This document shows, in pieces, positions 1 through 64,000 of a stretch of 64,000 nucleotides of DNA. Where the stretch lies: positions 620,001 to 684,000 of the forward strand of contig NC_089441.1 in NCBI RefSeq assembly GCF_026210795.1, written 5' to 3'. Made by a program: the position numbers and the translations under genes. The stretch comes from Rhizophagus irregularis (Eukaryota; Glomeromycota; Glomeromycetes; Glomerales; Glomeraceae). The notes beneath the pieces are model-generated. The model saw nothing but the letters and a program-made list of their open reading frames with translations, searched no databases and was not told the origin of the DNA. Position 1 is the stretch's first letter. Each line of letters starts with the position of its first letter.

Positions 1-775
1 TCTTTTTATTTAACGTTAACGAAATGTTTCTAACATTTCGTGTTGGTTTTCAGATTTTTGTAAGTATTTTCTTTATCTTTAGTTATATTAACGAACAGTT
101 ACTGATGCATAATTTCTTTAATAGCGTTTACATCAAAAAAAGATGAAGAATGGTAGAGGAGTATTTAAATGAAGATAGAGGAAATGTATTTTACGATTAA
201 AATTACAGATGTATTTTTACAATAAAATTTACAATTTATTTTATAATTAAATTTTACAATATATTTTACAATAATTTGCTACAATTTATATTAAATATAC
301 ATATTAATAAATTAATATTACAATTAATATTATATAACTATTGTACGATGTCCCTACAAGACCAATAACGAGTATCTTAACATGGTTTGTATATAATGTA
401 CTGTAATATTAATTTTACAATACATTTAAAAAATTTTAAGTTGTTAGCAAAGTACATTCACGGGAAAAAAATGGAAAGATAAAACACGGATCAGATTTTT
501 TACAGGGCTATATAATACAATTTTAATAAATAATATAACATCCGAGTGAAATTCAAAAAATTATGTTTTTCTCATAAATAAATCTATATTGCTATAGGAG
601 CAAAAAACAATTGTGAAGTGTATGAATGTGAAGATAAAGAGTCTAGGAGGAAGATAAAGAGAAAGCTACTGAAAGTTATTTAAACGTAAACATTTGATGA
701 TTAACACTTTATTAACAAATGGTTTAAGATTTATTTATTATTTGTTAAAAACATAAAACGCGATATACCGTAAAT
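1..775. other. AT-rich non-coding stretch
   Basis: No gene is supported here. The sequence is AT-rich, with repeated ATTTTACAATA-like stretches around 200-430. It ends at the target duplication of the MITE at 776. The 3' end of an upstream gene could lie outside the window. Confidence 0.5.
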
Positions 776-987
776 AGGACCCCGAAATATATATGTAGAG
801 GTCAGGTCCAGAAGTGGTCCAAAATACGCATTCTTTCAGGGCCGGAATTATGATAATTTCAGCCATTATCTAAATTAGGAAATATTATTTTGGCTGGGAT
901 TATCCATAAAAGGAATGATCTACATGATTTTTTGACTCATTATACGCAAACTCTGACCTGACCCTTTTATGTATATTTCGGGGTCCT
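776..987. mobile_element. 212-bp MITE, deletion derivative of the 16540-19439 element
   Basis: The ends are inverted repeats (AGGACCCCGAAATATA at the left, its complement at the right). The element is flanked by an 8-bp direct duplication CCGTAAAT (768-775 and 988-995). In reverse complement it matches the first ~182 bp of the 2.9-kb element at 16540 plus that element's right terminus, so it is an internally deleted derivative. It has no coding capacity. Both insertions fall in (A/C)CGTAAAT, so the target is not random. Confidence 0.88.
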
Positions 988-1362
988 CCGTAAATAACTT
1001 CCTGCAAAAAATTCAGTGTCCAGTTTTAAAAAAACTTTTAAAATTATTAATTCGGCTAGGGTTAAATATTATGAGTGTTGAAATGGAATAAATTAACGGA
1101 TTTTATGTAATTTGTTTATAGGGTATAATACGTATAAATATACCGTCGATCATTTTGTACATCATTTTCTTTGCTGTACAACCTTAAAATTTTTACGCCA
1201 ATCTAATTCCTAATAAATAAATTTCTGTAATACAAACATCTTCTACAATACTATTCTATTTTTGGTTATATATCTCCTTTTTTACCCTTATTAAAAAGAA
1301 TTTAAATAAACGCCCAATATTTTTACAAATATCTTTTACTGAAAATTTTTAATTATAAAAAT
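988..1362. promoter_or_regulatory. Upstream region of kinase 1
   Basis: This is an AT-rich 5' flank between the MITE and the first ATG of kinase 1. It presumably holds the promoter and 5' leader, because the MITE inserted within about 380 bp of the start codon. I could not place a specific promoter element. Confidence 0.35.
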
Positions 1363-3063
1363 ATGAGTAAGGATAATTATAAAGAAAATGAAAATCAATT
1401 AGAATCTGAACTTGATAAATTAAATATTTCTGACAATGATTCAAGTTCAGTGAATATCAACCATAAAGATTGTTATGTCAACTATGTAAAATCATGGTGT
1501 AAAGAATGTGTTCCTCGTTGCATAATTGAAGGATGGACCAGTGAAAATCACGATATTGATGAATTTATCAAGGATACAATTTATAATGCAAGGCCGATAT
1601 ATAATAATTATGATGTTGATTATCCATTATTTCTTGAATGGGTACTATTTGATAGATTTGAAGATATAAAACAAATTGGGGAAGGTGGATTTGCTAAAGT
1701 ATATTCTGCAACATGGGTTGATGGTCAAGCAAAATATGAAAGACAAGATGATGGAATTTGGAAAAAAAAAGAATCCAGCCCAATGAAAGTTGCCTTGAAA
1801 AAGTTAAATGATTCACAGAATATATCAGTTGAATATTTAAATGAGGTAAATTTTATATTCAAATATACAATATGTATTTGTTATGTTAATTAATATATGT
1901 TTAAACTATTTTTAATTTAAATTATAGCTTCAAATACATTGGGATTATTTTAAGAAAAATAATGAATCATTTTTAAAATTTTATGGAATGACAAAAGATC
2001 CAGTAACTAAAGAATTTATGATGATTATTGAATTTTCAGAAAAAGGAAATTTAAGAAGTGTACTTTCAAAAGATTTTAATAATATTTTATGGAAAGATAA
2101 AATTATATTTTTGCGTAAATTATCATATGAACTTAATAATTTTCATAAATTAGGATATTGTCATAAGGATTTACATAGTGGTAATGTATTACAAATTTAT
2201 CATGGTGGATATAGGTCCAATGTTTCTTATATTTCAGATTTTGGATTATCAGGACCATTGAATAAACAACAATCAGATGGTAAAATATGTGGAGTGTTGC
2301 CATATGTTGCTCCAGAAGTATTAAATAAAGAGCCATATACAACATCATCTGATATTTATAGTTTTGGTGTAATTATGGCAGAATTATCATCTGGAAAACC
2401 ACCCTTTCATAAAAGAAAACATGATGCTATGTTAGCATTAAAAATATGTAATGGACTCAGACCAGAATTTGGAAAAGGAACTCCTGAAATTTATAAAAAA
2501 TTAGCTTATAGATGTATGAATGCTAATCCAAATCAAAGACCAATAGCAAAGGAATTATTTGATATATTGGCTTTTTGGTATAGTTCCACACATGATAATG
2601 AAAATGAAAATGAAAATGAATACTATCAGGAAAAAGAAAAATTTGGTTACAAAGGAAAAGAAATTAAAGCCATATTTGAAGAAGCTGATAAAGAGATACC
2701 AAATATTTCAACTACATATGAAAAGAACCCTGATGCCATTTATACTAGTAGATTATTTTCATTTAACAATTTGTCTAAACCCATTAATTCACCCATCATT
2801 ACTTCATATCTAAATGAGGAAGATAATAAAGGTAGCATTTTCACATCTTATATTATCAATAATTGATTATACAAATAGTTACTAATGTAATTCATTAACA
2901 GATTGTCAAGATTCACAATTACTTGATTTAGAGGTTTCTAGCTCATTACAATTATCAAGAGGTATTTGATTTAATTTATCATACATTGTTATAATTTTAT
3001 GTATGTAATATTAATTTTAATTCATTTAATACAGAGATAGTTGATGATGAAAATAGTTCTTGA
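1363..3063 (+). CDS. Protein kinase (TKL-like), 4 exons
   Basis: Exons inferred from frame and GT/AG: 1363-1845, 1928-2831, 2902-2961, 3035-3063. The first intron is phase 0 and joins VEYLNE to LQIHW. The two short last exons keep frame and give a tail with DCQDSQLLDLE before the stop. The kinase domain has a glycine loop (IGEGGFAKVYSATW, about residue 105), an ALKK lysine near 146, the catalytic loop HKDLHSGN (HRD variant) near 239, DFG near 266, and APE. The N-terminus has a CKEC pair. Ser/Thr or Tyr specificity cannot be decided by eye. Families like this are strongly expanded in arbuscular mycorrhizal fungi. The last two exons are less certain than the core; without splicing, exon 2 would read through to a stop at 2866. 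Confidence 0.88.
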
Positions 3064-4371
3064 ATTTTTCTTATAGGTTTATATCTTACATTAGAAATCG
3101 GAATATGTGCTTTTATTTATATATTATTTTCTTTGAAAATAGAAATATTATTTATTCATGGTTTATATTGTTAAATTGATTTGATAATTTCTTTATTATC
3201 ATTGATAAATAATGATGAATAATTAGTGAATATTAATATACATTTTTATCTATTATTAGTGATATTGCTAATTAACTAAAATATAAAACATAATGAAAAA
3301 AAATTTTGTTACCCTTATTTCCAAATCAAACTTAACAATAATTCATTATGTAATAGCATAGATATTAGTACTTAATATATTATTTGCTAAATGATTTTCG
3401 TATTATCATTAGATTTCTTCATCTGTTTCCGCGAATGTATATCAGATATTGTATAAGTTAATTGGAATTAAGAACAATAAACATATTTTTATCAAATTTA
3501 ATCAAATATTATATAATTAGAATATATCTTCAGAACAGAGTAAAAGTAAAATCATCAATATTATATTACGAATGTACGAATGAGATAAAGCAATAAATTA
3601 CTCCTAATATAAAATAAATTACTCCTAATATAAAATAAATTTCTAATTATATTTTATTGATGCACTGCAGTTTAATAAAAGGATAAATTTTACAAAGTAC
3701 TACAAAATTATAAATAAATCTTTGATCATGAAATTTTACTTACAATTAATAATTTCGTAATAATATACAACACATGTTATACAAAATATACAAAGAACCT
3801 ATGAACCTATGAATGTAATAATTTAATATAATTGTTATAATTTAAAAATAATCTATTAATATTATTTCTCCAGATTTTCATAAAAATGCAAGAAATTGGA
3901 CATATACCATTTGGAACTAAATAAAAAATTTTGATTTGTAATTTTTCATGATTATATTCTTTCCTTTACAGTTTTTACATATATATGTACGTTAAAGAAT
4001 CCTACGTTTACCTTGCGTTCATTAAATTATTTTTTCAAATTTTTTCTTGGTGGGAAAAAATTTTTTTTTTCCGAAATGATAATTATTAACGGGACGGTCG
4101 GGACGTGAACGGTGAACTTGTCACAAGAATTTAGTTGACTGCGTGACTGGATTTTAAAAATTATCATTGTTTAAATCACGTATATTTATTATTTATAATG
4201 TCAGATCAATAATCTTGCATTGTTTTTCACATACTGTATCATATATATATATATTATTTGATTTTGTTAAGTTCAATGAAAGGATGCGTAAAAAAATGTA
4301 TAAAAACTGACTCATACATCATACATCATACAAATTCCATTTTTAAGATACAAGTTTATTATTAAATGATG
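3064..4371. other. AT-rich intergenic stretch
   Basis: No gene is supported. It holds the 3' flanks of kinase 1 and of the convergent F-box gene. A short tandem duplication of CTCCTAATATAAAATAAATT lies at about 3600-3645. Confidence 0.5.
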
Positions 4372-5994
4372 TTACTTATTATAAATAATATCTTTTATAA
4401 TAATACATAAATCAAAATATTTTCGTACTACAATATTATGTAATTTAAATTCATTAACTTCATCTTTTAAATAAAACAAATCTTTATTCGTATCACTAAA
4501 AGGAACCAATTCTAAATAAGCTAAATATTTAACCTTTTCCTTCATCATAATATATTTCTTTATATAAGATAAAATACTTTTATCATCATTTTTCATTATA
4601 TTTCTAATTAATAATTTTTTAATAAAAGTATTTTGAGAATTTTTTAAGAATATTTCAAAATCTTTTGTATTAAAAGAAAATGATAAAGATAAATAATCTA
4701 ATTTAGAAGGTAAAACTTGACCTAAATTTTGTAATATGATTAAACTTAAATCATCAGAATAATTAAGATTCAAATCAATATTAATATAATTAATAGTTTG
4801 ACCAATATTTTCAATTAATAAATAAATATTATTATCATCAGGTTTATCAGAAGTAAAACGTTTAATATTTGTACAATAATTTATAATTAATCCAAGTAAT
4901 TTTTTTCTTGATTCTTCATATTCTTCTCGCATAGAACCAAATTCAAAATTTTCTAAATAATTTCCAAATTTTTTTAATAAAAATTGTAATGAATCAAAAT
5001 GTGAGATTTCTTTCATAAATAAACTCTTCAATTTAAAAGGTTTAATAATCTTATTAATTTGTTGAATAAAATTAGAATTTATAGAATGACAATAAAGAAT
5101 ATGAATAGATTCTAAAACATTCAAATGATTAAATACTTCATTAAAGATACAAATTATATCATTAAAATCAATATAATAAAATACAATTGTATTTAAGGTA
5201 TTTGAACAATTAGAATTTTTTAATGATAAAAAAGGATTATATAAAATAGTATTAGATTCAAATGAGATTTTTTTAAGATTATTTTGTGAAATAATTATTT
5301 GTGATAAATATTTTTCAATTAATGAACGATTATTAATATTATATATAGGAAAATTTAAAATAATTGATGAAATTGAATTACAATTAGAATATAAAAATTT
5401 TAAAAAAGGAATAATATTCATAATATCATGAAATGATATATTATAAATATTAAATGTTAAATTTTTAATATTATATGTAAGATTTGGATTTTGTAAAATT
5501 AATTCCATGGTATCAAAATATTCAATACCAGCAAACATTACAATTTCAAAAGAATATAAAATTCCTTCATTTTTAATGAATATTTCAAATAATGATCTAT
5601 AAACTAATTCTTCTAATTTTTCACGATCATCATCCAATAAGGTACAAACCCACTCTTTAGTAGAAATATAAATGGTACCTAAATTTAAACATTTAATAAA
5701 ACTAGGATAATTGAATAATAATGTATTAGAAGGTAATAAATTATTAATAATTTCATATTCATTAAATTTTGTTTTATTATCATCATTTAAATATGATAAA
5801 TAAATTTCAATACATCGATAATTTTTGGTAGGAATCGAAAATGGATTTTCCCATAATAATGGAATCGCTAAACGACACCATAATCTATTAACAAAAATAC
5901 ATGAATACAAAGTTGTTAAATCTTTTTTAAAATATTGTATAATTTCATTTGTTATTTCAGGTAAATCTCCTGAAAATATTTTTGAGTATGCCAT
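4372..5994 (-). CDS. F-box protein with leucine-rich-like C-terminal region
   Basis: A single uninterrupted ORF of 540 aa. The N-terminus matches the F-box pattern: LPEITNEIIQYF, then CIFVNRLWCRLAIPLLW (residues 11-50). Such proteins normally bind Skp1 through this motif and recruit substrates to SCF ubiquitin ligases. The rest is rich in Leu, Ile and Asn with irregular blocks (FLKFLYSNCNSISSIILNF, LKKISFESN, LDYLSLSFSFN) that look like degenerate leucine-rich repeats. The start at 5994 gives the usual short lead before the F-box. Large F-box families of this type occur in Rhizophagus. The substrate is unknown, and no intron is needed. Confidence 0.85.
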   Translation of the reverse strand: MAYSKIFSGDLPEITNEIIQYFKKDLTTLYSCIFVNRLWCRLAIPLLWENPFSIPTKNYRCIEIYLSYLNDDNKTKFNEYEIINNLLPSNTLLFNYPSFIKCLNLGTIYISTKEWVCTLLDDDREKLEELVYRSLFEIFIKNEGILYSFEIVMFAGIEYFDTMELILQNPNLTYNIKNLTFNIYNISFHDIMNIIPFLKFLYSNCNSISSIILNFPIYNINNRSLIEKYLSQIIISQNNLKKISFESNTILYNPFLSLKNSNCSNTLNTIVFYYIDFNDIICIFNEVFNHLNVLESIHILYCHSINSNFIQQINKIIKPFKLKSLFMKEISHFDSLQFLLKKFGNYLENFEFGSMREEYEESRKKLLGLIINYCTNIKRFTSDKPDDNNIYLLIENIGQTINYINIDLNLNYSDDLSLIILQNLGQVLPSKLDYLSLSFSFNTKDFEIFLKNSQNTFIKKLLIRNIMKNDDKSILSYIKKYIMMKEKVKYLAYLELVPFSDTNKDLFYLKDEVNEFKLHNIVVRKYFDLCIIIKDIIYNK

Positions 5995-6412
5995 GTTATA
6001 GGAAGAAAGAGCGGGTGACTTTTTTTTTCATTTTTTTAAAAAAAAATTTTATTAAATTTATCAATTTTTTAGTCGTACACTCGTACTGCTCCACAGAAAG
6101 AAAATGTAAATCGTTCTTTTTTTGGATACATGCTGATCTATTCTCGGTTATCGATCAAAATTATGTCATAATTGCGTATCATAAAATAGATTAGGTTAAA
6201 TATTTGGCAAATTTGTTACAGCCACATAACTCTCGTCATTTTATTAAAGTTACAGATTTACATATACAAAATTTTTAAGGTTGTTTAATTTTGAAATTGG
6301 ATTTGGCTCAGTATGAGCGTTGCACTAACGTTTTTAATGATAATCTAACCTTTTAAATTTAGACCTGAAATTTTTAGGTTTGATTAAAATGGGAATTTTA
6401 AGAAATAGCGTA

Positions 6413-7188
6413 ATGGCGTAATGGCGTATTGCAGCTAGAGTTTGGATCCTTTATTTGAACGGATATTTTTAATTTGGTTAGGGTGATAGACTTTCAAATT
6501 TTTAAAAATGGTTTAGTAATAAATAATTTATTTTCGTAATGTTGTAGTAATGGAATATCTCGAATATCCGGAGTATAATTTGTGTATAGTGAATCTATTA
6601 CTATCAAAATTAAACCCATTAATTTTTTGAAGAATACTGCGGCTATTCTCACGGTTGCTATTTTTTTTGGTTATTTAAATTTTTTTTAATTGCTGTTTCT
6701 CTACGTCGATCAATATAAAAAATTGCATTTAAGTCGCAAGACATCTTTGTTTATTTCTCTTTTATAATGAAATTCATTAAATTTATATTGTAAGCAACAA
6801 AAAAACTGTAGATAGGATAATTTTTATAAATTATTGCATGTACTGTAAAGTCTGGCTTAATAAATTGTCTTGATTTTTCAGTTTTGAAATGTCTAACTAT
6901 AGAGTTTATTAATAAAAAAAGGAAATTTTTGTTATATTTTACTGATATTAGCCATAAAATTTATATCCTGAAAAGTTCTAGGTTGTTCAAACTAAATGAA
7001 AGATTTTATATAATAAAAAAAAAAATTCTTTTTTTTTTGGAAATGTGACAATGAGTGCCACGGTTTACCATTTTGAAAATTCCAACTAAAAAATAATGAT
7101 TTAATAACCTTTATTTTTTATTATTTTTTTTTTTGAACTTATCCAATTATGTTACCTATTTGAATAGCCGCAGTACGCCATTCCATTT
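6413..7188. mobile_element. Putative MITE with imperfect terminal inverted repeats
   Basis: The left end AATGGCGTATTGCAGCTA recurs in inverted, diverged form at the right end (complement of TAGCCGCAGTACGCCATT at about 7166-7186). A further inverted copy of the terminal motif (ATACTGCGGCTATTC) lies at about 6633. No coding capacity is visible. The target duplication is not clear, so the boundaries are approximate. Confidence 0.4.
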
Positions 7189-7398
7189 CAACCGTAGAAA
7201 ATAATTAGCGAAAAGCTAACTACCGGAATTGTCCTGCGAAAAGCCCATTTCGAACCTGGACTGGAATTTCTAATTTTTACATTGAAAAGGGTATAAGGCT
7301 ATTTAATAAGGGATTTATTAAAAAATTAAGTTTTATTCATTTATCACTACTAAAATTGAGATGAGGGAAACAATTTGAAAATAATCTTTGATGTATGT

Positions 7399-7421
7399 TA
7401 ACGTTAACGTTAACGTTAACG
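7399..7421. repeat. GTTAAC tandem microsatellite
   Basis: Four consecutive TAACGT/GTTAAC units in an otherwise irregular AT-rich stretch, followed by a degenerate copy (GTTTACG). Each unit contains the self-complementary hexamer GTTAAC. Confidence 0.8.
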
Positions 7422-9155
7422 TTTACGAAGTACCGGAATGAACCAAATCTCAACGTTAACCGATGCACCCATTGGAGACTACAGATTCTGTTGGGATATT
7501 TAATATTTACTTGATTAGTTTATATATTATGTGATTCATCACCTAGTCCACATTCAAACTTTCAATTTGCAATCTTGTTAAAATGACAATAATATGTTCG
7601 TCAAAATAATGTACTAAATCAAGAGAAAGTTATATTTAGAACAATTTTCGCACTATATAATACAAATAAATTGTTATTACGGTAATTACTTGACTAAAAA
7701 TAGCATAATACAATAAAAGATTAAACAATCAATCGTTTAATTTAGTAAGAAAATAATAAGAAAAAATATATATGCAATAAAGGTCGAATGTATCAAATTA
7801 AACCAAGCATAAAAAAACAACAGAGATTGCTTTTTTGTTCGAAGCGTAGTGTAGGACTATATGTTAGATTCGATATCATGTAATGTCACGCCACGTGTAT
7901 AACCAATGAAATTTAGGATCAGGTACGCGTAAATAATTTATTTAAATAGTTTAAATAGTTTAATTTATAATAGTATAATAAATATAAATTTAAAGAAATC
8001 GGGTTTACATTATTTTTAAGTATTTTTAAGGAACTAATACTTTTATGATTTTTATGTAAAAAAAATTGTTATAAATAAAAATTTGAAAATAAATATCTCT
8101 TTGGCTTTTAAAGTGCAAATAGACCGTTGCTTTTTTAGTGATACATTATTTAGTGATATATATTTTTTTAGATGGTCATGTGAATATAACGCTTCGGACG
8201 CTCCAACGGTTCTGCTGTTACCTAGTACTATTAGTAAATTTAAGAATTACCAAAAGAAAAGTTGAGTCCACATCTACAAATATCAATTAATTGATCTAAT
8301 TGCATAAAATGAATATTCGTTAATAACAGTTGTGAGTAATTACTGCATAAGGCTAAATAAAAATTACAACAAACAGACGAAACTGATTTTGGAGAATATG
8401 AAAGTATAATAGCATCGCTGAATTGGACTTATATACATCATGGGCATAATTTTAAGGAACGGAGTTTTATCTTAACGGAATATTACTGATTTTAATATTC
8501 CTGCCATCAAAATCCATACAAGTCGATTTACCCTTAACGGAATATTCATACCATATGTAAATATGAAAATATTATTGTTATATATAAACTGCCTTATCAT
8601 TTGTGATTTGTTCCATTTTTTTTGATTTTGGCTAACTCGAGCGCATGACATTTTCATGGACGACACGTTCAGTTCTCATATCCCATAAATTCTGATTTCT
8701 AAGATTTAATTTTCTTTTTTATATTTAAAACTATAATATGTTTTTTATTTCTTATTTATTTATTAATATACACTAAACAAGCGTATCACGTTATAACTAA
8801 TATAATAATTATAACTGTTCGTGGTATAAAAATCAAAAAATAAATACTATAAAATGAACAAAACTGATTTATTAGAAAAATTTTGTTAACTGATTAAATC
8901 AAGATATGAAACCCGATTTTTTAATATCATGCATGTAGTAATAAAATATTATAGGCTATATGAAAATATTAGCATAATAAATAACTATTCAGCGATTATA
9001 ATGGTAGGATGACTTTAAAGTTCCTATAAAATTAATCTATTTGTATATTAAATCTATTAAATCTATTAAATAATCCCGCTAACTACAGTAATGCGTAATA
9101 AGTAAAAAATTCGAAAAAAAAGTAAAAAAAAAAATTAATTCTTTAAAATTATAAT

Positions 9156-11300
9156 TTAAAGATCATTGATATCAAAATCAATTGCTTTGGTGACGTATCC
9201 TAATTGTTAAAATTTTTATAACAAGAATTAGGTAAAAATTTTTATAATGTTGACTCCATATTTATAAATACTACAGTATATGTTGCTTACCATTATTACA
9301 AGGTTGATTAGAACTCATATTAGTATCAAATCCAATTTCTTTTGTAGAGTAATCTATAAAATCATAAGGATCAATTAGAATTAGGCCGTCCCAACTTGAT
9401 TGTTTGTAAAGTTTGAGGGGGGAGGGGGGGGGTCTTAATTAAACAAACTAAATGAAATAAACATAATAAAACGTTGGAAATTTTGGAAAATTCGGAAAAT
9501 TTCAGAAAAATTTAAATTTAATTTAGAAGGGACATTTAAACATATATATTGTCATATGTGGGGTGGGTACGTTATACAAACAATCAAGCCCTATGTGTAA
9601 TTTTATTTACCACTATTTTCATCTTCAAGAAATTTTCTTCTTTTGATACTTTGGTCTAAATCATTATGAAAACTAAAATGTGAATTAAATAGTAAAAGTA
9701 TAAATAAAAAAATAATTTTTCAGATTTGATTATCGTACCATTGTCATCAGCTGAATCATCTTCGAACTTTCTTTTATCTTTAAAATAATATTAATAAAAT
9801 AAGTAAACAACATAAATTAATAAAACATTAAAAAAACTGAATAATTACCAGTAGATATTAAGTTATTTTTCTGATAATAATAAAATGGATCTAAGAATTG
9901 TTTAAAAATAAATAATTGTTCAAAAAATTTTTTTTTTCAACAAAAAAAAGTAATATAATAAAATTTGTTACCATTAGTTTGACTACTTGAACTCCTTGAA
10001 GACATTGCAGATTGAATCATGCAACTTAATGGTCTGCTCTTATAAATGGCGCCTGGATCTTTTATTTTTGCAGGTCCAATATCTGATGATTCTGTAATTT
10101 CAGTTTGATTTAAATCCGAAAACTCTTCTTCATTAAACCACATTTTATCAATTTTCTCAGATATATCATTAGCTGTTGGTCTTTTTACTGGATCAGAATG
10201 CCAGCACCTCTTCATTAATTCAATATATCCCTTAGGTGCATTTGTAACAATTGGTGGTCGTAAACCATCACATATCTCAATTATAAGTCCTATATCATGA
10301 TTTTTATCCAAAAAAGGTCTTCTACCTGTCATAAATTCCCACATAATCATTCCAAAACTATATATATCTGAAGCTTCGGTATATTTTTGTCCATGAAAAA
10401 TCTCTGGCGCCATATAAGGAATGATACCATACCTCTCATTATCATTATTTGATTCAGTTGCAGATCTACTTATTCCCAAATCACCGATGTACGCATAATC
10501 TTTATCAAAAAAAATATTTCCACTATGTAAATCTCTGTGGATAATTTTTGCTCTATGTATATCTACAAGTCCAAGTATTATAGAAGATAATCTATCCAGC
10601 TTTATCCGCCAACTAATATTATAAAAGTTATTACTTAAATAACGCATCAAGTCGCCTAATTCATAATATGGCATAATAATCATCATATCTTTAGTATTAG
10701 GTTCTTGAGTAATTCCAAAATATTCACCAATACCATTACTAATCATATCATTTGATAAAATCTGATAATATACTTTAAGCTAAATAAATAAAAAAAAAAA
10801 ATATTAATTTATCATTCATCATCACGTTAAAGATTAGAATATTGCATGTACTGTACCTCGTTCAGTTCTTCGGATGTAATGTTTTTAGAATTATCAAGTC
10901 TTTTGAGAACAACTGAAAAATTATTTTTACGAACAATATTATCAGTATCAGGTTTAAAAGAGAAATAATCAATTGGACCATCAACCCAAATAGCTTTATA
11001 AATTTTACTAAATCCTCCTTCAGCAATAAATTCTATATCTTTAAATTGGTCATAGGGAATAAATTCCAATATCCAATCTTTTGAACCTGTAACAAAATTA
11101 ACTTGCGTATTTCTGATAATGCCATCAATGACTTTGTTCCCACTTAAATTAGTTTTGAATATTCCATAACATACTTGACAAGTCTCATGATTTTCATCTG
11201 TAGTTATTCTTATTTTACATTTTATACATTTTATCTCTATTTTACTAACTACAGTTCGTGCTGATCGACTTAAGGACATGTTGTCTGATATCAGAAACAA
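9156..11300 (-). CDS. Protein kinase (TKL-like), 7 exons
   Basis: Exons (minus strand): 11300-10857, 10779-9972, 9890-9849, 9777-9739, 9655-9611, 9353-9291, 9199-9156. Introns after the first are phase 1, and the small exons keep one frame to TAA at 9156, which supports the model. A nearby alternative start is MSLSRSARTV at about 11279. The N-terminus has paired cysteines (CIKCK, CQVC) like a small zinc ribbon. The kinase core has AEGGFSKIYKAIW, VVLKRL, IHRDLHSGN, DLG in place of DFG, and MAPE. The tail contains QSIKRRKFLED and STKEIGFDTNMSSNQ. A MITE sits in the intron between the fifth and sixth exons. Signalling role inferred; substrate unknown. The acceptor of the fifth exon is the least certain, because an upstream AG would end the protein early. 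Confidence 0.87.
9384..9597. mobile_element. MITE inside a kinase 2 intron
   Basis: CTTGATTGTTTGTA near 9395 recurs in inverted form near 9577-9590 (TACAAACAATCAAG), with GTCCC and AGGGC-like ends. The interior has a G-run and no ORF. It lies wholly inside the intron between two short exons whose frames still fit, so it is probably tolerated as intron sequence. The outer boundaries are approximate. Confidence 0.6.
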
Positions 11301-12798
11301 TATTTATGTTCGTAGTTTATTGGTTGTTTTGTTATTTCAAAAATTTATAATTTACTTGTAACGTTCAAGAAATATTTAAAATGAGCCGAACGCTCATGAA
11401 ATTTTTCATGAAAAGATATTGAATGAATTTTGACAAGAATTCCGAAAGAATAAAAGAATTCTTATATATATGTATATTTTTTTTTTTTTTTTAACGATAT
11501 TCTATAGATGCAGTGTTACAGGAGCAAGTCCGTTTTTTCCATTAAAAGTAAGTTATCGCTGTTTGTGCAACAACCCTCGTAATAATAATAATTGTTTTGT
11601 AACAATAGCTAAACTCGATATCGATTATACACCAGGCAAATTATATAATATGTTAAATCATTAAGGTTTGGGACTTTAGAGTATTAATACTAATTATAGT
11701 ATGTTATAGATACTCATCAAAAAATGCAAGATAATTTTATGAAAATATTTAATTCGCAATTCGCGAGATTTTCATCAATGATCGGCGGGCAATTTTAGTA
11801 TTTAGTACCATAATCGGCTATACTAATTTTAGCCCTACTTCCGTTTGTCCGATTAACCAACATCTGGGGATTTTTCAATTTGTAATCATTTGTAATCATT
11901 TGTAATCTTCCGGGTCCATGTCTTCTGCCGTCATTATATGAATCCGAGTTAATTCCACGTCGGATCCAACGGGAACCTGGGCGAAAATTAGTATATCTGG
12001 AGCCAAAATGCAATTATTGGTACAGTTTTATTGTGATTTCGAACTTTTAAAAGTACCAAACAAATTCTTGACATTCTGACTATCTCTCATTAAAAAATAA
12101 TGAGGATATCTTCAAAATTGCAAATTTTAAATGAGGGCTGAAATCACAAAATTAGACATTGTCGTCGGCTTATGAGCATATTGTTTGTATTTTTCAACAA
12201 TTAAGAGCTTTTTCTCTGCAGTCAGTGCTAACCGAATTATATATATTATGGAAATTAAGATTTTTATAATATGGTTAAGGGCCGCTTTGCTTAATTACAA
12301 ATAAAAATATGTACAAAAAAAAAATTTGATGAAAATCCTTTCCATTTCTCACGAATTGTGAATTAATGTTTTGGAAAAAAAAATTTAATTTATTAATTTC
12401 TATTTAATATATAACAAGTAAACATTAAACATGGAATATTGACAAAAATAATTCATTATTCATGTTTACTTTTATCGAAAATATCTAACTATCTAATAAT
12501 ACAAAATGTAAAAATCTAATTATGCTATATGAAATAATATTTAATAATACAAAATATAAAAATCTAATTATGCTATATGAAATAATATTTAACAATGAAA
12601 AAAAAATTTATAATAAATTGATAAATAAATAATAAAAAGTTGGGTTTTAACCTAAATATATATATATATATATAATATGAAAAATAACCTCTATGAAAAA
12701 TTACTATACAATGTAAATATTTACTAATTTAAAAACGGTTGTATTGTATATAAAAAATGTAATTATGTATATTATACTGATCGCTGAGAACGCTTAAA
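11301..12798. other. Intergenic stretch with small tandem repeats
   Basis: No supportable gene. The 72-codon ORF at 11795-12013 (-) sits in a less AT-rich patch but has no recognisable domain. It contains three copies of ATTTGTAATC at about 11880-11907. A ~47-bp unit (AATACAAAATRTAAAAATCT and following) is repeated in tandem at about 12497-12600. The last ~150 bp are the 3' flank and C-terminal codons of the interrupted gene copy 1. Confidence 0.5.
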
Positions 12799-15290
12799 TA
12801 GTGTTTCGATCCGTTTCCGGGTTCAACCGGATAAACCCGGATAAATTTTTTTTTTAGGTATCCGGATAATTACGGTTTTTACCCGGATAAATATCCGGAT
12901 AAAAAATAGTAAGATTGACCCGGAATCCGGATAAAAAACAATTTTTTTTTAAAAAATTTAAATCACTTATTAATTTTCATAACATTTCATATATTTTTAA
13001 TACTATGATTCAATTTGGTAAATTCATATTATATAAAGGCTAGATTTTACTTTAAAGATATAATAATATATTTTTTATTATTTTTAATCCCTATAAGAAA
13101 TATGTATACGGAAAGGATACGTTTTGTATACATTTTATGTACGTTTCTATAGATTCCGTGTACAAATTCCGTATATTTAATAAGCAATTCATTTTTGAAC
13201 ATTTTTTAAAAAAACTAATGTATACGGAAAAAATTAATCATACGGAATGTATACGGAATTTTTAAACTTAATATTTTTAGAAAATAATTTTACAAAAATC
13301 TCGTATCATACTAACACGAGATCACGTGATTGTTTATTGTTTTGTTATGATACGTTTTTTGTTTTTATATAAACCCTTACTTTGATGAGTTTGATCTTCC
13401 GATCTTCCTTTCTGTCTTTCCCTTCCTTCTCTTTTCTCTTGTCTTATTTTTGTTATTTTTCTAAATTTTTCTTCTTTTTTCGTCACCCCCCTTTTAAAAA
13501 AAAATTTTTTTTTTCGTACCTCACTTTAAAAATTTTTTTTTCATCACTCTCCTTTAAAAAAAAAATTTTTTTGATTTTATTCTTTTATTCCCACTCTTCT
13601 TTTTTTTAAAAAAAATTTTCTTCTTTCTATTTCTATTTCCTCTTTATAAAAAATTTTTTGTTTTTCTAACTTTGACGTCCTCCCTTTAAAAAAATATTTT
13701 TTTTAACTTTCCTAACTTCGTTACTCTCTTTTTAAGAAAATTTTTTTTTTTAATTTATTCTTTATTCCCCTTTCTTTTTTATTTATATTTATCCCTTTTT
13801 TTATTTCATAGGCCAGCAGATTTTTTTTTGTGAGAAGATTCAGTTTCTTTTTTCTTTTTTGTAGATCAGTTTGGGAGTCCTTTCCTTTTTGTAGGATTGT
13901 TCAGGATTTTTTTCTTTTTTTAGGTCAGTTCAAATTTTCTTTTTTTTTTTTTGTAAGTTGGATTCAGTTTCTTTTCTTTTTGTAGGTTGTTTCAGTTTTG
14001 TTGCTTCAGAGTCTTCTTTTTTTGTAGGTCAGTTTTGGATTTATTTTGTTGTTTTGGTTTCTTTTTCATCAGATGCTTCATAATTCTTTTCATTTATGTA
14101 GGTCAGACATTCTGGAGTTCTCTTTCTTTTTTTGTAGGAATGCTGACCTTTGGTGACTTGGACGATTGCAGATACTATATGAAGGGGGTTTTTGTTTCCA
14201 ATTAAGTTAGACGTTCTTTTTTGTTTTTTTTAGGTTGTTTGACTCCAAATGAACCTGAAATTATAGATAATTTTGGTTGCAATAGGTGGCCTTAATAAAG
14301 AGGGAATTTTCATAATGTATTTGTATTTTGTTTATTTTTTATTTTATATTTAATTTAATAAAGTAAAATTAGATTTATGTAAATATAATTATAGTAAACT
14401 GTAATACAAATAGTAAATTCAGTGACCAAATCGTATAAATTTCGTGATAAAATCAGTGATCAAATCATGTAAATTCCGTATGAATTCCGTGCAAATTCCG
14501 TATCCAAACCATATTTTTAGTGATACGGAATTGTGCATTTTTCCGTATCCTATTATGATACGTTATTTCTAAGGAAAAAAATCGTATAAAAACTTTATAA
14601 AAAACGTATCCAATTTTTTTATAGGGAATTATTCATTAACTACAAGGAAATAATTTTAAATTATATCGCATAATTTGAATATAAAATATTAAATTCGCGG
14701 CATTTATTATTAAATTTATATAGTTCAGCATTTAATTATATAATATAGTTAATATTATACAGTATTTATTTATTTTGGTTATTTAGGACTAGATTAACTG
14801 TAATTTAAATTTAATAAATAAAGGATAAATGCTATAAATTGATTAATAAATTTTTACAAGAATCCCGTGAAATTTAATTGTTATAAATTTAATAAATGCC
14901 ACGAATTTAGTTCAATAAAGCCACAAATTAAAGCCACAGATTTAATCAAATAAATCATGAATTTAATCAAATAAAAGCCACATATTTAAGTAAAAAATAC
15001 ACTAATTTAATTAAATAATGCCACATTTGAATTTAATAATTGCCACGAATTTAATTAAATAAATGTTACATATTAAATTAATTAAATGCCATATATTAAA
15101 TTAAATGAATGCCACGAATTTTATTTAATAAAAATGATCTATAGTAAAAAAAAATTTTGTTAATTTTATCCGGGTTTCGGTTTCTATCTGGATATATCCG
15201 GATTTTTATCCGAGTCGGATAATCCGGATAGAAACCGGATATTTTTTTTAATTTATCCGGATGACGGTTTCTGCCCGGATCGAAACACTA
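12799..15290. mobile_element. Non-autonomous hAT-like element, 2492 bp
   Basis: Terminal inverted repeats TAGTGTTTCGATCCG (start) and CGGATCGAAACACTA (end), flanked by a perfect 8-bp duplication CGCTTAAA (12791-12798 and 15291-15298). The 8-bp duplication and the TAGTGTTTCG-type end suggest the hAT superfamily. Many subterminal repeats of CCGGATAA/TTATCCGG lie at both ends, as in hAT elements, where they bind transposase. No transposase ORF is present. The interior is pyrimidine-rich near the middle and has long A+T tracts with repeated GCCACGAATTTAAT-like phrases (about 14880-15130). It splits the C-terminal codons of gene copy 1. Confidence 0.88.
13380..14235 (+). repeat. T-rich array of splice-acceptor-like units inside the hAT-like element
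   Basis: The first half alternates short C/T-rich phrases with blocks of the form TTTAAAAAAAATTTTTT. The second half (13840-14235) holds about eight irregular units, each a run of C/T ending in TTTTTGTAGG or TTTTTTTAGG, often followed by TCAGTT. Each unit looks like a polypyrimidine tract plus AG. The open frames across it are low-complexity Phe/Ser/Leu and are not called as genes. Confidence 0.6.
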
Positions 15291-15786
15291 CGCTTAAAGC
15301 AATAGTTTGCGCAATTGTGGTACCAAAAGAGCCAATTTTATTATGATACAATATTTCCAAGGATTCGTGTTTTGGTTTATCAGGAGACTTTTTAATAGTT
15401 ACCAAATATGACGTAAAAAAGGTATGCTCCTCTCTTTTCACGTAAAATTCCATTTGTTTAAGAAAATTGATAAAATTTTCACCTTTCACTGACTTTTCAT
15501 TATCTTGAATCATTTGTTGAGCGGGAATTTCGTAATTTTCTAGTACTGTAGTAATGTGCATGCTTCTACGTTTTTATCTTGAACTTTGATGACTAAAGCG
15601 TAGATATTAGAGACATCAAATTTGGGAAGAAGACCCCATTTTCTAACCCCCGAGTCCACGCCCCAATGTATGCTTGTTTCGGAATCGAAATACCGTGCTG
15701 TTATTGTCGTTATAATGTTTGTAAAGGATCATATTCCCTTCCCGAAAGCTATCGCAAAACACATTGATATTATTAATATGATTCAT

Positions 15787-16539
15787 TTTAAAAAATTATT
15801 TAAAGGTAGTTTGGTGATTATTAATTATAGGAGAATTCTTTTTTAAAAAACTTATATTTTAATTTTTATTTTGAATTTTCCAAGAAATTCAATCCTTTTA
15901 TGATTTTTTATTTAAGATTTCTATTTGTTCCGAACTTTTTCTTGGAATTCGATCCAACATTATTATAATTTAGGCGTTCCTCCGAACTTTCTTGGAATTC
16001 GATCCAACATTATAATTTTAGTCGTTGCTTTCTTAAGAATATCAAAATCCTTCATTTTCAATTTATCCTAAATAGGAAAAGAATATTAGATCGAATTCTG
16101 ATTTCAAAAGTTCAAACTATAAAAAAAATATATATATATCGGATCTATTCCGAAGGTAAATATAATGAACCCGTTTTGGTATTAGGCTTGTTTATTTTTA
16201 AGGCATTAAAATCAAAATTTTTTTCATTGTATGGCGTAGTCGGCTGCTGAGCTTACCGTATTTGGTTGGTTTACGGAATTGTATTCCTGGTGTATTGTAC
16301 GTAAAAGAAACTAAACTAAACTATTTTCACATTAATTATTACACAAAAAATCAGTTTTTCTTTTGGTTATTTTTTCCCTACCCGTGTTATAAAATTGTAA
16401 TGATGATGTATGATGTATTACCGCATGAAGATTTGATGATCATCCTAACGTATAATTTTGACGATAGAGTTAAAATACGTACAATTAATTATAATGTTTC
16501 TGAATAATCAAGTGCAGATACATTTATTATCACGTAAAT
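15787..16539. repeat. 5' flank of gene copy 1, shared with copies 2 and 3
   Basis: This flank aligns with 32419-33300 and 62758-63215 in blocks: GGAATTCGATCCAACATTATAA, GTTGCTTTCTTAAGAAT, TATTCCGAAGG, CGTTTTGGTATTAGGC, GCTGAGCTTACCGTATTTGGTTGG. (Blocks are short motifs, not continuous.) It is not coding. The family was therefore copied as a segment larger than the gene, and the flank probably contains the promoter. Confidence 0.75.
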
Positions 16540-19439
16540 AGGACCCCGAAATATACATAAAAGGGTCAGGTCAGAGTTTGCGTATAATGAGTCAAAAAAA
16601 TCATGTAGATCATTCCTTTTATGGATAATCCCAGCCAAAATAATATTTCCTAATTTAGATAATGGCTGAAATTATCGTAATTCCGGCCCTGAAAGAATGC
16701 GTATTTTGGACCACTTCTGGATATTTATTTATTTATTTATTTTATGTGAAGACGGACAGACTATTAACAGGACATATACGTAACCGTGCTATCCTACTTC
16801 TAGCTATCATCCCCCCTAGGACGGACCCGAACTTCTTTAAATCCAACGAACCAGGATGATCCCCTCCCCTACCAGAAAGGAACCAATGAACCGAAAGAAA
16901 GAAAATGATAAAGGGCACTAACAAAATATTAAGAAGTTGTGGCAATCTACACATTATAAATAGCAAAATTCAATTTATTGACAAGCAAAAATCCGTATTT
17001 TTCTTTCAACCACAAGGGTTGCCACCTGTAAATACTGTAAGAGGTGGAATGGTTTACACTGTTTTAAGTTGTGAAAAATCTAACGTAAAAAAAAAACAAG
17101 AATGCTAAAAAGCATGTACATAAAGAAACTATTATATGTATAAGGGTTATATTAAAGTAACTAGTAAGTACTTAAATAGTACGAGTAGAGGAACTGTTTT
17201 CTGAATCCTTTGACACGGATATTATACAAACCTTTTTATCTATATGATAGCTATAATGAGTATCTAAATTGCCATTATCTCTGGCGTTTCGTTTAAGCGG
17301 TCAATCGTCCATGAGAGCACAAGGCTGATATGCCAGACTATAATCACTCCTATAGTATTGCCTGTAAATCATGTTTTCCTCATTGATGACCCAATCATGC
17401 AAGTCCTCTAAGATATCGGTATCTTCCTGTTTTTTCCGTTCAAATTCTTTTAATAATTGTGAATGACGCTTTTCGCGTTTTTTGCGATCGCTGTTTTTAA
17501 TCGGTCCAGTTACAATTGGTAATTCAGGAGGTACTGACGATGAAATTTCAAGTAATTTCTTTTCATATGCATGTTTGTGGTCCGTTACTTGCATTATAAC
17601 ATTGCAAAGATTTCTCCGATATTCGCCTTGATCGGGGGTAGTTTCCCATTGTATTCCAGCATCGATTTTACCTTGATTATATTTTGTCGTTGATATGTGA
17701 TCATCATAAATTTCTTTCATGAGGGCTAACCAGCCAGCGCTGCCAACAGCTAGTGGTTGTAGTTGTTTTGTATGAATTTTTAAACGAGAAGGTTGATTCA
17801 ATCGACCACCTTCGTAAACGGGAAATGGAGGGATCAAAGGAATATAGTGTTCAGGTACATTCTCCCAAATGTTTGTGTTGATTGGGGGTTGAGGATATTG
17901 AGATGATGTGGACGCAACAGAGCTAGCGTTGCAAGGCGGTTCCAAAAAAGCAGGTACAGATACAATCCTTGGTTTGTGAAAAGGGATCGGAAAGGTATAA
18001 TAACCTTTTGACGGTACGACGAATCTTTTCTTGTATCGAAGGTGTTTAATAGGAGTTATAAAACTTTGATTTTCTTGGAATAATAGTTTGTGATGTCGTG
18101 CCACTTGAAGTTTATCATCCGTAAGCGCGTTGTCATCCAACTTGGCGTTATGAAAAGTGTGTCTAACCAGAGCATTAAAACGTGCTTCTTGTCTTTTCTT
18201 GACCTTTGAAGAAGAACTGGGAGTAAATTGAAAATTCCCATAACTTTTGCCATAAATAAAGTCAAATCCTTTTGTAGCGACGACGTTGGTGTTATATGCG
18301 TAGTATGATGTGGTGAAAGAAATTCCCAATCGGTTCGAAAAATTCTGAGAACATTTCTTATTAGTCCATCTATTGTAGAGGCGAGATGCGTGAAAATCTT
18401 TGAATGTTTTACAACGACTATAGTCAGGAATTTTATTGTCCTTCGAGATACAGTATAGAACTAGATTCTTATGGTGTATGATGCAGGCATGACGATGATG
18501 TGACATTGTAAAGGGGACCGGAATGGAGCAAGTCGCAGTAGTATTGGGAAGTAAACCTACTGTGTGAGTATGATTGCATGGGAGGTAAATTCCGAAATAA
18601 AATCTATATTTCTTATACGAAAAATTAAAAAAGGTTTTAGTCATGTGATTGTTTTTGTCTTTTTTATGGGCACGTGATCTTATAAAATCCAAACGCTCCA
18701 ATAGTTTTTTACGAATATATGTAAAAAATTTTTCTTGCAATCTTCGAGGAATAACTTTTTGTGTTGAAAAAAAGTGCGTGAGCTGTTTCGATATTTGAAA
18801 TTTGAAATTAGGGAGTCGGCTTGTGGAATCGTGATTAATCGGGTTAGAGGACATATGATAATCATTTGTGTAAATCTTCAATTGAAGTTGATTGGTGTCT
18901 GGTAAATGATCAACCAGCTCAAAAAAGAAACTTTTTGAGCGCCTAAAATTGTAAATCTTGTTATAACCGGCTCTATGGTTTGGAGTCACGTAGAACTTTT
19001 CGTATTTTGTAGAAAAAATATAAGTTTTGTTAGGCGAAGAGAAAGGCCTAATATCATCAAAGTCGTTATGAAATGAAGGTGTTTCCAATAAAGTGTCATC
19101 AATAGGAGGTACTGTTTGTAAAGTATCATGGTTGAAAATGAAGTCATCAGGACCAGCAGGTGTATAGTCGTATCCGGGTGTAAGAGCAAAGTCGTCAGCT
19201 CTTGGAAAATAAGACATGACCAACCCTTAAATATGGGTATAATGAGAACAATAAAACCTCGTCTTATGCCCGAGGCGCCCTTTAGGGCCTCTTCCCTTTG
19301 GTTGTTTCAAATAGAAACTAAAAAAAATGAACTTGCGCAAAATTACTGCGGGAAATTACCGAAATGAAGAAAAAGGGGAAAGAGTTTTTTTCCTGGACCA
19401 CTTCTGGACCTGACCTCTACATATATATTTCGGGGTCCT
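16540..19439. mobile_element. 2.9-kb TIR element with 8-bp target duplication
   Basis: It starts AGGACCCCGAAATATA and ends in the complement, flanked by ACGTAAAT (16532-16539 and 19440-19447). Within the ends, CAGAAGTGG-type motifs also recur in inverted form. The paralogous segment at about 33291-33330 carries a single uninterrupted ACGTAAAT (33305-33312), so this is a directly visible empty site. One long ORF (17301-19223, minus) fills the interior. The MITE at 776-987 is a deletion derivative of the same family. An 8-bp duplication fits hAT, P or KDZ/Zisupton-type superfamilies, but the terminal sequence does not settle which. Confidence 0.9.
17301..19223 (-). CDS. 640-aa protein of unknown family, candidate transposase or cargo
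   Basis: A single long ORF filling a TIR element. It is basic and rich in His, Tyr, Phe and Lys, with no membrane segment or signal peptide. Visible landmarks: an acidic N-terminus, FFTYIRKKLLERLDFIRSRA (about 170-190), a His-rich middle stretch (CNHTHT, SHHRHACIIHHKN), a Pro-rich segment with EHYIPLIPPFPVYEGGRL (about 465-485), and a charged C-terminal helix (KREKRHSQLLKEFERKK). I do not recognise a DDE triad, zinc-finger BED domain or hAT dimerisation motif. It is the only gene of an element whose short derivative has moved, so transposase is the natural hypothesis, but a passenger gene is equally possible. It is less AT-biased than its surroundings. Confidence 0.7.
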   Translation of the reverse strand: MVMSYFPRADDFALTPGYDYTPAGPDDFIFNHDTLQTVPPIDDTLLETPSFHNDFDDIRPFSSPNKTYIFSTKYEKFYVTPNHRAGYNKIYNFRRSKSFFFELVDHLPDTNQLQLKIYTNDYHMSSNPINHDSTSRLPNFKFQISKQLTHFFSTQKVIPRRLQEKFFTYIRKKLLERLDFIRSRAHKKDKNNHMTKTFFNFSYKKYRFYFGIYLPCNHTHTVGLLPNTTATCSIPVPFTMSHHRHACIIHHKNLVLYCISKDNKIPDYSRCKTFKDFHASRLYNRWTNKKCSQNFSNRLGISFTTSYYAYNTNVVATKGFDFIYGKSYGNFQFTPSSSSKVKKRQEARFNALVRHTFHNAKLDDNALTDDKLQVARHHKLLFQENQSFITPIKHLRYKKRFVVPSKGYYTFPIPFHKPRIVSVPAFLEPPCNASSVASTSSQYPQPPINTNIWENVPEHYIPLIPPFPVYEGGRLNQPSRLKIHTKQLQPLAVGSAGWLALMKEIYDDHISTTKYNQGKIDAGIQWETTPDQGEYRRNLCNVIMQVTDHKHAYEKKLLEISSSVPPELPIVTGPIKNSDRKKREKRHSQLLKEFERKKQEDTDILEDLHDWVINEENMIYRQYYRSDYSLAYQPCALMDD

Positions 19440-19447
19440 ACGTAAAT

Positions 19448-20091
19448 CACGTGAATTTTCCAATCAAACATTTCAATTACCGTATGTTCTAGCAGCCATA
19501 TTTAAATGAGAAGGTCCAGTACTCAGACCAGTAGAGGTTCCAGTTCACTGTCGACATAATATTTTTTCTAATTATACCTTTATAATTATTTAATTGTTAT
19601 TTGTTACTCGGCATAAAGTGCCAAGTAACTGTGATATTTTGAGCGTAGCGCAATTTTACTGATCATATTCTTATTTGCAAATACATGTATTAATATAATA
19701 TTTTTGAAAGAAATTCAACTAAGAGTTTTCTGATATTCTAAAGATAAATATCATTTGGTAAAGTTAAACGCTTCAAGATTATCTTGTTATATTTATTAAA
19801 GTATTTTATTAAACAAATTTTATGTTTATTTGGTGTTAAAGAAAAAAATTATCCACAAATTTATTTTATGCGATTTAAATTATGTTTGTGTTATAAATTA
19901 CAATTAAAACGTCAGTAAATTATTTGAGATGTAGTTCCTTAAGGAATCCATAAATTACCATAGAATCCTCACGGATCTGAAAATTTATGGATTCTTTAAA
20001 AAAAAATGAATTTTCAAAACCCGTGCAAATGATCTACAAATGTTGTGTTACAAAATCTTTATATTTATTTACATATCAAATATACTAACAA
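19448..20091. repeat. Distal part of the segmental repeat around gene copy 1
   Basis: 19448-19931 aligns closely with 33313-33841, including CACGTGAATTT, GCAGCCATATTTAAATGAG, TCGGC(A)(T)AAAGTGCCAAGTAACTG and TTTGAGCGTAGCGCAA. The homology stops abruptly after GAGATGTA in both copies. No ORF. The remaining bases to 20091 are AT-rich and unremarkable. Confidence 0.75.
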
Positions 20092-20289
20092 TCACCCGTT
20101 GTTTCGCACCGGGACCAATGAGTTTGTTCAAATAGAAAAATTTAGTATTATAATGTAATACTAAGTAAATTCAGTAGTTTTTTATTTATAATTAGGAATT
20201 TAATTAGGTCTTTCGGTTCTTTGTAACTACTAAGGTATGTTTTTTGTTTTTTATTTATTACATGTAATTTCCGTTCCCTACTAACTTTA

Positions 20290-20760
20290 TTTCTTCTTTT
20301 AATTTTATGGGTTTGGTTTTTACTTGGTCCCCCTGTTTATCTCATTTTCGTCCCTTCTCCATTTTTTTGGTTTCTTTTTGTCTCTTCATTTCTTTTGTTC
20401 TTTTTATTCTTCCCTTCCTTCATTTTTCCATTGTTTTTTATTTCCTCTTCGTTCCTTTCGTCTTTTTCATTCCTTTACACTACCCTTCGTTCCTTTCATT
20501 TTTATTCCATTCCTACTTCATCTTTTTCGTTCCTTTACACTATCTTTGTTCTTTTCATTTTTTTTCATTCCCGTTTCTTTACACTACCCTTTGTTCCTTT
20601 TATTTTTTATTCTCCTTTGCTCTATTTCGTCCCCTCCATTCTTTTCATTTTTTTTCATTAGTTCCCACTTGATCTTTTTCGTTCCTTTTGTTTCTTTCAC
20701 TCCCCCTTTCCCTTTTACTCTCCCTATTTTTTCATTCACCCTCATTTTTTTGATTAATTT
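20290..20760 (+). repeat. Polypyrimidine tract with diverged tandem units
   Basis: About 470 bp are almost purely C and T on the plus strand. A unit like TTCGTTCCTTTACACTA recurs about four times, with spacing near 60 bp. All three plus frames stay open for long stretches only because stop codons need A or G, so the Phe/Leu/Ser-rich ORFs are not genes. Confidence 0.8.
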
Positions 20761-21289
20761 TTTAGAAGTATTTTCGAAAAAACTTTTAATAATATGAAAA
20801 TACTACAAATATTTTATTAATTAATTATAAATTTTATAATTATTTCTTATTTTATATTAACGTCAATCTTAAACTTATAACCAACTTAGGAATAATATTT
20901 GAATAATTAAATGTATTAGAATCTATTCATTTCATTTATTATTATTCATTTTACTCGATAAATTATTTAATTTAACTAAACCATTTAATTGAAATCTTAT
21001 TCAAAAATCTGGTGGTTATTTAGAGAATTTCGGAATTCGGATATGGATTTGGTTATAATAATAATCTATTATTAAATCAACAATTTCTTCAAAAAGAATT
21101 GATATTTTCACATATTTTATAATTAATTAATTTATTTTTATGAATTTTGAAATCAAACTATTTATCCAGCGTTCAATTTAATTGAAAAAATCTTACTCAT
21201 CTTTCTATCAACGTCGGTCAATTTTTCTATATCTGATATGTTATATTGATTTTTTTTTAAAAAAATAATAATTTTGTAAATATATTTAA

Positions 21290-21790
21290 TATTTTATTTT
21301 ATTTTTTATTTTATAATAATAAAAAAATTGAAAGAAAAAGAAAAAAAAATTTAAAACAAATTTGGGGGGAAGAAAAAGGATAAAGAAAGAAATCAGTTTA
21401 AAAAAAAGGGAAATTTCCGAAAAAAAAGGAACCCAAAAAAAAAAAATAAGTACGAAAAAAAATTCTGAAAAAAAAGGATAATAATAGATAATAATCCAAT
21501 CCAAAAAAAGTGAAAAAAAAATTTTTTTTAAAAAAAATAACAATAATAAAAATACGGTCTAAGAAAACAAATAATATAAAAAAAATTGGTCTTAAAAGAC
21601 CGAAACAATGGGGATTATTTAATAAAAAAAAAAATTTTTTTCAGTTTGGGAAAAAAAATTAATCCTAAACGGGAAAAGAATGAGAAAAACAAATTTTTCG
21701 GGTTGAAAAGAAAAACTAAAGTGAAAGAAAAGGGAGAAAAAATTTGTTCGGTTTGAAAAATTTTAAAAAAAAGGGACTAAAAAAAAATCG
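21290..21790. repeat. Purine-rich low-complexity tract
   Basis: A long A-rich stretch with GGG islands, such as repeated blocks of A runs followed by GGGA or GAAAAA. It lies inside the Helitron-like element. Nothing coding is supported. Confidence 0.6.
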
Positions 21791-22559
21791 GACAAAAAAA
21801 GTTAATCAAAAAAAAAAATCCTATTATGATAACTGAAATTGGATTAGTATGATTGGAATGCACACGGATCGAATAGTTGTTGACCATAAGTATATCAGGC
21901 GGAGGCATGTCACGCCTGTCACGGGTTTTAATTATATGGGTCAATAACTCGGGTTTGACCTGACCCTTTCGGAACACAAGACTTCCTATTGCTTTAGTTG
22001 AATCCTTGTAATCTATGTATGTATGTTTATATTAATGATAAAATTTATTCTTCTGCGTAGTACATACTTTGTACTATACCCATTTTTCACCATTTATGTA
22101 ATGAAAACTCTATGGGGAATGAATATTATAATGTTAATCTTGCCTGACACTTCTCTTTTGGATATCTTAGATTCTTTTATTCTCTTCGCATCAATAATAT
22201 CTATATTAACAAAAAATTCGTGTGTAGCGGAGAGTTTTAGATTATCCTGTATAAATAATTTTGGAATTGCGCGACGTGTGATTCTCCTGCACCTGATCTA
22301 TATAATTATTATGGTTTAAATAATTTGATTGCTTCCGGGTCATGTGTACGTTCCGATGGCCAATTACCATTGCTAATACAGTTCCGTATAATGATATTTT
22401 TTTTTTATTTGCTAATTAACAAAAAAAAATCTTTCAATTTAATTTTTTTTTTTAGTTACACGCACTTCTTTATTAAAATATATATACAATAAAGTATACA
22501 CTATCTATTACTAGTTCCATAATCAGTCGTTAACATTTTTAGGATGATGCGATCGGCCA

Positions 22560-22830
22560 TCAGAACGTTGATTTTAAAATCTTTTTTTTGGTCTCATTTT
22601 TAGACCGGATCACTTTTTTTAATAGTATTTTTTTTTTTTTGGTCTTTTTTAGACTGGATCTTTTTTTTTAATAATAATATTTTTTTCGGTCTTTTTTTTT
22701 CAAATAACGATATTTTTTTCGGCCTTTTTTTCTTAGACCGGATTTTTTTTTTTTAATATTACAGTTTTTTTTAAAACTGATATTTTAATAATTTTTCTTT
22801 CCAATTTTTTTCTAAAAACTGAATTTTATA
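22560..22830 (+). repeat. Imperfect tandem T-run/GGTC...AGACCGGAT repeats
   Basis: Four to five units of about 50 bp, each with a run of T, then GGTCT (or CGGTC), a T-run, and TTAGACCGGAT or TTAGACTGGAT. GGTC and AGACC are self-complementary, so each unit could fold into a small hairpin. It lies near the 3' end of the Helitron-like element. Confidence 0.6.
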
Positions 22831-23157
22831 ATACTTTTCATCCTGGTTTTTTTCTCTGCTCAGATCTAGATCAGTGATCGGATTGATGCTGCGGTCCTAC
22901 GGTAAGCGTGATTTTCTATTTTAATAATTTTTTCTTATTATTTACAATATAATCAAAATAAAATTTTTTTTTTTGTTGAATAAATATGCTTTACATGATT
23001 TTAGTTAGGATAAGTATATTTTTTTACCTAAAAATAAAAAAAAATGTTAATATTATATAAGATTTAATTTATCTATAAAATATAAAACAAAAATTTTATT
23101 GTTATATATTGATTTTAACTCATTTAATCCTGTTGCAGCGCAACAGGCTACAGCTAG

Positions 23158-23764
23158 TATATATCAAAATAATTAATTTCATCCGTTCATTTTCGTAATT
23201 ACAAAGAATTGTAAAGTTTTTAAGTGCAACAAAACATACTATTTACCTGAACAATGTATGGATCCGGTCTAAACTTGTTTAGGATTAGAGTATTGTATTT
23301 TAATTGACTCAAAATATATTGATCAATCATCAATGATTTGATCGAGTAAAATTCACAAAATTCGATTACGTTTAATTGATTGTATATAATCGATCATGTG
23401 ATTAATCTACTGCACTGGTTGTTTGATCAATCACATTTTTTTATCAAAATTTTAAAATTATTAGAATTTTATATTTTTAACAAAAGAAAATTGTTAACTG
23501 TTTCATTTTTTTTTTCTGCATATATATTTTTTTAATAATTAAAAATATTTTATAAAAAATAAATTTATTTATATAGAATATTCATAAATATAAAATCAAA
23601 TAAATCTTCATGTACTATATGATATACTATGTAAAATTGTAAATAAAAAAACTAAGATAAAAATTTATAAAGTATAAATGAAAGAAAAATAAAAATGAAA
23701 CTAACTTCAACATTCAAACTAGTAATTTAAACTATTTGACTCTAATTTTCACATAAAAGATACT
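23158..23764. other. AT-rich non-coding stretch
   Basis: No gene is seen. It holds a cluster of overlapping TTGATCAATCA / TGATCGA-like palindromic phrases at about 23310-23440 and then the 3' flank of kinase 3. Confidence 0.45.
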
Positions 23765-25743
23765 TCATTCAATATTATGTTCACTATCTTGACAAATTTC
23801 ATTTAGTTCTATAAAAAAAAAAATAGATTAGATAAATTAGAAAGGAAATATTAGTAAAATTACAAATAAATAATAACTTACCCAATTCACTTAATTGAAC
23901 ATCTAAGCATTCTGAAACTGTAAATTAAAATTATGATATTCATAGTATATAAATATCAACAAATGTAAAAATAAAATAATTATACTATAATAATAATAAT
24001 TAGTAGAATACTTACTTGGATTTGTTGATGTTGATTGAGCAGTATAATTAGTATCTATTAAAAAAATAAAATAACATTAATAATGTAAAATGGACTATGA
24101 TAAAGAAAATTAAATTTAATAATTACCTGAACTGAATTGAAAAGATGATAAATCTGAAGAATTTACTGGTTTTGGAAGATTTTTGAAATTTAAAAGTCTA
24201 CTAGTATAAATTGCTTGTGGATGTGTTTTGAAGCTTTTGGATTTATCTTCATTTGATCTGTTTTTGAATTTTTCTTTTCTAATTTTATCACATTCTTTTA
24301 TTTGAAAATATATTTCATTATTTTGACTATTGTCACAATTTTCATTAATTTCTTCACTATCTTCAATATCTTCATCATCACTATATTCAATATCTTTAAT
24401 TTCATCATGCCATTTCCTTAATAGTTGATACAATTCTTTTGTGGTTGGTCTATTTTTTATTTCAGCATTCCAACATTTTATTATTAAATCTGCAAATAAT
24501 TTTGGTATGTCTGTAGAAATTGTTGGTCTAAGTCCTTTACAAATTTTAATAGCTAAAAAATCATCATGAGGAATATCATTAAAAGGAATTTCTTCAGAAA
24601 GAAATTCGTTCATTATTATTCCAAATGAGTAAATATCTGCTGCTTTTGTATATTGGTATCCACGTAAAATTTCTGGTGCCATATATGGTAATACTCCATA
24701 AATTCCTTCTTCTTTAACTTTTTGCTTATTTGCTGATTGACACATTCCTAAATCACTTATAAATGAATAAATACCATCAATTAATATATTACCTGAATGA
24801 AAATCTTTGTGAACTTTTTCAGCATTATGAATATCTAAAAGTCCACTTGCAATTTGTTGTAATTGATGAATTTTTGATTTATAATTAATATAATTATTTG
24901 ATTTATTTAAATAATTTCTCAAATTTCCATTTTCACAATAAAAAAAAACCATCATATACTCTTTATTATTTGGATCTTGAGTAATTCCATAACATTGAAC
25001 AATATCAACAAGATAAATCTGAAGATGAGATTTAATCTAATTATCATCAAAAAGGAAAAATCTTATTAATAAATAAATGCAAAATAAAAATCTTTATATA
25101 TAAGACAAAGTAAGTTTAAATTACCTCATTTAAAAAATCTGAACATATATTAGAAGAATTATTCAAACTTTTTAATGCATATTTATCAAACCCTTTGAAT
25201 CTATCCCATTTTTGATTTTCAATATCCCAATAACCAACATGTCCTTCAGGCCATTCAGCTGAATAAATCTTACCAAAACCACCTTCTGCAATATAAGTAA
25301 TATTTTGAAATTTTTCAAAAGGTACCCATTCAAGACAGTTTCTGAAATATACAGCATTAAGTTGTGATTGTTGTATAAATTCATCAATATCTTTATTTCC
25401 ACTAGTCCAATTTTTAAAGTTATCTTTAAATCTTTTAGCATTACAAGGTTGACACCATTTATATCCTGTACCAGGTTCTTTACATTCTCCACATATTCCA
25501 TATGCTTGTTTTCTTTTTTCTAAATCTTCTATATAAACTACACTTTCATCTACATTTTCTGGTTTAATAGTTGAATCAATAGTAGAAATTGTAACATGCA
25601 ACTTTTAATAGACAAAAATTATTAATATTTTTAACTACAAAAATTCAATAAAATAATTATAATTATTAAAAATATTAAATTGCTATTACCTGATATTTAC
25701 TATCATCAGTATCCTCCCATATATCGTTTGGCTTTTCATCCAT
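23765..25743 (-). CDS. Protein kinase (TKL-like), 6 exons
   Basis: Exons (minus strand): 25743-25690, 25601-25125, 25036-24127, 24054-24016, 23917-23882, 23808-23765. The first three join in phase 0 and the later ones in phase 1, and a single frame runs to TGA at 23765. The first exon supplies the ATG (MDEKPNDIWEDTDDSKYQ). A zinc-ribbon-like Cys set (CGECKEPGTGYKWCQPC) precedes the kinase domain: AEGGFGKIYSAEW, ALKSL, VHKDFHSGNILI, DLG in place of DFG, MAPE. An acidic linker and a tail with EICQDSEH follow. The same architecture as kinases 1 and 2 shows they are paralogues. Substrate unknown. DLG and HKD are departures from the classical motifs, but key Lys and Asp remain. Confidence 0.88.
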
Positions 25744-28700
25744 ATTAACTAATTTGAGTTGTGGATTATAATTTTAATTTTAGTTATATAAACAGATTAT
25801 AACGTTACTCGAAAAAAATTCCAGAATTATTATAAACTAAAGAAAAAAATTAATTGAACGAAGTTCAAATAAATTGCGTACTTTTGTATTACTTATTTGT
25901 ATTACTGTTTGTACTACTATTGTATACAAAAATTACTATTTTGTGACAAAGAAAATCCGTAAGCAGATGCTGATCATCATAAAAGAAAGAGAACTAATCT
26001 AACCCGAAATGGTTAAAATGATGAAATGATGGTTGCATAAGAGATCTACATTTTGTAAATACGAAGTATGCGAAGTAACATTTTTTTTTATCTGAACTTA
26101 ATTTTTTTTGGTAATGTACATCTTTTTTCTATATTTTCAAAAAAAATAAAAATAGTACCAATCTTACTAATCTTTGATGAGACGTAAAAAATTAAGAACG
26201 AATAAAGTATAAAAATTATGCTCAAATAGTAAATGGCTCTTGTATTAACAAATCCATTTCTATAATAAAAAATATTAACAAATGTTTTTTAAAAAAAGAC
26301 AATCTAATATTCTGAAATTATAAATCACATAATTTGTATTAATTGAATTAAACATTATCTGGAATATTTTTTTAGATAAGAATTGCTTATGATGGACCCC
26401 ATTAATTTACAATATTCATATATATTCCTTACATTATCATAATTTGTAGTCTCATTTTATATGTCGTTTGTTTATTACGGTTTTACCGACACATAAAAAG
26501 ATCGAATGTACGTCCAAGTCATCCAGAGAGTGTAAGAGAATAAGAGTATTACCAATTAATTAATATTTGTTAGATGTGACAGTTGCAAGATTATTTTACG
26601 CAGCTTTACATCTTAAGCAAGTAAATTATTTCTAATAAGTATATAGTTTGAATTTATATAACTTTTATCTTATAAATAAAGTACATACATGGATTTATTA
26701 ACATTTTTTGTTTAAAGGTGAAAACTTCTATTTATTTTTTAGTTACTAACCATTAAATTTTCAAACTTTCAAAGAAAAGAAAACTTTACTAAATATTAAC
26801 ATTATTTTCATTAATTCTACAACTCTATAAAAAATAAATAATATTAGTATATATTGAACATCGATGTCATACTAGTTTGTCATTAAAACTGATAATAATT
26901 AACTATGAAGTATGAACAATACCGTACTTCTTGACTTAATTCTATAAATCTATATAATACATTAAATAATTTAAATTACATGTATTCGAAACTAATAATA
27001 ATTAAGAGAAATATTCTAATGTTGAGCTGCAATATCAAAGTAAATATATAATAAAAATACTTGGATTTTCTATATGTAATAACAAATAATGTGTCGGACT
27101 GAAAGCTAAGTCATTTACTAAAATTACACATGCATCTTTTTGTATTTAAGTTCCCTGTGAATTTAAACTTTTTTTCTGAATTCTCTTGTTTATTAACGAC
27201 ACTTTTTGGTTTTTCTGAATTAACAAAATAATCAGAATAAACGAGACCGAATTCTTTATTATCGTCAAATCTAAATAGTAAAAAAAATATAATTAAATTA
27301 TGGCAAATGCTAGTCGCCGCAAGCCACAATATTCCTGGAGCAATTATGATAGCTCTGTAAAAAAAAATTAGTGATAAAATAAGTGGCCAAAGATGGTACA
27401 ACTAGAAACTTATGATGAAAAATTTGATTAGAGTCTATAATGGTGGTGGTATGGACGAGGTCATGAAGCATCTTGAATAAAAATTTTCTTCTTGCTTATA
27501 AGTTCAATCAGAAGACAAATTAAGGGGTAGTAGGATGCACATTTATCATGAAACTTAATTAGGCGAAAAAAATAATTTTTAATCAATATATTAATTCCAC
27601 GAATTTTTTGCTATAGTTCCTTATATTTGTGTGAACGTTATTATGGAGCTTTAATGATTTTGGGTTTCATTAAGATACTGTAAATAAAAGCACTATAAAG
27701 TAAAGAATACTGCACTTTTATTTGTTATGTAAATGAATAAAGCTGGCTTCTTTATTAAGAAGTTTAATAATATTTTTATCAATTATTATTTATAATATTA
27801 TTATTAAATATTTTCAATTACTAAATTAAATTAATGTTACTATTACCGTTTAATTATTTATTTTTTATTGCGCATAAAAAAATCTTTTACCTCACAAGGT
27901 CTTACACGTGACGCCAAGTTGCCTAAGTACGTTAAGATAGAATTTTTTATTAAATTCTCAGATCAAATTTTTAATACTTATTTTACAAATCGCACGTAAT
28001 TTTTTTCCTTTAACCAATTTAATAAGTTTACTCTATTTTTTATTATTAGTGTATAACAATAAATTTTTATATAACAAGACACTATCATGGTAATTTCTCA
28101 CATTACATTGTTTCTTTTGTTACAATAGTATAATATTATAATTCCGGAATAATCTTCATCTTATTTATAACTTGTAAACTGCATCGCATTATTATGATAT
28201 AATTTATTAGAAATTTCGAGAGTCGAATAATTTGACAAATATATCCCTGATGTTAAGTCATTGTGAAATACTAATTTTTACGTTATTTTGAATCGGATAT
28301 TTACGCATTATATTTCCACTTCGACTTTTTCCCCTCTCTTGATACGAATAATTTAACTTTATTTTTCTAAAATACGACAAAACAATTTTTTCGTTCATTT
28401 TCATAATTATTATAAAAAATTAAAAGCGTAAGAATGCAAGACACGCTATTTATCAGCGTTATTAGTGATGGGAATAGATGTCAAAATTATAAAATACTTT
28501 TCACTTTATGTATATCGTTAATTACCGTTCTTTTATTCTTCATAACTATAATAAAGGAACTCCGTAGTAATCTGAAATCTTTAACTTAATATGATTGTTA
28601 CTTGAATAAATTAAAGAATATGATTATTTATGCTCTGTAATTACATTTAATGTTTCCATAATAAAGTATTAAGTGAAGATACTATTATATAACGACTATG

Positions 28701-29807
28701 TAACTGAATTCAATACAAGACGTTGCGAAACTTAAATTTTTTATTTATTTATTTTCTTTTTTTTATAAGAAACGTTATCTAATGTTTCTCTTTTTTTAAC
28801 AGGCGTAATTCCAATTTCATTTCGGATGTACGTTATCGTTAATGACATTAAATACTTTAATTAATAAATAATATTATGGGATTATTTATCGTTGTTTCCA
28901 TAGATTGAGTGTTACTTGTTTCAACAGATGCAATATTTTCTAGAAAAAAAATCTTTCAGTGTCTCAACTCTCAAGTTTCGAGAGCCTTGATATCATATAA
29001 AATAACTAGTACGATATTACTAAATTTATTATATAAACCTTTTTAAAAGATATGTATTAGTATATATATTATATTTTATTCCAAGCTGTAAATTGAATTA
29101 ATTATTATAAAAATATTTTTATTTTGTGAAAGTGATGCTTATTACATATCTTTAATAAAAAGTTTTTTTCGTTTAAATTAAAAATAATTTTTTTTTCATT
29201 TGTAAAATTAAATAGTAATGCTTAATGTTTAATATAACAATCATCAAATTTTTTTATATTTAGAGCCCGTGAATAGCGACATATTTATATAATTCAATTC
29301 TTTATTTTCGTCAGTAAACTGGTTAATAATCAAATAAATTTAGCGCTGGAGAATTTTAGTAGATAAAATTCTTAAATTTATTATTTTTTTGTCCTTTAAG
29401 ATCGTGAACATATATTCTATTAAACTTATTGTATTGGAAATAAATAAAAAAAAAATCTTTATGATAAATGAACCAATATTTTTCTGAAGTGACACTGCGG
29501 ATACGATTATTAATCGAAGTCTTTGATAAATTTTAAAAAAAAAATTGAGATTTTTTTTTTATCAAATTTTTTTTTATCAAGATTCAAGATTTTATTTCCT
29601 TTATGAAATAAATCTTTATAACTGATTAATGATAGGAGAAATGATTCTGTAGTGATATTACGCTTAAAAAAGTTTTTTTAATTTGATGGTAGTTTTGTAG
29701 TTAAAAAAGATTCATATTACAAGTTTCCAGATCTAATCAATACATTAGAAAATTAGGAATAGATCGATGTAATAAATGTGATTCACGATCAATATACCCC
29801 TATAAAT
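25744..29807. other. Gene-poor intergenic region
   Basis: About 4 kb of AT-rich sequence. The only candidate coding piece is at 27111-27401 (listed separately). No other ORF has any recognisable feature, and no clear repeat structure was found. Confidence 0.5.
27111..27401 (-). pseudogene. Possible terminal exon or remnant encoding a membrane segment
   Basis: A 96-codon frame. The first part is strongly hydrophobic (AIIIAPGILWLAATS, then HNLIIFFLLF) and could form one or two membrane spans; a polar tail with VNSEKPKSVVNKQ follows. A C/T-rich tract ending in ACAG precedes AGCTATC (near 27350), which would serve as a splice acceptor, so this may be the last exon of a larger or decayed gene. 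I do not recognise the family and could not find convincing upstream exons. Confidence 0.25.
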
Positions 29808-30202
29808 ATTATCGCTGTTTTCAAATTAGTGGGACCCCCTGTATGTCACCCCCTAAGGAAATCGATTTTCAAAAATTTGTGAAAACCCAGAATTTTTCTG
29901 AATAACTATGTAGGAAAAGGTCAATTATTAGTGATTTCCAGAGGAAATCTTGCGAAATTTTCAATTATAAAGGTAGTTTGCTTATAAAAAAGTGTTTATG
30001 TTACACAAAGTTTTATCACTCACTTATAAGCAAACTATTTGAATAATTGAGAATTTCCTGAGATTTCCTCCAGAAATCACTAGCAATCGGACCTTTTCTA
30101 CAAAGTTATTCAGAAAAATTCTGGGGTTTCCACATTTGCGAAAACTGATTTCCTTAGTGGGTGACATGCAGGGGGTCTCACTAATTTGAAAACAGCGATA
30201 AT
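29808..30202. mobile_element. 395-bp foldback MITE with long inverted repeats
   Basis: The two halves are imperfect inverted copies over about 160 bp each. The ends are ATTATCGCTGTTTTC and GAAAACAGCGATAAT. Further in, matched blocks include GGGACCCCCTG, GTGAAAACCCAGAATTTTTC and AGTTTGCTTATAA. The loop is about 50 bp. There is no ORF. A target duplication is not clear; at most a 2-bp AT or TA. Confidence 0.8.
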
Positions 30203-31699
30203 CATAATTAATTAACTATATTTTAATTTTTTTTTTTACTTTTTTTTACTTTTTTTAACTTTTTTTTAGAAAAAAAGATGTTTTTTTCATCAAGATTCAA
30301 GATTTTATGAGTCATTAGTTCCTTTATGAAACAATATAGTAAAATATATAAACAAATCTTGATCTTGTAATTTTATTATCATCGAAGTTCCCAATCTCTG
30401 CGATCTGCTACCGATCTAATACGTACTAATACGTAAGTACTTGATAAAATTCTGGCTCGGTCACATTATGTTTTAACCAGCGATTACTTTTGACGGTCGA
30501 AATCAATAATGACTTAGATTTACGGCAAAAAATGCCTGATTTGGTGAATACATAAAGTACTTGATAGATCCAAGACATCATTATTAATTAATTGATGATA
30601 TTGGGAAATAGGTATTGATCGTACATTTTGATGAATTTCAGTTGGACTTTCATATATTGAATTATCAATTATTTCAATAGAGATATACTACAATGAAATT
30701 TTTTTATTCATTTTTTTATTCAACTATTTTTTTTATATTCTTAGTTTTATTTTCGTCTCCCTGATAAATTATACAAAATCAAAAAAATCAATATACTGTA
30801 CAAAGATTTTGAAAAAGATTTTAATAAATGGTTTAAAACAGTTTTAAAAAAAAATGGTAAGTCGAAACTGATCTATGCAATCCGCAGTACCGGTGTATTA
30901 CATTATAAATCTGGAAAAAATCCCTGATGCCCTTAGCTTATGACACTTTACTGGACTTGGACATTTAAGTTAGTTATTTTTTTTAGGAACGCTTCTAACG
31001 TTCTTTCATTTTTTTTCTTTAGGCTGCACTTGGACGCATCTTGGATACCTGGATTTGTAAGTGTAAGCGAAGAAAGAGGTACTTTTTCTTGTTTCTAACG
31101 TCTCTTCAATTTTTTTTTCTCTAGAACGCCCCCTGGGCCGCTGGCGTGAATTTCAGTGAGTATTTGAGGTCTATTTATCTAAAAGTGAGTATGTTTGAGG
31201 ATGGGGAGAATTTTTTTTGTAGGTCCCTCCTTTGGATTTTAAATATAATTTTGGTATGTATTTATAAAAACGCGCGTGTGCTTTCTTTATTTAAGAAAGT
31301 TACTAACATTCTTTCAATTCTTTGTAAACTGTAGGTGCATCTCTAATTTTAAATATGGAGTAAGTTATGTATTAGAAGATGTGGATGGTTTTGTTTTTAT
31401 TTATTCAAGTATATTTACTAAACAATAATTTTATGTAGGTTGGTGGGTATGTAATATTTAGAGAAGGGTTAATTTTTTTTATTATTCTTTAACTATAGTA
31501 TGTCTTTAAATGTCAGATACATATTTTATAACTTTAAATATAAATTTTCACGGTAATGAAAAAGTTGTCTAATGCCACTTAAACTAAAGTCTACAATATA
31601 TTTCATGAGTACATCCAAATGAAATTATAACTTTCTTTGTAATTATTATACTGTATGATAAAGTCTAATCTATACTATATCTAAGAAGTTCTTCATCAA
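30203..31699. other. Non-coding stretch with T-rich/AG repeated phrases
   Basis: No supportable gene; the frame at 31146-31334 has no recognisable domain. From 30980 to 31340 a phrase like TTCTAACGTTCTTTCA, then a T-run and CTTTAGG or CTCTAGA, recurs two to three times at about 100-bp spacing, resembling the arrays at 13840-14235 and 60900-61440. Confidence 0.45.
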
Positions 31700-31866
31700 G
31701 TAATATTTAATAATGAAAAAAAAAGGGTTTAACTCAAATAATATGAACTATACAACTAATGTAAATATATTTACAATTTAAAAAAGGGTTTAACGAACTA
31801 AATGTAAATATATTTTTATTAATTTAAAAACGGTTTATTGTATATAAAAATGTAATTATATTAAGA

Positions 31867-32418
31867 TTACATATTAACTACATAATTGCTAAGAACTTTT
31901 ATAAGATAAGTTCGCGCAAATGTGGCACTAGAAGTACCAAGACTATCTAAGCCTAATTCCGTTTTAATTTTATCATGATACAATATTTCCAAGGATTCGT
32001 GTCTTGGTTCATCATCAGGAGACTTTTTAATAGTTACCAAATATGACGTAAAAAAGGTATGCTCCTCTCTTGACACGTAAAATTCCATTTGTTTAAGAAA
32101 GTTGATAAAAATTTCACCTTTAACTGACTTTTTATTATCTTGAATCATTTGTTGAGCGGGAATTTCACAATTTTCTAATAATTTGCATGCTTCTTCTACG
32201 TTTCTATCTTGAAATTTTATGACTATAGCGTAGATATTAGAGACATCAATCTTGGGAAGAAAACCCAATGTGCCAAACCCACCGATTCCACGCCCTACCG
32301 TATGCCTGTTTCGAAATCGAAATACCGTGCTGTTATCGTCGTCATAATGTTTGTAAAGGATCATATTCCCTTCCCGAAAGCTATCGCAAAACACATTGAT
32401 ATTATTAATATGATTCAT
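31867..32418 (-). CDS. Lineage-specific 183-aa protein, copy 2
   Basis: An intact single-exon ORF. It begins MNHINNINVFCDSFREG and contains VFRFRNRHTVGRGIGGFGT, a basic and Gly-rich stretch, then NIYAIVIKFQDRNVEEACKL, EIPAQQMIQDNKKSVKG and FINFLKQMEFYV. No signal peptide, membrane span or known catalytic motif is visible. The same protein is encoded intact at 62206-62757 and as a broken copy at 15299-15786. Conservation of frame between copies 2 and 3, despite many base differences, suggests it is or was expressed. I do not recognise the family and assign no function. Confidence 0.7.
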   Translation of the reverse strand: MNHINNINVFCDSFREGNMILYKHYDDDNSTVFRFRNRHTVGRGIGGFGTLGFLPKIDVSNIYAIVIKFQDRNVEEACKLLENCEIPAQQMIQDNKKSVKGEIFINFLKQMEFYVSREEHTFFTSYLVTIKKSPDDEPRHESLEILYHDKIKTELGLDSLGTSSATFARTYLIKVLSNYVVNM

Positions 32419-32634
32419 TTTAAAAATTATTTAAAGGTAGTTTTGGTGACTATTAATTATAGGAGAATTCTTTTTAAAAAAAACATATTTCAATTTTTAT
32501 TTTGAATTTGCTAGGAGATTCAATCCTTTTATAATTTTTTTATTAAGTTTTTTATTTGTTTCACACTTTTTTTTGGAATTCGATCTAACATTATAATTTA
32601 GACGTTGCTTTCTTAAGAATACCAAAATCGAATT

Positions 32635-32763
32635 CCCAGTGCTCATCCATATATAATTGGCTCTAGATCGGCTTAAATTTGGATCATTTTTTGCATAAAT
32701 TTGAGCTAATTTCGAGCCAATGAGCCCGTTTGGTATAAATTTATACAAAAACTATTTACTGGG
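32635..32763. mobile_element. Small MITE, truncated copy (CCCAGT...ACTGGG family)
   Basis: It ends in ATACAAAAACTATTTACTGGG, as does the element at 32937-33097, but the left terminal repeat is shortened. A 3-bp ATT flanks both sides (32632-32634 and 32764-32766). Copies 1 and 3 of the surrounding segment lack it. The three-base duplication would fit PIF/Harbinger-like elements, but the terminal sequence does not prove this. Confidence 0.65.
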
Positions 32764-32936
32764 ATTCTGCATTTCAAAGTTTAAACTATAAAAAAAAAAA
32801 TGAATAGTATTCGGGATCTTATTCCGAAGGCAAAAATATATATATATATTTAATAAACACGTTTTAGTATTAGGCTTGTTGTACGATCAACATTTCTAAT
32901 TTGTCGGCAGCTGAGCTCACCATATTTGGTTGGTTT

Positions 32937-33097
32937 CCCAGTAAATAGTTTTTGTATAAATTTATATCAAACGGGCTCATTGGCTCGAAATTAGCTCAAA
33001 TTTATGCAATAAATAATCCAAATTTAAGCCAATCTAGAGCCAATTATATATGGATGAGCCCATTTGGTACAAATTTATACAAAAACTATTTACTGGG
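32937..33097. mobile_element. Small MITE, full-length copy (CCCAGT...ACTGGG family)
   Basis: 161 bp with long inverted repeats starting CCCAGTAAATAGTTTTTGTA. Interior blocks GGGCTCAT, GAGCCAAT and ATGAGCCC occur in both orientations. Copy 1 of the segment (about 16262) has no insertion at the same point (GGTTGGTTTACGGAATTG), which confirms the insertion. It lies ~175 bp from a second, inversely oriented, truncated copy. Confidence 0.75.
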
Positions 33098-33841
33098 TAT
33101 TTACGGAATTGTATTCCCCGGTGTATTGTATATAAACTATTTTCACATTAATTATTACACAAAAAATCAGTTTTTCTTTTGGTTATTTTTTCCCTACCCG
33201 TAATCAACCGATGTATAATGTATTACCGCATGAAGATTGAAAGATCATCCTTCACCTTTAAAAATATACATACAATTAATTATATGAAATCAAGTGCAGA
33301 TATCACGTAAATCACGTGAATTTCTGATAAAACATTTCAATTATCGTATGTTCTAGCAGCCATATTTAAATGAGAAGGTCCAGTAGAGGTTCCAGTTCAC
33401 TGTAGACATAATATTTTTTCTAATTATACCTTTACAATTGTTTAATAGTTACTCGGCACAAAGTGCCAAGTAACTGTGATATTTTGAGCGTAGCGCAATT
33501 TTACTGATCATGTTCTTATTTGCAAATACATGTAGTAATATAACATTTTTGAAAGGAATTCAACTAAGATTTTTTCTGATATTCTAAAGATAAATATCAT
33601 TTGGTAAAGTTAAACGCTCCAAGATTATCTTGTTATATTTATTTTAAAAGTATTTTATTAGAAAAAATTTCGTTTATAAAAAAACAAATTTTATGTTTAT
33701 TTTAGTGAAAGAAAAAAATTATCCACAAATTTATTTTATTACTTAAAAAAAATTATTCACGGAAAAAAATTTGTGCAATTTAAATTATGTTTGTGTTATA
33801 AAATTATAATTAAAACGTCAGTAAATTATTTGAGATGTACT

Positions 33842-35328
33842 AAGTGAAAAGGAAGTACCGGCAATTACAAAGAAACATTACCAATGGTGTTAGTGGATCA
33901 CGTATTTTATTGCGACGATTGAGAAATTTACCAGAGAAGTTTAGCAGTTACATTGGCCTCATCAATTGCGTACACGACTACTACACGTGTTTTACCACGC
34001 AACTGAGTCTGTTTTATAACAAAGTTCAATGAGGAATATTTGGCATTGCCAGAGCAGCTGATTTAATAGATTATTTATCAAATAATGCGAAGAATTATTT
34101 CCGTATTCGTGAATTTAAGTTTAAGGGAATTCAAATACTTTTTAATATTTCTTGACTACCATTAATTTGTGCAAGAAGATAATCACAGTGGTGTAATACC
34201 GATTTGGACACGATTAGTTTTATACCATCACACTTTAATTTCGAAAGTCGCCTGTAAGAAGTTACTGAATATTAAGGTGATCACCACCTGACTTGATCGA
34301 ATCGTGCAAAATTAATTACCAAAATTGCAACAAAAATCGTAAAAATGTACTATCGAAATCGTATCAAATTTATAAACAAATCATAAATAAATAGTAAAGC
34401 ATTCTTAAATATTTAAGTTATTGTTCTTTTTGAAATTGTAAAGTTTTAGTAAATATATTAGACAGTATTGAAAAAAATGCATATAACTAAAACTAAATAC
34501 ACTGTAACTAACTTCTAATAGATAAATATTTATCGTTTGTAAATTGTAACTTACAATACTTACTGATAATCTAGTGTTATTCCACTAATATAAAAACTTC
34601 ACCCAATTGAAAATAAATGCCATCACTAAATAAGACAAGGACTGGAAAAATCAACAACGGGTCAATTGTGGAATTGCTTGAACTTGCCCATTTTCAACCT
34701 CCATGAAGTATCCGATGTACTTCGTTCAATGTTCAAGGTCAAATCATGGAAGATATCATGTAAGAAAAATAGATCAACTTCGGTCCTCTATTTACCAATT
34801 TGCATGGAGATTTGCTTAACATTTATCAAGTGAAGTCAGGTGGGTTTTCTAGTCCTCTCAACAAAAAAAAAGTAGGATCAAAGAGCCAAGGCTCAAAGAT
34901 CCGTTCGGTATTCCTAAGTCAAAGCTGGATTCGTACAAAATATAAATAAACATAATAAAAAAAGTCCCCACATATCCAAAGATTACGTCACTTAGGGGAA
35001 AAAAAGAAACATTGAAACATTAATATGACATTTCATTAAAGAAACAAATTCAAAGAAAATTCCATTACCCACCAAAATCTACGTCCAAATATCTGGTCAT
35101 AAACTCATGAGGTAGAAATTGTTGATCTTCGGTAGAATCAGCTTGTAGAGTTGGATGTGATTTCTTTTAATATGTTCTTTATTAAACTTGAGTTTGATCC
35201 TTAATAAATATAATACTAATATAATATCATTTACCATGACACCTTAAAGGAAAGAGTTGGAAAGTAAGATGTTTCATTAAAAGAAATAAATCAAAAAAAT
35301 ATTCTGGTACCCACCAAATCCACACGTT
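33842..35328. other. Non-coding stretch
   Basis: No supportable gene. The 62-codon frame at 33844-34032 (MKRKYRQLQRN...) has no recognisable domain. Phrases of the type CATTACCCACCAAAATCTACGT recur at about 35070 and 35305, and the second contains the insertion point of the nested element. Another decayed relative lies at about 60920-60980. Confidence 0.45.
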
Positions 35329-35400
35329 AGAGGTCTGCAAACGGGACCCGGAACCCGGAAACCCTAACCCGGCCCGGACCCGGATCCGGGTTTGGGCCGG

Positions 35401-36010
35401 TGTAACACCTGAGCCCATAGAGAATTATGTTTGCCACCTCAGGTATTAACAAAATGACTCTTTATTAATAATATAAATAAATACAATAATATGCTTGGTT
35501 TAATAACATTAAATAACAAAATAAATAACTCATAACAAAATTCGTCTAATTTTCTCTCCTTCCCAAAAGTTGATCTTCACGCCCTTTTATGTTTGTTTTT
35601 TGTGTAACTAAATTCATAATTTCGATTCATGGATTTAAATTATTAAAGTATTTCCATTGTTTTAAAGTATTTCCATTATCTTAATTTTGTATCCATTTGA
35701 TCATCATAAACTCCTAAATTATGATTTATAATATTAACGTAGTGATCAACAAATTAATCACTTGACACCTCAGATCACTTGATTTCATTCAGTTTAGTAT
35801 CTTTCGGATCTTCATTTATCCTTAAATCCCGTGACTAATAGTTTAAGGTCATCACGGACCAATTACCTTAATCCATGTGATTATTAGTTTAACGACTTCT
35901 CGGTCCGATTAAAATAAAAATAAAAATAAGTTAAAATTTTATACACTAAGACTAAATGTAATACTGCGCCTCACAATTAATAAATTTACTAGATATACTA
36001 CGGCATTACA
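35401..36010 (-). repeat. 3' LTR of the retrotransposon (610 bp)
   Basis: Starts TG and ends CA on the plus strand. It appears identical to 60035-60644. It contains a homonucleotide-rich stretch (AAAATAAAAATAAAAATAAG) and a palindromic ACCTGAG...CTCAGGT pair near its start (35406-35447). CCGG precedes it. Confidence 0.95.
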
Positions 36011-36025
36011 ACTATCCCCCGCATA
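36011..36025 (-). promoter_or_regulatory. Putative polypurine tract
   Basis: On the minus strand GCGGGGGATAGT directly abuts the 3' LTR. This purine-rich run is in the position where plus-strand DNA synthesis is primed in LTR elements. Confidence 0.6.
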
Positions 36026-36052
36026 AAAATTTAATGCCCACATTAAATTTAT

Positions 36053-36117
36053 TCTAAGAATCGAACTCGTGTCTCGAAGTGGTAGGTGCGAATTATACCA
36101 CTAAATCAAACATGCAT
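36053..36117 (-). other. Degenerate tRNA-Gly-like sequence in the retrotransposon
   Basis: On the minus strand GCATGTTTGATTTAGTGG resembles the 5' half of a eukaryotic tRNA-Gly (box A-like TGATTTAGTGG), and GAGTTCGATTC resembles the T-arm/box B. The anticodon region reads around TACCAC and pairs poorly, and the acceptor 3' strand does not pair, so it is not a functional tRNA. It sits between the integrase ORF and the polypurine tract. See the linked finding on the primer binding site. Confidence 0.55.
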
Positions 36118-36347
36118 TGTCACTTGACTCAGCTGCGTTTTAAATATTCCTTTTTGCTGCGTCCACATCTGCGGTTTATCATGTGTTCGTTAAGTCTACG
36201 GTTTTCCTGTACCGGATTTCACTTCGGTCTTTCTTAGGAAATTTTCATTAGTTTTTCCTATTTTCAAAAATTATTTTTATGTCATGTGATTTTATTTCAC
36301 ATGATTATAAATTATCTTTATTTTTCTAAGTCCATTGATGATAGTTA

Positions 36348-38129
36348 TCATTTACTCATCGGTGTATGGTAAGTCTTTAATAATTCTCCATTTACAGGTA
36401 TCTTCTTGATGACACCTTTAATATTTTTAATTCTATAAGCTCCATTCGGTAGTATTTCATGAATGTAAAATGGTCCCAACCATTTTGATTCTAATTTTCC
36501 TGATAGTTGTTGTGCTTTGGCTTTATCATAGAGTAGTATTTTATCTCCAATTCCAAAGGTGTGTTCTTTGGTTATTTTTCTGTCATGATACTCTTTTTGT
36601 TTTGTTTGAGATTTCAGTATTTGTTCTTTGGCTTCATGTCGGATTTTTGGTAGTTCTTCTAATAATCCAACTATTCTATCACTTAGGTTAATTTCTTTGA
36701 TATTTTCATCCATTATTGTCCGTACATTTCTTCCGTATGTTAAATAAAATGGTCGAATTCTTGTTGAACTATGCTTTTTATTTCGGTAAGCAAATAATAT
36801 GGGTGCTATCCTTTGATCCCAATCATCTTTGGTTGATAATTTTGCTAATGCTTGACCTAATGTTCGGTTGAATCTTTCAACAAGTCCGTTTGTCTCTGGA
36901 TGATAACTTGTAGAAAAATTCCATTTAATTTTGAATTTTTCCATTAATTCCTTAATCATTTCATTATTGAAATGACTTCCTCTATCACTCAATATTTTCA
37001 TTGGACATCCATGTCTACAAATGATGTCTTCATAAATAAATTTTGATACTTCTTTGGCAGTTGCTTCTTTTACTGCTTTGGCTTCTGGCCATTTTGTAAA
37101 ATAATCCATTGCTACTATGATGTATTTATTACCATTTGTTGTTGTGTTCAATGGTCCAACAAAGTCAATCCCGATTTGATACCATGGTTCTACTACTTTA
37201 ATTGGGTGTAATTCATTTTTCCCTTGTGGTTTTCCTCTTCTTTGACATTCATCACATGTCCTTACATATCTTTCAACATCATTCAGCATATTTTCCCAAT
37301 AATATTTATCTTTTAAATTATCATAAGTACTTTTGATTCCCATATGTGCCGATAATTCATGACTGTGAGCTAAATATAGTGCTCCCATCTTTTCAAAGTC
37401 TTCTATTATTCTGATGTTTTTACCATTTTTCTCAATATGCTTTTTACCATCAGTTACTCTGATGTTATCCTTAATCTCAACATTTTTAACCTCTATTGGT
37501 GGTTTATCTCCATCTAATTCTATTACTTTATTATATACTCTTTCCCAATCTGTGTCATTATTCGATATTTTAATATTAGCATATTTTTCTCCTTCGTAAA
37601 TATCTTGACATTCTTTGAATGATTTCACCATCTCCATATATCTTTCTTCATCTAATAATGGATATGATGTTTTATGTCCTTGATCCTTTTTCGAATATTC
37701 TCTACCTTTGTAATTTTTCCAACATTTTTCATTTTCTAAAAATATCACTATTGATTCATCAATTATCCTTTTGTTCCTAAATACTTCCTTTTCTAATAGG
37801 TGGTTCTCATATCTTGTTATGTATCCTTTGTCGAATGATGGTGTTTGTTGATAAAAGTACTCACTATAGGGACTTTTATCTAATATTAACCAATCCTCAT
37901 TATCATGTTCTTCCATTCTCCTGTTGATTTGTTCGACAACTTCCTTCCTGAATTCCCATTCTATACCTTTCTTTGGTATTTTATACTTATCATTGTCCTC
38001 TCTTCTCCTTTTAAAGGTGTTAAACCTCACACTTTGTCCTACTTTTTCAAATTCTTTTATAAGTTTATTTACAATGAATGTTTTTCCAGTACCATCAACT
38101 CCACATATGATTATTATTTTAGGTCCCAT
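36348..38129 (-). CDS. Retrotransposon integrase fused to an N-terminal nucleoside-kinase-like domain
   Basis: 593 aa. Residues 1-205 look like a deoxynucleoside/thymidylate kinase: P-loop GVDGTGKTFIVNKL at the N-terminus, and LDKSPYSEYFYQQ near residue 83, like the DRSPYS-type nucleoside-kinase motif. After a linker, the HHCC zinc domain (H-HELSAH-C-DECQRR, about 254-297) and an integrase core follow, with catalytic Asp in GIDFVGP, Asp in LSDRGSHF and Glu in GLVERF. The C-terminus ends in a beta-rich GIGDKILLYDKAK segment. The ATG overlaps the stop of the preceding small ORF. Integrase inserts cDNA. A kinase could raise dNTP supply in the particle, but that is inference. The fusion is in one frame and not obviously an assembly join. 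Confidence 0.9.
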   Translation of the reverse strand: MGPKIIIICGVDGTGKTFIVNKLIKEFEKVGQSVRFNTFKRRREDNDKYKIPKKGIEWEFRKEVVEQINRRMEEHDNEDWLILDKSPYSEYFYQQTPSFDKGYITRYENHLLEKEVFRNKRIIDESIVIFLENEKCWKNYKGREYSKKDQGHKTSYPLLDEERYMEMVKSFKECQDIYEGEKYANIKISNNDTDWERVYNKVIELDGDKPPIEVKNVEIKDNIRVTDGKKHIEKNGKNIRIIEDFEKMGALYLAHSHELSAHMGIKSTYDNLKDKYYWENMLNDVERYVRTCDECQRRGKPQGKNELHPIKVVEPWYQIGIDFVGPLNTTTNGNKYIIVAMDYFTKWPEAKAVKEATAKEVSKFIYEDIICRHGCPMKILSDRGSHFNNEMIKELMEKFKIKWNFSTSYHPETNGLVERFNRTLGQALAKLSTKDDWDQRIAPILFAYRNKKHSSTRIRPFYLTYGRNVRTIMDENIKEINLSDRIVGLLEELPKIRHEAKEQILKSQTKQKEYHDRKITKEHTFGIGDKILLYDKAKAQQLSGKLESKWLGPFYIHEILPNGAYRIKNIKGVIKKIPVNGELLKTYHTPMSK

Positions 38130-38217
38130 TTTTACATAATTCTGATAATTTTAGCTTGTTTACTTTACTTAATATCACCTCTATTTGTAATATTTCCTCT
38201 TGAGTTTCCAATATTAA
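38119..38217 (-). pseudogene. Small retrotransposon ORF, 3' part
   Basis: Downstream half of the ORF interrupted at the ATTAA target. Its frame continues through ETQEEILQIEVILSKVNKL to a TAA at 38119-38121, which overlaps the start codon of the kinase-integrase ORF (ATG at 38127-38129). Confidence 0.7.
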
Positions 38218-38699
38218 GTCGTCGGGCTGGTAGTGTGTCTCGCTAGCGCTCACCCCACCTCGGCCATGGCCTCGCAGTACCTACATCCCCCCTCCGTGGG
38301 GGTAGGACTCCCCAAGATCCGTTACTATCCGTTACTACATCTGTTACTAAAAATATACTAAAAAACAGATAAAATAAGGGAAAAGAGAGGAAAATACGAT
38401 AGAATCGGAAGGGAGTAACAGATGTAACAGATGTAACAGATATTTCAGAAAGTTAGGAGAGGACACCCCCTCAGAAAAAAGTTTTGATTTTACCCCCCCA
38501 GATCTGTTACATTCGTTACGATCCGTTACTCTTTCAGGATTCCGTTCGTTTTCTCATTGGAGGCAATGAGATAGCAAACCAAGTTAACAGGTAGGTTAAT
38601 AGCCCCTAGAAGGACTGTAGAGCCGTAGAGATATAACCGGGTAGGAGCGCGGATCTTTGGAAAAAATACATTCGGCAATTGAAGATTAGGTAACTATAA
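38218..38699. repeat. Left terminal inverted repeat of the Polinton-like element
   Basis: Matches the complement of 52750-53230, with only a few differences seen (for example TGTGTCTC against TGTGTGTC near the tip). It holds GTTACATCTGTTAC-type repeated phrases: many copies of GTAACAGAT / ATCTGTTAC and CCGTTACTA, probably protein-binding sites. The inner end carries AATTGAAGAT. Confidence 0.95.
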
Positions 38700-38709
38700 G
38701 TAACATACA
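38677..38709 (+). promoter_or_regulatory. Putative Polinton promoter motif, left end
   Basis: AATTGAAGAT (38677-38686) followed by ATAAGTAACATA just before ATG 38710. The same order, TAATTGAAGATA then ATAAGTAACATA, precedes the gene starting at 47068 on the other strand. Confidence 0.6.
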
Positions 38710-39225
38710 ATGATAAACTTACACGCCGCCACTTCTCTTGCCGAAGACCTCGGGCTTGATCTTGTAGACATCTATGGAATCCGTAAATGGATCCAAATGC
38801 AGGCTTCGCCCCTCAACGACCCAGACATAGTGAGAGAGATGGTCAGAAACCTTCCGATCAAAGAATTCGGAAAACATCTCAAGATAAACAGACTCTGGTA
38901 TAACGGTTGTAAAGCCGAGTTGTGGAAGCGATATAAAGAAGCTGAGGAGGTATACAAACAGGCAGTAGACTACTACAGAGAGGCCATTGACAATTTCAAT
39001 GAAGCCGATCAGAAAAAATACACTAGGTTCGCAGGAATGGTGGCAGTAGAAAGAGCTCTCCTCAGATGTGGCTTTATAACGCAAGAGTCCGACTGGGAGA
39101 AATGGACTCAAATAACGTACAACATCCAATTGCTTAAGGAAGGCCACACTCTTGATGACTCGGACGATGAATCAGATGATGGAGAGGTATCTCTCGATGA
39201 CTCGGATGATGAGGAATACTTTTAG
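38710..39225 (+). CDS. Polinton-encoded 171-aa protein of unknown function
   Basis: Predicted mainly helical, with charged repeats (ELWKRYKEAEEVYKQAVDYY) like a coiled coil or TPR-like hairpin, and a very acidic C-terminus (two DDSDDE repeats). No Cys or membrane motif. It is the first gene inside the left repeat and starts 24 bp after the promoter-like motif. Acidic tails are common in DNA-mimic or chaperone-like viral proteins, but no function is assigned. It converges on the zinc-ribbon gene 9 bp away. Confidence 0.75.
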   Translation: MINLHAATSLAEDLGLDLVDIYGIRKWIQMQASPLNDPDIVREMVRNLPIKEFGKHLKINRLWYNGCKAELWKRYKEAEEVYKQAVDYYREAIDNFNEADQKKYTRFAGMVAVERALLRCGFITQESDWEKWTQITYNIQLLKEGHTLDDSDDESDDGEVSLDDSDDEEYF

Positions 39226-39234
39226 AAGGCGGTA

Positions 39235-39555
39235 CTAATCCGTCTTCCTCTTTTTTGCTTCCTTAAGGCATTTATCAATACACTGTTTACACGCGTCATC
39301 AGCCTCTAAAATTTTTTGCCCAAGTTTTTTGCATTGCCGATTATACACCGTTTGATGTCTTTTAGCCGCGGTTTCTTTTTTCTTCTCCTTGGTTTTCTTT
39401 TTGATAACCCAGTCTATCCCAGTAAAAGTATTCTTATGCATACCACAAACTGTGCAATCACCATGCAGCCGGTAACGCCCATTTGTGGTCATATCTTGTA
39501 TTTCACTAGAAGTCTCGGTTTCCTTCTTACACTTTAGGCAGTAAAATCGTGTCAT
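39235..39555 (-). CDS. Small zinc-ribbon protein (DUF5679-like), 106 aa
   Basis: Starts MTRFYCLKCKKETET. The CxxC of CLKC and CTVC, with NGRYRLHGDC between, resembles the small virus-associated zinc ribbon DUF5679 (YCxKCx...NGRxxxxGxCxxCGxK). A Lys-rich helix and a CKQC segment follow. The frame stays open upstream to 39873, but that would run antisense through the integrase start, so I chose the internal ATG. Only 44 bp separate this ATG from the divergent integrase ATG, so the two genes share a promoter region. Nucleic-acid binding is likely; role unknown. Confidence 0.7.
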   Translation of the reverse strand: MTRFYCLKCKKETETSSEIQDMTTNGRYRLHGDCTVCGMHKNTFTGIDWVIKKKTKEKKKETAAKRHQTVYNRQCKKLGQKILEADDACKQCIDKCLKEAKKRKTD

Positions 39556-39599
39556 CTTAAGATTTGAAGTCCGAAATCTTTCCTTTAATTTGTCGTAAT

Positions 39600-40691
39600 A
39601 TGTCGCATTTAGAGAATTATTACAAATACTACAATCTCTCCGGAGTACCAGCACGAATTCTAAAAGGTGAGGAGCACTACAACCTATACAAAAAGCCCCT
39701 AAAGGAAAAGTCATCAGAGCGTCCACGAGTAGTTGTATGGAAACCAAATGCGACGCATCAGGCAGATCTCGCAGAGATGCCAGTCGACCCCAAAGGATTC
39801 CACTATTTCCTCGTAGTGGTGGAAATCGCGGGTAAACGAGTCGACGCAGAACCCCTAAAGGATAAAACTGCAAATAAGGTTCTCAATGGATTCGTTAAAA
39901 TCTACAGAAGAAATCACATTAAGCCACCAACACATCGAATAGAGACAGACTCCGGATCAGAATTCACCAATGATCAGGTACGTGATTTTTTCCTGAACAG
40001 CCTAGGGGTGATGATGAGGTTTGGAGAGCCGGGAAGACACAAACAGCAATCATACGCTGAACGAGCTATCCAAGCTATTCAAGAACCTCTCCTAAAACGA
40101 ATGGTGGCACAGGAGTTGAAGACCGGGGTGACATCTGTAGAATGGTCAGAAGATTTCCGTGATGTAGTTAATAAAATAGATAAACTCTGGCAAAGAAATC
40201 CCCCAGACATTCCGACTGGGTCACCCAAAGTGTCAAAAAAGACGGAACTTCTTTCTGAAGGAATGCGTGTCCGAGTCAAGTTAGATGAACCTATTTCAGT
40301 ACTCGGGAATAAACTCCATGGAAAATTTCGTACAGGTGACATAAGATGGAATCCCAATATCCGTGTCATCAAAAAAATGATCCTCTCACCCGAACAGCCT
40401 CCTACGTATCTTCTTGATGGACCACACGGGCGTCTAGGTGTATCCAGATGTGCGTACACCCGAAAAGAGTTGCAAATTGTTCCAGAAAATGAACATCCCC
40501 CACCTGGCTCCGTGATAAGAGGGCAACCCGAAAGATTTGTACCTGAGCGGATACTCCGGCATCGCATCAGGAAGGGTCAAGACCAGTATCTAGTCAAGTG
40601 GGAACGATACCCAGATACCGAAGCCACTTGGGAACCTGCTGACCGGTTGGAGGAGGATGTCCCTGCCTTAATCCGCAAGTTTTGGGAATAA
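39600..40691 (+). CDS. Polinton integrase with C-terminal chromodomain
   Basis: 363 aa from the second ATG. An earlier in-frame ATG at 39564 would add 12 residues. The retroviral-type (RVE) catalytic triad is visible: Asp in HQADLAEM (near 55), Asp in ETDSGSEF (near 117) and Glu in YAERAIQ (near 154), with 36 residues between the last two. The C-terminus is a chromodomain (VPERILRHRI, then YLVKWERYPDTEATWEP). It cuts and joins DNA ends and could target chromatin marks. It is unlike the retrotransposon integrase at 36348 in lacking the HHCC finger. An AATAAA lies just after the stop, and the retropepsin-like gene converges 14 bp away. Confidence 0.93.
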   Translation: MSHLENYYKYYNLSGVPARILKGEEHYNLYKKPLKEKSSERPRVVVWKPNATHQADLAEMPVDPKGFHYFLVVVEIAGKRVDAEPLKDKTANKVLNGFVKIYRRNHIKPPTHRIETDSGSEFTNDQVRDFFLNSLGVMMRFGEPGRHKQQSYAERAIQAIQEPLLKRMVAQELKTGVTSVEWSEDFRDVVNKIDKLWQRNPPDIPTGSPKVSKKTELLSEGMRVRVKLDEPISVLGNKLHGKFRTGDIRWNPNIRVIKKMILSPEQPPTYLLDGPHGRLGVSRCAYTRKELQIVPENEHPPPGSVIRGQPERFVPERILRHRIRKGQDQYLVKWERYPDTEATWEPADRLEEDVPALIRKFWE

Positions 40692-40705
40692 AAAATAAAT
40701 ATTCC

Positions 40706-41464
40706 CTATTTTTTGTCTCCTCGATTCACGTCAGAAACTATCGGGATAAAAACATTCTTCTCATTACAAGTAAGGGCGATATGTTCACGTGATTCATGGA
40801 CATCATAATTGTAACGTTTCAGACACGTCCGGCTCAATCCAATCTCCCTATGCTTGTAATCGCTTAAAACCGCGAGATTCTCAGTGATTACACAATCAGG
40901 GGTTAGTTTGATTGACACACCTTTTACCATGCCGAATGTCCTACCAGATCCTGGAGCACCGGATATGTTATGTGTAATACTCTTGTCGATATCCAACCCT
41001 AATTCTTCAGCAGCTTCTCTCTGAATAAAAGACGCGTTAGCACAAGTGTCTGCTAAACACTGAATTGCTATCCCATTGACCTTCCCATCCAGCGCTAAAA
41101 GATCTTTAGTATTCTCCAAACGAGCTATGTCAATATCCATCGGGTCATCTTCCCTGATATCCTCCTTACGGTCTTCTTGTTTTTCCTCAACTAGGTCTTC
41201 CGGAATCTCCGTACTTTTACGAGCAGACTTTAATTCTTCCCGAAGAATCTCGCGGAGTAATTTTCTAAAATCTGCAGACCTTAATAAACTTAATGAATCA
41301 TTTTTGGTGACGGCTTTTATAAGTGTGGGCTTACTACTAGTAACCTTCACAGGAATCTTAATAGGAGTTATTTTAACCGATTTTTTTGGAACAGATTTAA
41401 GAAGTTTCGAGATACTTACACCCTTATCCGAGTTTACTTTTTTTTTGTACTTCGAACCGCACAA
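40706..41464 (-). CDS. Retropepsin-like aspartic protease, -1 frame after gag
   Basis: 252 aa if read from its own ATG (MCGSKYKKK). The first half is basic and disordered. Around residue 140, after GIAIQCL, comes ADTCANASFI, which fits the retroviral/Ty3-type aspartic protease site, but with Cys where DTG or DTS has Gly or Ser. A later EIGLSRTCL resembles the second conserved ILG block. It overlaps the gag-like ORF by 31 nt in the -1 frame at an A9 run. It is not followed by reverse transcriptase. It may process the gag-like protein, or it may be a non-catalytic domain if the Cys is disabling. Confidence 0.72.
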   Translation of the reverse strand: MCGSKYKKKVNSDKGVSISKLLKSVPKKSVKITPIKIPVKVTSSKPTLIKAVTKNDSLSLLRSADFRKLLREILREELKSARKSTEIPEDLVEEKQEDRKEDIREDDPMDIDIARLENTKDLLALDGKVNGIAIQCLADTCANASFIQREAAEELGLDIDKSITHNISGAPGSGRTFGMVKGVSIKLTPDCVITENLAVLSDYKHREIGLSRTCLKRYNYDVHESREHIALTCNEKNVFIPIVSDVNRGDKK

Positions 41465-42930
41465 ATCCGAAAACCACCTTCCTCATCGGGAACAATTTTC
41501 AAGTCATCAAAACTCACAGTATCAATGTCCATAGCATCATCATTAAGATCGAGGTTTCTCATTGCTCGGGCTAATTCCAGATCATCGCGTCTATCTTTAG
41601 CCTTCTGAAGTCTCTTTGGAAATCTTTTAGACGTCTCATATCCCATAATAAGATCAATAACATGTTGATCATCCTCACTAGTCCATTCAGGAACATCAGG
41701 GTCACCAGGGTCATCACCAAAATCATGATCTACATAACCATCATCCCAATCAGGATCCTGATGATCCTGAACGACACGTCTCTGTGGTTTTGGTCGAACA
41801 GGTTTAATCTGTTGTCTATAGACCGGTGGTTTACGAACTGGCTTAGATGCTTGTAATTGTTTAAATTGTGCCTGGAAATTCTTGGTAAGTTCCTCGGCTT
41901 GTGCCTTGAGCAATTCTTGTAATCGTTCTTGAGTAATAACGTCTGTCGACCTTTGTATTACAGCACCTTCGTGTGGAGTCACGGGATGAGTATAGCCAGC
42001 CAATTCCTCTTTTTTAGCCTTTTCAATACCCTGACGCCTTTGTAATCCATAGAACATTTCGCCCTTTCGTCGTTCAAGATCACTCAATCTATCGATTAAT
42101 GTATTAAGAGGCGCCGCCCCGATTCTGGAAGCTTCAATAACGTTTTCCGGCAAAAGTCCTCTATAGAACTGGTCAGTAACCATGATTTGATTATATCCTA
42201 CAATACCCCCAGCCCTCTCAACTCGCTTATAGTAAGATCGAACAGGTTCACCTTGTTCCTGGTAAAGGTTACTAAATCGTATTTGAAGTCTTTCTTCCAC
42301 GACGGTTGGAAAATTTGTGCGCATATGCATAAATGCTTGATCCAGGAGAATCCCCTGTAAGACTATCGGTTGATTCTGGGCAGCAGCATTGAATGGACCT
42401 CCATGATCTCCCAACCCATTAACGGGTAGATGAGTAGGACGTCCGCCCGCACGCCTCCACTGCTCTTCAACTTTAAAATTCGATCTAACGATATCAGCGC
42501 GTGACGGGAAAAATGCGTCTCCAATAGTTACCGCCGCATTAGCCGCAACTAGAGAATATGCATGAGCAGCAGATCCAGGCACATAAGTATTAGGATGTAG
42601 TCGTCCAGCACCAACATTTTCAGGAACAACCAAAGCTCTGAATGCTCGGCGAGTAGCACCGGCTCTACCATTTGCAGCAGCTACTAACCGAATATTCGAG
42701 AGTTCCCAATTTTTTCCAGTAAGTTCTGCATCAAACCACCTCGCCGCTTCATCTCTCATACAGCTACGAAGAACCCCCATCGCTCGCACTCGACCAGGAG
42801 GCGCACCGGCATCGTCCAATGGATCAATACCAACGGTATTAATATACCCTAAAAAGTTATCAATAAAAAGATTAAGATCTTCATCTTCCCGACCATGAAA
42901 TATGGGGGCAGCTATACCAACGGCAGCCAT
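41434..42930 (-). CDS. Gag-like structural protein in a Polinton-like element
   Basis: 498 aa. The N-terminus PIFHGREDEDLNLFIDNFLG and then SCMRDEAARWFDAELTGKNW matches the Ty3/Gypsy-type gag layout, like the gag of the host retrotransposon at 55429 (PQFYGREEEDINDWVRQF...AAAQWYNEKKE). Later LQIRFSNLYQEQGEPVRSYYKRV resembles the second gag helix block. The C-terminus is acidic and has no CCHC zinc knuckle. It overlaps the coiled-coil ORF upstream by 19 nt and the protease-like ORF downstream by 31 nt. Gag self-assembles into a shell in retroelements; here it is the only capsid candidate. It is far diverged from the retrotransposon gag, so it is not recent leakage from the host element. Confidence 0.82.
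   Translation of the reverse strand: MAAVGIAAPIFHGREDEDLNLFIDNFLGYINTVGIDPLDDAGAPPGRVRAMGVLRSCMRDEAARWFDAELTGKNWELSNIRLVAAANGRAGATRRAFRALVVPENVGAGRLHPNTYVPGSAAHAYSLVAANAAVTIGDAFFPSRADIVRSNFKVEEQWRRAGGRPTHLPVNGLGDHGGPFNAAAQNQPIVLQGILLDQAFMHMRTNFPTVVEERLQIRFSNLYQEQGEPVRSYYKRVERAGGIVGYNQIMVTDQFYRGLLPENVIEASRIGAAPLNTLIDRLSDLERRKGEMFYGLQRRQGIEKAKKEELAGYTHPVTPHEGAVIQRSTDVITQERLQELLKAQAEELTKNFQAQFKQLQASKPVRKPPVYRQQIKPVRPKPQRRVVQDHQDPDWDDGYVDHDFGDDPGDPDVPEWTSEDDQHVIDLIMGYETSKRFPKRLQKAKDRRDDLELARAMRNLDLNDDAMDIDTVSFDDLKIVPDEEGGFRICAVRSTKKK
41436..41452 (-). promoter_or_regulatory. Candidate -1 ribosomal frameshift site (A9 run before the gag stop)
   Basis: On the minus strand the gag frame ends ACA AAA AAA AAG TAA. 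This includes A-AAA-AAA in the X-XXY-YYZ register used for -1 frameshifting. Slipping back one base enters the protease-like frame. Simple reinitiation at the overlapping ATG is an alternative. Confidence 0.55.
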
Positions 42931-43616
42931 ATCGTATTTTGTGGATGGTTGAGAGGAGGTGGAGGAGGGTTCAATTGTCTAATCCGAAACCATTGTACTT
43001 GGATACGCAGAGCGGCTATTTGTTGGAAAAATCGATTCCTAAGACGTCCCAATGTCCGAATTCCAAAAAGAACCCGATTATTGGCATATACAAGCCGATT
43101 TCGTGCCGCATCACGCTCGCCTATAGCTCTATTACGTTCACCTATAGCTCTATTACGTTCTCCTCTCATAAGATTATATTGCTGCTGAAGTCGACGATTA
43201 GTCGTCCGCATACCACCAAACTCACGTTCCAATTCAGCCAAATTAGCTTCTAAACCAGTAATAGTATCTTGTACGATATTTAGCTCATCTTGTGTAAGAC
43301 CTAACAAACCTGTTTGAACCTCGAGTTCGTCTTGTAATTCATCGCGTTCTTTTCGAGATCGATCGCGTTCCGCTTTTAATATATCACGTTCTTCGTATGT
43401 TTCTCTACAGCGATGAATTAATAAATTAAGAGCATGTTTAAGACGATGGTTTGCATTTTGTACATCTCGATTAACAACCATGCGATCACTGACAGTTAAA
43501 AAATCTGTTAGATCCTTAATTACCGCAACTAATGGTATATTATTCATATCACGCGAATCCCTAGGAGGCGGTCCAGTAGGCTCTGAAGGAGTATAAATTG
43601 CAATTGGTGTCGACAT
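42912..43616 (-). CDS. Polinton-encoded coiled-coil protein, 234 aa
   Basis: Residues about 60-200 are a long coiled coil rich in Arg, Glu and Leu, with internal repeats (two consecutive RNRAIGE units). The N-terminus is Pro-rich and the C-terminus PNPPPPPLNHPQNTIW is a proline patch. It ends inside the start of the gag-like ORF (19-nt overlap, different frame), so the two are probably translated from one transcript. The 31-bp gap to the divergent ATPase ATG is the shared promoter. A scaffold or spike-like structural role is possible but unproven. Confidence 0.75.
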   Translation of the reverse strand: MSTPIAIYTPSEPTGPPPRDSRDMNNIPLVAVIKDLTDFLTVSDRMVVNRDVQNANHRLKHALNLLIHRCRETYEERDILKAERDRSRKERDELQDELEVQTGLLGLTQDELNIVQDTITGLEANLAELEREFGGMRTTNRRLQQQYNLMRGERNRAIGERNRAIGERDAARNRLVYANNRVLFGIRTLGRLRNRFFQQIAALRIQVQWFRIRQLNPPPPPLNHPQNTIWLPLV

Positions 43617-43647
43617 CGTATTTAAACTAAATTAGAATAAAATTCAA
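43617..43647. promoter_or_regulatory. 31-bp divergent promoter region
   Basis: Only 31 bp, AT-rich with TTTAAACTAAATTAG, separate the ATG of the coiled-coil gene (-) from that of the ATPase gene (+). The AATTGAAGAT-type motif seen elsewhere in the element is not obvious here. Confidence 0.45.
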
Positions 43648-44871
43648 ATGGATCTTTATGTATACAATTTGGACGAGTACACGACCGACTCGAGACAGGG
43701 TAATGAGTTTGCCCCATCATGGCCTTTCCGTCTTGCCGTAGCAGGAAGTTCTGACTCGGGTAAAACAACTATGATCATTAATTTGTTAATGGGAGACAAG
43801 AAGGCAAAGGAGGATGGCGAAAGGTACATATTATGTGATGCGGTAATTCTAGTTGGCAGATACCTCGATGAACCGAAGTGGGCAGTCGTACGTGATTTTT
43901 TCAAAGAAGAAGAAATTCCGTTTACCGCAGTATCCCATAGTGAGATTCCAAATGTTAAGGACTTCGACCCTACCCAGGCAACTGTGGTAATCTTCGAGGA
44001 TTTGATGGATGCGCCTAAAAAAACCCAGGATCTCATCACTGGATTTTTTACACACGGGCGTCACAAAAATATCTCGTGTATCTATGTGGCCCAAAGATTC
44101 TTTACCATTCCCAAGGCTATTCGTGAAAATGTGAATTATATTTCCCTACATGGAGGTCACGGAAGTTTGACAGATACTAAGAGGATCATTCGCCAGTATA
44201 CAGAAGAATCAGAGTCACTAGCTCCAGTAATTGACGACCTTACTCTACAACGCGAATTTATAGTATTTGATCTTAGAAGATCTAAGAGCGATCCGTTATC
44301 TATTCGGGTTAGATGGGATACTAGTCTCAGTTCGATCACCGATCAATCTCAGTTCGATCCTAGTTCAATCTCAGTTCAATCCCCGTTCGATCCGAGTTTG
44401 AACCCAGTTCGATCCCTGTTCGATCCAAGTTTGAACCCAGTTCGATCGAAGTTTAGTCCTTATGGCCAGAAAGCCGTAGCTGAAGCAAAAAAGTCCTCCC
44501 AGCTAATCGAGTTTGCTCGGGAATATCCGTCGCCTAAAGAGAGAAAACACCTTCTCATATCTGGTGTTATAGCTAAGAACGCAGATACCTGGATTAAGTA
44601 CGTCTTTCGGGAAGCCTACGGACTATCTGGTAAAACCCTGGGATCAGACTTCCAAAACTTCTTAGCGAAAGTACGGGATAGGACCACGAAGACTGAAATT
44701 CCAAAACCTGAGACCGTAAAGGAGTTATTCTCCCGATATGAAGTCCTGAAGTCTAGTCACCCTTTGGATAATAAAAAAATAATAGAAGGCATCGGGGTCC
44801 TTTTACAGATCTTTTCTAAGGGTCATATGGACCGTCGAGCATTACGAGTAGGGATCAATAGTATTTTGTAA
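43648..44871 (+). CDS. FtsK/HerA-type genome-packaging ATPase (A32-like)
   Basis: 407 aa. Walker A GSSDSGKTTMIINL near residue 33, Walker B VVIFEDLMDA near 115, and a Gln in YVAQRFFTIPKAIREN near 148 match the packaging ATPases of Polintons and nucleocytoplasmic large DNA viruses. In those viruses they pump DNA into capsids. After the ATPase fold (about 220 aa) comes a tandem repeat of FDPSLNPVRS-like units (about 230-270), then an extra basic helical domain of about 130 residues with no recognised family. Presence of this gene implies DNA packaging, although no jelly-roll capsid gene is found. Confidence 0.9.
   Translation: MDLYVYNLDEYTTDSRQGNEFAPSWPFRLAVAGSSDSGKTTMIINLLMGDKKAKEDGERYILCDAVILVGRYLDEPKWAVVRDFFKEEEIPFTAVSHSEIPNVKDFDPTQATVVIFEDLMDAPKKTQDLITGFFTHGRHKNISCIYVAQRFFTIPKAIRENVNYISLHGGHGSLTDTKRIIRQYTEESESLAPVIDDLTLQREFIVFDLRRSKSDPLSIRVRWDTSLSSITDQSQFDPSSISVQSPFDPSLNPVRSLFDPSLNPVRSKFSPYGQKAVAEAKKSSQLIEFAREYPSPKERKHLLISGVIAKNADTWIKYVFREAYGLSGKTLGSDFQNFLAKVRDRTTKTEIPKPETVKELFSRYEVLKSSHPLDNKKIIEGIGVLLQIFSKGHMDRRALRVGINSIL
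44330..44460 (+). repeat. Tandem repeat inside the ATPase gene
   Basis: TTCGATCC followed by (A/C)AGTTYRA recurs about six times over 130 bp. It encodes repeated FDPS and NPVRS units. Units differ by small indels in multiples of three, so the frame stays open. It probably forms a flexible linker between the ATPase domain and the C-terminal domain. Confidence 0.75.
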
Positions 44872-44884
44872 GAATCTGGTTGCT

Positions 44885-45436
44885 TTAGCAACCCATCTCG
44901 CGAAGTTCTTTCGCAGAAGCCCTAAGAATCATGGCGCTTTTTTTACGTCCTTCGAAGTCAATCCGTAGCATCCTAGCTTTTAACCCAATAGCTCCTAAGG
45001 CTCGAGAAGCAAAGTTCTTAGTCATCGGATTACTTACATGACTTACATAGTTCTCATAGAATGTAGTAAAGGGTTCGTCAATACCATCCGGGTATGTATT
45101 CCGTAAGAACTGATATAAGGCAATTTCCCCACTGTCACATCCAATGGCTATAAGCTGTTCAAGAAGCCACTTCCTAGTATCCTCGTATGAATCTCCGTCC
45201 ATAATTTTCATATCCAGTCTTTGTGTGAATAATTGCGTAAAATCTGCATTACTTGCCCGACGGATAATCTGGACCAACTTATCCCTGGCAAGTCCCAAGG
45301 CTTGTAAAGGTTCACTCTCGTCGCCAATCTTTTTTATAATCTGTCTATACAACACGCTGGATAATCCTCTATATGCTGCTTTTGCAGAGAATACTCCACA
45401 GTTCTGACACTGGTTTATTACGATTGATGTTGACAT
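44885..45436 (-). CDS. Polinton-encoded 183-aa protein of unknown function
   Basis: Helical throughout. An N-terminal CQNCG pair (residues 10-14), then LDMKIMDGDSYEDTRKWLLE and a basic C-terminal helix (RALGAIGLKARMLRIDFEGRKK). No membrane span. It converges on the ATPase gene (13-bp gap). Its upstream motif ATTTAAAGAT (45499-45508) is a variant of the shared promoter-like motif. Not recognised. Confidence 0.7.
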   Translation of the reverse strand: MSTSIVINQCQNCGVFSAKAAYRGLSSVLYRQIIKKIGDESEPLQALGLARDKLVQIIRRASNADFTQLFTQRLDMKIMDGDSYEDTRKWLLEQLIAIGCDSGEIALYQFLRNTYPDGIDEPFTTFYENYVSHVSNPMTKNFASRALGAIGLKARMLRIDFEGRKKSAMILRASAKELREMGC

Positions 45437-45589
45437 GGCTATCTTTCTTTGATTATTCGCTCACTTAGTATCCTTCACAATCTTTTTTATATATTGTTAT
45501 CTTTAAATACCTGTCATTTGTAGAAAAAAAAAATAACTGGCATTAAGGGATCAACCGTTGGAAAGACCGGAGGACCGGAGGACTGACCA

Positions 45590-46174
45590 TTAGGAAGCGC
45601 AGTCCTTGCACAACTTGTCCGTTAAGTCACTTGGGCTTACAGGCATGAGACATTCCCTACACAACTCAATATTAAGCTCTGCAAGTCTCGGGGCATGGTC
45701 CTCCAAAGTTCGTGGACGACCGGAAGGACCGGAGGAAGGTGTCCCGTTAGTCGTATCCTGCTGTAAGATAAAATCATCATATTCATCTTGGTCAGCCTGA
45801 ATAGCGGCCCTGATTTGTTGTATATCATTGAAAGTTAACCGCTGGCCATCAAGATTTTCCTCATTATAGCGTGTTTCATTGATGATTTCCTCTATAAGCT
45901 CCTCCTCTTCAGAATGAACAAGGTAGTAGTCCTCGACTACCTCGTAGTCACTCTCAACCAGTCTATGATACGTTCTAGTACCGTGTTGAATATAGCGTCC
46001 TGTATCTGTATTTAAATATACAGGTTGTTCCTGGTGTGGAGGCGGTGCGGTTTGTCTACGGACAAGCCTTCCATCGATATAATCATGGGATTCCATAACT
46101 ATTCGATTAAAGGTATCTCCACCAACACGGATTGGACGTCCGGTTATAGGATTAGTTATATAAGTGTAAGACAT
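45590..46174 (-). CDS. Polinton-encoded protein with two NPxTGRxI-type repeats, 194 aa
   Basis: Two similar segments lie in the N-terminal half: ITNPITGRPIRVGGDTFNRI and YLNTDTGRYIQHGTRTYHRL. They recall the NP-TGR-I core of the 2-cysteine adaptor domain found in large DNA virus proteins, though the cysteines are missing. An acidic middle follows, then CRECLMPVSPSDLTDKLCKDC at the C-terminus, a probable treble-clef or ribbon zinc site. The motif AATTGAAGAT lies 37 bp upstream (46211-46220). Function unknown; an adaptor or virion role is a guess. Confidence 0.7.
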   Translation of the reverse strand: MSYTYITNPITGRPIRVGGDTFNRIVMESHDYIDGRLVRRQTAPPPHQEQPVYLNTDTGRYIQHGTRTYHRLVESDYEVVEDYYLVHSEEEELIEEIINETRYNEENLDGQRLTFNDIQQIRAAIQADQDEYDDFILQQDTTNGTPSSGPSGRPRTLEDHAPRLAELNIELCRECLMPVSPSDLTDKLCKDCAS

Positions 46175-46220
46175 GTCTTTTTTCTGTACGTGTCTACATA
46201 CCTAATTGTTATCTTCAATT

Positions 46221-46669
46221 TACAATAACCAAGTAACATTGTCATCAGTCCTTGTCATGAAACACGAGGATACCTGATGATGAGGTTACATAGTCATCAG
46301 TCCTTGTCGCGAAACACGAGGATACCTGATAAATAAGTTACTGGGTTATTGGCCTAGAATGCATTCATGGAAAAACTATGGATTATATTACAGAAAATGT
46401 GAACGGAGTTCATGTCACGTGATACCCTGAACAAATGTGTAGAGTGTCACGTGATTTCATGCGGTACGTAGATCATTTCCTGTTTGGGCGATACCCGTTC
46501 CACAAAAATCGATTTTGGTAAAAATGCGTTTGGAATCTTGTGTAACATAAATTTCCTTTTTCGGTAATTCTGGATTACGCGGTAATGCCGGCCGGATCTA
46601 AAAAATATGACTCTGCAGGGTAATTCCTACGAAAGTCAAGTATAAAATGCTTACTCCTGTTGAGTCCAT
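46221..46669. promoter_or_regulatory. Central intergenic region of the Polinton-like element, with duplicated hairpin unit
   Basis: The longest gap in the element. A unit of about 53 bp is duplicated (about 46240-46330): CATCAGTCCTTGTC, then GAAACACGAGGATACCTGAT. Each copy can fold, because ATCAG pairs with CTGAT, and CCTTGT nearly with ACGAGG. Two CACGTGAT sites follow at 46415-46422 and 46446-46453. There is no ORF. It could be a regulatory hub or replication-related site. Confidence 0.55.
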
Positions 46670-47068
46670 TCATACCAGTCCCCAAGGATCGCCTCCCCAT
46701 CTTTGTTCACTTAATGCATGCTCTATGGTTTCCCTCTCTTGGGGGTCCACGACCATCCCATTCCTAAGCATTTTCTCCATAATATAAAGCTGATCCTCGG
46801 TAAGGCAGTCTATCAATCTTTTATAGAGGTCGTGTACATCTTCAAACGTTATCCAGTCAATATTCCCTTCTCCATACTGATCTCCGAGAGCTCGGATTTC
46901 CCAGTATATATCCCGGAGTGTAGTGGCATAAAATTTCCACCTCTTATATGCCTCTTGACGAACTTCCTGCCACCACACTCTATCTACCTTACTCACTGCA
47001 ATAAGGTCAGTATCCGGGATCTTTGCGACAATGCGTTCGACTATTTCTACTGGTAATCGGTCCAACAT
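46670..47068 (-). CDS. Polinton-encoded F-box-like protein, 132 aa
   Basis: The first 50 residues fit an F-box: LDRLPVEIVERIVAKIPDTDLIAVSKVDRVWWQEV (LP-E-...-I...-L-VS-V-R-W), given here by its key residues. The remainder is helical without LRR or WD repeats. F-box proteins bind Skp1 and redirect ubiquitin ligases. Viral and element-borne versions can turn over host proteins, but no target is known. The upstream region has TAATTGAAGATA (about 47095-47104) and ATAAGTAACATA. It was probably captured from the host's large F-box family, although its base composition matches the element. Confidence 0.72.
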   Translation of the reverse strand: MLDRLPVEIVERIVAKIPDTDLIAVSKVDRVWWQEVRQEAYKRWKFYATTLRDIYWEIRALGDQYGEGNIDWITFEDVHDLYKRLIDCLTEDQLYIMEKMLRNGMVVDPQERETIEHALSEQRWGGDPWGLV

Positions 47069-47177
47069 GATATTATGTTACTTATACTATAGCTATCTTC
47101 AATTACTGTATGCCTATTACACATGGATAAAAAATATAGACTAAATTCGTACAGGATCATAGGACCACAGGGGCCGC

Positions 47178-47648
47178 TTATGCAAGAAGTTCTATTAAGG
47201 TTTTCTCAGCCTCATTTTTAGTAATAGCTCGCTTTGGGGGACCGGTTGATGAGTCCTTAGTCGCATTATAATACAATTCGAAGAGGGCCTCAAGCTTATC
47301 TAGGAGAGCTTGTTTATTTTTATATGATTCGTGGATTTTTGCTATCTTAGCAGTATATGCTGCATTATCTGGGAAGAGTTTTCTGGCCACGAACTTCACA
47401 TATGATACAGGGGAATTTGCCGTCTGGATTCGCTTGATATACTTCACGTGGTCCTGGACGAGGTAACTGGTTTTGCTAAACCCAGATACTAATGCGACTA
47501 CTATAGTATCTTTTAATGCGCGGATAATTTTGGGGACAGTTTCGTCAGAGACAACATTAGGCTGAATGCGCGATGCCTCGTAAATAACCTCCTCACTAGT
47601 GCTGTCAGTGCTGTTAATAATGCTTGCGAATTCGGTATATGTTGACAT
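47178..47648 (-). CDS. Polinton-encoded 156-aa protein of unknown function
   Basis: All-helical and Lys-rich, with no Cys and no membrane segment. Landmarks are VPKIIRALKDTIVVALVSGF and VKFVARKLFPDNAAYTAKI. The motif AACTGAAGAT (47677-47686) lies 29 bp upstream. Not recognised. Confidence 0.68.
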   Translation of the reverse strand: MSTYTEFASIINSTDSTSEEVIYEASRIQPNVVSDETVPKIIRALKDTIVVALVSGFSKTSYLVQDHVKYIKRIQTANSPVSYVKFVARKLFPDNAAYTAKIAKIHESYKNKQALLDKLEALFELYYNATKDSSTGPPKRAITKNEAEKTLIELLA

Positions 47649-47730
47649 GATTCTTTGTACTTTGTAAAAAATATAAATCTTCAGTTACCTGTTCATTCGA
47701 ATGAGAAAAAATAAGTATGAACCTCAGGGT

Positions 47731-48264
47731 TTACACTTGGGATACTGCAAGGCGGTAGAAGCGTTGCTCGGCCTTTTGCATCAATGGAGAGCCTGGTCTA
47801 TACAACCAGGGGATAGCGACTTTCTGGATAATCCTAGCCGCTTTATTGTTCCTTCTTTCTATATATCTCCTAAAGGCATTCTGGATCATTTCAGCATGAT
47901 GAGTATAATAGTCGAAATTAAAATGCTTTGGGCAACTATATAAATGTAGTCGTACCGCTTGATCCATGGAAGCGTCGGCTCCCCATCCGCGATCAATAAA
48001 AGATTTACAGTAGGTACAGTACCACCTATTTGGTAGTCGTGATACTATTCTCCTAATGTGCACAATATAAGCATATACAGCTTGACGAGACCTTGGATAA
48101 GGTGGCCGCTTATAACCTATTCTACTACAAGTATCATAATATTGCACAGCATTCTGAATGCGCCTAGCCCACGTGTGGAAACTTTCGTCGTCTTGTCTAC
48201 CTAATCCGTCGGTGTTTTGCATTTGGGTATCTCGTAAGATTACATATCCCATAGGTTTATTCAA
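47731..48264 (-). CDS. Polinton-encoded zinc-finger protein with IQ-like helix, 177 aa
   Basis: The middle has WYCTYCKSFIDRGWGADASM, then a His and Cys (HLYSCPKHF), so a CCHC-like zinc finger is likely. The C-terminus has two IQ-type repeats (MIQNAFRRYIERR, ARIIQKVAIPWLYRPG). The final segment is short and hydrophobic. The stop at 47731 lies within 100 bp of the next gene's promoter motif. Function unknown; nucleic-acid or host-protein binding are both possible. Confidence 0.68.
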   Translation of the reverse strand: MNKPMGYVILRDTQMQNTDGLGRQDDESFHTWARRIQNAVQYYDTCSRIGYKRPPYPRSRQAVYAYIVHIRRIVSRLPNRWYCTYCKSFIDRGWGADASMDQAVRLHLYSCPKHFNFDYYTHHAEMIQNAFRRYIERRNNKAARIIQKVAIPWLYRPGSPLMQKAEQRFYRLAVSQV

Positions 48265-48315
48265 TTATGCCATCACGGTATGTCAGTAAAAAATACACAT
48301 ACCGGTCCCTAGCAA

Positions 48316-50169
48316 TCATGTCCAGATAACTTTGTTCGCATTTTTCACATGGCAGTATCCCGCGGTTTCAAACTTGAAAGTCTTTAGAGTCGTATCTGCA
48401 TTCTCTGAACAAGTGAAAAGCGCGGGGCTATCTGGCTGTTCTTCTAAAATAAATCCGTCTGTATGGATACGTCGTACTTTATCCTTGTATGGTTGAATTG
48501 CCTCAGATGTGATTTTGCGACCACGTGCTAATAAGAATGGGGCGATCCTGGGATACTCACCTTTGAAGGGATTACCCGGGTTTGTAAACTGGAATCGCCA
48601 CTGGTCGGATCCTACTGGTATGATAGAGTCGAGTGTATGGCCCTCTGGAAATGTAAATGGGTCTGTTTGATCTGTGGTGAGTGTCTTGTAATTACGCTTC
48701 CTCTGGCATAATGCTCCCCATAATGTGTTGAGGACTCGCTTTGCCACGCGGCCAGCTATGCCTCCCTGGTTTTTAATTTTGAAGAGGAAGTGTACATACT
48801 CACCGAATATTACAGTTCCAGGGATTCTCGCTTCTCTATCATATATCAATGCATTTGGCTTCCCATCCTGTATTAATTGTATATTGAGACCAAGTTTTTT
48901 TGCTCGTTGTAAGTCGATGAATGTATAGATTCCCCTTTTATTCTGTCGGAAGAGAATATTATTCCCACTTACTTTGGCATGGAATAATCCATACAAGGCA
49001 TAACCCCTGTGGTCGACAAAGTCATTAAGTGTCTGGAATTTACCCCGTCTGATTGGAAAGTTCGCGTTTGATTGCTGGATACTCGGGTATAAACTTGTTG
49101 CGTCGTACTGTCTTCCATAGCCCTTCCACTCGTTATCTGCCCAGATTAATCCTCCCATCATTGCATCACTTAACCACTCTGCTTCTATCGGGTCAAGAGG
49201 ATCATTGGCTGGAATCCCTACACTTAATCGTTCGAATAACCAGAGAGCCGTTCTTTTGTAAGACCAGTTATGGTATGATAAGTCGATTCCTAAACCGAAC
49301 TTCTTTGTAGTCTGTAAGAAGACATCCCGCTCCTCGTGGATTCTCTGATATGCTTCTTCAAGAGTTTCATATATTCCCGTTTTACGGTTCTTCTCGACGG
49401 GGATGAAAGAACTCTTGGAATTCTTAGTTTTTTGAAACTGCCCAATTGTGCAAGACTTAACCGTTTTGCCGTTGTATATTGTGACTACATTGTTTACTCC
49501 ATCTTCATGATACACAATGGGCAGATTACGCTTCCTATCTAATTTACTGGGGTGGAGTCTTCCGGGATTTAACGCGAGGGAGTAATGGCCTTCTGACAGG
49601 ATGAGAGTCGCACGTCTATCGGACTTACTCTTAGAGATTCGGGTAATGTCCCCCACGATATTAATTGCGAGACTTCCTGCGAGTTGTTCAACTTTGTCCA
49701 TGCATGAAACTGGGATGGGAGCATCGCGATTGAGACCTAATGCCTTTTTGATATACTCGGGCTTTTCGATTGACTTTGGCATTTTAGAGAATGTGCCGTA
49801 GATATATTTCAGGCATTCATACAGGCAATCATTTAGCTCCCCGTTGCAACCCCCTGCAACCGGTGGGGCATCTCTCACATAAATTATGAATCGTTCAAAA
49901 TAATCAGGGTCTGCGTCATCCGGTAGTTGTGCTTCGTCGTAGTGGTCCAAGAGTGAGAAGAGGCTGGTTGGTTGGTTTCCTGATGTCCATCCACCGGGTT
50001 TCCAGTTTTCATAGGGAAGTAGGATCTGGAACTTTCTATCTGGAAATCGCGCCTGGAGAGTCTGACCGAGTCTGGTGATAGCTCCTCTGGAAAAGCGGGC
50101 ACCAGAATATTGAAGTTCCTTGATGTCAGGTCGTGTTGGTAAAGTGCGGGCGATTCTTGAGTATTGCAT
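48316..50169 (-). CDS. Protein-primed-type family B DNA polymerase (pPolB)
   Basis: 617 aa. Motif A YDATSLYPSIQQ (near 356), motif B KRVLNTLWGALCQRK (near 478) and motif C HTDGF (near 570, keeping the second Asp of DTD) identify a family B polymerase of the Polinton/linear-plasmid type. It is much shorter than typical Polinton enzymes, which are often over 1000 aa, and I see no 3'-5' exonuclease motifs. Instead residues 100-230 hold NGELNDCLYECLKYI and GHYSLALN, a Cys/His pair reminiscent of an OTU-like or papain-like fold. It should replicate the element from a terminal protein. The upstream motif ATTTGAAGAC lies 18 bp before the ATG. Confidence 0.92.
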   Translation of the reverse strand: MQYSRIARTLPTRPDIKELQYSGARFSRGAITRLGQTLQARFPDRKFQILLPYENWKPGGWTSGNQPTSLFSLLDHYDEAQLPDDADPDYFERFIIYVRDAPPVAGGCNGELNDCLYECLKYIYGTFSKMPKSIEKPEYIKKALGLNRDAPIPVSCMDKVEQLAGSLAINIVGDITRISKSKSDRRATLILSEGHYSLALNPGRLHPSKLDRKRNLPIVYHEDGVNNVVTIYNGKTVKSCTIGQFQKTKNSKSSFIPVEKNRKTGIYETLEEAYQRIHEERDVFLQTTKKFGLGIDLSYHNWSYKRTALWLFERLSVGIPANDPLDPIEAEWLSDAMMGGLIWADNEWKGYGRQYDATSLYPSIQQSNANFPIRRGKFQTLNDFVDHRGYALYGLFHAKVSGNNILFRQNKRGIYTFIDLQRAKKLGLNIQLIQDGKPNALIYDREARIPGTVIFGEYVHFLFKIKNQGGIAGRVAKRVLNTLWGALCQRKRNYKTLTTDQTDPFTFPEGHTLDSIIPVGSDQWRFQFTNPGNPFKGEYPRIAPFLLARGRKITSEAIQPYKDKVRRIHTDGFILEEQPDSPALFTCSENADTTLKTFKFETAGYCHVKNANKVIWT

Positions 50170-50255
50170 TTTTATGTATATGATTTGTCTTCAAATATAA
50201 ATAATAACTTTCTATATATACGAAAAAAAAAAAAAGATATAATCTCAAATAGCGC

Positions 50256-52721
50256 TTACAATATGTCGTTGATAGCGCCCTCAGTATCCTCTTCGTTCCA
50301 GTCATTGATGATTCCATTGGCGGCCTCCCATTCACGTTCCATATCAGTTTTTGGACGTTCCTCGGGGATCTCTCGCGCTTTTCCCTTATCTGCCCTCATA
50401 GTTTCATACCCAGAGGGGGTGGGAATAATCTCGGCATTACGATTCTCCTTGCATGCTCTTATTAAATCCGCGAGTTCTTTACGGCTAGGTATTTTAGGTA
50501 AGTATCCATTATATTCAATCCAGTCCTTGAAGCGGTCTACTACTTCCCTAAGGTAGTACTGGTACTCGTCCTCAATACGTGTTGTGGGACATTCCTCTAC
50601 TTCAAACGCGAGTATTTCCCAGTCATAGTCATCTGACGCGTCTTGGTACTTGGCCCATAATTCCTTACCTGTATTGTAGAGATCATCGAAGGCCTGGTCC
50701 TTTGAATTTTTAACCCACGGTTTGCGATCCCATCGGTGCCTTTCGTGCCAGGCCCAGTGTGCTCGAGTACCTTCCTTTGGTTCAGGATCCTGGTCAACTT
50801 CTGGTTCTGTGTCGGGTTCTGGGATAAATTGCTTTTCAGGAGCCAGTTCTGGGTCAGGCTTAGTGACAGATACAGAAGATTCTGCGGGGGACTCGGGTTG
50901 TTGTTCAGAAGTTGGGTCCACGGTTATAGAATCCAAGTCTGATAACAAGTCGTCTAAGACGTCGTAGTTATCTGGCTCGGGGGTGGGTTCTTCTTGGTCA
51001 GGTTCCTCATCAGATAGATAACAGTCTGAAAAGTTATCTATAGGTTCATCGGGATCCGGTTGTTCTTCCCTTAACTCTTGTGGACGTTCTTTTAAGTGGT
51101 CAGGCTTGGGTGGAAGCAGTGGAGGAGCCTTGCGAATTACAGGTGCGGGTTTTTCCTCAGCGGGTTCGGGTTTTTTCTCGGCGGGTTTCTTTTGTACGTC
51201 TTGTGGATTATTAGCAGGAATGCTATATATATTTGCCAAGAACTTCTCTAAGGCTTTGGGATCAGATGCGGGTTTCTTAGAAGTCTCTACATCTATTCCT
51301 TCTATGTCTATCTCGTCTATTTCATGAATCCAGTTTTTTCCGAGGAATTTCTTGTAAAGGTCCTCCCTGGATATACTATAGACACGGGTCGGTTTCTTAT
51401 CTTTACGAACTAATTTGCTATTTATAGCCAACTCATTTGATAGGATTCTAGAAGCGTTTATCTTTGATAAGGGTGAAATACAATGAGTTTCGCAATATGA
51501 AGTATATACCCTATAAAATTCTTGAACAGGCAGGTCGATCATATAATTTTTCATTACGAGGTATGTGTCCTTTATAAATTGGAATAGCGGTGGAAGAGTC
51601 GAGATGATATGTTCCTGTTTGGATGTTGTCATAGGTGGCGGATTTCCATTGAAGTCCGGGTAAGCATCCGCGATGGCTCTCAAATAAGCATAGAATGCCT
51701 CACTAGCGCCTGGGTATTTCATAGCGTCACCGAGTTTTTTGAAGTAGTTGAGGTCCCCCTTGCGGGATGGTGACACATCCAAGAACACTGTGCGCCTATC
51801 ATCATTATCCACTCTGAGAGCATTTTCGTTGGTTAGGACGATAGTAGACATAAAGTTTTTATAATGTGTTGGTGTCTTGTATTTTTCATGGATTTCCATT
51901 ATGTCACTCGTTACCTTATCCTTTAAAGAGCGATACAGATTATTCCACTGGCTTTTTTCCGTGGGCATTTCCTCGAGAAGAAGAAGAATCTTACCCTGTA
52001 ATTGCCCATTGAAACTTCCACGAATCGTCTGAGGATCGCTGGTCTTATAGACGAGTTGAGTGCCTAGGACGCTGCGCTGAATGAAATCTGTTATAATGCC
52101 TTTGCCCCAACCCTGTCCAGATTTCAGGTAAAGGATCGAGTACATCTTCCTTCCAGCAGATACACCGGCCAACCACTTGATGATATACTCAGTGAGATTC
52201 CAATCACCCGAACACCAGATATCCTGAATGTGAGAGAAGATAAATTTAACCGCGAGGTGAATTGTAGACTTAAAGGTTGATATCGGACGTAAGACGTGGA
52301 GGAATCCTGGGAAGATATTTAGATAGAGTTGGCCGGTTAAGGATCTGAAGATTCGCTGTTTATGGGGATCACAGGTTGCATTACATACATCAGTATTCTC
52401 GACCATAAACCACTTGTAAATGTTGAACTCGGTCTTTTGAGAGGGTCCTTGTTCAGGTTGTGTGTAGAATGCCTTCGTGATTGGACGGATAAGTTTACCA
52501 ATATTTTTGTCAATAACGTGTTTCAAACTTTTACTATCCGGGTCCCACCAGAAAACCCCATGAGGATCTGCACAGGGAATGAAATAACTGCAAAGATACC
52601 TCTTGGCTTGATCGAGATCACTCATACTTTTAGCAGCGTTAATGAGTCGTTTAAGCTCATTGATACTGAAGGCTTTCTTTTGTTCACCGAACTTGGGGAT
52701 AACTTGAGCTTGAGCGGCCAT
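50256..52721 (-). CDS. Superfamily 3 (D5-like) helicase with Pro/Glu-rich tail
   Basis: 821 aa. Walker A YLKSGQGWGKGIITDF near 203, Walker B KILLLLEEMP near 249 and motif C TIVLTNE near 294 define an SF3 helicase; DDRRTVFLDV follows as the arginine-finger region. The N-terminal 180 residues have ADPHGVFWWDPDS and FNIYKWFMVENTD, which do not show a clear archaeo-eukaryotic primase signature. The last ~300 residues are low-complexity Pro/Glu/Asp. SF3 helicases occur in virophages, polinton-like viruses and large DNA viruses, whereas many canonical Polintons lack one. It unwinds DNA for replication. Its ATG lies 42 bp from the AATTGAAGAT motif in the right terminal repeat. Confidence 0.92.
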   Translation of the reverse strand: MAAQAQVIPKFGEQKKAFSINELKRLINAAKSMSDLDQAKRYLCSYFIPCADPHGVFWWDPDSKSLKHVIDKNIGKLIRPITKAFYTQPEQGPSQKTEFNIYKWFMVENTDVCNATCDPHKQRIFRSLTGQLYLNIFPGFLHVLRPISTFKSTIHLAVKFIFSHIQDIWCSGDWNLTEYIIKWLAGVSAGRKMYSILYLKSGQGWGKGIITDFIQRSVLGTQLVYKTSDPQTIRGSFNGQLQGKILLLLEEMPTEKSQWNNLYRSLKDKVTSDIMEIHEKYKTPTHYKNFMSTIVLTNENALRVDNDDRRTVFLDVSPSRKGDLNYFKKLGDAMKYPGASEAFYAYLRAIADAYPDFNGNPPPMTTSKQEHIISTLPPLFQFIKDTYLVMKNYMIDLPVQEFYRVYTSYCETHCISPLSKINASRILSNELAINSKLVRKDKKPTRVYSISREDLYKKFLGKNWIHEIDEIDIEGIDVETSKKPASDPKALEKFLANIYSIPANNPQDVQKKPAEKKPEPAEEKPAPVIRKAPPLLPPKPDHLKERPQELREEQPDPDEPIDNFSDCYLSDEEPDQEEPTPEPDNYDVLDDLLSDLDSITVDPTSEQQPESPAESSVSVTKPDPELAPEKQFIPEPDTEPEVDQDPEPKEGTRAHWAWHERHRWDRKPWVKNSKDQAFDDLYNTGKELWAKYQDASDDYDWEILAFEVEECPTTRIEDEYQYYLREVVDRFKDWIEYNGYLPKIPSRKELADLIRACKENRNAEIIPTPSGYETMRADKGKAREIPEERPKTDMEREWEAANGIINDWNEEDTEGAINDIL

Positions 52722-52749
52722 TTTTTGTTCTATTAAATCGAGTACTAAT

Positions 52750-53230
52750 TTATAGTTACCTAATCTTCAATTGCCGAATGTATTTTTTCCAAAGATCCGC
52801 GCTCCTACCCGGTTATATCTCTACGGCTCTACAGTCCTTCTAGGGGCTATTAACCTACCTGTTAACTTGGTTTGCTATCTCATTGCCTCCAATGAGAAAA
52901 CGAACGGAATCCTGAAAGAGTAACGGATCGTAACGAATGTAACAGATCTGGGGGGTAAAATCAAAACTTTTTTCTGAGGGGGTGTCCTCTCCTAACTTTC
53001 TGAAATATCTGTTACATCTGTTACATCTGTTACTCCCTTCCGATTCTATCGTATTTTCCTCTCTTTTCCCTTATTTTATCTGTTTTTTAGTATATTTTTA
53101 GTAACAGATGTAGTAACGGATAGTAACGGATCTTGGGGAGTCCTACCCCCACGGAGGGGGGATGTAGGTACTGCGAGGCCATGGCCGAGGTGGGGTGAGC
53201 GCTAGCGACACACACTACCAGCCCGACGAC
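52750..53230. repeat. Right terminal inverted repeat of the Polinton-like element
   Basis: Inverted copy of 38218-38699. Its inner end carries ATCTTCAATT (complement of AATTGAAGAT), 42 bp before the helicase ATG, so the repeat delivers the same putative promoter to genes reading inward from both ends. Confidence 0.95.
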
Positions 53231-53376
53231 ATTAATGGTCTTTCTTCACTATCTTCAAAATTTTTGGCTTTGAATTTATAGTTATAATTTATCCTGTTTA
53301 ATTCCTTTGTTATACCTTCTAAATTTTCGATTATATCCTTTATTTTATGATTTGTATTTCTTACCACTTGTTCCAT
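53231..53376 (-). pseudogene. Small retrotransposon ORF, 5' part, split by the Polinton-like insertion
   Basis: Starts at ATG 53376 and runs MEQVVRNTNHKIKDIIENL..., helical and charged, until the target site. The other half is 38119-38217. Counting the 5-bp duplication once, the two halves sum to 240 nt in one frame (79 aa plus stop), and the stop overlaps the ATG of the kinase-integrase ORF. This arithmetic supports a clean insertion into an intact ORF. Function unknown; possibly a coiled-coil linker or a separately translated accessory protein. Confidence 0.75.
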
Positions 53377-53412
53377 TTTTATTTTTGAAAAGTAACTCTT
53401 TTACCCATCTAT

Positions 53413-54896
53413 TTATATTATTCTTGATAAGGCATCTGCGTTTTTATTTTCTTTTCCTGGTCTATGGGTTATTTCAAAATCATACTGTTCCAATTCCATG
53501 ACCCATCTTGATCTCTTTCCTTTTGGTACTTTTGCAGTCATTAATCCCTTCAAAGCTGCATGGTCTGTTACTACCTCAAATTTTCTATTGATCAAGTATT
53601 TATGGAAATGTTGTATTCCCCATACAATTGCATAACATTCTTGTTCGGTTATTGGCCATCTTTGTTCTGTCCTGTTTAAACTTTTACTGGCATACTCTAT
53701 TACATATTCTTGACCTTTATCATCTTTTTGAGCTAGCACTGCCCCTAATCCTATTCCTGAAGCATCTGTAATTAATATAAATTTCCTTAACCAATCTGGT
53801 TGTCTTAACACCGGTTCTTCGGTTAATTTCCTTTTTAATATTTCTAATGCTTCATGTTGTTTGATGCCCCATTCAAACTTTTCATCTTTTCTCAATAAAG
53901 ATGTTATTGGTTTTACTATTTTTGAAAAATCTTTAATAAATTTTCTATAATACGTACATAACCCCAATATTGACCTTACACCTTTTATATTTATAGGTGC
54001 TGTTAATTTTTGTATCTTTTCAACCTTTCCTGGACTTGGTTTTAATCCATTTTTACCAACTACATGTCCTAGAAATTCTATTTCTGTTTTTCCGAATATA
54101 CATTTCTTTAACTTTAGTATTAAACTGGCTTCCTTTAATTTTTCTAACACTAACTTTATGTGTTTTAGGTGGTCTTCAAAATTTTCCGAATATATCATTA
54201 TATCATCAATGTATACTATCACAAATTCATTTAGGTACTCCTTTAATACTTTATCCATTAACCTTTGAAAGCTTGCAGGCGCATTTGTTAACCCAAATGG
54301 CATGACATTATATTCATATAATCCTGCTGAGCATATGAATGCTGTTTTCTCAATATCTTCCTCAGCCATTTCTATCTGATTAAACCCTGATGCTAAGTCT
54401 AAGCTTGTGAACCACTTTCCTGAGCTTATCCTTTCTAATTGTTCGTCAATCCTTGGTAATGGATATGCATCTGCTATTGTAACTTTATTTAATTTTCTAT
54501 AATCGATGCAAAATCTATAATTTCCAGACTTTTTTCCTGCTAAAGTCACTGGTGAAGACCAAGGGCTTCTGGATTCTCTAATTTTTCCTAATTTTAACAT
54601 TTCATCCACCTCTTTTCTAATGAATTTACCTTTTTCATCGTTTTCTTTGTACCTCTTTTGAGCTATTGGTTCAGTGTCTTCCTTTAATCTTATCTCATGT
54701 TTCACCAGATTTGTCCTGTTATATTTTTCACCATCGTACTCAAATATATCCTTATATTTTTCTACTAATACTTTTAATTTACCCTTTTGTTCATTGGTTA
54801 TATCCCCTACTTTAAATTTTTCAGTAAATTTTTCATGATCATTTTTATGCTTCTTTATCGTCTCTTCAGTATCATTCTGACCAAGACTTATACTTT
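53413..54896 (-). CDS. Reverse transcriptase and RNase H of the Gypsy-type element
   Basis: The frame is open from about 54896, just after the protease stop in a neighbouring frame; the first usable downstream start would be near 54705. RT blocks: RFCIDYRKLN, PLPRIDE, WFTSLDLASGF, MPFGLTNAPASFQ, the catalytic VYIDDIM, and FLGHVV. RNase H: LITDASGIGLGAVL, an ITEQE glutamate, VVTDHAAL and NADALSR. It copies element RNA into DNA and removes the RNA strand. The RT ORF stops before the integrase, which sits in a separate ORF beyond the Polinton insertion. All catalytic aspartates are present, so the enzyme could be active. Confidence 0.95.
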
Positions 54897-55428
54897 AAAA
54901 TTTTCATTTTCATAATTCTCATAATCATCTTCATATATGTTGTATAATTCATCTTGGTATAATTCATCCAATAATTCATCCTCAATTAATGTTTCTTCAA
55001 ATCCTTTGATGGTCTTTTGTATATATTTTACTGGTACATCCATGGTTTCATCATCCATTCTAAGTATTATTGTTTTATCTGTGTAATCTATATTCGCCTT
55101 AAACATATCTAATACTCCATTCCCTAACACAATTTCATTTTTTTCCAGAATCAATTACTTCGACCTTAATGGGTACCTCCTTATCCCCAAACTGTATGTA
55201 TATTGTTGTGGTGCCTCTTGATGCTACTTTATCCTCATTTATCATCACACATCTTACTGTACTTGGCTCTTCAATTCTTAGGTCCATTTCATCCATTATC
55301 TGACTAGTTATTACATTTACTGCTGCCCCTGTATCAAACATTACATCCTTCAATTCTTGATTTATTATCAGTTTACCCCTTAATGCTGTCAAATGTTCAG
55401 CTTCAATGTTATTTATTGGTTCTTGTAG
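54888..55428 (-). CDS. Retropepsin of the Gypsy-type element, with a frame change at a poly-A run
   Basis: It follows gag in the same frame after a TGA. The active site VMFDTGAAVNVITS is intact. The frame closes at 55135 just after GGAAAAAAATGA, and the rest (NEIVLGNGVLDMFKANIDYTDK onward, to 54888) is in the +1 frame. Either the A7 run gained one base (mutation or sequencing error) or the site is a programmed shift. It cleaves the Gag-Pol polyprotein. The C-terminal half is acidic. Confidence 0.85.
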
Positions 55429-55431
55429 TCA
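55426..55431 (-). promoter_or_regulatory. Candidate stop-codon readthrough site between gag and protease
   Basis: The gag stop is TGA followed directly by CTA, the context known for programmed UGA readthrough in several RNA viruses. The protease continues in the same frame. No conserved stem-loop was checked. Confidence 0.55.
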
Positions 55432-58400
55432 ATCTACTTGTGGATATCTTCTCATACCATCATAATATATTTTTCTTTGTTCTGGGCTTATATCTATAAT
55501 TTGTGAAAAAGTTGCATTTGCTCTGGTATTCTTCATGTCCTGTAATACGTTATATTTTGGTACATTTCTTTGAAATGCGCTTGTCCTATGAATACCTTCA
55601 ACACGTTCATTTTTACATTCTGATGCATAGTGACCTTTTCGTCCACAATTTCCACATGTATTATTATTTCTCTTTGTTTCCTGGGCTTTTCTCAAACTCT
55701 CACTGGTAAATCCCCTTTTTGGTAATGCTGCTGCCTTATCCTGTTGACTGGCATATTTATCATTTCTTCTGCGTGCTTGTTCTTGTTCAATTTCCATATC
55801 TACGTCTCGCTCACTTGACCTATTTTTTATATTACTCCTTGTTTGTCTTGGAATAGTATAAAAATCTTGATCAACATGGTTAAATACTACATCATTGTTT
55901 TGGTAATATGGGTCACCATAATTGTATTCTTGGTCGTAATCATCTTGATAATCCTGACTATCATAATCATATTGGTCATATTGGTCATTATAATTATCAT
56001 ATTCCACTACATTGAATCCTCGATTATTGTTTTGGTGGTTTGGTGGTCTGTTATAGTTATTTGGTCTTCCATTATAGTTATTTGATCTTCTATTATAATT
56101 TTGATTATTTGGTCTTCCATAGTTTCTTTGACCATTATTTACCCTACATTCATTTGCATAATGTCCTGGTTGTTTACAATTATAACATGCTCGAGGTGGT
56201 GGTCCTTGTCTATTATTATTGTTTGGTGGTCTCTTTTGCCCTCCAAGTTGATTTACTAGTTTTACCTCTAATTTTTTAAACATGTCGGCAAGGTCATCCT
56301 CATAATTTTTCTCCAATGGTTTTTCAAACATATTCTTTGGTTTGTCATCTTGTATATCGATTCCTTTTCTTTGGGTACTAACTGATATACCACGTGTCTT
56401 TCTTATTAATTCATTAGTAGCTTCCTCCTCTCTTCTTGCTGTATTCACTGCATCATTTAAATTTGCTGGGTTTTGTCTTCTGACTTGATATCCCAATGTT
56501 GGTGTTAATCCTTCGATATAATTATCCACTTGTAATTCATCATCTAATGCATGGCCTCTGGTAGCTATCCTTAATATTTGTCTAAACCTTATCGTATATG
56601 CCTCAACATTTTCATTTACTCCTTGTGTTATTTTCCTTAATTCTAACATTTTCCTTTTTCTAACATCTTCCCTGGTAAATCTTTGTTTAATCCTATGTTT
56701 TAAATCATTATCATTATCGTTATCTTGCCAATTTACCAAATGACCATTGTTTGCTTCCTTCTTTTCATTATACCATTGTGCTGCTGCACCTTTCAAACAG
56801 GTAGCTGCCATTGCTGCTTGTCTAGCTCCATTTACTCCTGCTGCTTTTCCTATAGCAGTAAATGCTGTTTCAAATTGTCTTACCCAATCGTTTATGTCTT
56901 CTTCTTCCCTTCCATAAAATTGTGGCATACTAATTATTCCTCCAGCTACATTTCCTGCATCCTCAATTGCATTTGCTAATGGGTTGGCTGCGACTAATCC
57001 AGCCCAATTACCTCCTATATCATGTCCCGTTGCTGCTAGTAAAGCCGCTCTAAAATCTTCCCTTACTTCAGCTCTTGTTGCTCCCATAATTATTGGTACT
57101 ATTGGTAGAATTGGTGGTATCGGTGGTGTTAAAGGTGTTTCAAATAAATTTTCTATATTATAATCAGATATTTCACTTTTATCCTCAGAGTTTGATTCTG
57201 AACTTTCACTTGAGTCAAAACCAGGTCTATTTATAATGTTTTCTTCATAAGGTTCTTCAAAATTTTCATTGTTATCGGTATCATTTGGATTTAAAATTTC
57301 TCCGTCTTTTCCAGATCCATCTGATTCTTTTTCAGATCCATCAGATTTTTCATTATCAGATTCATTTCCACTACTTTCACTATCCTCAATTCCAGCTTGC
57401 TGTTTTAGAAATTTATCTAATATTCGCCTTAAATTTTTCTCCATTTCATTTTTATTTCCTTGGAATATTTCAATAAATTCTTGATCCAATATTTCTCCAT
57501 CAGTATATCCCATACTGATTAACCTCAATAACTCTCCATTAGTTATTCCTATTTTATTATCATCACATATTTGTTTTAATCTTTTAACCCTGATATCAAT
57601 TTCATTTTCGTCATTTTCACAATCCCTACACTTGGTTTTTCCTTCGTCAAATTTATTGTTTATCCATCTTATTCCACATTCATTACAAAATGTGGTATTT
57701 TCATTTATCCATTCATATAATTTCGTCCTTAATTCTTTGTCATTCGTATCAATTTCCTGGAGATATTCTTCCATAAATTCCGTTGTTAATATTATACTAT
57801 TGCTTATCCTGAATTTTCTTATTCTCTCTATTTCTGACACATTTAATTCGTATCCTAGTTTTTCTAAGTCATCCTTTAATTCTAGTAATTCTTTTTGTTC
57901 ACAATTTTTACATTGTCCAATGTCTGCTATCATATCAGGTAACTTTCTATTTCTACAATTTCCACATATTAATGTTTCTTTTGTTAACCATTCATTTATT
58001 TCATCTTTTAATTTTTCATCACTTAGTCTCATTAATTCGAAAAATGTACCTAAAAAGTCCTCTGTTAATATCAATTCTATCCTTATCCTTAGGTCCCACA
58101 TTCTTTGTATATCTTTGTCGGTGAACCTTCCACCCATTTCTTCAATTTTTCTTTTTAATGATTCCACTGTCCATTCGACATCATCCTCTATTTTTATTTC
58201 ATAATGTATACTACCATCACTGTCCTCTAATTCATAACTTTCAGGACTATCACTTTCTGGGTCCTCAGGTTCCCTTGTAAATTGTTTGGTGTCAATAAAT
58301 CTTTGTCTTACTTTCTGTATCAATCTCTTCCATGCATCCTTTCCTTCTTGAGTGAATGCCTCACATCTATTCTGGTGTTCTATCTGGAGTATTAATTCAA

Positions 58401-59016
58401 CTACCTTTTCACTCCTCAACAGATCTTCTGTTTCTTCATATAATAAATCCCTGAATAACTTTATTGCTAACTTCTTAACATGTATTGCTTTCATTTCATT
58501 TTCCAATATCGTGTTATACCAATCCCAAAATTTTTGAAATCTATTTTCAACATCCCAATCTTCTAAGATGTATCCATGTTCCATTATTTCTGGACATCCA
58601 ATTAATCGGTCAAATACTTCATTTTCTAAGTCTCCTTCAATACAATCCCTTACAATTACTACAATTATTATCCTTAAACCTTTTTCTTTCATTTTTGGTT
58701 GTTGTCTGTACCTTATTGATTCAATTATTCTATCTACTATATTCCTACATTTTCCTTTATGTATTGTATCCTCCCTTTCTCTATTGTCCATACTTAATAA
58801 ATTCAATAATTCTTTATGTGTCACATTATTGTACATTAGTATTGTATCCTCGAATTTAAACAAAGCATCCCAAAATTTCTTGAATGCCGCTGATACTTCT
58901 CTTTCTATTGGGTTACATATTTCACATGCTAAACATTCCTCTGGTTCTATCACTCCTAGGTCATGTTCTTGTTTATGGTTTATATATTCAGCGTTCCAAA
59001 CATGGTACCATTCCAT
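55429..59016 (-). CDS. Gag of the Gypsy-type element, with an extra Cys-rich N-terminal region
   Basis: 1195 aa, much longer than usual Ty3 gag (about 300-500). The first 600 residues carry repeated four-Cys units (ECLACEIC; CGNCRNRKLPDMIADIGQCKNC; CNECGIRW...KCRDC), each preceded by similar helices, and then an acidic Ser/Asp/Glu-rich stretch. The gag core (PQFYGREEEDINDWVRQFE, then GAAAQWYNEKKE) starts near residue 695. Two CCHC knuckles follow: CYNCKQPGHYANEC and CGNCGRKGHYASEC, with Asn/Tyr-rich sequence between. Gag builds the particle and binds RNA. The Cys-rich N-terminal region is unusual and may be a captured host domain. Confidence 0.92.
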   Translation of the reverse strand: MEWYHVWNAEYINHKQEHDLGVIEPEECLACEICNPIEREVSAAFKKFWDALFKFEDTILMYNNVTHKELLNLLSMDNREREDTIHKGKCRNIVDRIIESIRYRQQPKMKEKGLRIIIVVIVRDCIEGDLENEVFDRLIGCPEIMEHGYILEDWDVENRFQKFWDWYNTILENEMKAIHVKKLAIKLFRDLLYEETEDLLRSEKVVELILQIEHQNRCEAFTQEGKDAWKRLIQKVRQRFIDTKQFTREPEDPESDSPESYELEDSDGSIHYEIKIEDDVEWTVESLKRKIEEMGGRFTDKDIQRMWDLRIRIELILTEDFLGTFFELMRLSDEKLKDEINEWLTKETLICGNCRNRKLPDMIADIGQCKNCEQKELLELKDDLEKLGYELNVSEIERIRKFRISNSIILTTEFMEEYLQEIDTNDKELRTKLYEWINENTTFCNECGIRWINNKFDEGKTKCRDCENDENEIDIRVKRLKQICDDNKIGITNGELLRLISMGYTDGEILDQEFIEIFQGNKNEMEKNLRRILDKFLKQQAGIEDSESSGNESDNEKSDGSEKESDGSGKDGEILNPNDTDNNENFEEPYEENIINRPGFDSSESSESNSEDKSEISDYNIENLFETPLTPPIPPILPIVPIIMGATRAEVREDFRAALLAATGHDIGGNWAGLVAANPLANAIEDAGNVAGGIISMPQFYGREEEDINDWVRQFETAFTAIGKAAGVNGARQAAMAATCLKGAAAQWYNEKKEANNGHLVNWQDNDNDNDLKHRIKQRFTREDVRKRKMLELRKITQGVNENVEAYTIRFRQILRIATRGHALDDELQVDNYIEGLTPTLGYQVRRQNPANLNDAVNTARREEEATNELIRKTRGISVSTQRKGIDIQDDKPKNMFEKPLEKNYEDDLADMFKKLEVKLVNQLGGQKRPPNNNNRQGPPPRACYNCKQPGHYANECRVNNGQRNYGRPNNQNYNRRSNNYNGRPNNYNRPPNHQNNNRGFNVVEYDNYNDQYDQYDYDSQDYQDDYDQEYNYGDPYYQNNDVVFNHVDQDFYTIPRQTRSNIKNRSSERDVDMEIEQEQARRRNDKYASQQDKAAALPKRGFTSESLRKAQETKRNNNTCGNCGRKGHYASECKNERVEGIHRTSAFQRNVPKYNVLQDMKNTRANATFSQIIDISPEQRKIYYDGMRRYPQVD

Positions 59017-59298
59017 TTTAATAAAATTCTCTAAAAATTTTCACATCTTTTACTTTTTATCCTTCTTTTATATTTTATTTGACCTATACTGGGCTTGCCT
59101 TTACCTCATTTGTTCATTACTGAGTATGGTAGTTTACAGGTTTGTACAAATAAATTTATATTCCATAAAATTTTCCAACCTAAGGTTGGGATGTGTTTCC
59201 ATATTTGATTTATCTCTTTCCTGTAATTTTCTCATATTTGTCCAGCAAATATTATTTTTAATAAAAATTTTTTTAATCATGATTTTTCTTGGGTACCC

Positions 59299-59443
59299 TC
59301 ACACAGAATTGTTTTTGAAAGTTCACACAGAACTATTCTCAATTGATCACACAGAATACCTCAATTGAGTTCACACAGAAAAAGCTCACACAGAACTATT
59401 CTCAATTGATCACACAGAAAACCTCAATTGAGTTCACACAGAA
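59299..59443 (-). repeat. Seven-copy TCACACAGAA repeat cluster in the leader
   Basis: TCACACAGAA occurs at 59299, 59323, 59347, 59371, 59386, 59410 and 59434, mostly at 24-bp spacing. Between copies the palindrome CTCAATTGA(G) recurs. On the RNA-coding strand the unit reads TTCTGTGTGA. Confidence 0.9.
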
Positions 59444-60017
59444 TTACCCCACCATCGTATTTATAGTGTCGGCTTTTGGGTACACTTTTTATCCTTAACT
59501 TAACCTCAATTATTTATAAAAATTATTTTTAATCCTTAATTCATGGAACTTATTTACAATATTCTATTAAAACCCCTTCTAACTTGATTAGCCTCGCATT
59601 TCCCTTGATAATCAATTACTACCATACATATTTGGTTCATATGTATGAAAATTATTATAATAATAATTTTTCATTGACTTATCAGCCGGTGGTCAAGTTA
59701 GATCAAAAATTTAATTTTGAACATTATCTCTTTATATATTTATGGTCATACTTACCCAAATTAATACCTTTTACATTAGTAACCATTATTTTCACGTATC
59801 CTTTAAAATATTTGACTTTATTTTATTAACATTTGTCATTAATACACCTTAAATTCTTTTTTAACCAAGACTTAGAACTTTTAATTTTATAATTCCTTAA
59901 CTTCGTCGATCCTTTATTTGTAACTTCTAATGATCACGTGGGGTGATCATTTTCTTTTCTCAGAGATCCTGTACTTATAACCTGTAGTGATCATGTGAGG
60001 ATGATCACTTTCCTTTC

Positions 60018-60032
60018 TCGGAGCATGCACCA
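60018..60032 (-). promoter_or_regulatory. Primer binding site
   Basis: Two bases after the 5' LTR on the coding strand the sequence is TGGTGCATGCTCCGA. It starts with TGG, complementary to a tRNA 3' CCA, and predicts a primer tRNA ending GGAGCATGCACCA. Confidence 0.75.
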
Positions 60033-60034
60033 CT

Positions 60035-60644
60035 TGTAACACCTGAGCCCATAGAGAATTATGTTTGCCACCTCAGGTATTAACAAAATGACTCTTTATT
60101 AATAATATAAATAAATACAATAATATGCTTGGTTTAATAACATTAAATAACAAAATAAATAACTCATAACAAAATTCGTCTAATTTTCTCTCCTTCCCAA
60201 AAGTTGATCTTCACGCCCTTTTATGTTTGTTTTTTGTGTAACTAAATTCATAATTTCGATTCATGGATTTAAATTATTAAAGTATTTCCATTGTTTTAAA
60301 GTATTTCCATTATCTTAATTTTGTATCCATTTGATCATCATAAACTCCTAAATTATGATTTATAATATTAACGTAGTGATCAACAAATTAATCACTTGAC
60401 ACCTCAGATCACTTGATTTCATTCAGTTTAGTATCTTTCGGATCTTCATTTATCCTTAAATCCCGTGACTAATAGTTTAAGGTCATCACGGACCAATTAC
60501 CTTAATCCATGTGATTATTAGTTTAACGACTTCTCGGTCCGATTAAAATAAAAATAAAAATAAGTTAAAATTTTATACACTAAGACTAAATGTAATACTG
60601 CGCCTCACAATTAATAAATTTACTAGATATACTACGGCATTACA
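60035..60644 (-). repeat. 5' LTR of the retrotransposon (610 bp)
   Basis: Same length as, and apparently identical to, 35401-36010. It should carry promoter and polyadenylation signals. CCGG follows it as the target duplication. Confidence 0.95.
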
Positions 60645-60856
60645 CCGGCAAACTTTCTTCAAAATTCACCCGGGTCCGGGCCGGCACATGATTTTTCGTT
60701 AAATCGTGATTCTGGCCAAAATCGTCTTAATTCCGGCCGAAATTAATCTGGCCAAAATTAAGTTGGCCGATTTTTTTTGTTTTTACAACAAAATGATATA
60801 ATAAAAGTCCGGGTCCGGTCCGGGTTATAGGATAGGGGTCAATGCAGTCCTCTGCT

Positions 60857-62205
60857 GACACGTTCAAAGATCTGGTTGGCTAAAAAAAAGAGAAGAATCG
60901 AAATATTAGAAAATATTTCATTGAAAGAAATATATTAAAAAATTCCTGATTTCTCACCAGAGTTCTACATATGTACGAAGACAAATCCTAAAAAAGAAGA
61001 ATATTAGTACAAAAACAACAAGAAAAAACAGTAAATAATAAAAAAATGCCTTCATTCCCACAAGAACCTAAAAAAAAAGAAGTACCAAATCCCTAGCAAA
61101 ATTAAAAGTAAGATGATTGTTAGTAATAAAGTCACTCCATTTCAAAGTAAACTGGTAAAAGGAAAAAAAAATAATCCATTTGGACTCTTTTTACGTATTA
61201 ATGGTCAAACTAAATCCTTCCATTCCAACTAGCAAAAGCACAATTTTCATTGATTTGATATTCGTGGAGCTTTGACAGTTGTTAATTTTTAAAAAGAAAA
61301 CCTTGAGAGAGCTTCTGAGATCTAAAAAAAAAGAAGCTAAAATCTACAAAAGAATGAAAGACAAAAGTTACTAACGAAGAGAAAAACAAACAAAAAATAA
61401 GTCTAAAATAGTGATGAATATACGGAAAAAAGAAAGAAAATGAATACTCACCGGCTGACTAGCTAATAAGTACGTAATGATTATTTATGTGAGAGGAAGG
61501 AGAAAAATGGAAAAGGGAAGACAAAAAAAGAGGAAAGAGAAATTGCGATAGAGAGGAAAAAGGAAAAATAAAAAAGGGAGGAAAAGAATGAAAGAAGAGT
61601 GAAAAAAGGTTAAAAAAGGTTAAAAAAGGGAAAGGGGAAGACGAAAAAAAGGAAAAGAGAAATTGCAAGAGAGAGAAAAAAGGTAGAAATGAAAGAGGGA
61701 AAGATTAAAAAGTAAAGGCTTAATCGAACTGCGGCTGATGATTATATTGCCTATATAATTTTACTGATAATAGAATTTATTAATTTTATTGTTTATAAAT
61801 TTTATATTCACATTTAATTTCACGAATTTTTAACACTTCAAAAAAGAACTATTTTAATACAAAACAAAAAAAAAAAATATTTTTTGCATCTTAAGCAAAT
61901 TAGTCGATCCAACTCGCTACTATTTCAAGACTGGTTTTCATCGAAAACTTAGCAAAAAATGTCATCACAAGATTGGTGTCAAGCACGTGACTGTTAGGTT
62001 GCAAAAACACCAGGTTTCTGCAAAGTAATATTTAATATATAATGATAAAAAAAAAGGTTTTAGCTCAAATAATATGAACTATAAAACTAATGTAAATATA
62101 TTTACTAATTTAAAAAAGGGTTTAACTGAACTATACAATGTAAATATATAATTTACTAATTTACAAACGGTTGTATTGTATATAAAAAATGTAATTATAT
62201 TAAGA
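60857..62205. other. Purine-rich non-coding stretch
   Basis: No gene. From 60890 to 61440 there are repeated phrases with CCTAAAAAAGAAG or ATCTAAAAAAAAAGAAG, which on the minus strand read as C/T runs ending in TTTTTTAGG. From 61480 to 61710 a nearly pure A/G tract repeats the unit GGAAAGAGAAATTGC(G/A)A. The last ~170 bp are the 3' flank shared by the 183-aa gene copies. Confidence 0.55.
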
Positions 62206-62757
62206 TTATATATTACTGATTTGATCGCCAAGAAAGCCAATAAGAATACTTTGCGCAATCGTGGCACCAAAAGAACCAATACTATCCAAGCCTAATTCCT
62301 TTTTAATTTTACGATGATACCAATTTTCCAAGGATTCATGTCTTGGTTCATCATCAGGAGACTTTTTAATAGTTACCAAATATGACGTAAAAAAGTTATG
62401 CTTCTCTTTTTTCACGTAAAATTCCATTTGTTTAAGAAAGTTGATAAAATTTTCACCTTTCACTGACTTTTTATTATCTTGAATCATTTGTTGAGCGGGA
62501 ATTTCATAATTTTCTAATAATGTGCATGCTTCTTCTACGTTTCTATCTTGAAATTTTATAACTATAGCGTAGATATTAGAGACATCAAGCTTGGGAAGAA
62601 GACCCAACGTGCTAACCCCACCGAATCCACGCCCCACCGTATGCTTGTTTCGAAATCGAAATACCGTGCTGTTATCGTCGTCATAATGTTTATAAAGGAT
62701 CATATTCCCTTCCCGAAAGCTATCGCAAAACACATTGATATTATTAATACAATCCAT
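62206..62757 (-). CDS. Lineage-specific 183-aa protein, copy 3
   Basis: An intact single-exon ORF, same length as copy 2. It starts MDCINNINVFCDSFREG and shares VFRFRNKHTVGRGFGGV, FINFLKQMEFYV and the C-terminal block. Differences include GFLGDQISNI at the end in place of VLSNYVVNM. The surrounding flanks are shared only up to about 63200, so this repeat is shorter than the one around copy 2. Function unknown. Confidence 0.7.
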   Translation of the reverse strand: MDCINNINVFCDSFREGNMILYKHYDDDNSTVFRFRNKHTVGRGFGGVSTLGLLPKLDVSNIYAIVIKFQDRNVEEACTLLENYEIPAQQMIQDNKKSVKGENFINFLKQMEFYVKKEKHNFFTSYLVTIKKSPDDEPRHESLENWYHRKIKKELGLDSIGSFGATIAQSILIGFLGDQISNI

Positions 62758-64000
62758 TTTAAAAATTATTTAAAGGTAGTTTGGTGACTAATAATTATAG
62801 GAGAATTCTTTTTAAAAAAAGCAAATTTTAATTATTATTTTGCATTTACTATTCCTTTTATAATTTTTTTGTTTAAATTTTTTATTTGGTCTGAACTTTT
62901 TCTTGGAATTCGATCCAACATTATAATCTAGGCGTTGCTTTCTTAAGAATACCAAAATCGAATTCTTCATTTCAAAGTTTAAACAAAAAAAAAATATGAA
63001 TAACAACTTTCATTCAATTTCCTAAATAGGAGGAAAAAAATCTATTCCGAAGGTAAAAAAAAATATACATATAATAAACACGTTTTGGTAATAATTGGTA
63101 TCCTATTGTATGATTGTGTGATCAACATTTTAAGGCATTAAAATCAAAATTTTTTCATTGTAGGCAGCTGAGCTTACCGTATTTGGTTGGTTCACGGAAT
63201 TGTATTCCCGGTATTGTTAGTAGAGATGGTTAGTCGGTCTTTCGGTCCTGCCCGGTCTTTGAGAAAGTTATAAGGAATGCACCCTTGAATTTTTGGGACG
63301 CAGCAAGGGGGGAGTAGAAAGTGAGTAACATAGATTGACTAATTGAGTAACGTAAGATTACATAAATTACTCAATCTACGTTACTCCCATATATAAGACA
63401 CGGAACGTAAGATGTACTTTATCCCATCTTTACTCCTCTTATATATAGTGTACAAGTAATATATAAAGAATTTATAATTACCTTACGTCCCGTACTTTAT
63501 ACAAATCACGTTGTTTATATTTTTTTATTAAATATTTTGCACAAATATCTTTATTATAACATAATGAATACAAATAAGAAGTTATGTTTATCACTATATT
63601 ATTTAATTTTCTCCTAATTCTAATAATTCTTTCTATTTAAATAATATAACATATTTAATTAATTGTTTCTATTTTAAATTAAAAAATTATTATTACATAT
63701 AGAAATTATTAAATACATACGCGATCTGTAGTTACCTCAAATTTATTCATAGAGTTTTGTTTTTTTCATTATCAGATAACTGAAAATCAGACTCCGTCGT
63801 ATTAGTTGTTTTATCATAGTCATAAATAGTTTCCATTTTTTTTTGCATAGATACAATCTAAAATAGCAAAAACAATATTGTTTACAAAATAATAATTTGA
63901 TTTTTACAGGTAAACTATTGTATTACACTACTTACATAAATTTAAAAAGAACTTATTGCATCTATTATATTGAGAATTGTTGAAAATCTTGCAAAGGCCA
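62758..64000. other. 3'-end non-coding stretch of the window
   Basis: 62758-63215 is the shared 5' flank of gene copy 3. Beyond that no gene is clear. On the minus strand at about 63750-63865, an AG acceptor followed by an open frame with METIYDYDKTTNTTESDF and a stop could be the last exon of a gene lying to the right, but this is weak. Confidence 0.4.

Follow-up and report, generated by a model that had tools for sequence, protein, structure and literature searches.

Many DNA viruses of eukaryotes have Polintons close to their root, and it is debated whether some Polintons are true transposons without shells. Elements of the mycorrhizal fungus Rhizophagus irregularis, there called Glomus intraradices, are among the named cases of "capsid-less" Polintons, for which passages of PMC7805220 report no detectable capsid gene. 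Going by these passages, the elements described here are probably the same ones. We analysed a stretch of 64,000 nucleotides of this genome (the window) and found an element that combines the replication and packaging genes of such DNA elements with a Gag-protease module. The reading we prefer, with a probability of roughly 60%, is that this module took the place of the jelly-roll shell in a Polinton-like element, with Gag forming the shell and the A32 ATPase loading the element DNA.

Borders and gene content of the element

Positions 38218-53230 of the window are one element of 15,013 bp. It is bounded by a 482-bp terminal inverted repeat (TIR) that matches over its whole length at either end (left arm 38218..38699, plus strand, with the terminus 5'-GTCGTCGGGC; right arm 52750..53230, minus strand). 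The arms are 100% identical over 281 nt (38218-38498/52950-53230) and 97% identical without gaps over 38476-38699/52750-52973, and the termini read GTCGTC. Both flanks carry a 5-bp target site duplication (TSD), ATTAA (38213..38217 and 53231..53235), which was missing from the original prediction. Of nine copies examined, five have exact 5-bp TSDs (the window copy, C1_6803, C11_788, C26_1954 and C15_4189), and no exact TSD was found in C15_390, C28_2112 and two C23 copies. The window copy is apparently young since its TIRs are nearly identical. A Ty3 element lies on both of its flanks; this Ty3 element, with its reverse transcriptase at 53416-54894 outside the TIR, is the insertion target of the window element.

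SF3 helicase, polymerase and ATPase are all present in the element. The family B DNA polymerase (48316..50190, minus strand) is short, with 624 aa, and matches Pfam DNA_pol_B_2 (48319-50190, 7.7e-6) with 25.5 bits, just below the cut-off of 25.8 bits; its context suggests a putative protein-primed type (pPolB). It is accompanied by an SF3/D5-like helicase with a P4-type primase C-terminal part (50256..52766, minus strand; DUF5906 at 50259-52766, 1.2e-17). An rve integrase with a C-terminal chromodomain is encoded on the plus strand (39561..40691; Pfam chromo 9.1e-18 and rve 9.8e-9 at 39561-40688), and its ORF gave no Pfam match to the Integrase_H2C2 zinc finger. Also on the plus strand is the A32/FtsK-type packaging ATPase (43636..44871; Pox_A32 at 43636-44868, 2.9e-10), whose Walker A motif GSSDSGKTT and FEDL region are (nearly) invariant in an alignment of 46 sequences and which had no match in the phage collection. 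Over seven copies, dN/dS was 0.10 for the integrase, 0.15 for the ATPase, 0.16 for pPolB and 0.27 for the helicase. If selection maintains a packaging ATPase, something is presumably packaged. None of the 14 element ORFs matched a reverse transcriptase or RNase H in Pfam. Thus, Pfam matches and TIR alignment bear out the original prediction that pPolB, SF3 helicase, A32-like ATPase and chromodomain integrase lie between inverted repeats of about 482 bp, and that the element contains no reverse transcriptase.

The remaining ORFs comprise o173 with an acidic C-terminus (38704..39225, plus strand; found in all nine other copies read, dN/dS 0.11 over seven copies), a DUF5679-domain ORF partly antisense to the integrase ORF (39235..39882, E 1.7e-17), o191 (44885..45460, dN/dS 0.16), o203 with a weak 2-cysteine adaptor match below the cut-off (45590..46201, E 0.001), the fast evolving o135 with a weak F-box match (46670..47077, dN/dS 0.84), o168 (47178..47684, dN/dS 0.20) and o177 (47731..48264, dN/dS 0.51), all but o173 on the minus strand. 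Pfam matched no capsid family in the 14 ORFs, PHROGs and NCBIfam matched none in the 10 of 14 ORFs scanned with each, and no Ulp1/adenain-type cysteine protease was found among the 14 ORFs by Pfam. PDB sequence searches with the element proteins gave no capsid match; the neighbouring Ty3 Gag matched nucleocapsid knuckles in such a search. Four scans of viral contigs revealed no relative of the element, and a genome search with PF04451 was silent, as were its controls, which makes this search uninformative. All unassigned ORFs have at most 240 aa and the longest stretch between listed ORFs is 468 bp, which is too small for a double jelly-roll capsid, and a hidden full-length one inside the element was therefore rejected. 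The predicted lack of room for such a protein was hence correct, but the limit of 240 aa given for all ORFs other than the Gag-like one was not, since the protease ORF has 258 aa.

The Gag-protease module

The ORF of 514 aa at 41434..42978 on the minus strand (498 aa from the ATG at 42930) has no Pfam match of its own, and profile-profile comparison was needed to recognise it as a Ty3-type Gag. It consists of the N-half of the capsid domain (CA, aa 2-69), a variable insert (about aa 76-195), a CA C-half with a marginal match (about aa 210-293) and a tail. Comparison of aa 2-69 with the Ty3 Gag profile by hhalign yielded probabilities of 93-96% (E 2.8e-7 to 3.8e-9) for an element profile that is shallow (Neff 1.6), and the score of about 55 lies far above those of the reversed profile (15) and of the best among 60 column shuffles (21). 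A profile led by clade E reproduced the match (88.9%, E 2.4e-6). The C-half alone was marginal (3.5%, E 0.012, score 22 versus 21 for the best shuffle; 2.5%, E 0.019 in the clade-E-led comparison) and is colinear with Ty3 Gag. In seven of 28 type B Gags, PF03732 gave sub-cut-off matches in the C-half (E 0.022-0.49); no PF03732 match was obtained for the Gag ORFs of loci L044, L045 and L046 (E up to 5). A search in six frames of the element and of loci L043-L046 found a perfect C-x2-C-x4-H-x4-C knuckle between CA and protease (PR) in L045 and L046, and none in the window element, L043 and L044. The proposed Ty3-type Gag identity of the 498-aa protein is therefore clear for the CA N-half and marginal for the C-half.

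Within GAG, dN/dS in eight copies was 0.12 for the N-half, 0.54 for the insert, 0.11 for the C-half and 0.19 for the tail (0.29 for whole GAG in seven copies). A lattice protein whose variable part is exposed would be expected to show this pattern, with both CA halves strongly constrained and a variable insert between them. A full-length gag free of stops is present in 27 of 89 matches, and many copies contain stops. Immediately upstream of Gag lies a coiled-coil-like ORF (42912..43631, minus strand), which is fused with Gag into a single ORF in L044 and L046.

The retropepsin-like ORF, with 258 aa from stop to stop (40706..41482, minus strand), matches Pfam Asp_protease_2 (40709-41482, 2.9e-8). 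It is in the -1 frame relative to GAG, as originally predicted, and the two share 49 nt (counted from stop to stop) at A AAA AAG TAA. The heptamer A AAA AAG (41437..41443, minus strand, inside A9-G), directly 5' of the gag stop TAA, is a candidate -1 frameshift or slippage site. The run has nine A in five of nine sequences and eight in the other four, where the -1 relation is lost unless the shorter run results from an assembly error. One frame of 737 aa comprises both Gag and PR at two type B loci. PR is constrained (dN/dS 0.12, seven copies), and its active-site motif is D-T-C instead of D-T/S-G. Since clades A/B have DTC, C has DPG and D/E apparently have DSA at this site, catalysis is unsure. 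The A/B PR matches the Ty3 PR weakly (8.6%, E 0.004); Pfam gave no match for the PR ORFs of D/E, and these do not match the A/B PR directly either (0.2%), the connection running via clade C. Among PDB sequences, the best match of PR was 7efy_A, annotated as "UBA domain-containing protein" (E 0.047).

Distribution of the module and its possible role

All nine other same-TIR copies that were read hold sequence of all 14 ORFs, one copy being degenerate. The listings of homologues in the genome comprise 120 of 187 for gag and 120 of 234 for the ATPase. An ATPase was located within 4 kb on the opposite strand at 77 of 86 merged gag loci, five having none within 15 kb, and not one of 101 merged A/B-type ATPase loci was without gag or PR within 15 kb. 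For C/F-type gag loci, 53 of 56 merged loci had an rve integrase within 4 kb on the opposite strand, and at 34 of the 56 an integrase was present and no ATPase was detected by the queries used. Of 67 rows picked as non-A/B ATPases, four of which proved to be A/B fragments, 20 had a detected gag within 8 kb (C1, 7/13; C2, 7/22; C3, 6/6; D, 0/11; E, 0/8; others, 0/7), yet direct reading of one locus each of D and E did reveal Gag. Four loci (L043-L046) of three further clades retain Gag, protease, ATPase and integrase. Judging from these sequences, the element family is a large, old and diversified Polinton-like lineage in Rhizophagus.

In the mechanism we propose, the element's own protein-primed-type polymerase and SF3 helicase would copy its linear DNA, and the integrase would insert it, giving the 5-bp duplication. 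The structural module would be a coiled-coil/Gag/retropepsin cassette of Ty3 ancestry and not a jelly-roll capsid with an adenain-type protease; Gag would be joined to the protease by frameshift, splicing or in-frame fusion, and in some clades the coiled coil likewise to Gag. Most likely, Gag assembles a shell, which the protease would mature and into which the retained A32 ATPase would load the element DNA. The original prediction that Gag may have replaced the capsid is thus supported in part, by a Gag/retropepsin-like pair that is fixed and constrained, and by the failure to recognise a jelly-roll capsid or adenain-type protease in the ORF scans; assembly of Gag and enclosure of DNA are the parts that we infer. 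The sequences themselves show which genes are present, how these are constrained and where they lie relative to each other, that the Gag N-half is homologous to Ty3 Gag and that there is too little space for a double jelly-roll capsid; assembly, maturation and element DNA as cargo would follow from these. The most far-reaching version of our reading, in which a DNA-element lineage swapped its jelly-roll capsid for a retropepsin-matured Gag shell loaded with linear dsDNA by the A32 ATPase, has about an even chance.

The Gag-protease could also be a selected part of the element without being a DNA shell, the element moving inside the genome only. Gag might then, for instance, act as a nucleoprotein scaffold in the cytoplasm or nucleus, serve as a tether for chromatin or nuclear import, carry RNA or poison co-resident Ty3 particles. 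The insertion of the window copy into a Ty3 element, the RNA-type CCHC knuckle retained at D/E loci and the C/F-type loci with integrase and no detectable ATPase are in line with such roles, which however leave unexplained both the A32 ATPase, strongly constrained beside Gag in A/B elements, and the constraint pattern of the CA halves. We regard this explanation as rather improbable. It is less probable still that a conventional jelly-roll shell was overlooked, either as a very diverged capsid in a small ORF or as a capsid that some other element or a virus provides in trans. Missing Polinton capsids have later been found as very diverged proteins, for example in Trichomonas (according to passages of PMC10120064), and R. 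irregularis strain 4401 is described in parts of PMC10640383 as having an Asfarviridae-related endogenous region. Crude Chou-Fasman values are compatible with a beta-rich o177 (Pa-Pb -0.056 versus -0.057 for the PRD1 penton), a measure that separates small ORFs poorly from jelly-roll controls; against this stand the small size of the unassigned ORFs and gaps and the lack of capsid family matches in the ORF scans. The Ty3 element flanking the window copy on both sides might even suggest that the module arrived recently, as a piece of Ty3 inserted into a single copy, or that an ORF was misread. Either is very improbable, as the module is under purifying selection and present in all nine other same-TIR copies read, in mostly ATPase-linked gag loci and in the four diverged loci; the copy survey led us to reject chance or a local Ty3 passenger.

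A Gag-protease module in the capsid slot may explain how "capsid-less" elements are packaged, and it makes the question of their shell directly testable. If the most far-reaching version of our reading is true, it would for the first time connect the structural modules of reverse-transcribing elements with those of Bamfordvirae-type DNA elements, and within one fungal genome a Gag shell would have persisted in at least five diverged clades of the ATPase (A/B, C1, C3, D and E). Should Gag package the element DNA, retroelements and DNA viruses could exchange capsids, and there would be a natural carrier, built of Gag, for dsDNA of about 15 kb.

Comparison with known systems

With Polintons/Mavericks, the element shares TIRs, family B polymerase, rve integrase, packaging ATPase and a length of about 15 kb; it differs in its structural module, which is Gag plus retropepsin, and in its 5-bp TSD and GTCGTC termini, Polintons having a 6-bp TSD and AG termini. 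The integrase without Integrase_H2C2 match is again Polinton-like, as an integrase of this type without N-terminal zinc finger is described in passages of PMC2836005. Polinton-like viruses (PLVs) and mavirus-type virophages are likewise small integrating DNA elements with pPolB, S3H helicase, ATPase and rve integrase, but neither a jelly-roll capsid, major or minor, nor a protease of the Ulp1 family was recognised in the element. Passages of PMC7805220 give 5-7 bp for the TSDs of integrated PLVs, and according to parts of PMC11071308 the pPolB of mavirus has lost most of its exonuclease domain.

The likeness to Ty3/Gypsy elements (Metaviridae) extends to the Gag CA, the CCHC knuckle (L045 and L046), the chromodomain integrase, the 5-bp TSD and the retropepsin-like protein, which follows a poly-A run in the -1 frame. 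Unlike these, the element has no reverse transcriptase or RNase H, has TIRs instead of LTRs, encodes its integrase on the opposite strand in a gene of its own, carries an insert of about 120 aa inside CA and adds a packaging ATPase, a helicase and a DNA polymerase. Elsewhere, A32 ATPases are known to accompany jelly-roll shells, and we know of no precedent for their pairing with a Gag lattice; our literature searches revealed no earlier report. Transpovirons and other elements that have lost the structural module, as described in parts of PMC11071308, resemble it in being mobile DNA, in the relatedness of their replication genes and in lacking a jelly-roll shell, but the element described here retains a packaging ATPase together with a foreign structural module.

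Borders and gene content of the element

The Polinton-like element covers 15,013 bp (38218-53230) and is bounded at both ends by inverted repeats of 482 bp, in agreement with the length of ~482 bp in the original prediction. It is flanked by a 5-bp duplication, ATTAA, and was inserted into a Ty3 element, between the RT ORF and the kinase-integrase ORF. The latter (36351-38150, minus strand) joins a P-loop kinase-like domain to an H2C2 and rve integrase; the kinase-like domain matches AAA_28 and Thymidylate_kin, both below the cut-off. On entering the element, the G+C content rises from ~0.3 to 0.41-0.43.

The element contains 14 ORFs, with a largest inter-ORF gap of 468 bp. Pfam families were found for a chromodomain rve integrase, an aspartyl protease, an A32 packaging ATPase, a family B polymerase (pPolB), a DUF5906 (SF3-type) helicase and a DUF5679 domain, confirming that pPolB, SF3 helicase, A32-like ATPase and chromodomain integrase lie between the repeats. 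None of the 14 ORFs has a Pfam match to a reverse transcriptase, as had been predicted, or to a capsid family, and the 498-aa ORF on the minus strand is without a match of its own in Pfam, PHROG and NCBIfam. The ORF at 45590-46201 weakly matches the 2-cysteine adaptor domain, a domain that occurs in large DNA viruses.

Identity of the 498-aa ORF and its link to the protease

The 498-aa ORF had been described as gag-like, and profile comparison with hhalign bears this out, clearly for the N-terminal half and marginally for the C-terminal half. Two profiles were compared, one of the 498-aa protein with its homologues (87 sequences, 8 left after redundancy filtering, Neff 1.6) and one of the Gag region of the adjacent Ty3 element with the homologues of that region (44 sequences, 39 with PF03732). 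Residues 2-69 match the Ty3 profile with 93-96% probability (E 2.8e-7 to 3.8e-9) and a score of ~55; none of 60 column shuffles scored above 21, and the reversed profile scored 15. Residues ~210-293 are colinear with the C-terminal half of Ty3 Gag and are marginal when taken alone (3.5%, E 0.012; score 22 versus 21 for the best shuffle). An insert of ~120 aa separates the two halves. Among the type B homologues, which are ~54% identical to the window protein, 7 of 28 members have hits to PF03732 below the cut-off (E 0.022-0.49), and these fall precisely in the C-terminal half.

Diverged loci in the same genome extend this comparison. A profile led by the clade E protein aligns both Gag halves in order (first half 88.9%, E 2.4e-6; second half 2.5%, E 0.019). 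Counting against the assignment, the Gag ORFs of L044 (clade C1), L045 (clade D) and L046 (clade E) alone have no PF03732 match up to E 5. L045 and L046 each contain a perfect CCHC knuckle between Gag and protease, at the position expected of a nucleocapsid domain; in L046 it lies just downstream of the end of the listed Gag ORF, in a different frame. These are the only two CCHC patterns in the six frames of the window element and the four diverged loci (L043 to L046), and they are the strongest sign of Gag and independent of the profile scores.

The retropepsin-like ORF (PR) follows Gag in the -1 frame, as originally predicted. The window Gag ends in ACA AAA AAA AAG TAA, and its A AAA AAG is presumably a textbook -1 site. 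The A-run has 8 A in 4/9 sequences, and there the -1 relation is broken. At two type B loci a single 737-aa frame contains both Gag and PR, and among the matches listed many NCBI gene models join the two, apparently via predicted introns. Judging from these reading frames, a Gag-protease fusion is probably made.

Distribution and conservation of gag and ATPase

In the searched genome (146.7 Mb, 32 contigs) at least 18 TIR pairs were found, the window element included. Proteins of this assembly match those of Rhizophagus irregularis DAOM 197198 (best identities 95% and 100%), and the host is therefore assigned to R. irregularis. Nine of the 17 other TIR pairs were read; all nine copies contain sequence of all 14 ORFs in conserved order, with some ORFs not intact. 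Longer copies (18-30 kb) carry secondary insertions. One pair has its TIRs only 3.0 kb apart (C6:1450872-1453909) and is perhaps a short derivative with an internal deletion. Two copies in opposite orientation on contig C23 (2947750-2963055 and 3175562-3190614) each lack a TSD of their own; their flanks seem to have been exchanged (GTTTA/TAAAC and TCGGA/TCCGA), as might result from recombination between the two copies that inverted the intervening ~210 kb. The copy at C26:1954018-1968931 is degenerate and mosaic, with SF3 and pPolB ~34-57% identical to those of the window element and parts of Gag, PR and integrase >90% identical, suggesting recombination between subfamilies.

Genome-wide, there are at least 89 matches for Gag, 106 for ATPase, 151 for PR and 72 for pPolB; counted from the match rows, 27 of the 89 Gag matches span the full length without a stop. 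After match pieces from these lower-bound sets were merged, 77 of the 86 gag loci found had an oppositely oriented ATPase no more than 4 kb away (chance expectation by our estimate ~0.5%) and 5 had none within 15 kb. All 101 merged ATPase loci found have gag or PR within 15 kb.

Pooled dN/dS of the window element against seven non-degenerate copies was 0.10 for integrase, 0.12 for PR, 0.15 for ATPase, 0.16 for pPolB and 0.29 for Gag. Within Gag (eight copies) it was 0.12 for the N-half, 0.54 for the insert, 0.11 for the C-half and 0.19 for the tail. Stops are present in several copies, showing families that are partly decayed, yet were under selection recently. The weak F-box ORF o135 (46670-47077) evolves fast and is near neutral over the seven copies (0.84), with dN/dS >1 against three copies; it is perhaps a host-interaction protein. 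By eye, L045:7744-8250 and L046:7445-7951 contain ORFs resembling it.

Deep relatives were reached through weak PR matches (28-29%; L043 and L044, both of clade C1) and ATPase matches (L045, L046). All four loci combine coiled-coil and Gag sequence with a PR-like ORF, an A32 ATPase and an integrase of the rve type, the ATPases of clades A/B (the window element), C1, D and E being ~33-45% identical. Coiled coil and Gag form a single ORF in L044 and L046; the Gag frame is apparently broken in L043 and L045. Profile comparison links the putative proteases of C to A/B (98.7%, E 1.9e-16) and of D/E to C (69.8%, E 4e-5); D/E against A/B directly gave 0.2%, and A/B against Ty3 only 8.6%. In Pfam the L044 protease reaches E 0.021 at best and the D/E proteases have no match. 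The presumed active-site Asp is kept and the third position varies (DTC, DPG, DSA). In the elements of clades C, D and E (L043 to L046) the integrase is accompanied by a conserved small ORF or domain (CRYIFEDLL...LDGYNEEL..FE) that by eye resembles a nuclease, and a large ORF adjoining the clade C element (L043:3-2579) looks by eye like a Helitron replicase.

A further 56 gag loci are of C/F type. An oppositely oriented rve integrase lies no more than 4 kb from 53 of them and a non-A/B ATPase no more than 8 kb from 19, and 34 show an integrase and no ATPase visible to the queries. Conversely, of the 67 ATPase rows picked as non-A/B, only 20 had a detected gag at a distance of up to 8 kb; the gag query was too distant for clades D and E, and the one D and one E locus read (L045, L046) both contain Gag. 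Among the matches listed, many ATPase homologues occur on short metagenome contigs (among P0243-P0284, ~54-62% identical) and one in Rhizophagus clarus (P0226, 63%), so that the lineage extends beyond the genome studied here.

A possible Gag shell and comparison with known Polintons

From the gene families, the element would be replicated by pPolB and the SF3 helicase and inserted by the integrase. Strong selection has maintained the A32 ATPase, which argues for DNA packaging, and Gag is the sole unassigned element protein of capsid size. Together, these points suggest a Gag shell, which would assemble, be matured by the retropepsin-like protease and be loaded by A32, the cargo presumably being DNA.

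Maverick is listed among the repeats of R. irregularis in excerpts of PMC8647823 and PMC11075540, which do not mention its gene content. No report of a Gag in a Polinton-like element was found among the papers listed by the literature searches, which covered open papers and few preprints, in part as excerpts. According to excerpts of PMC7805220, a capsid gene was not detectable in Polintons of Glomus intraradices (R. irregularis), and such cases gave rise to the idea of capsid loss. Nine elements without a capsid gene, described in excerpts of PMC4028283, were also without ATPase and protease; the window element has kept the ATPase.
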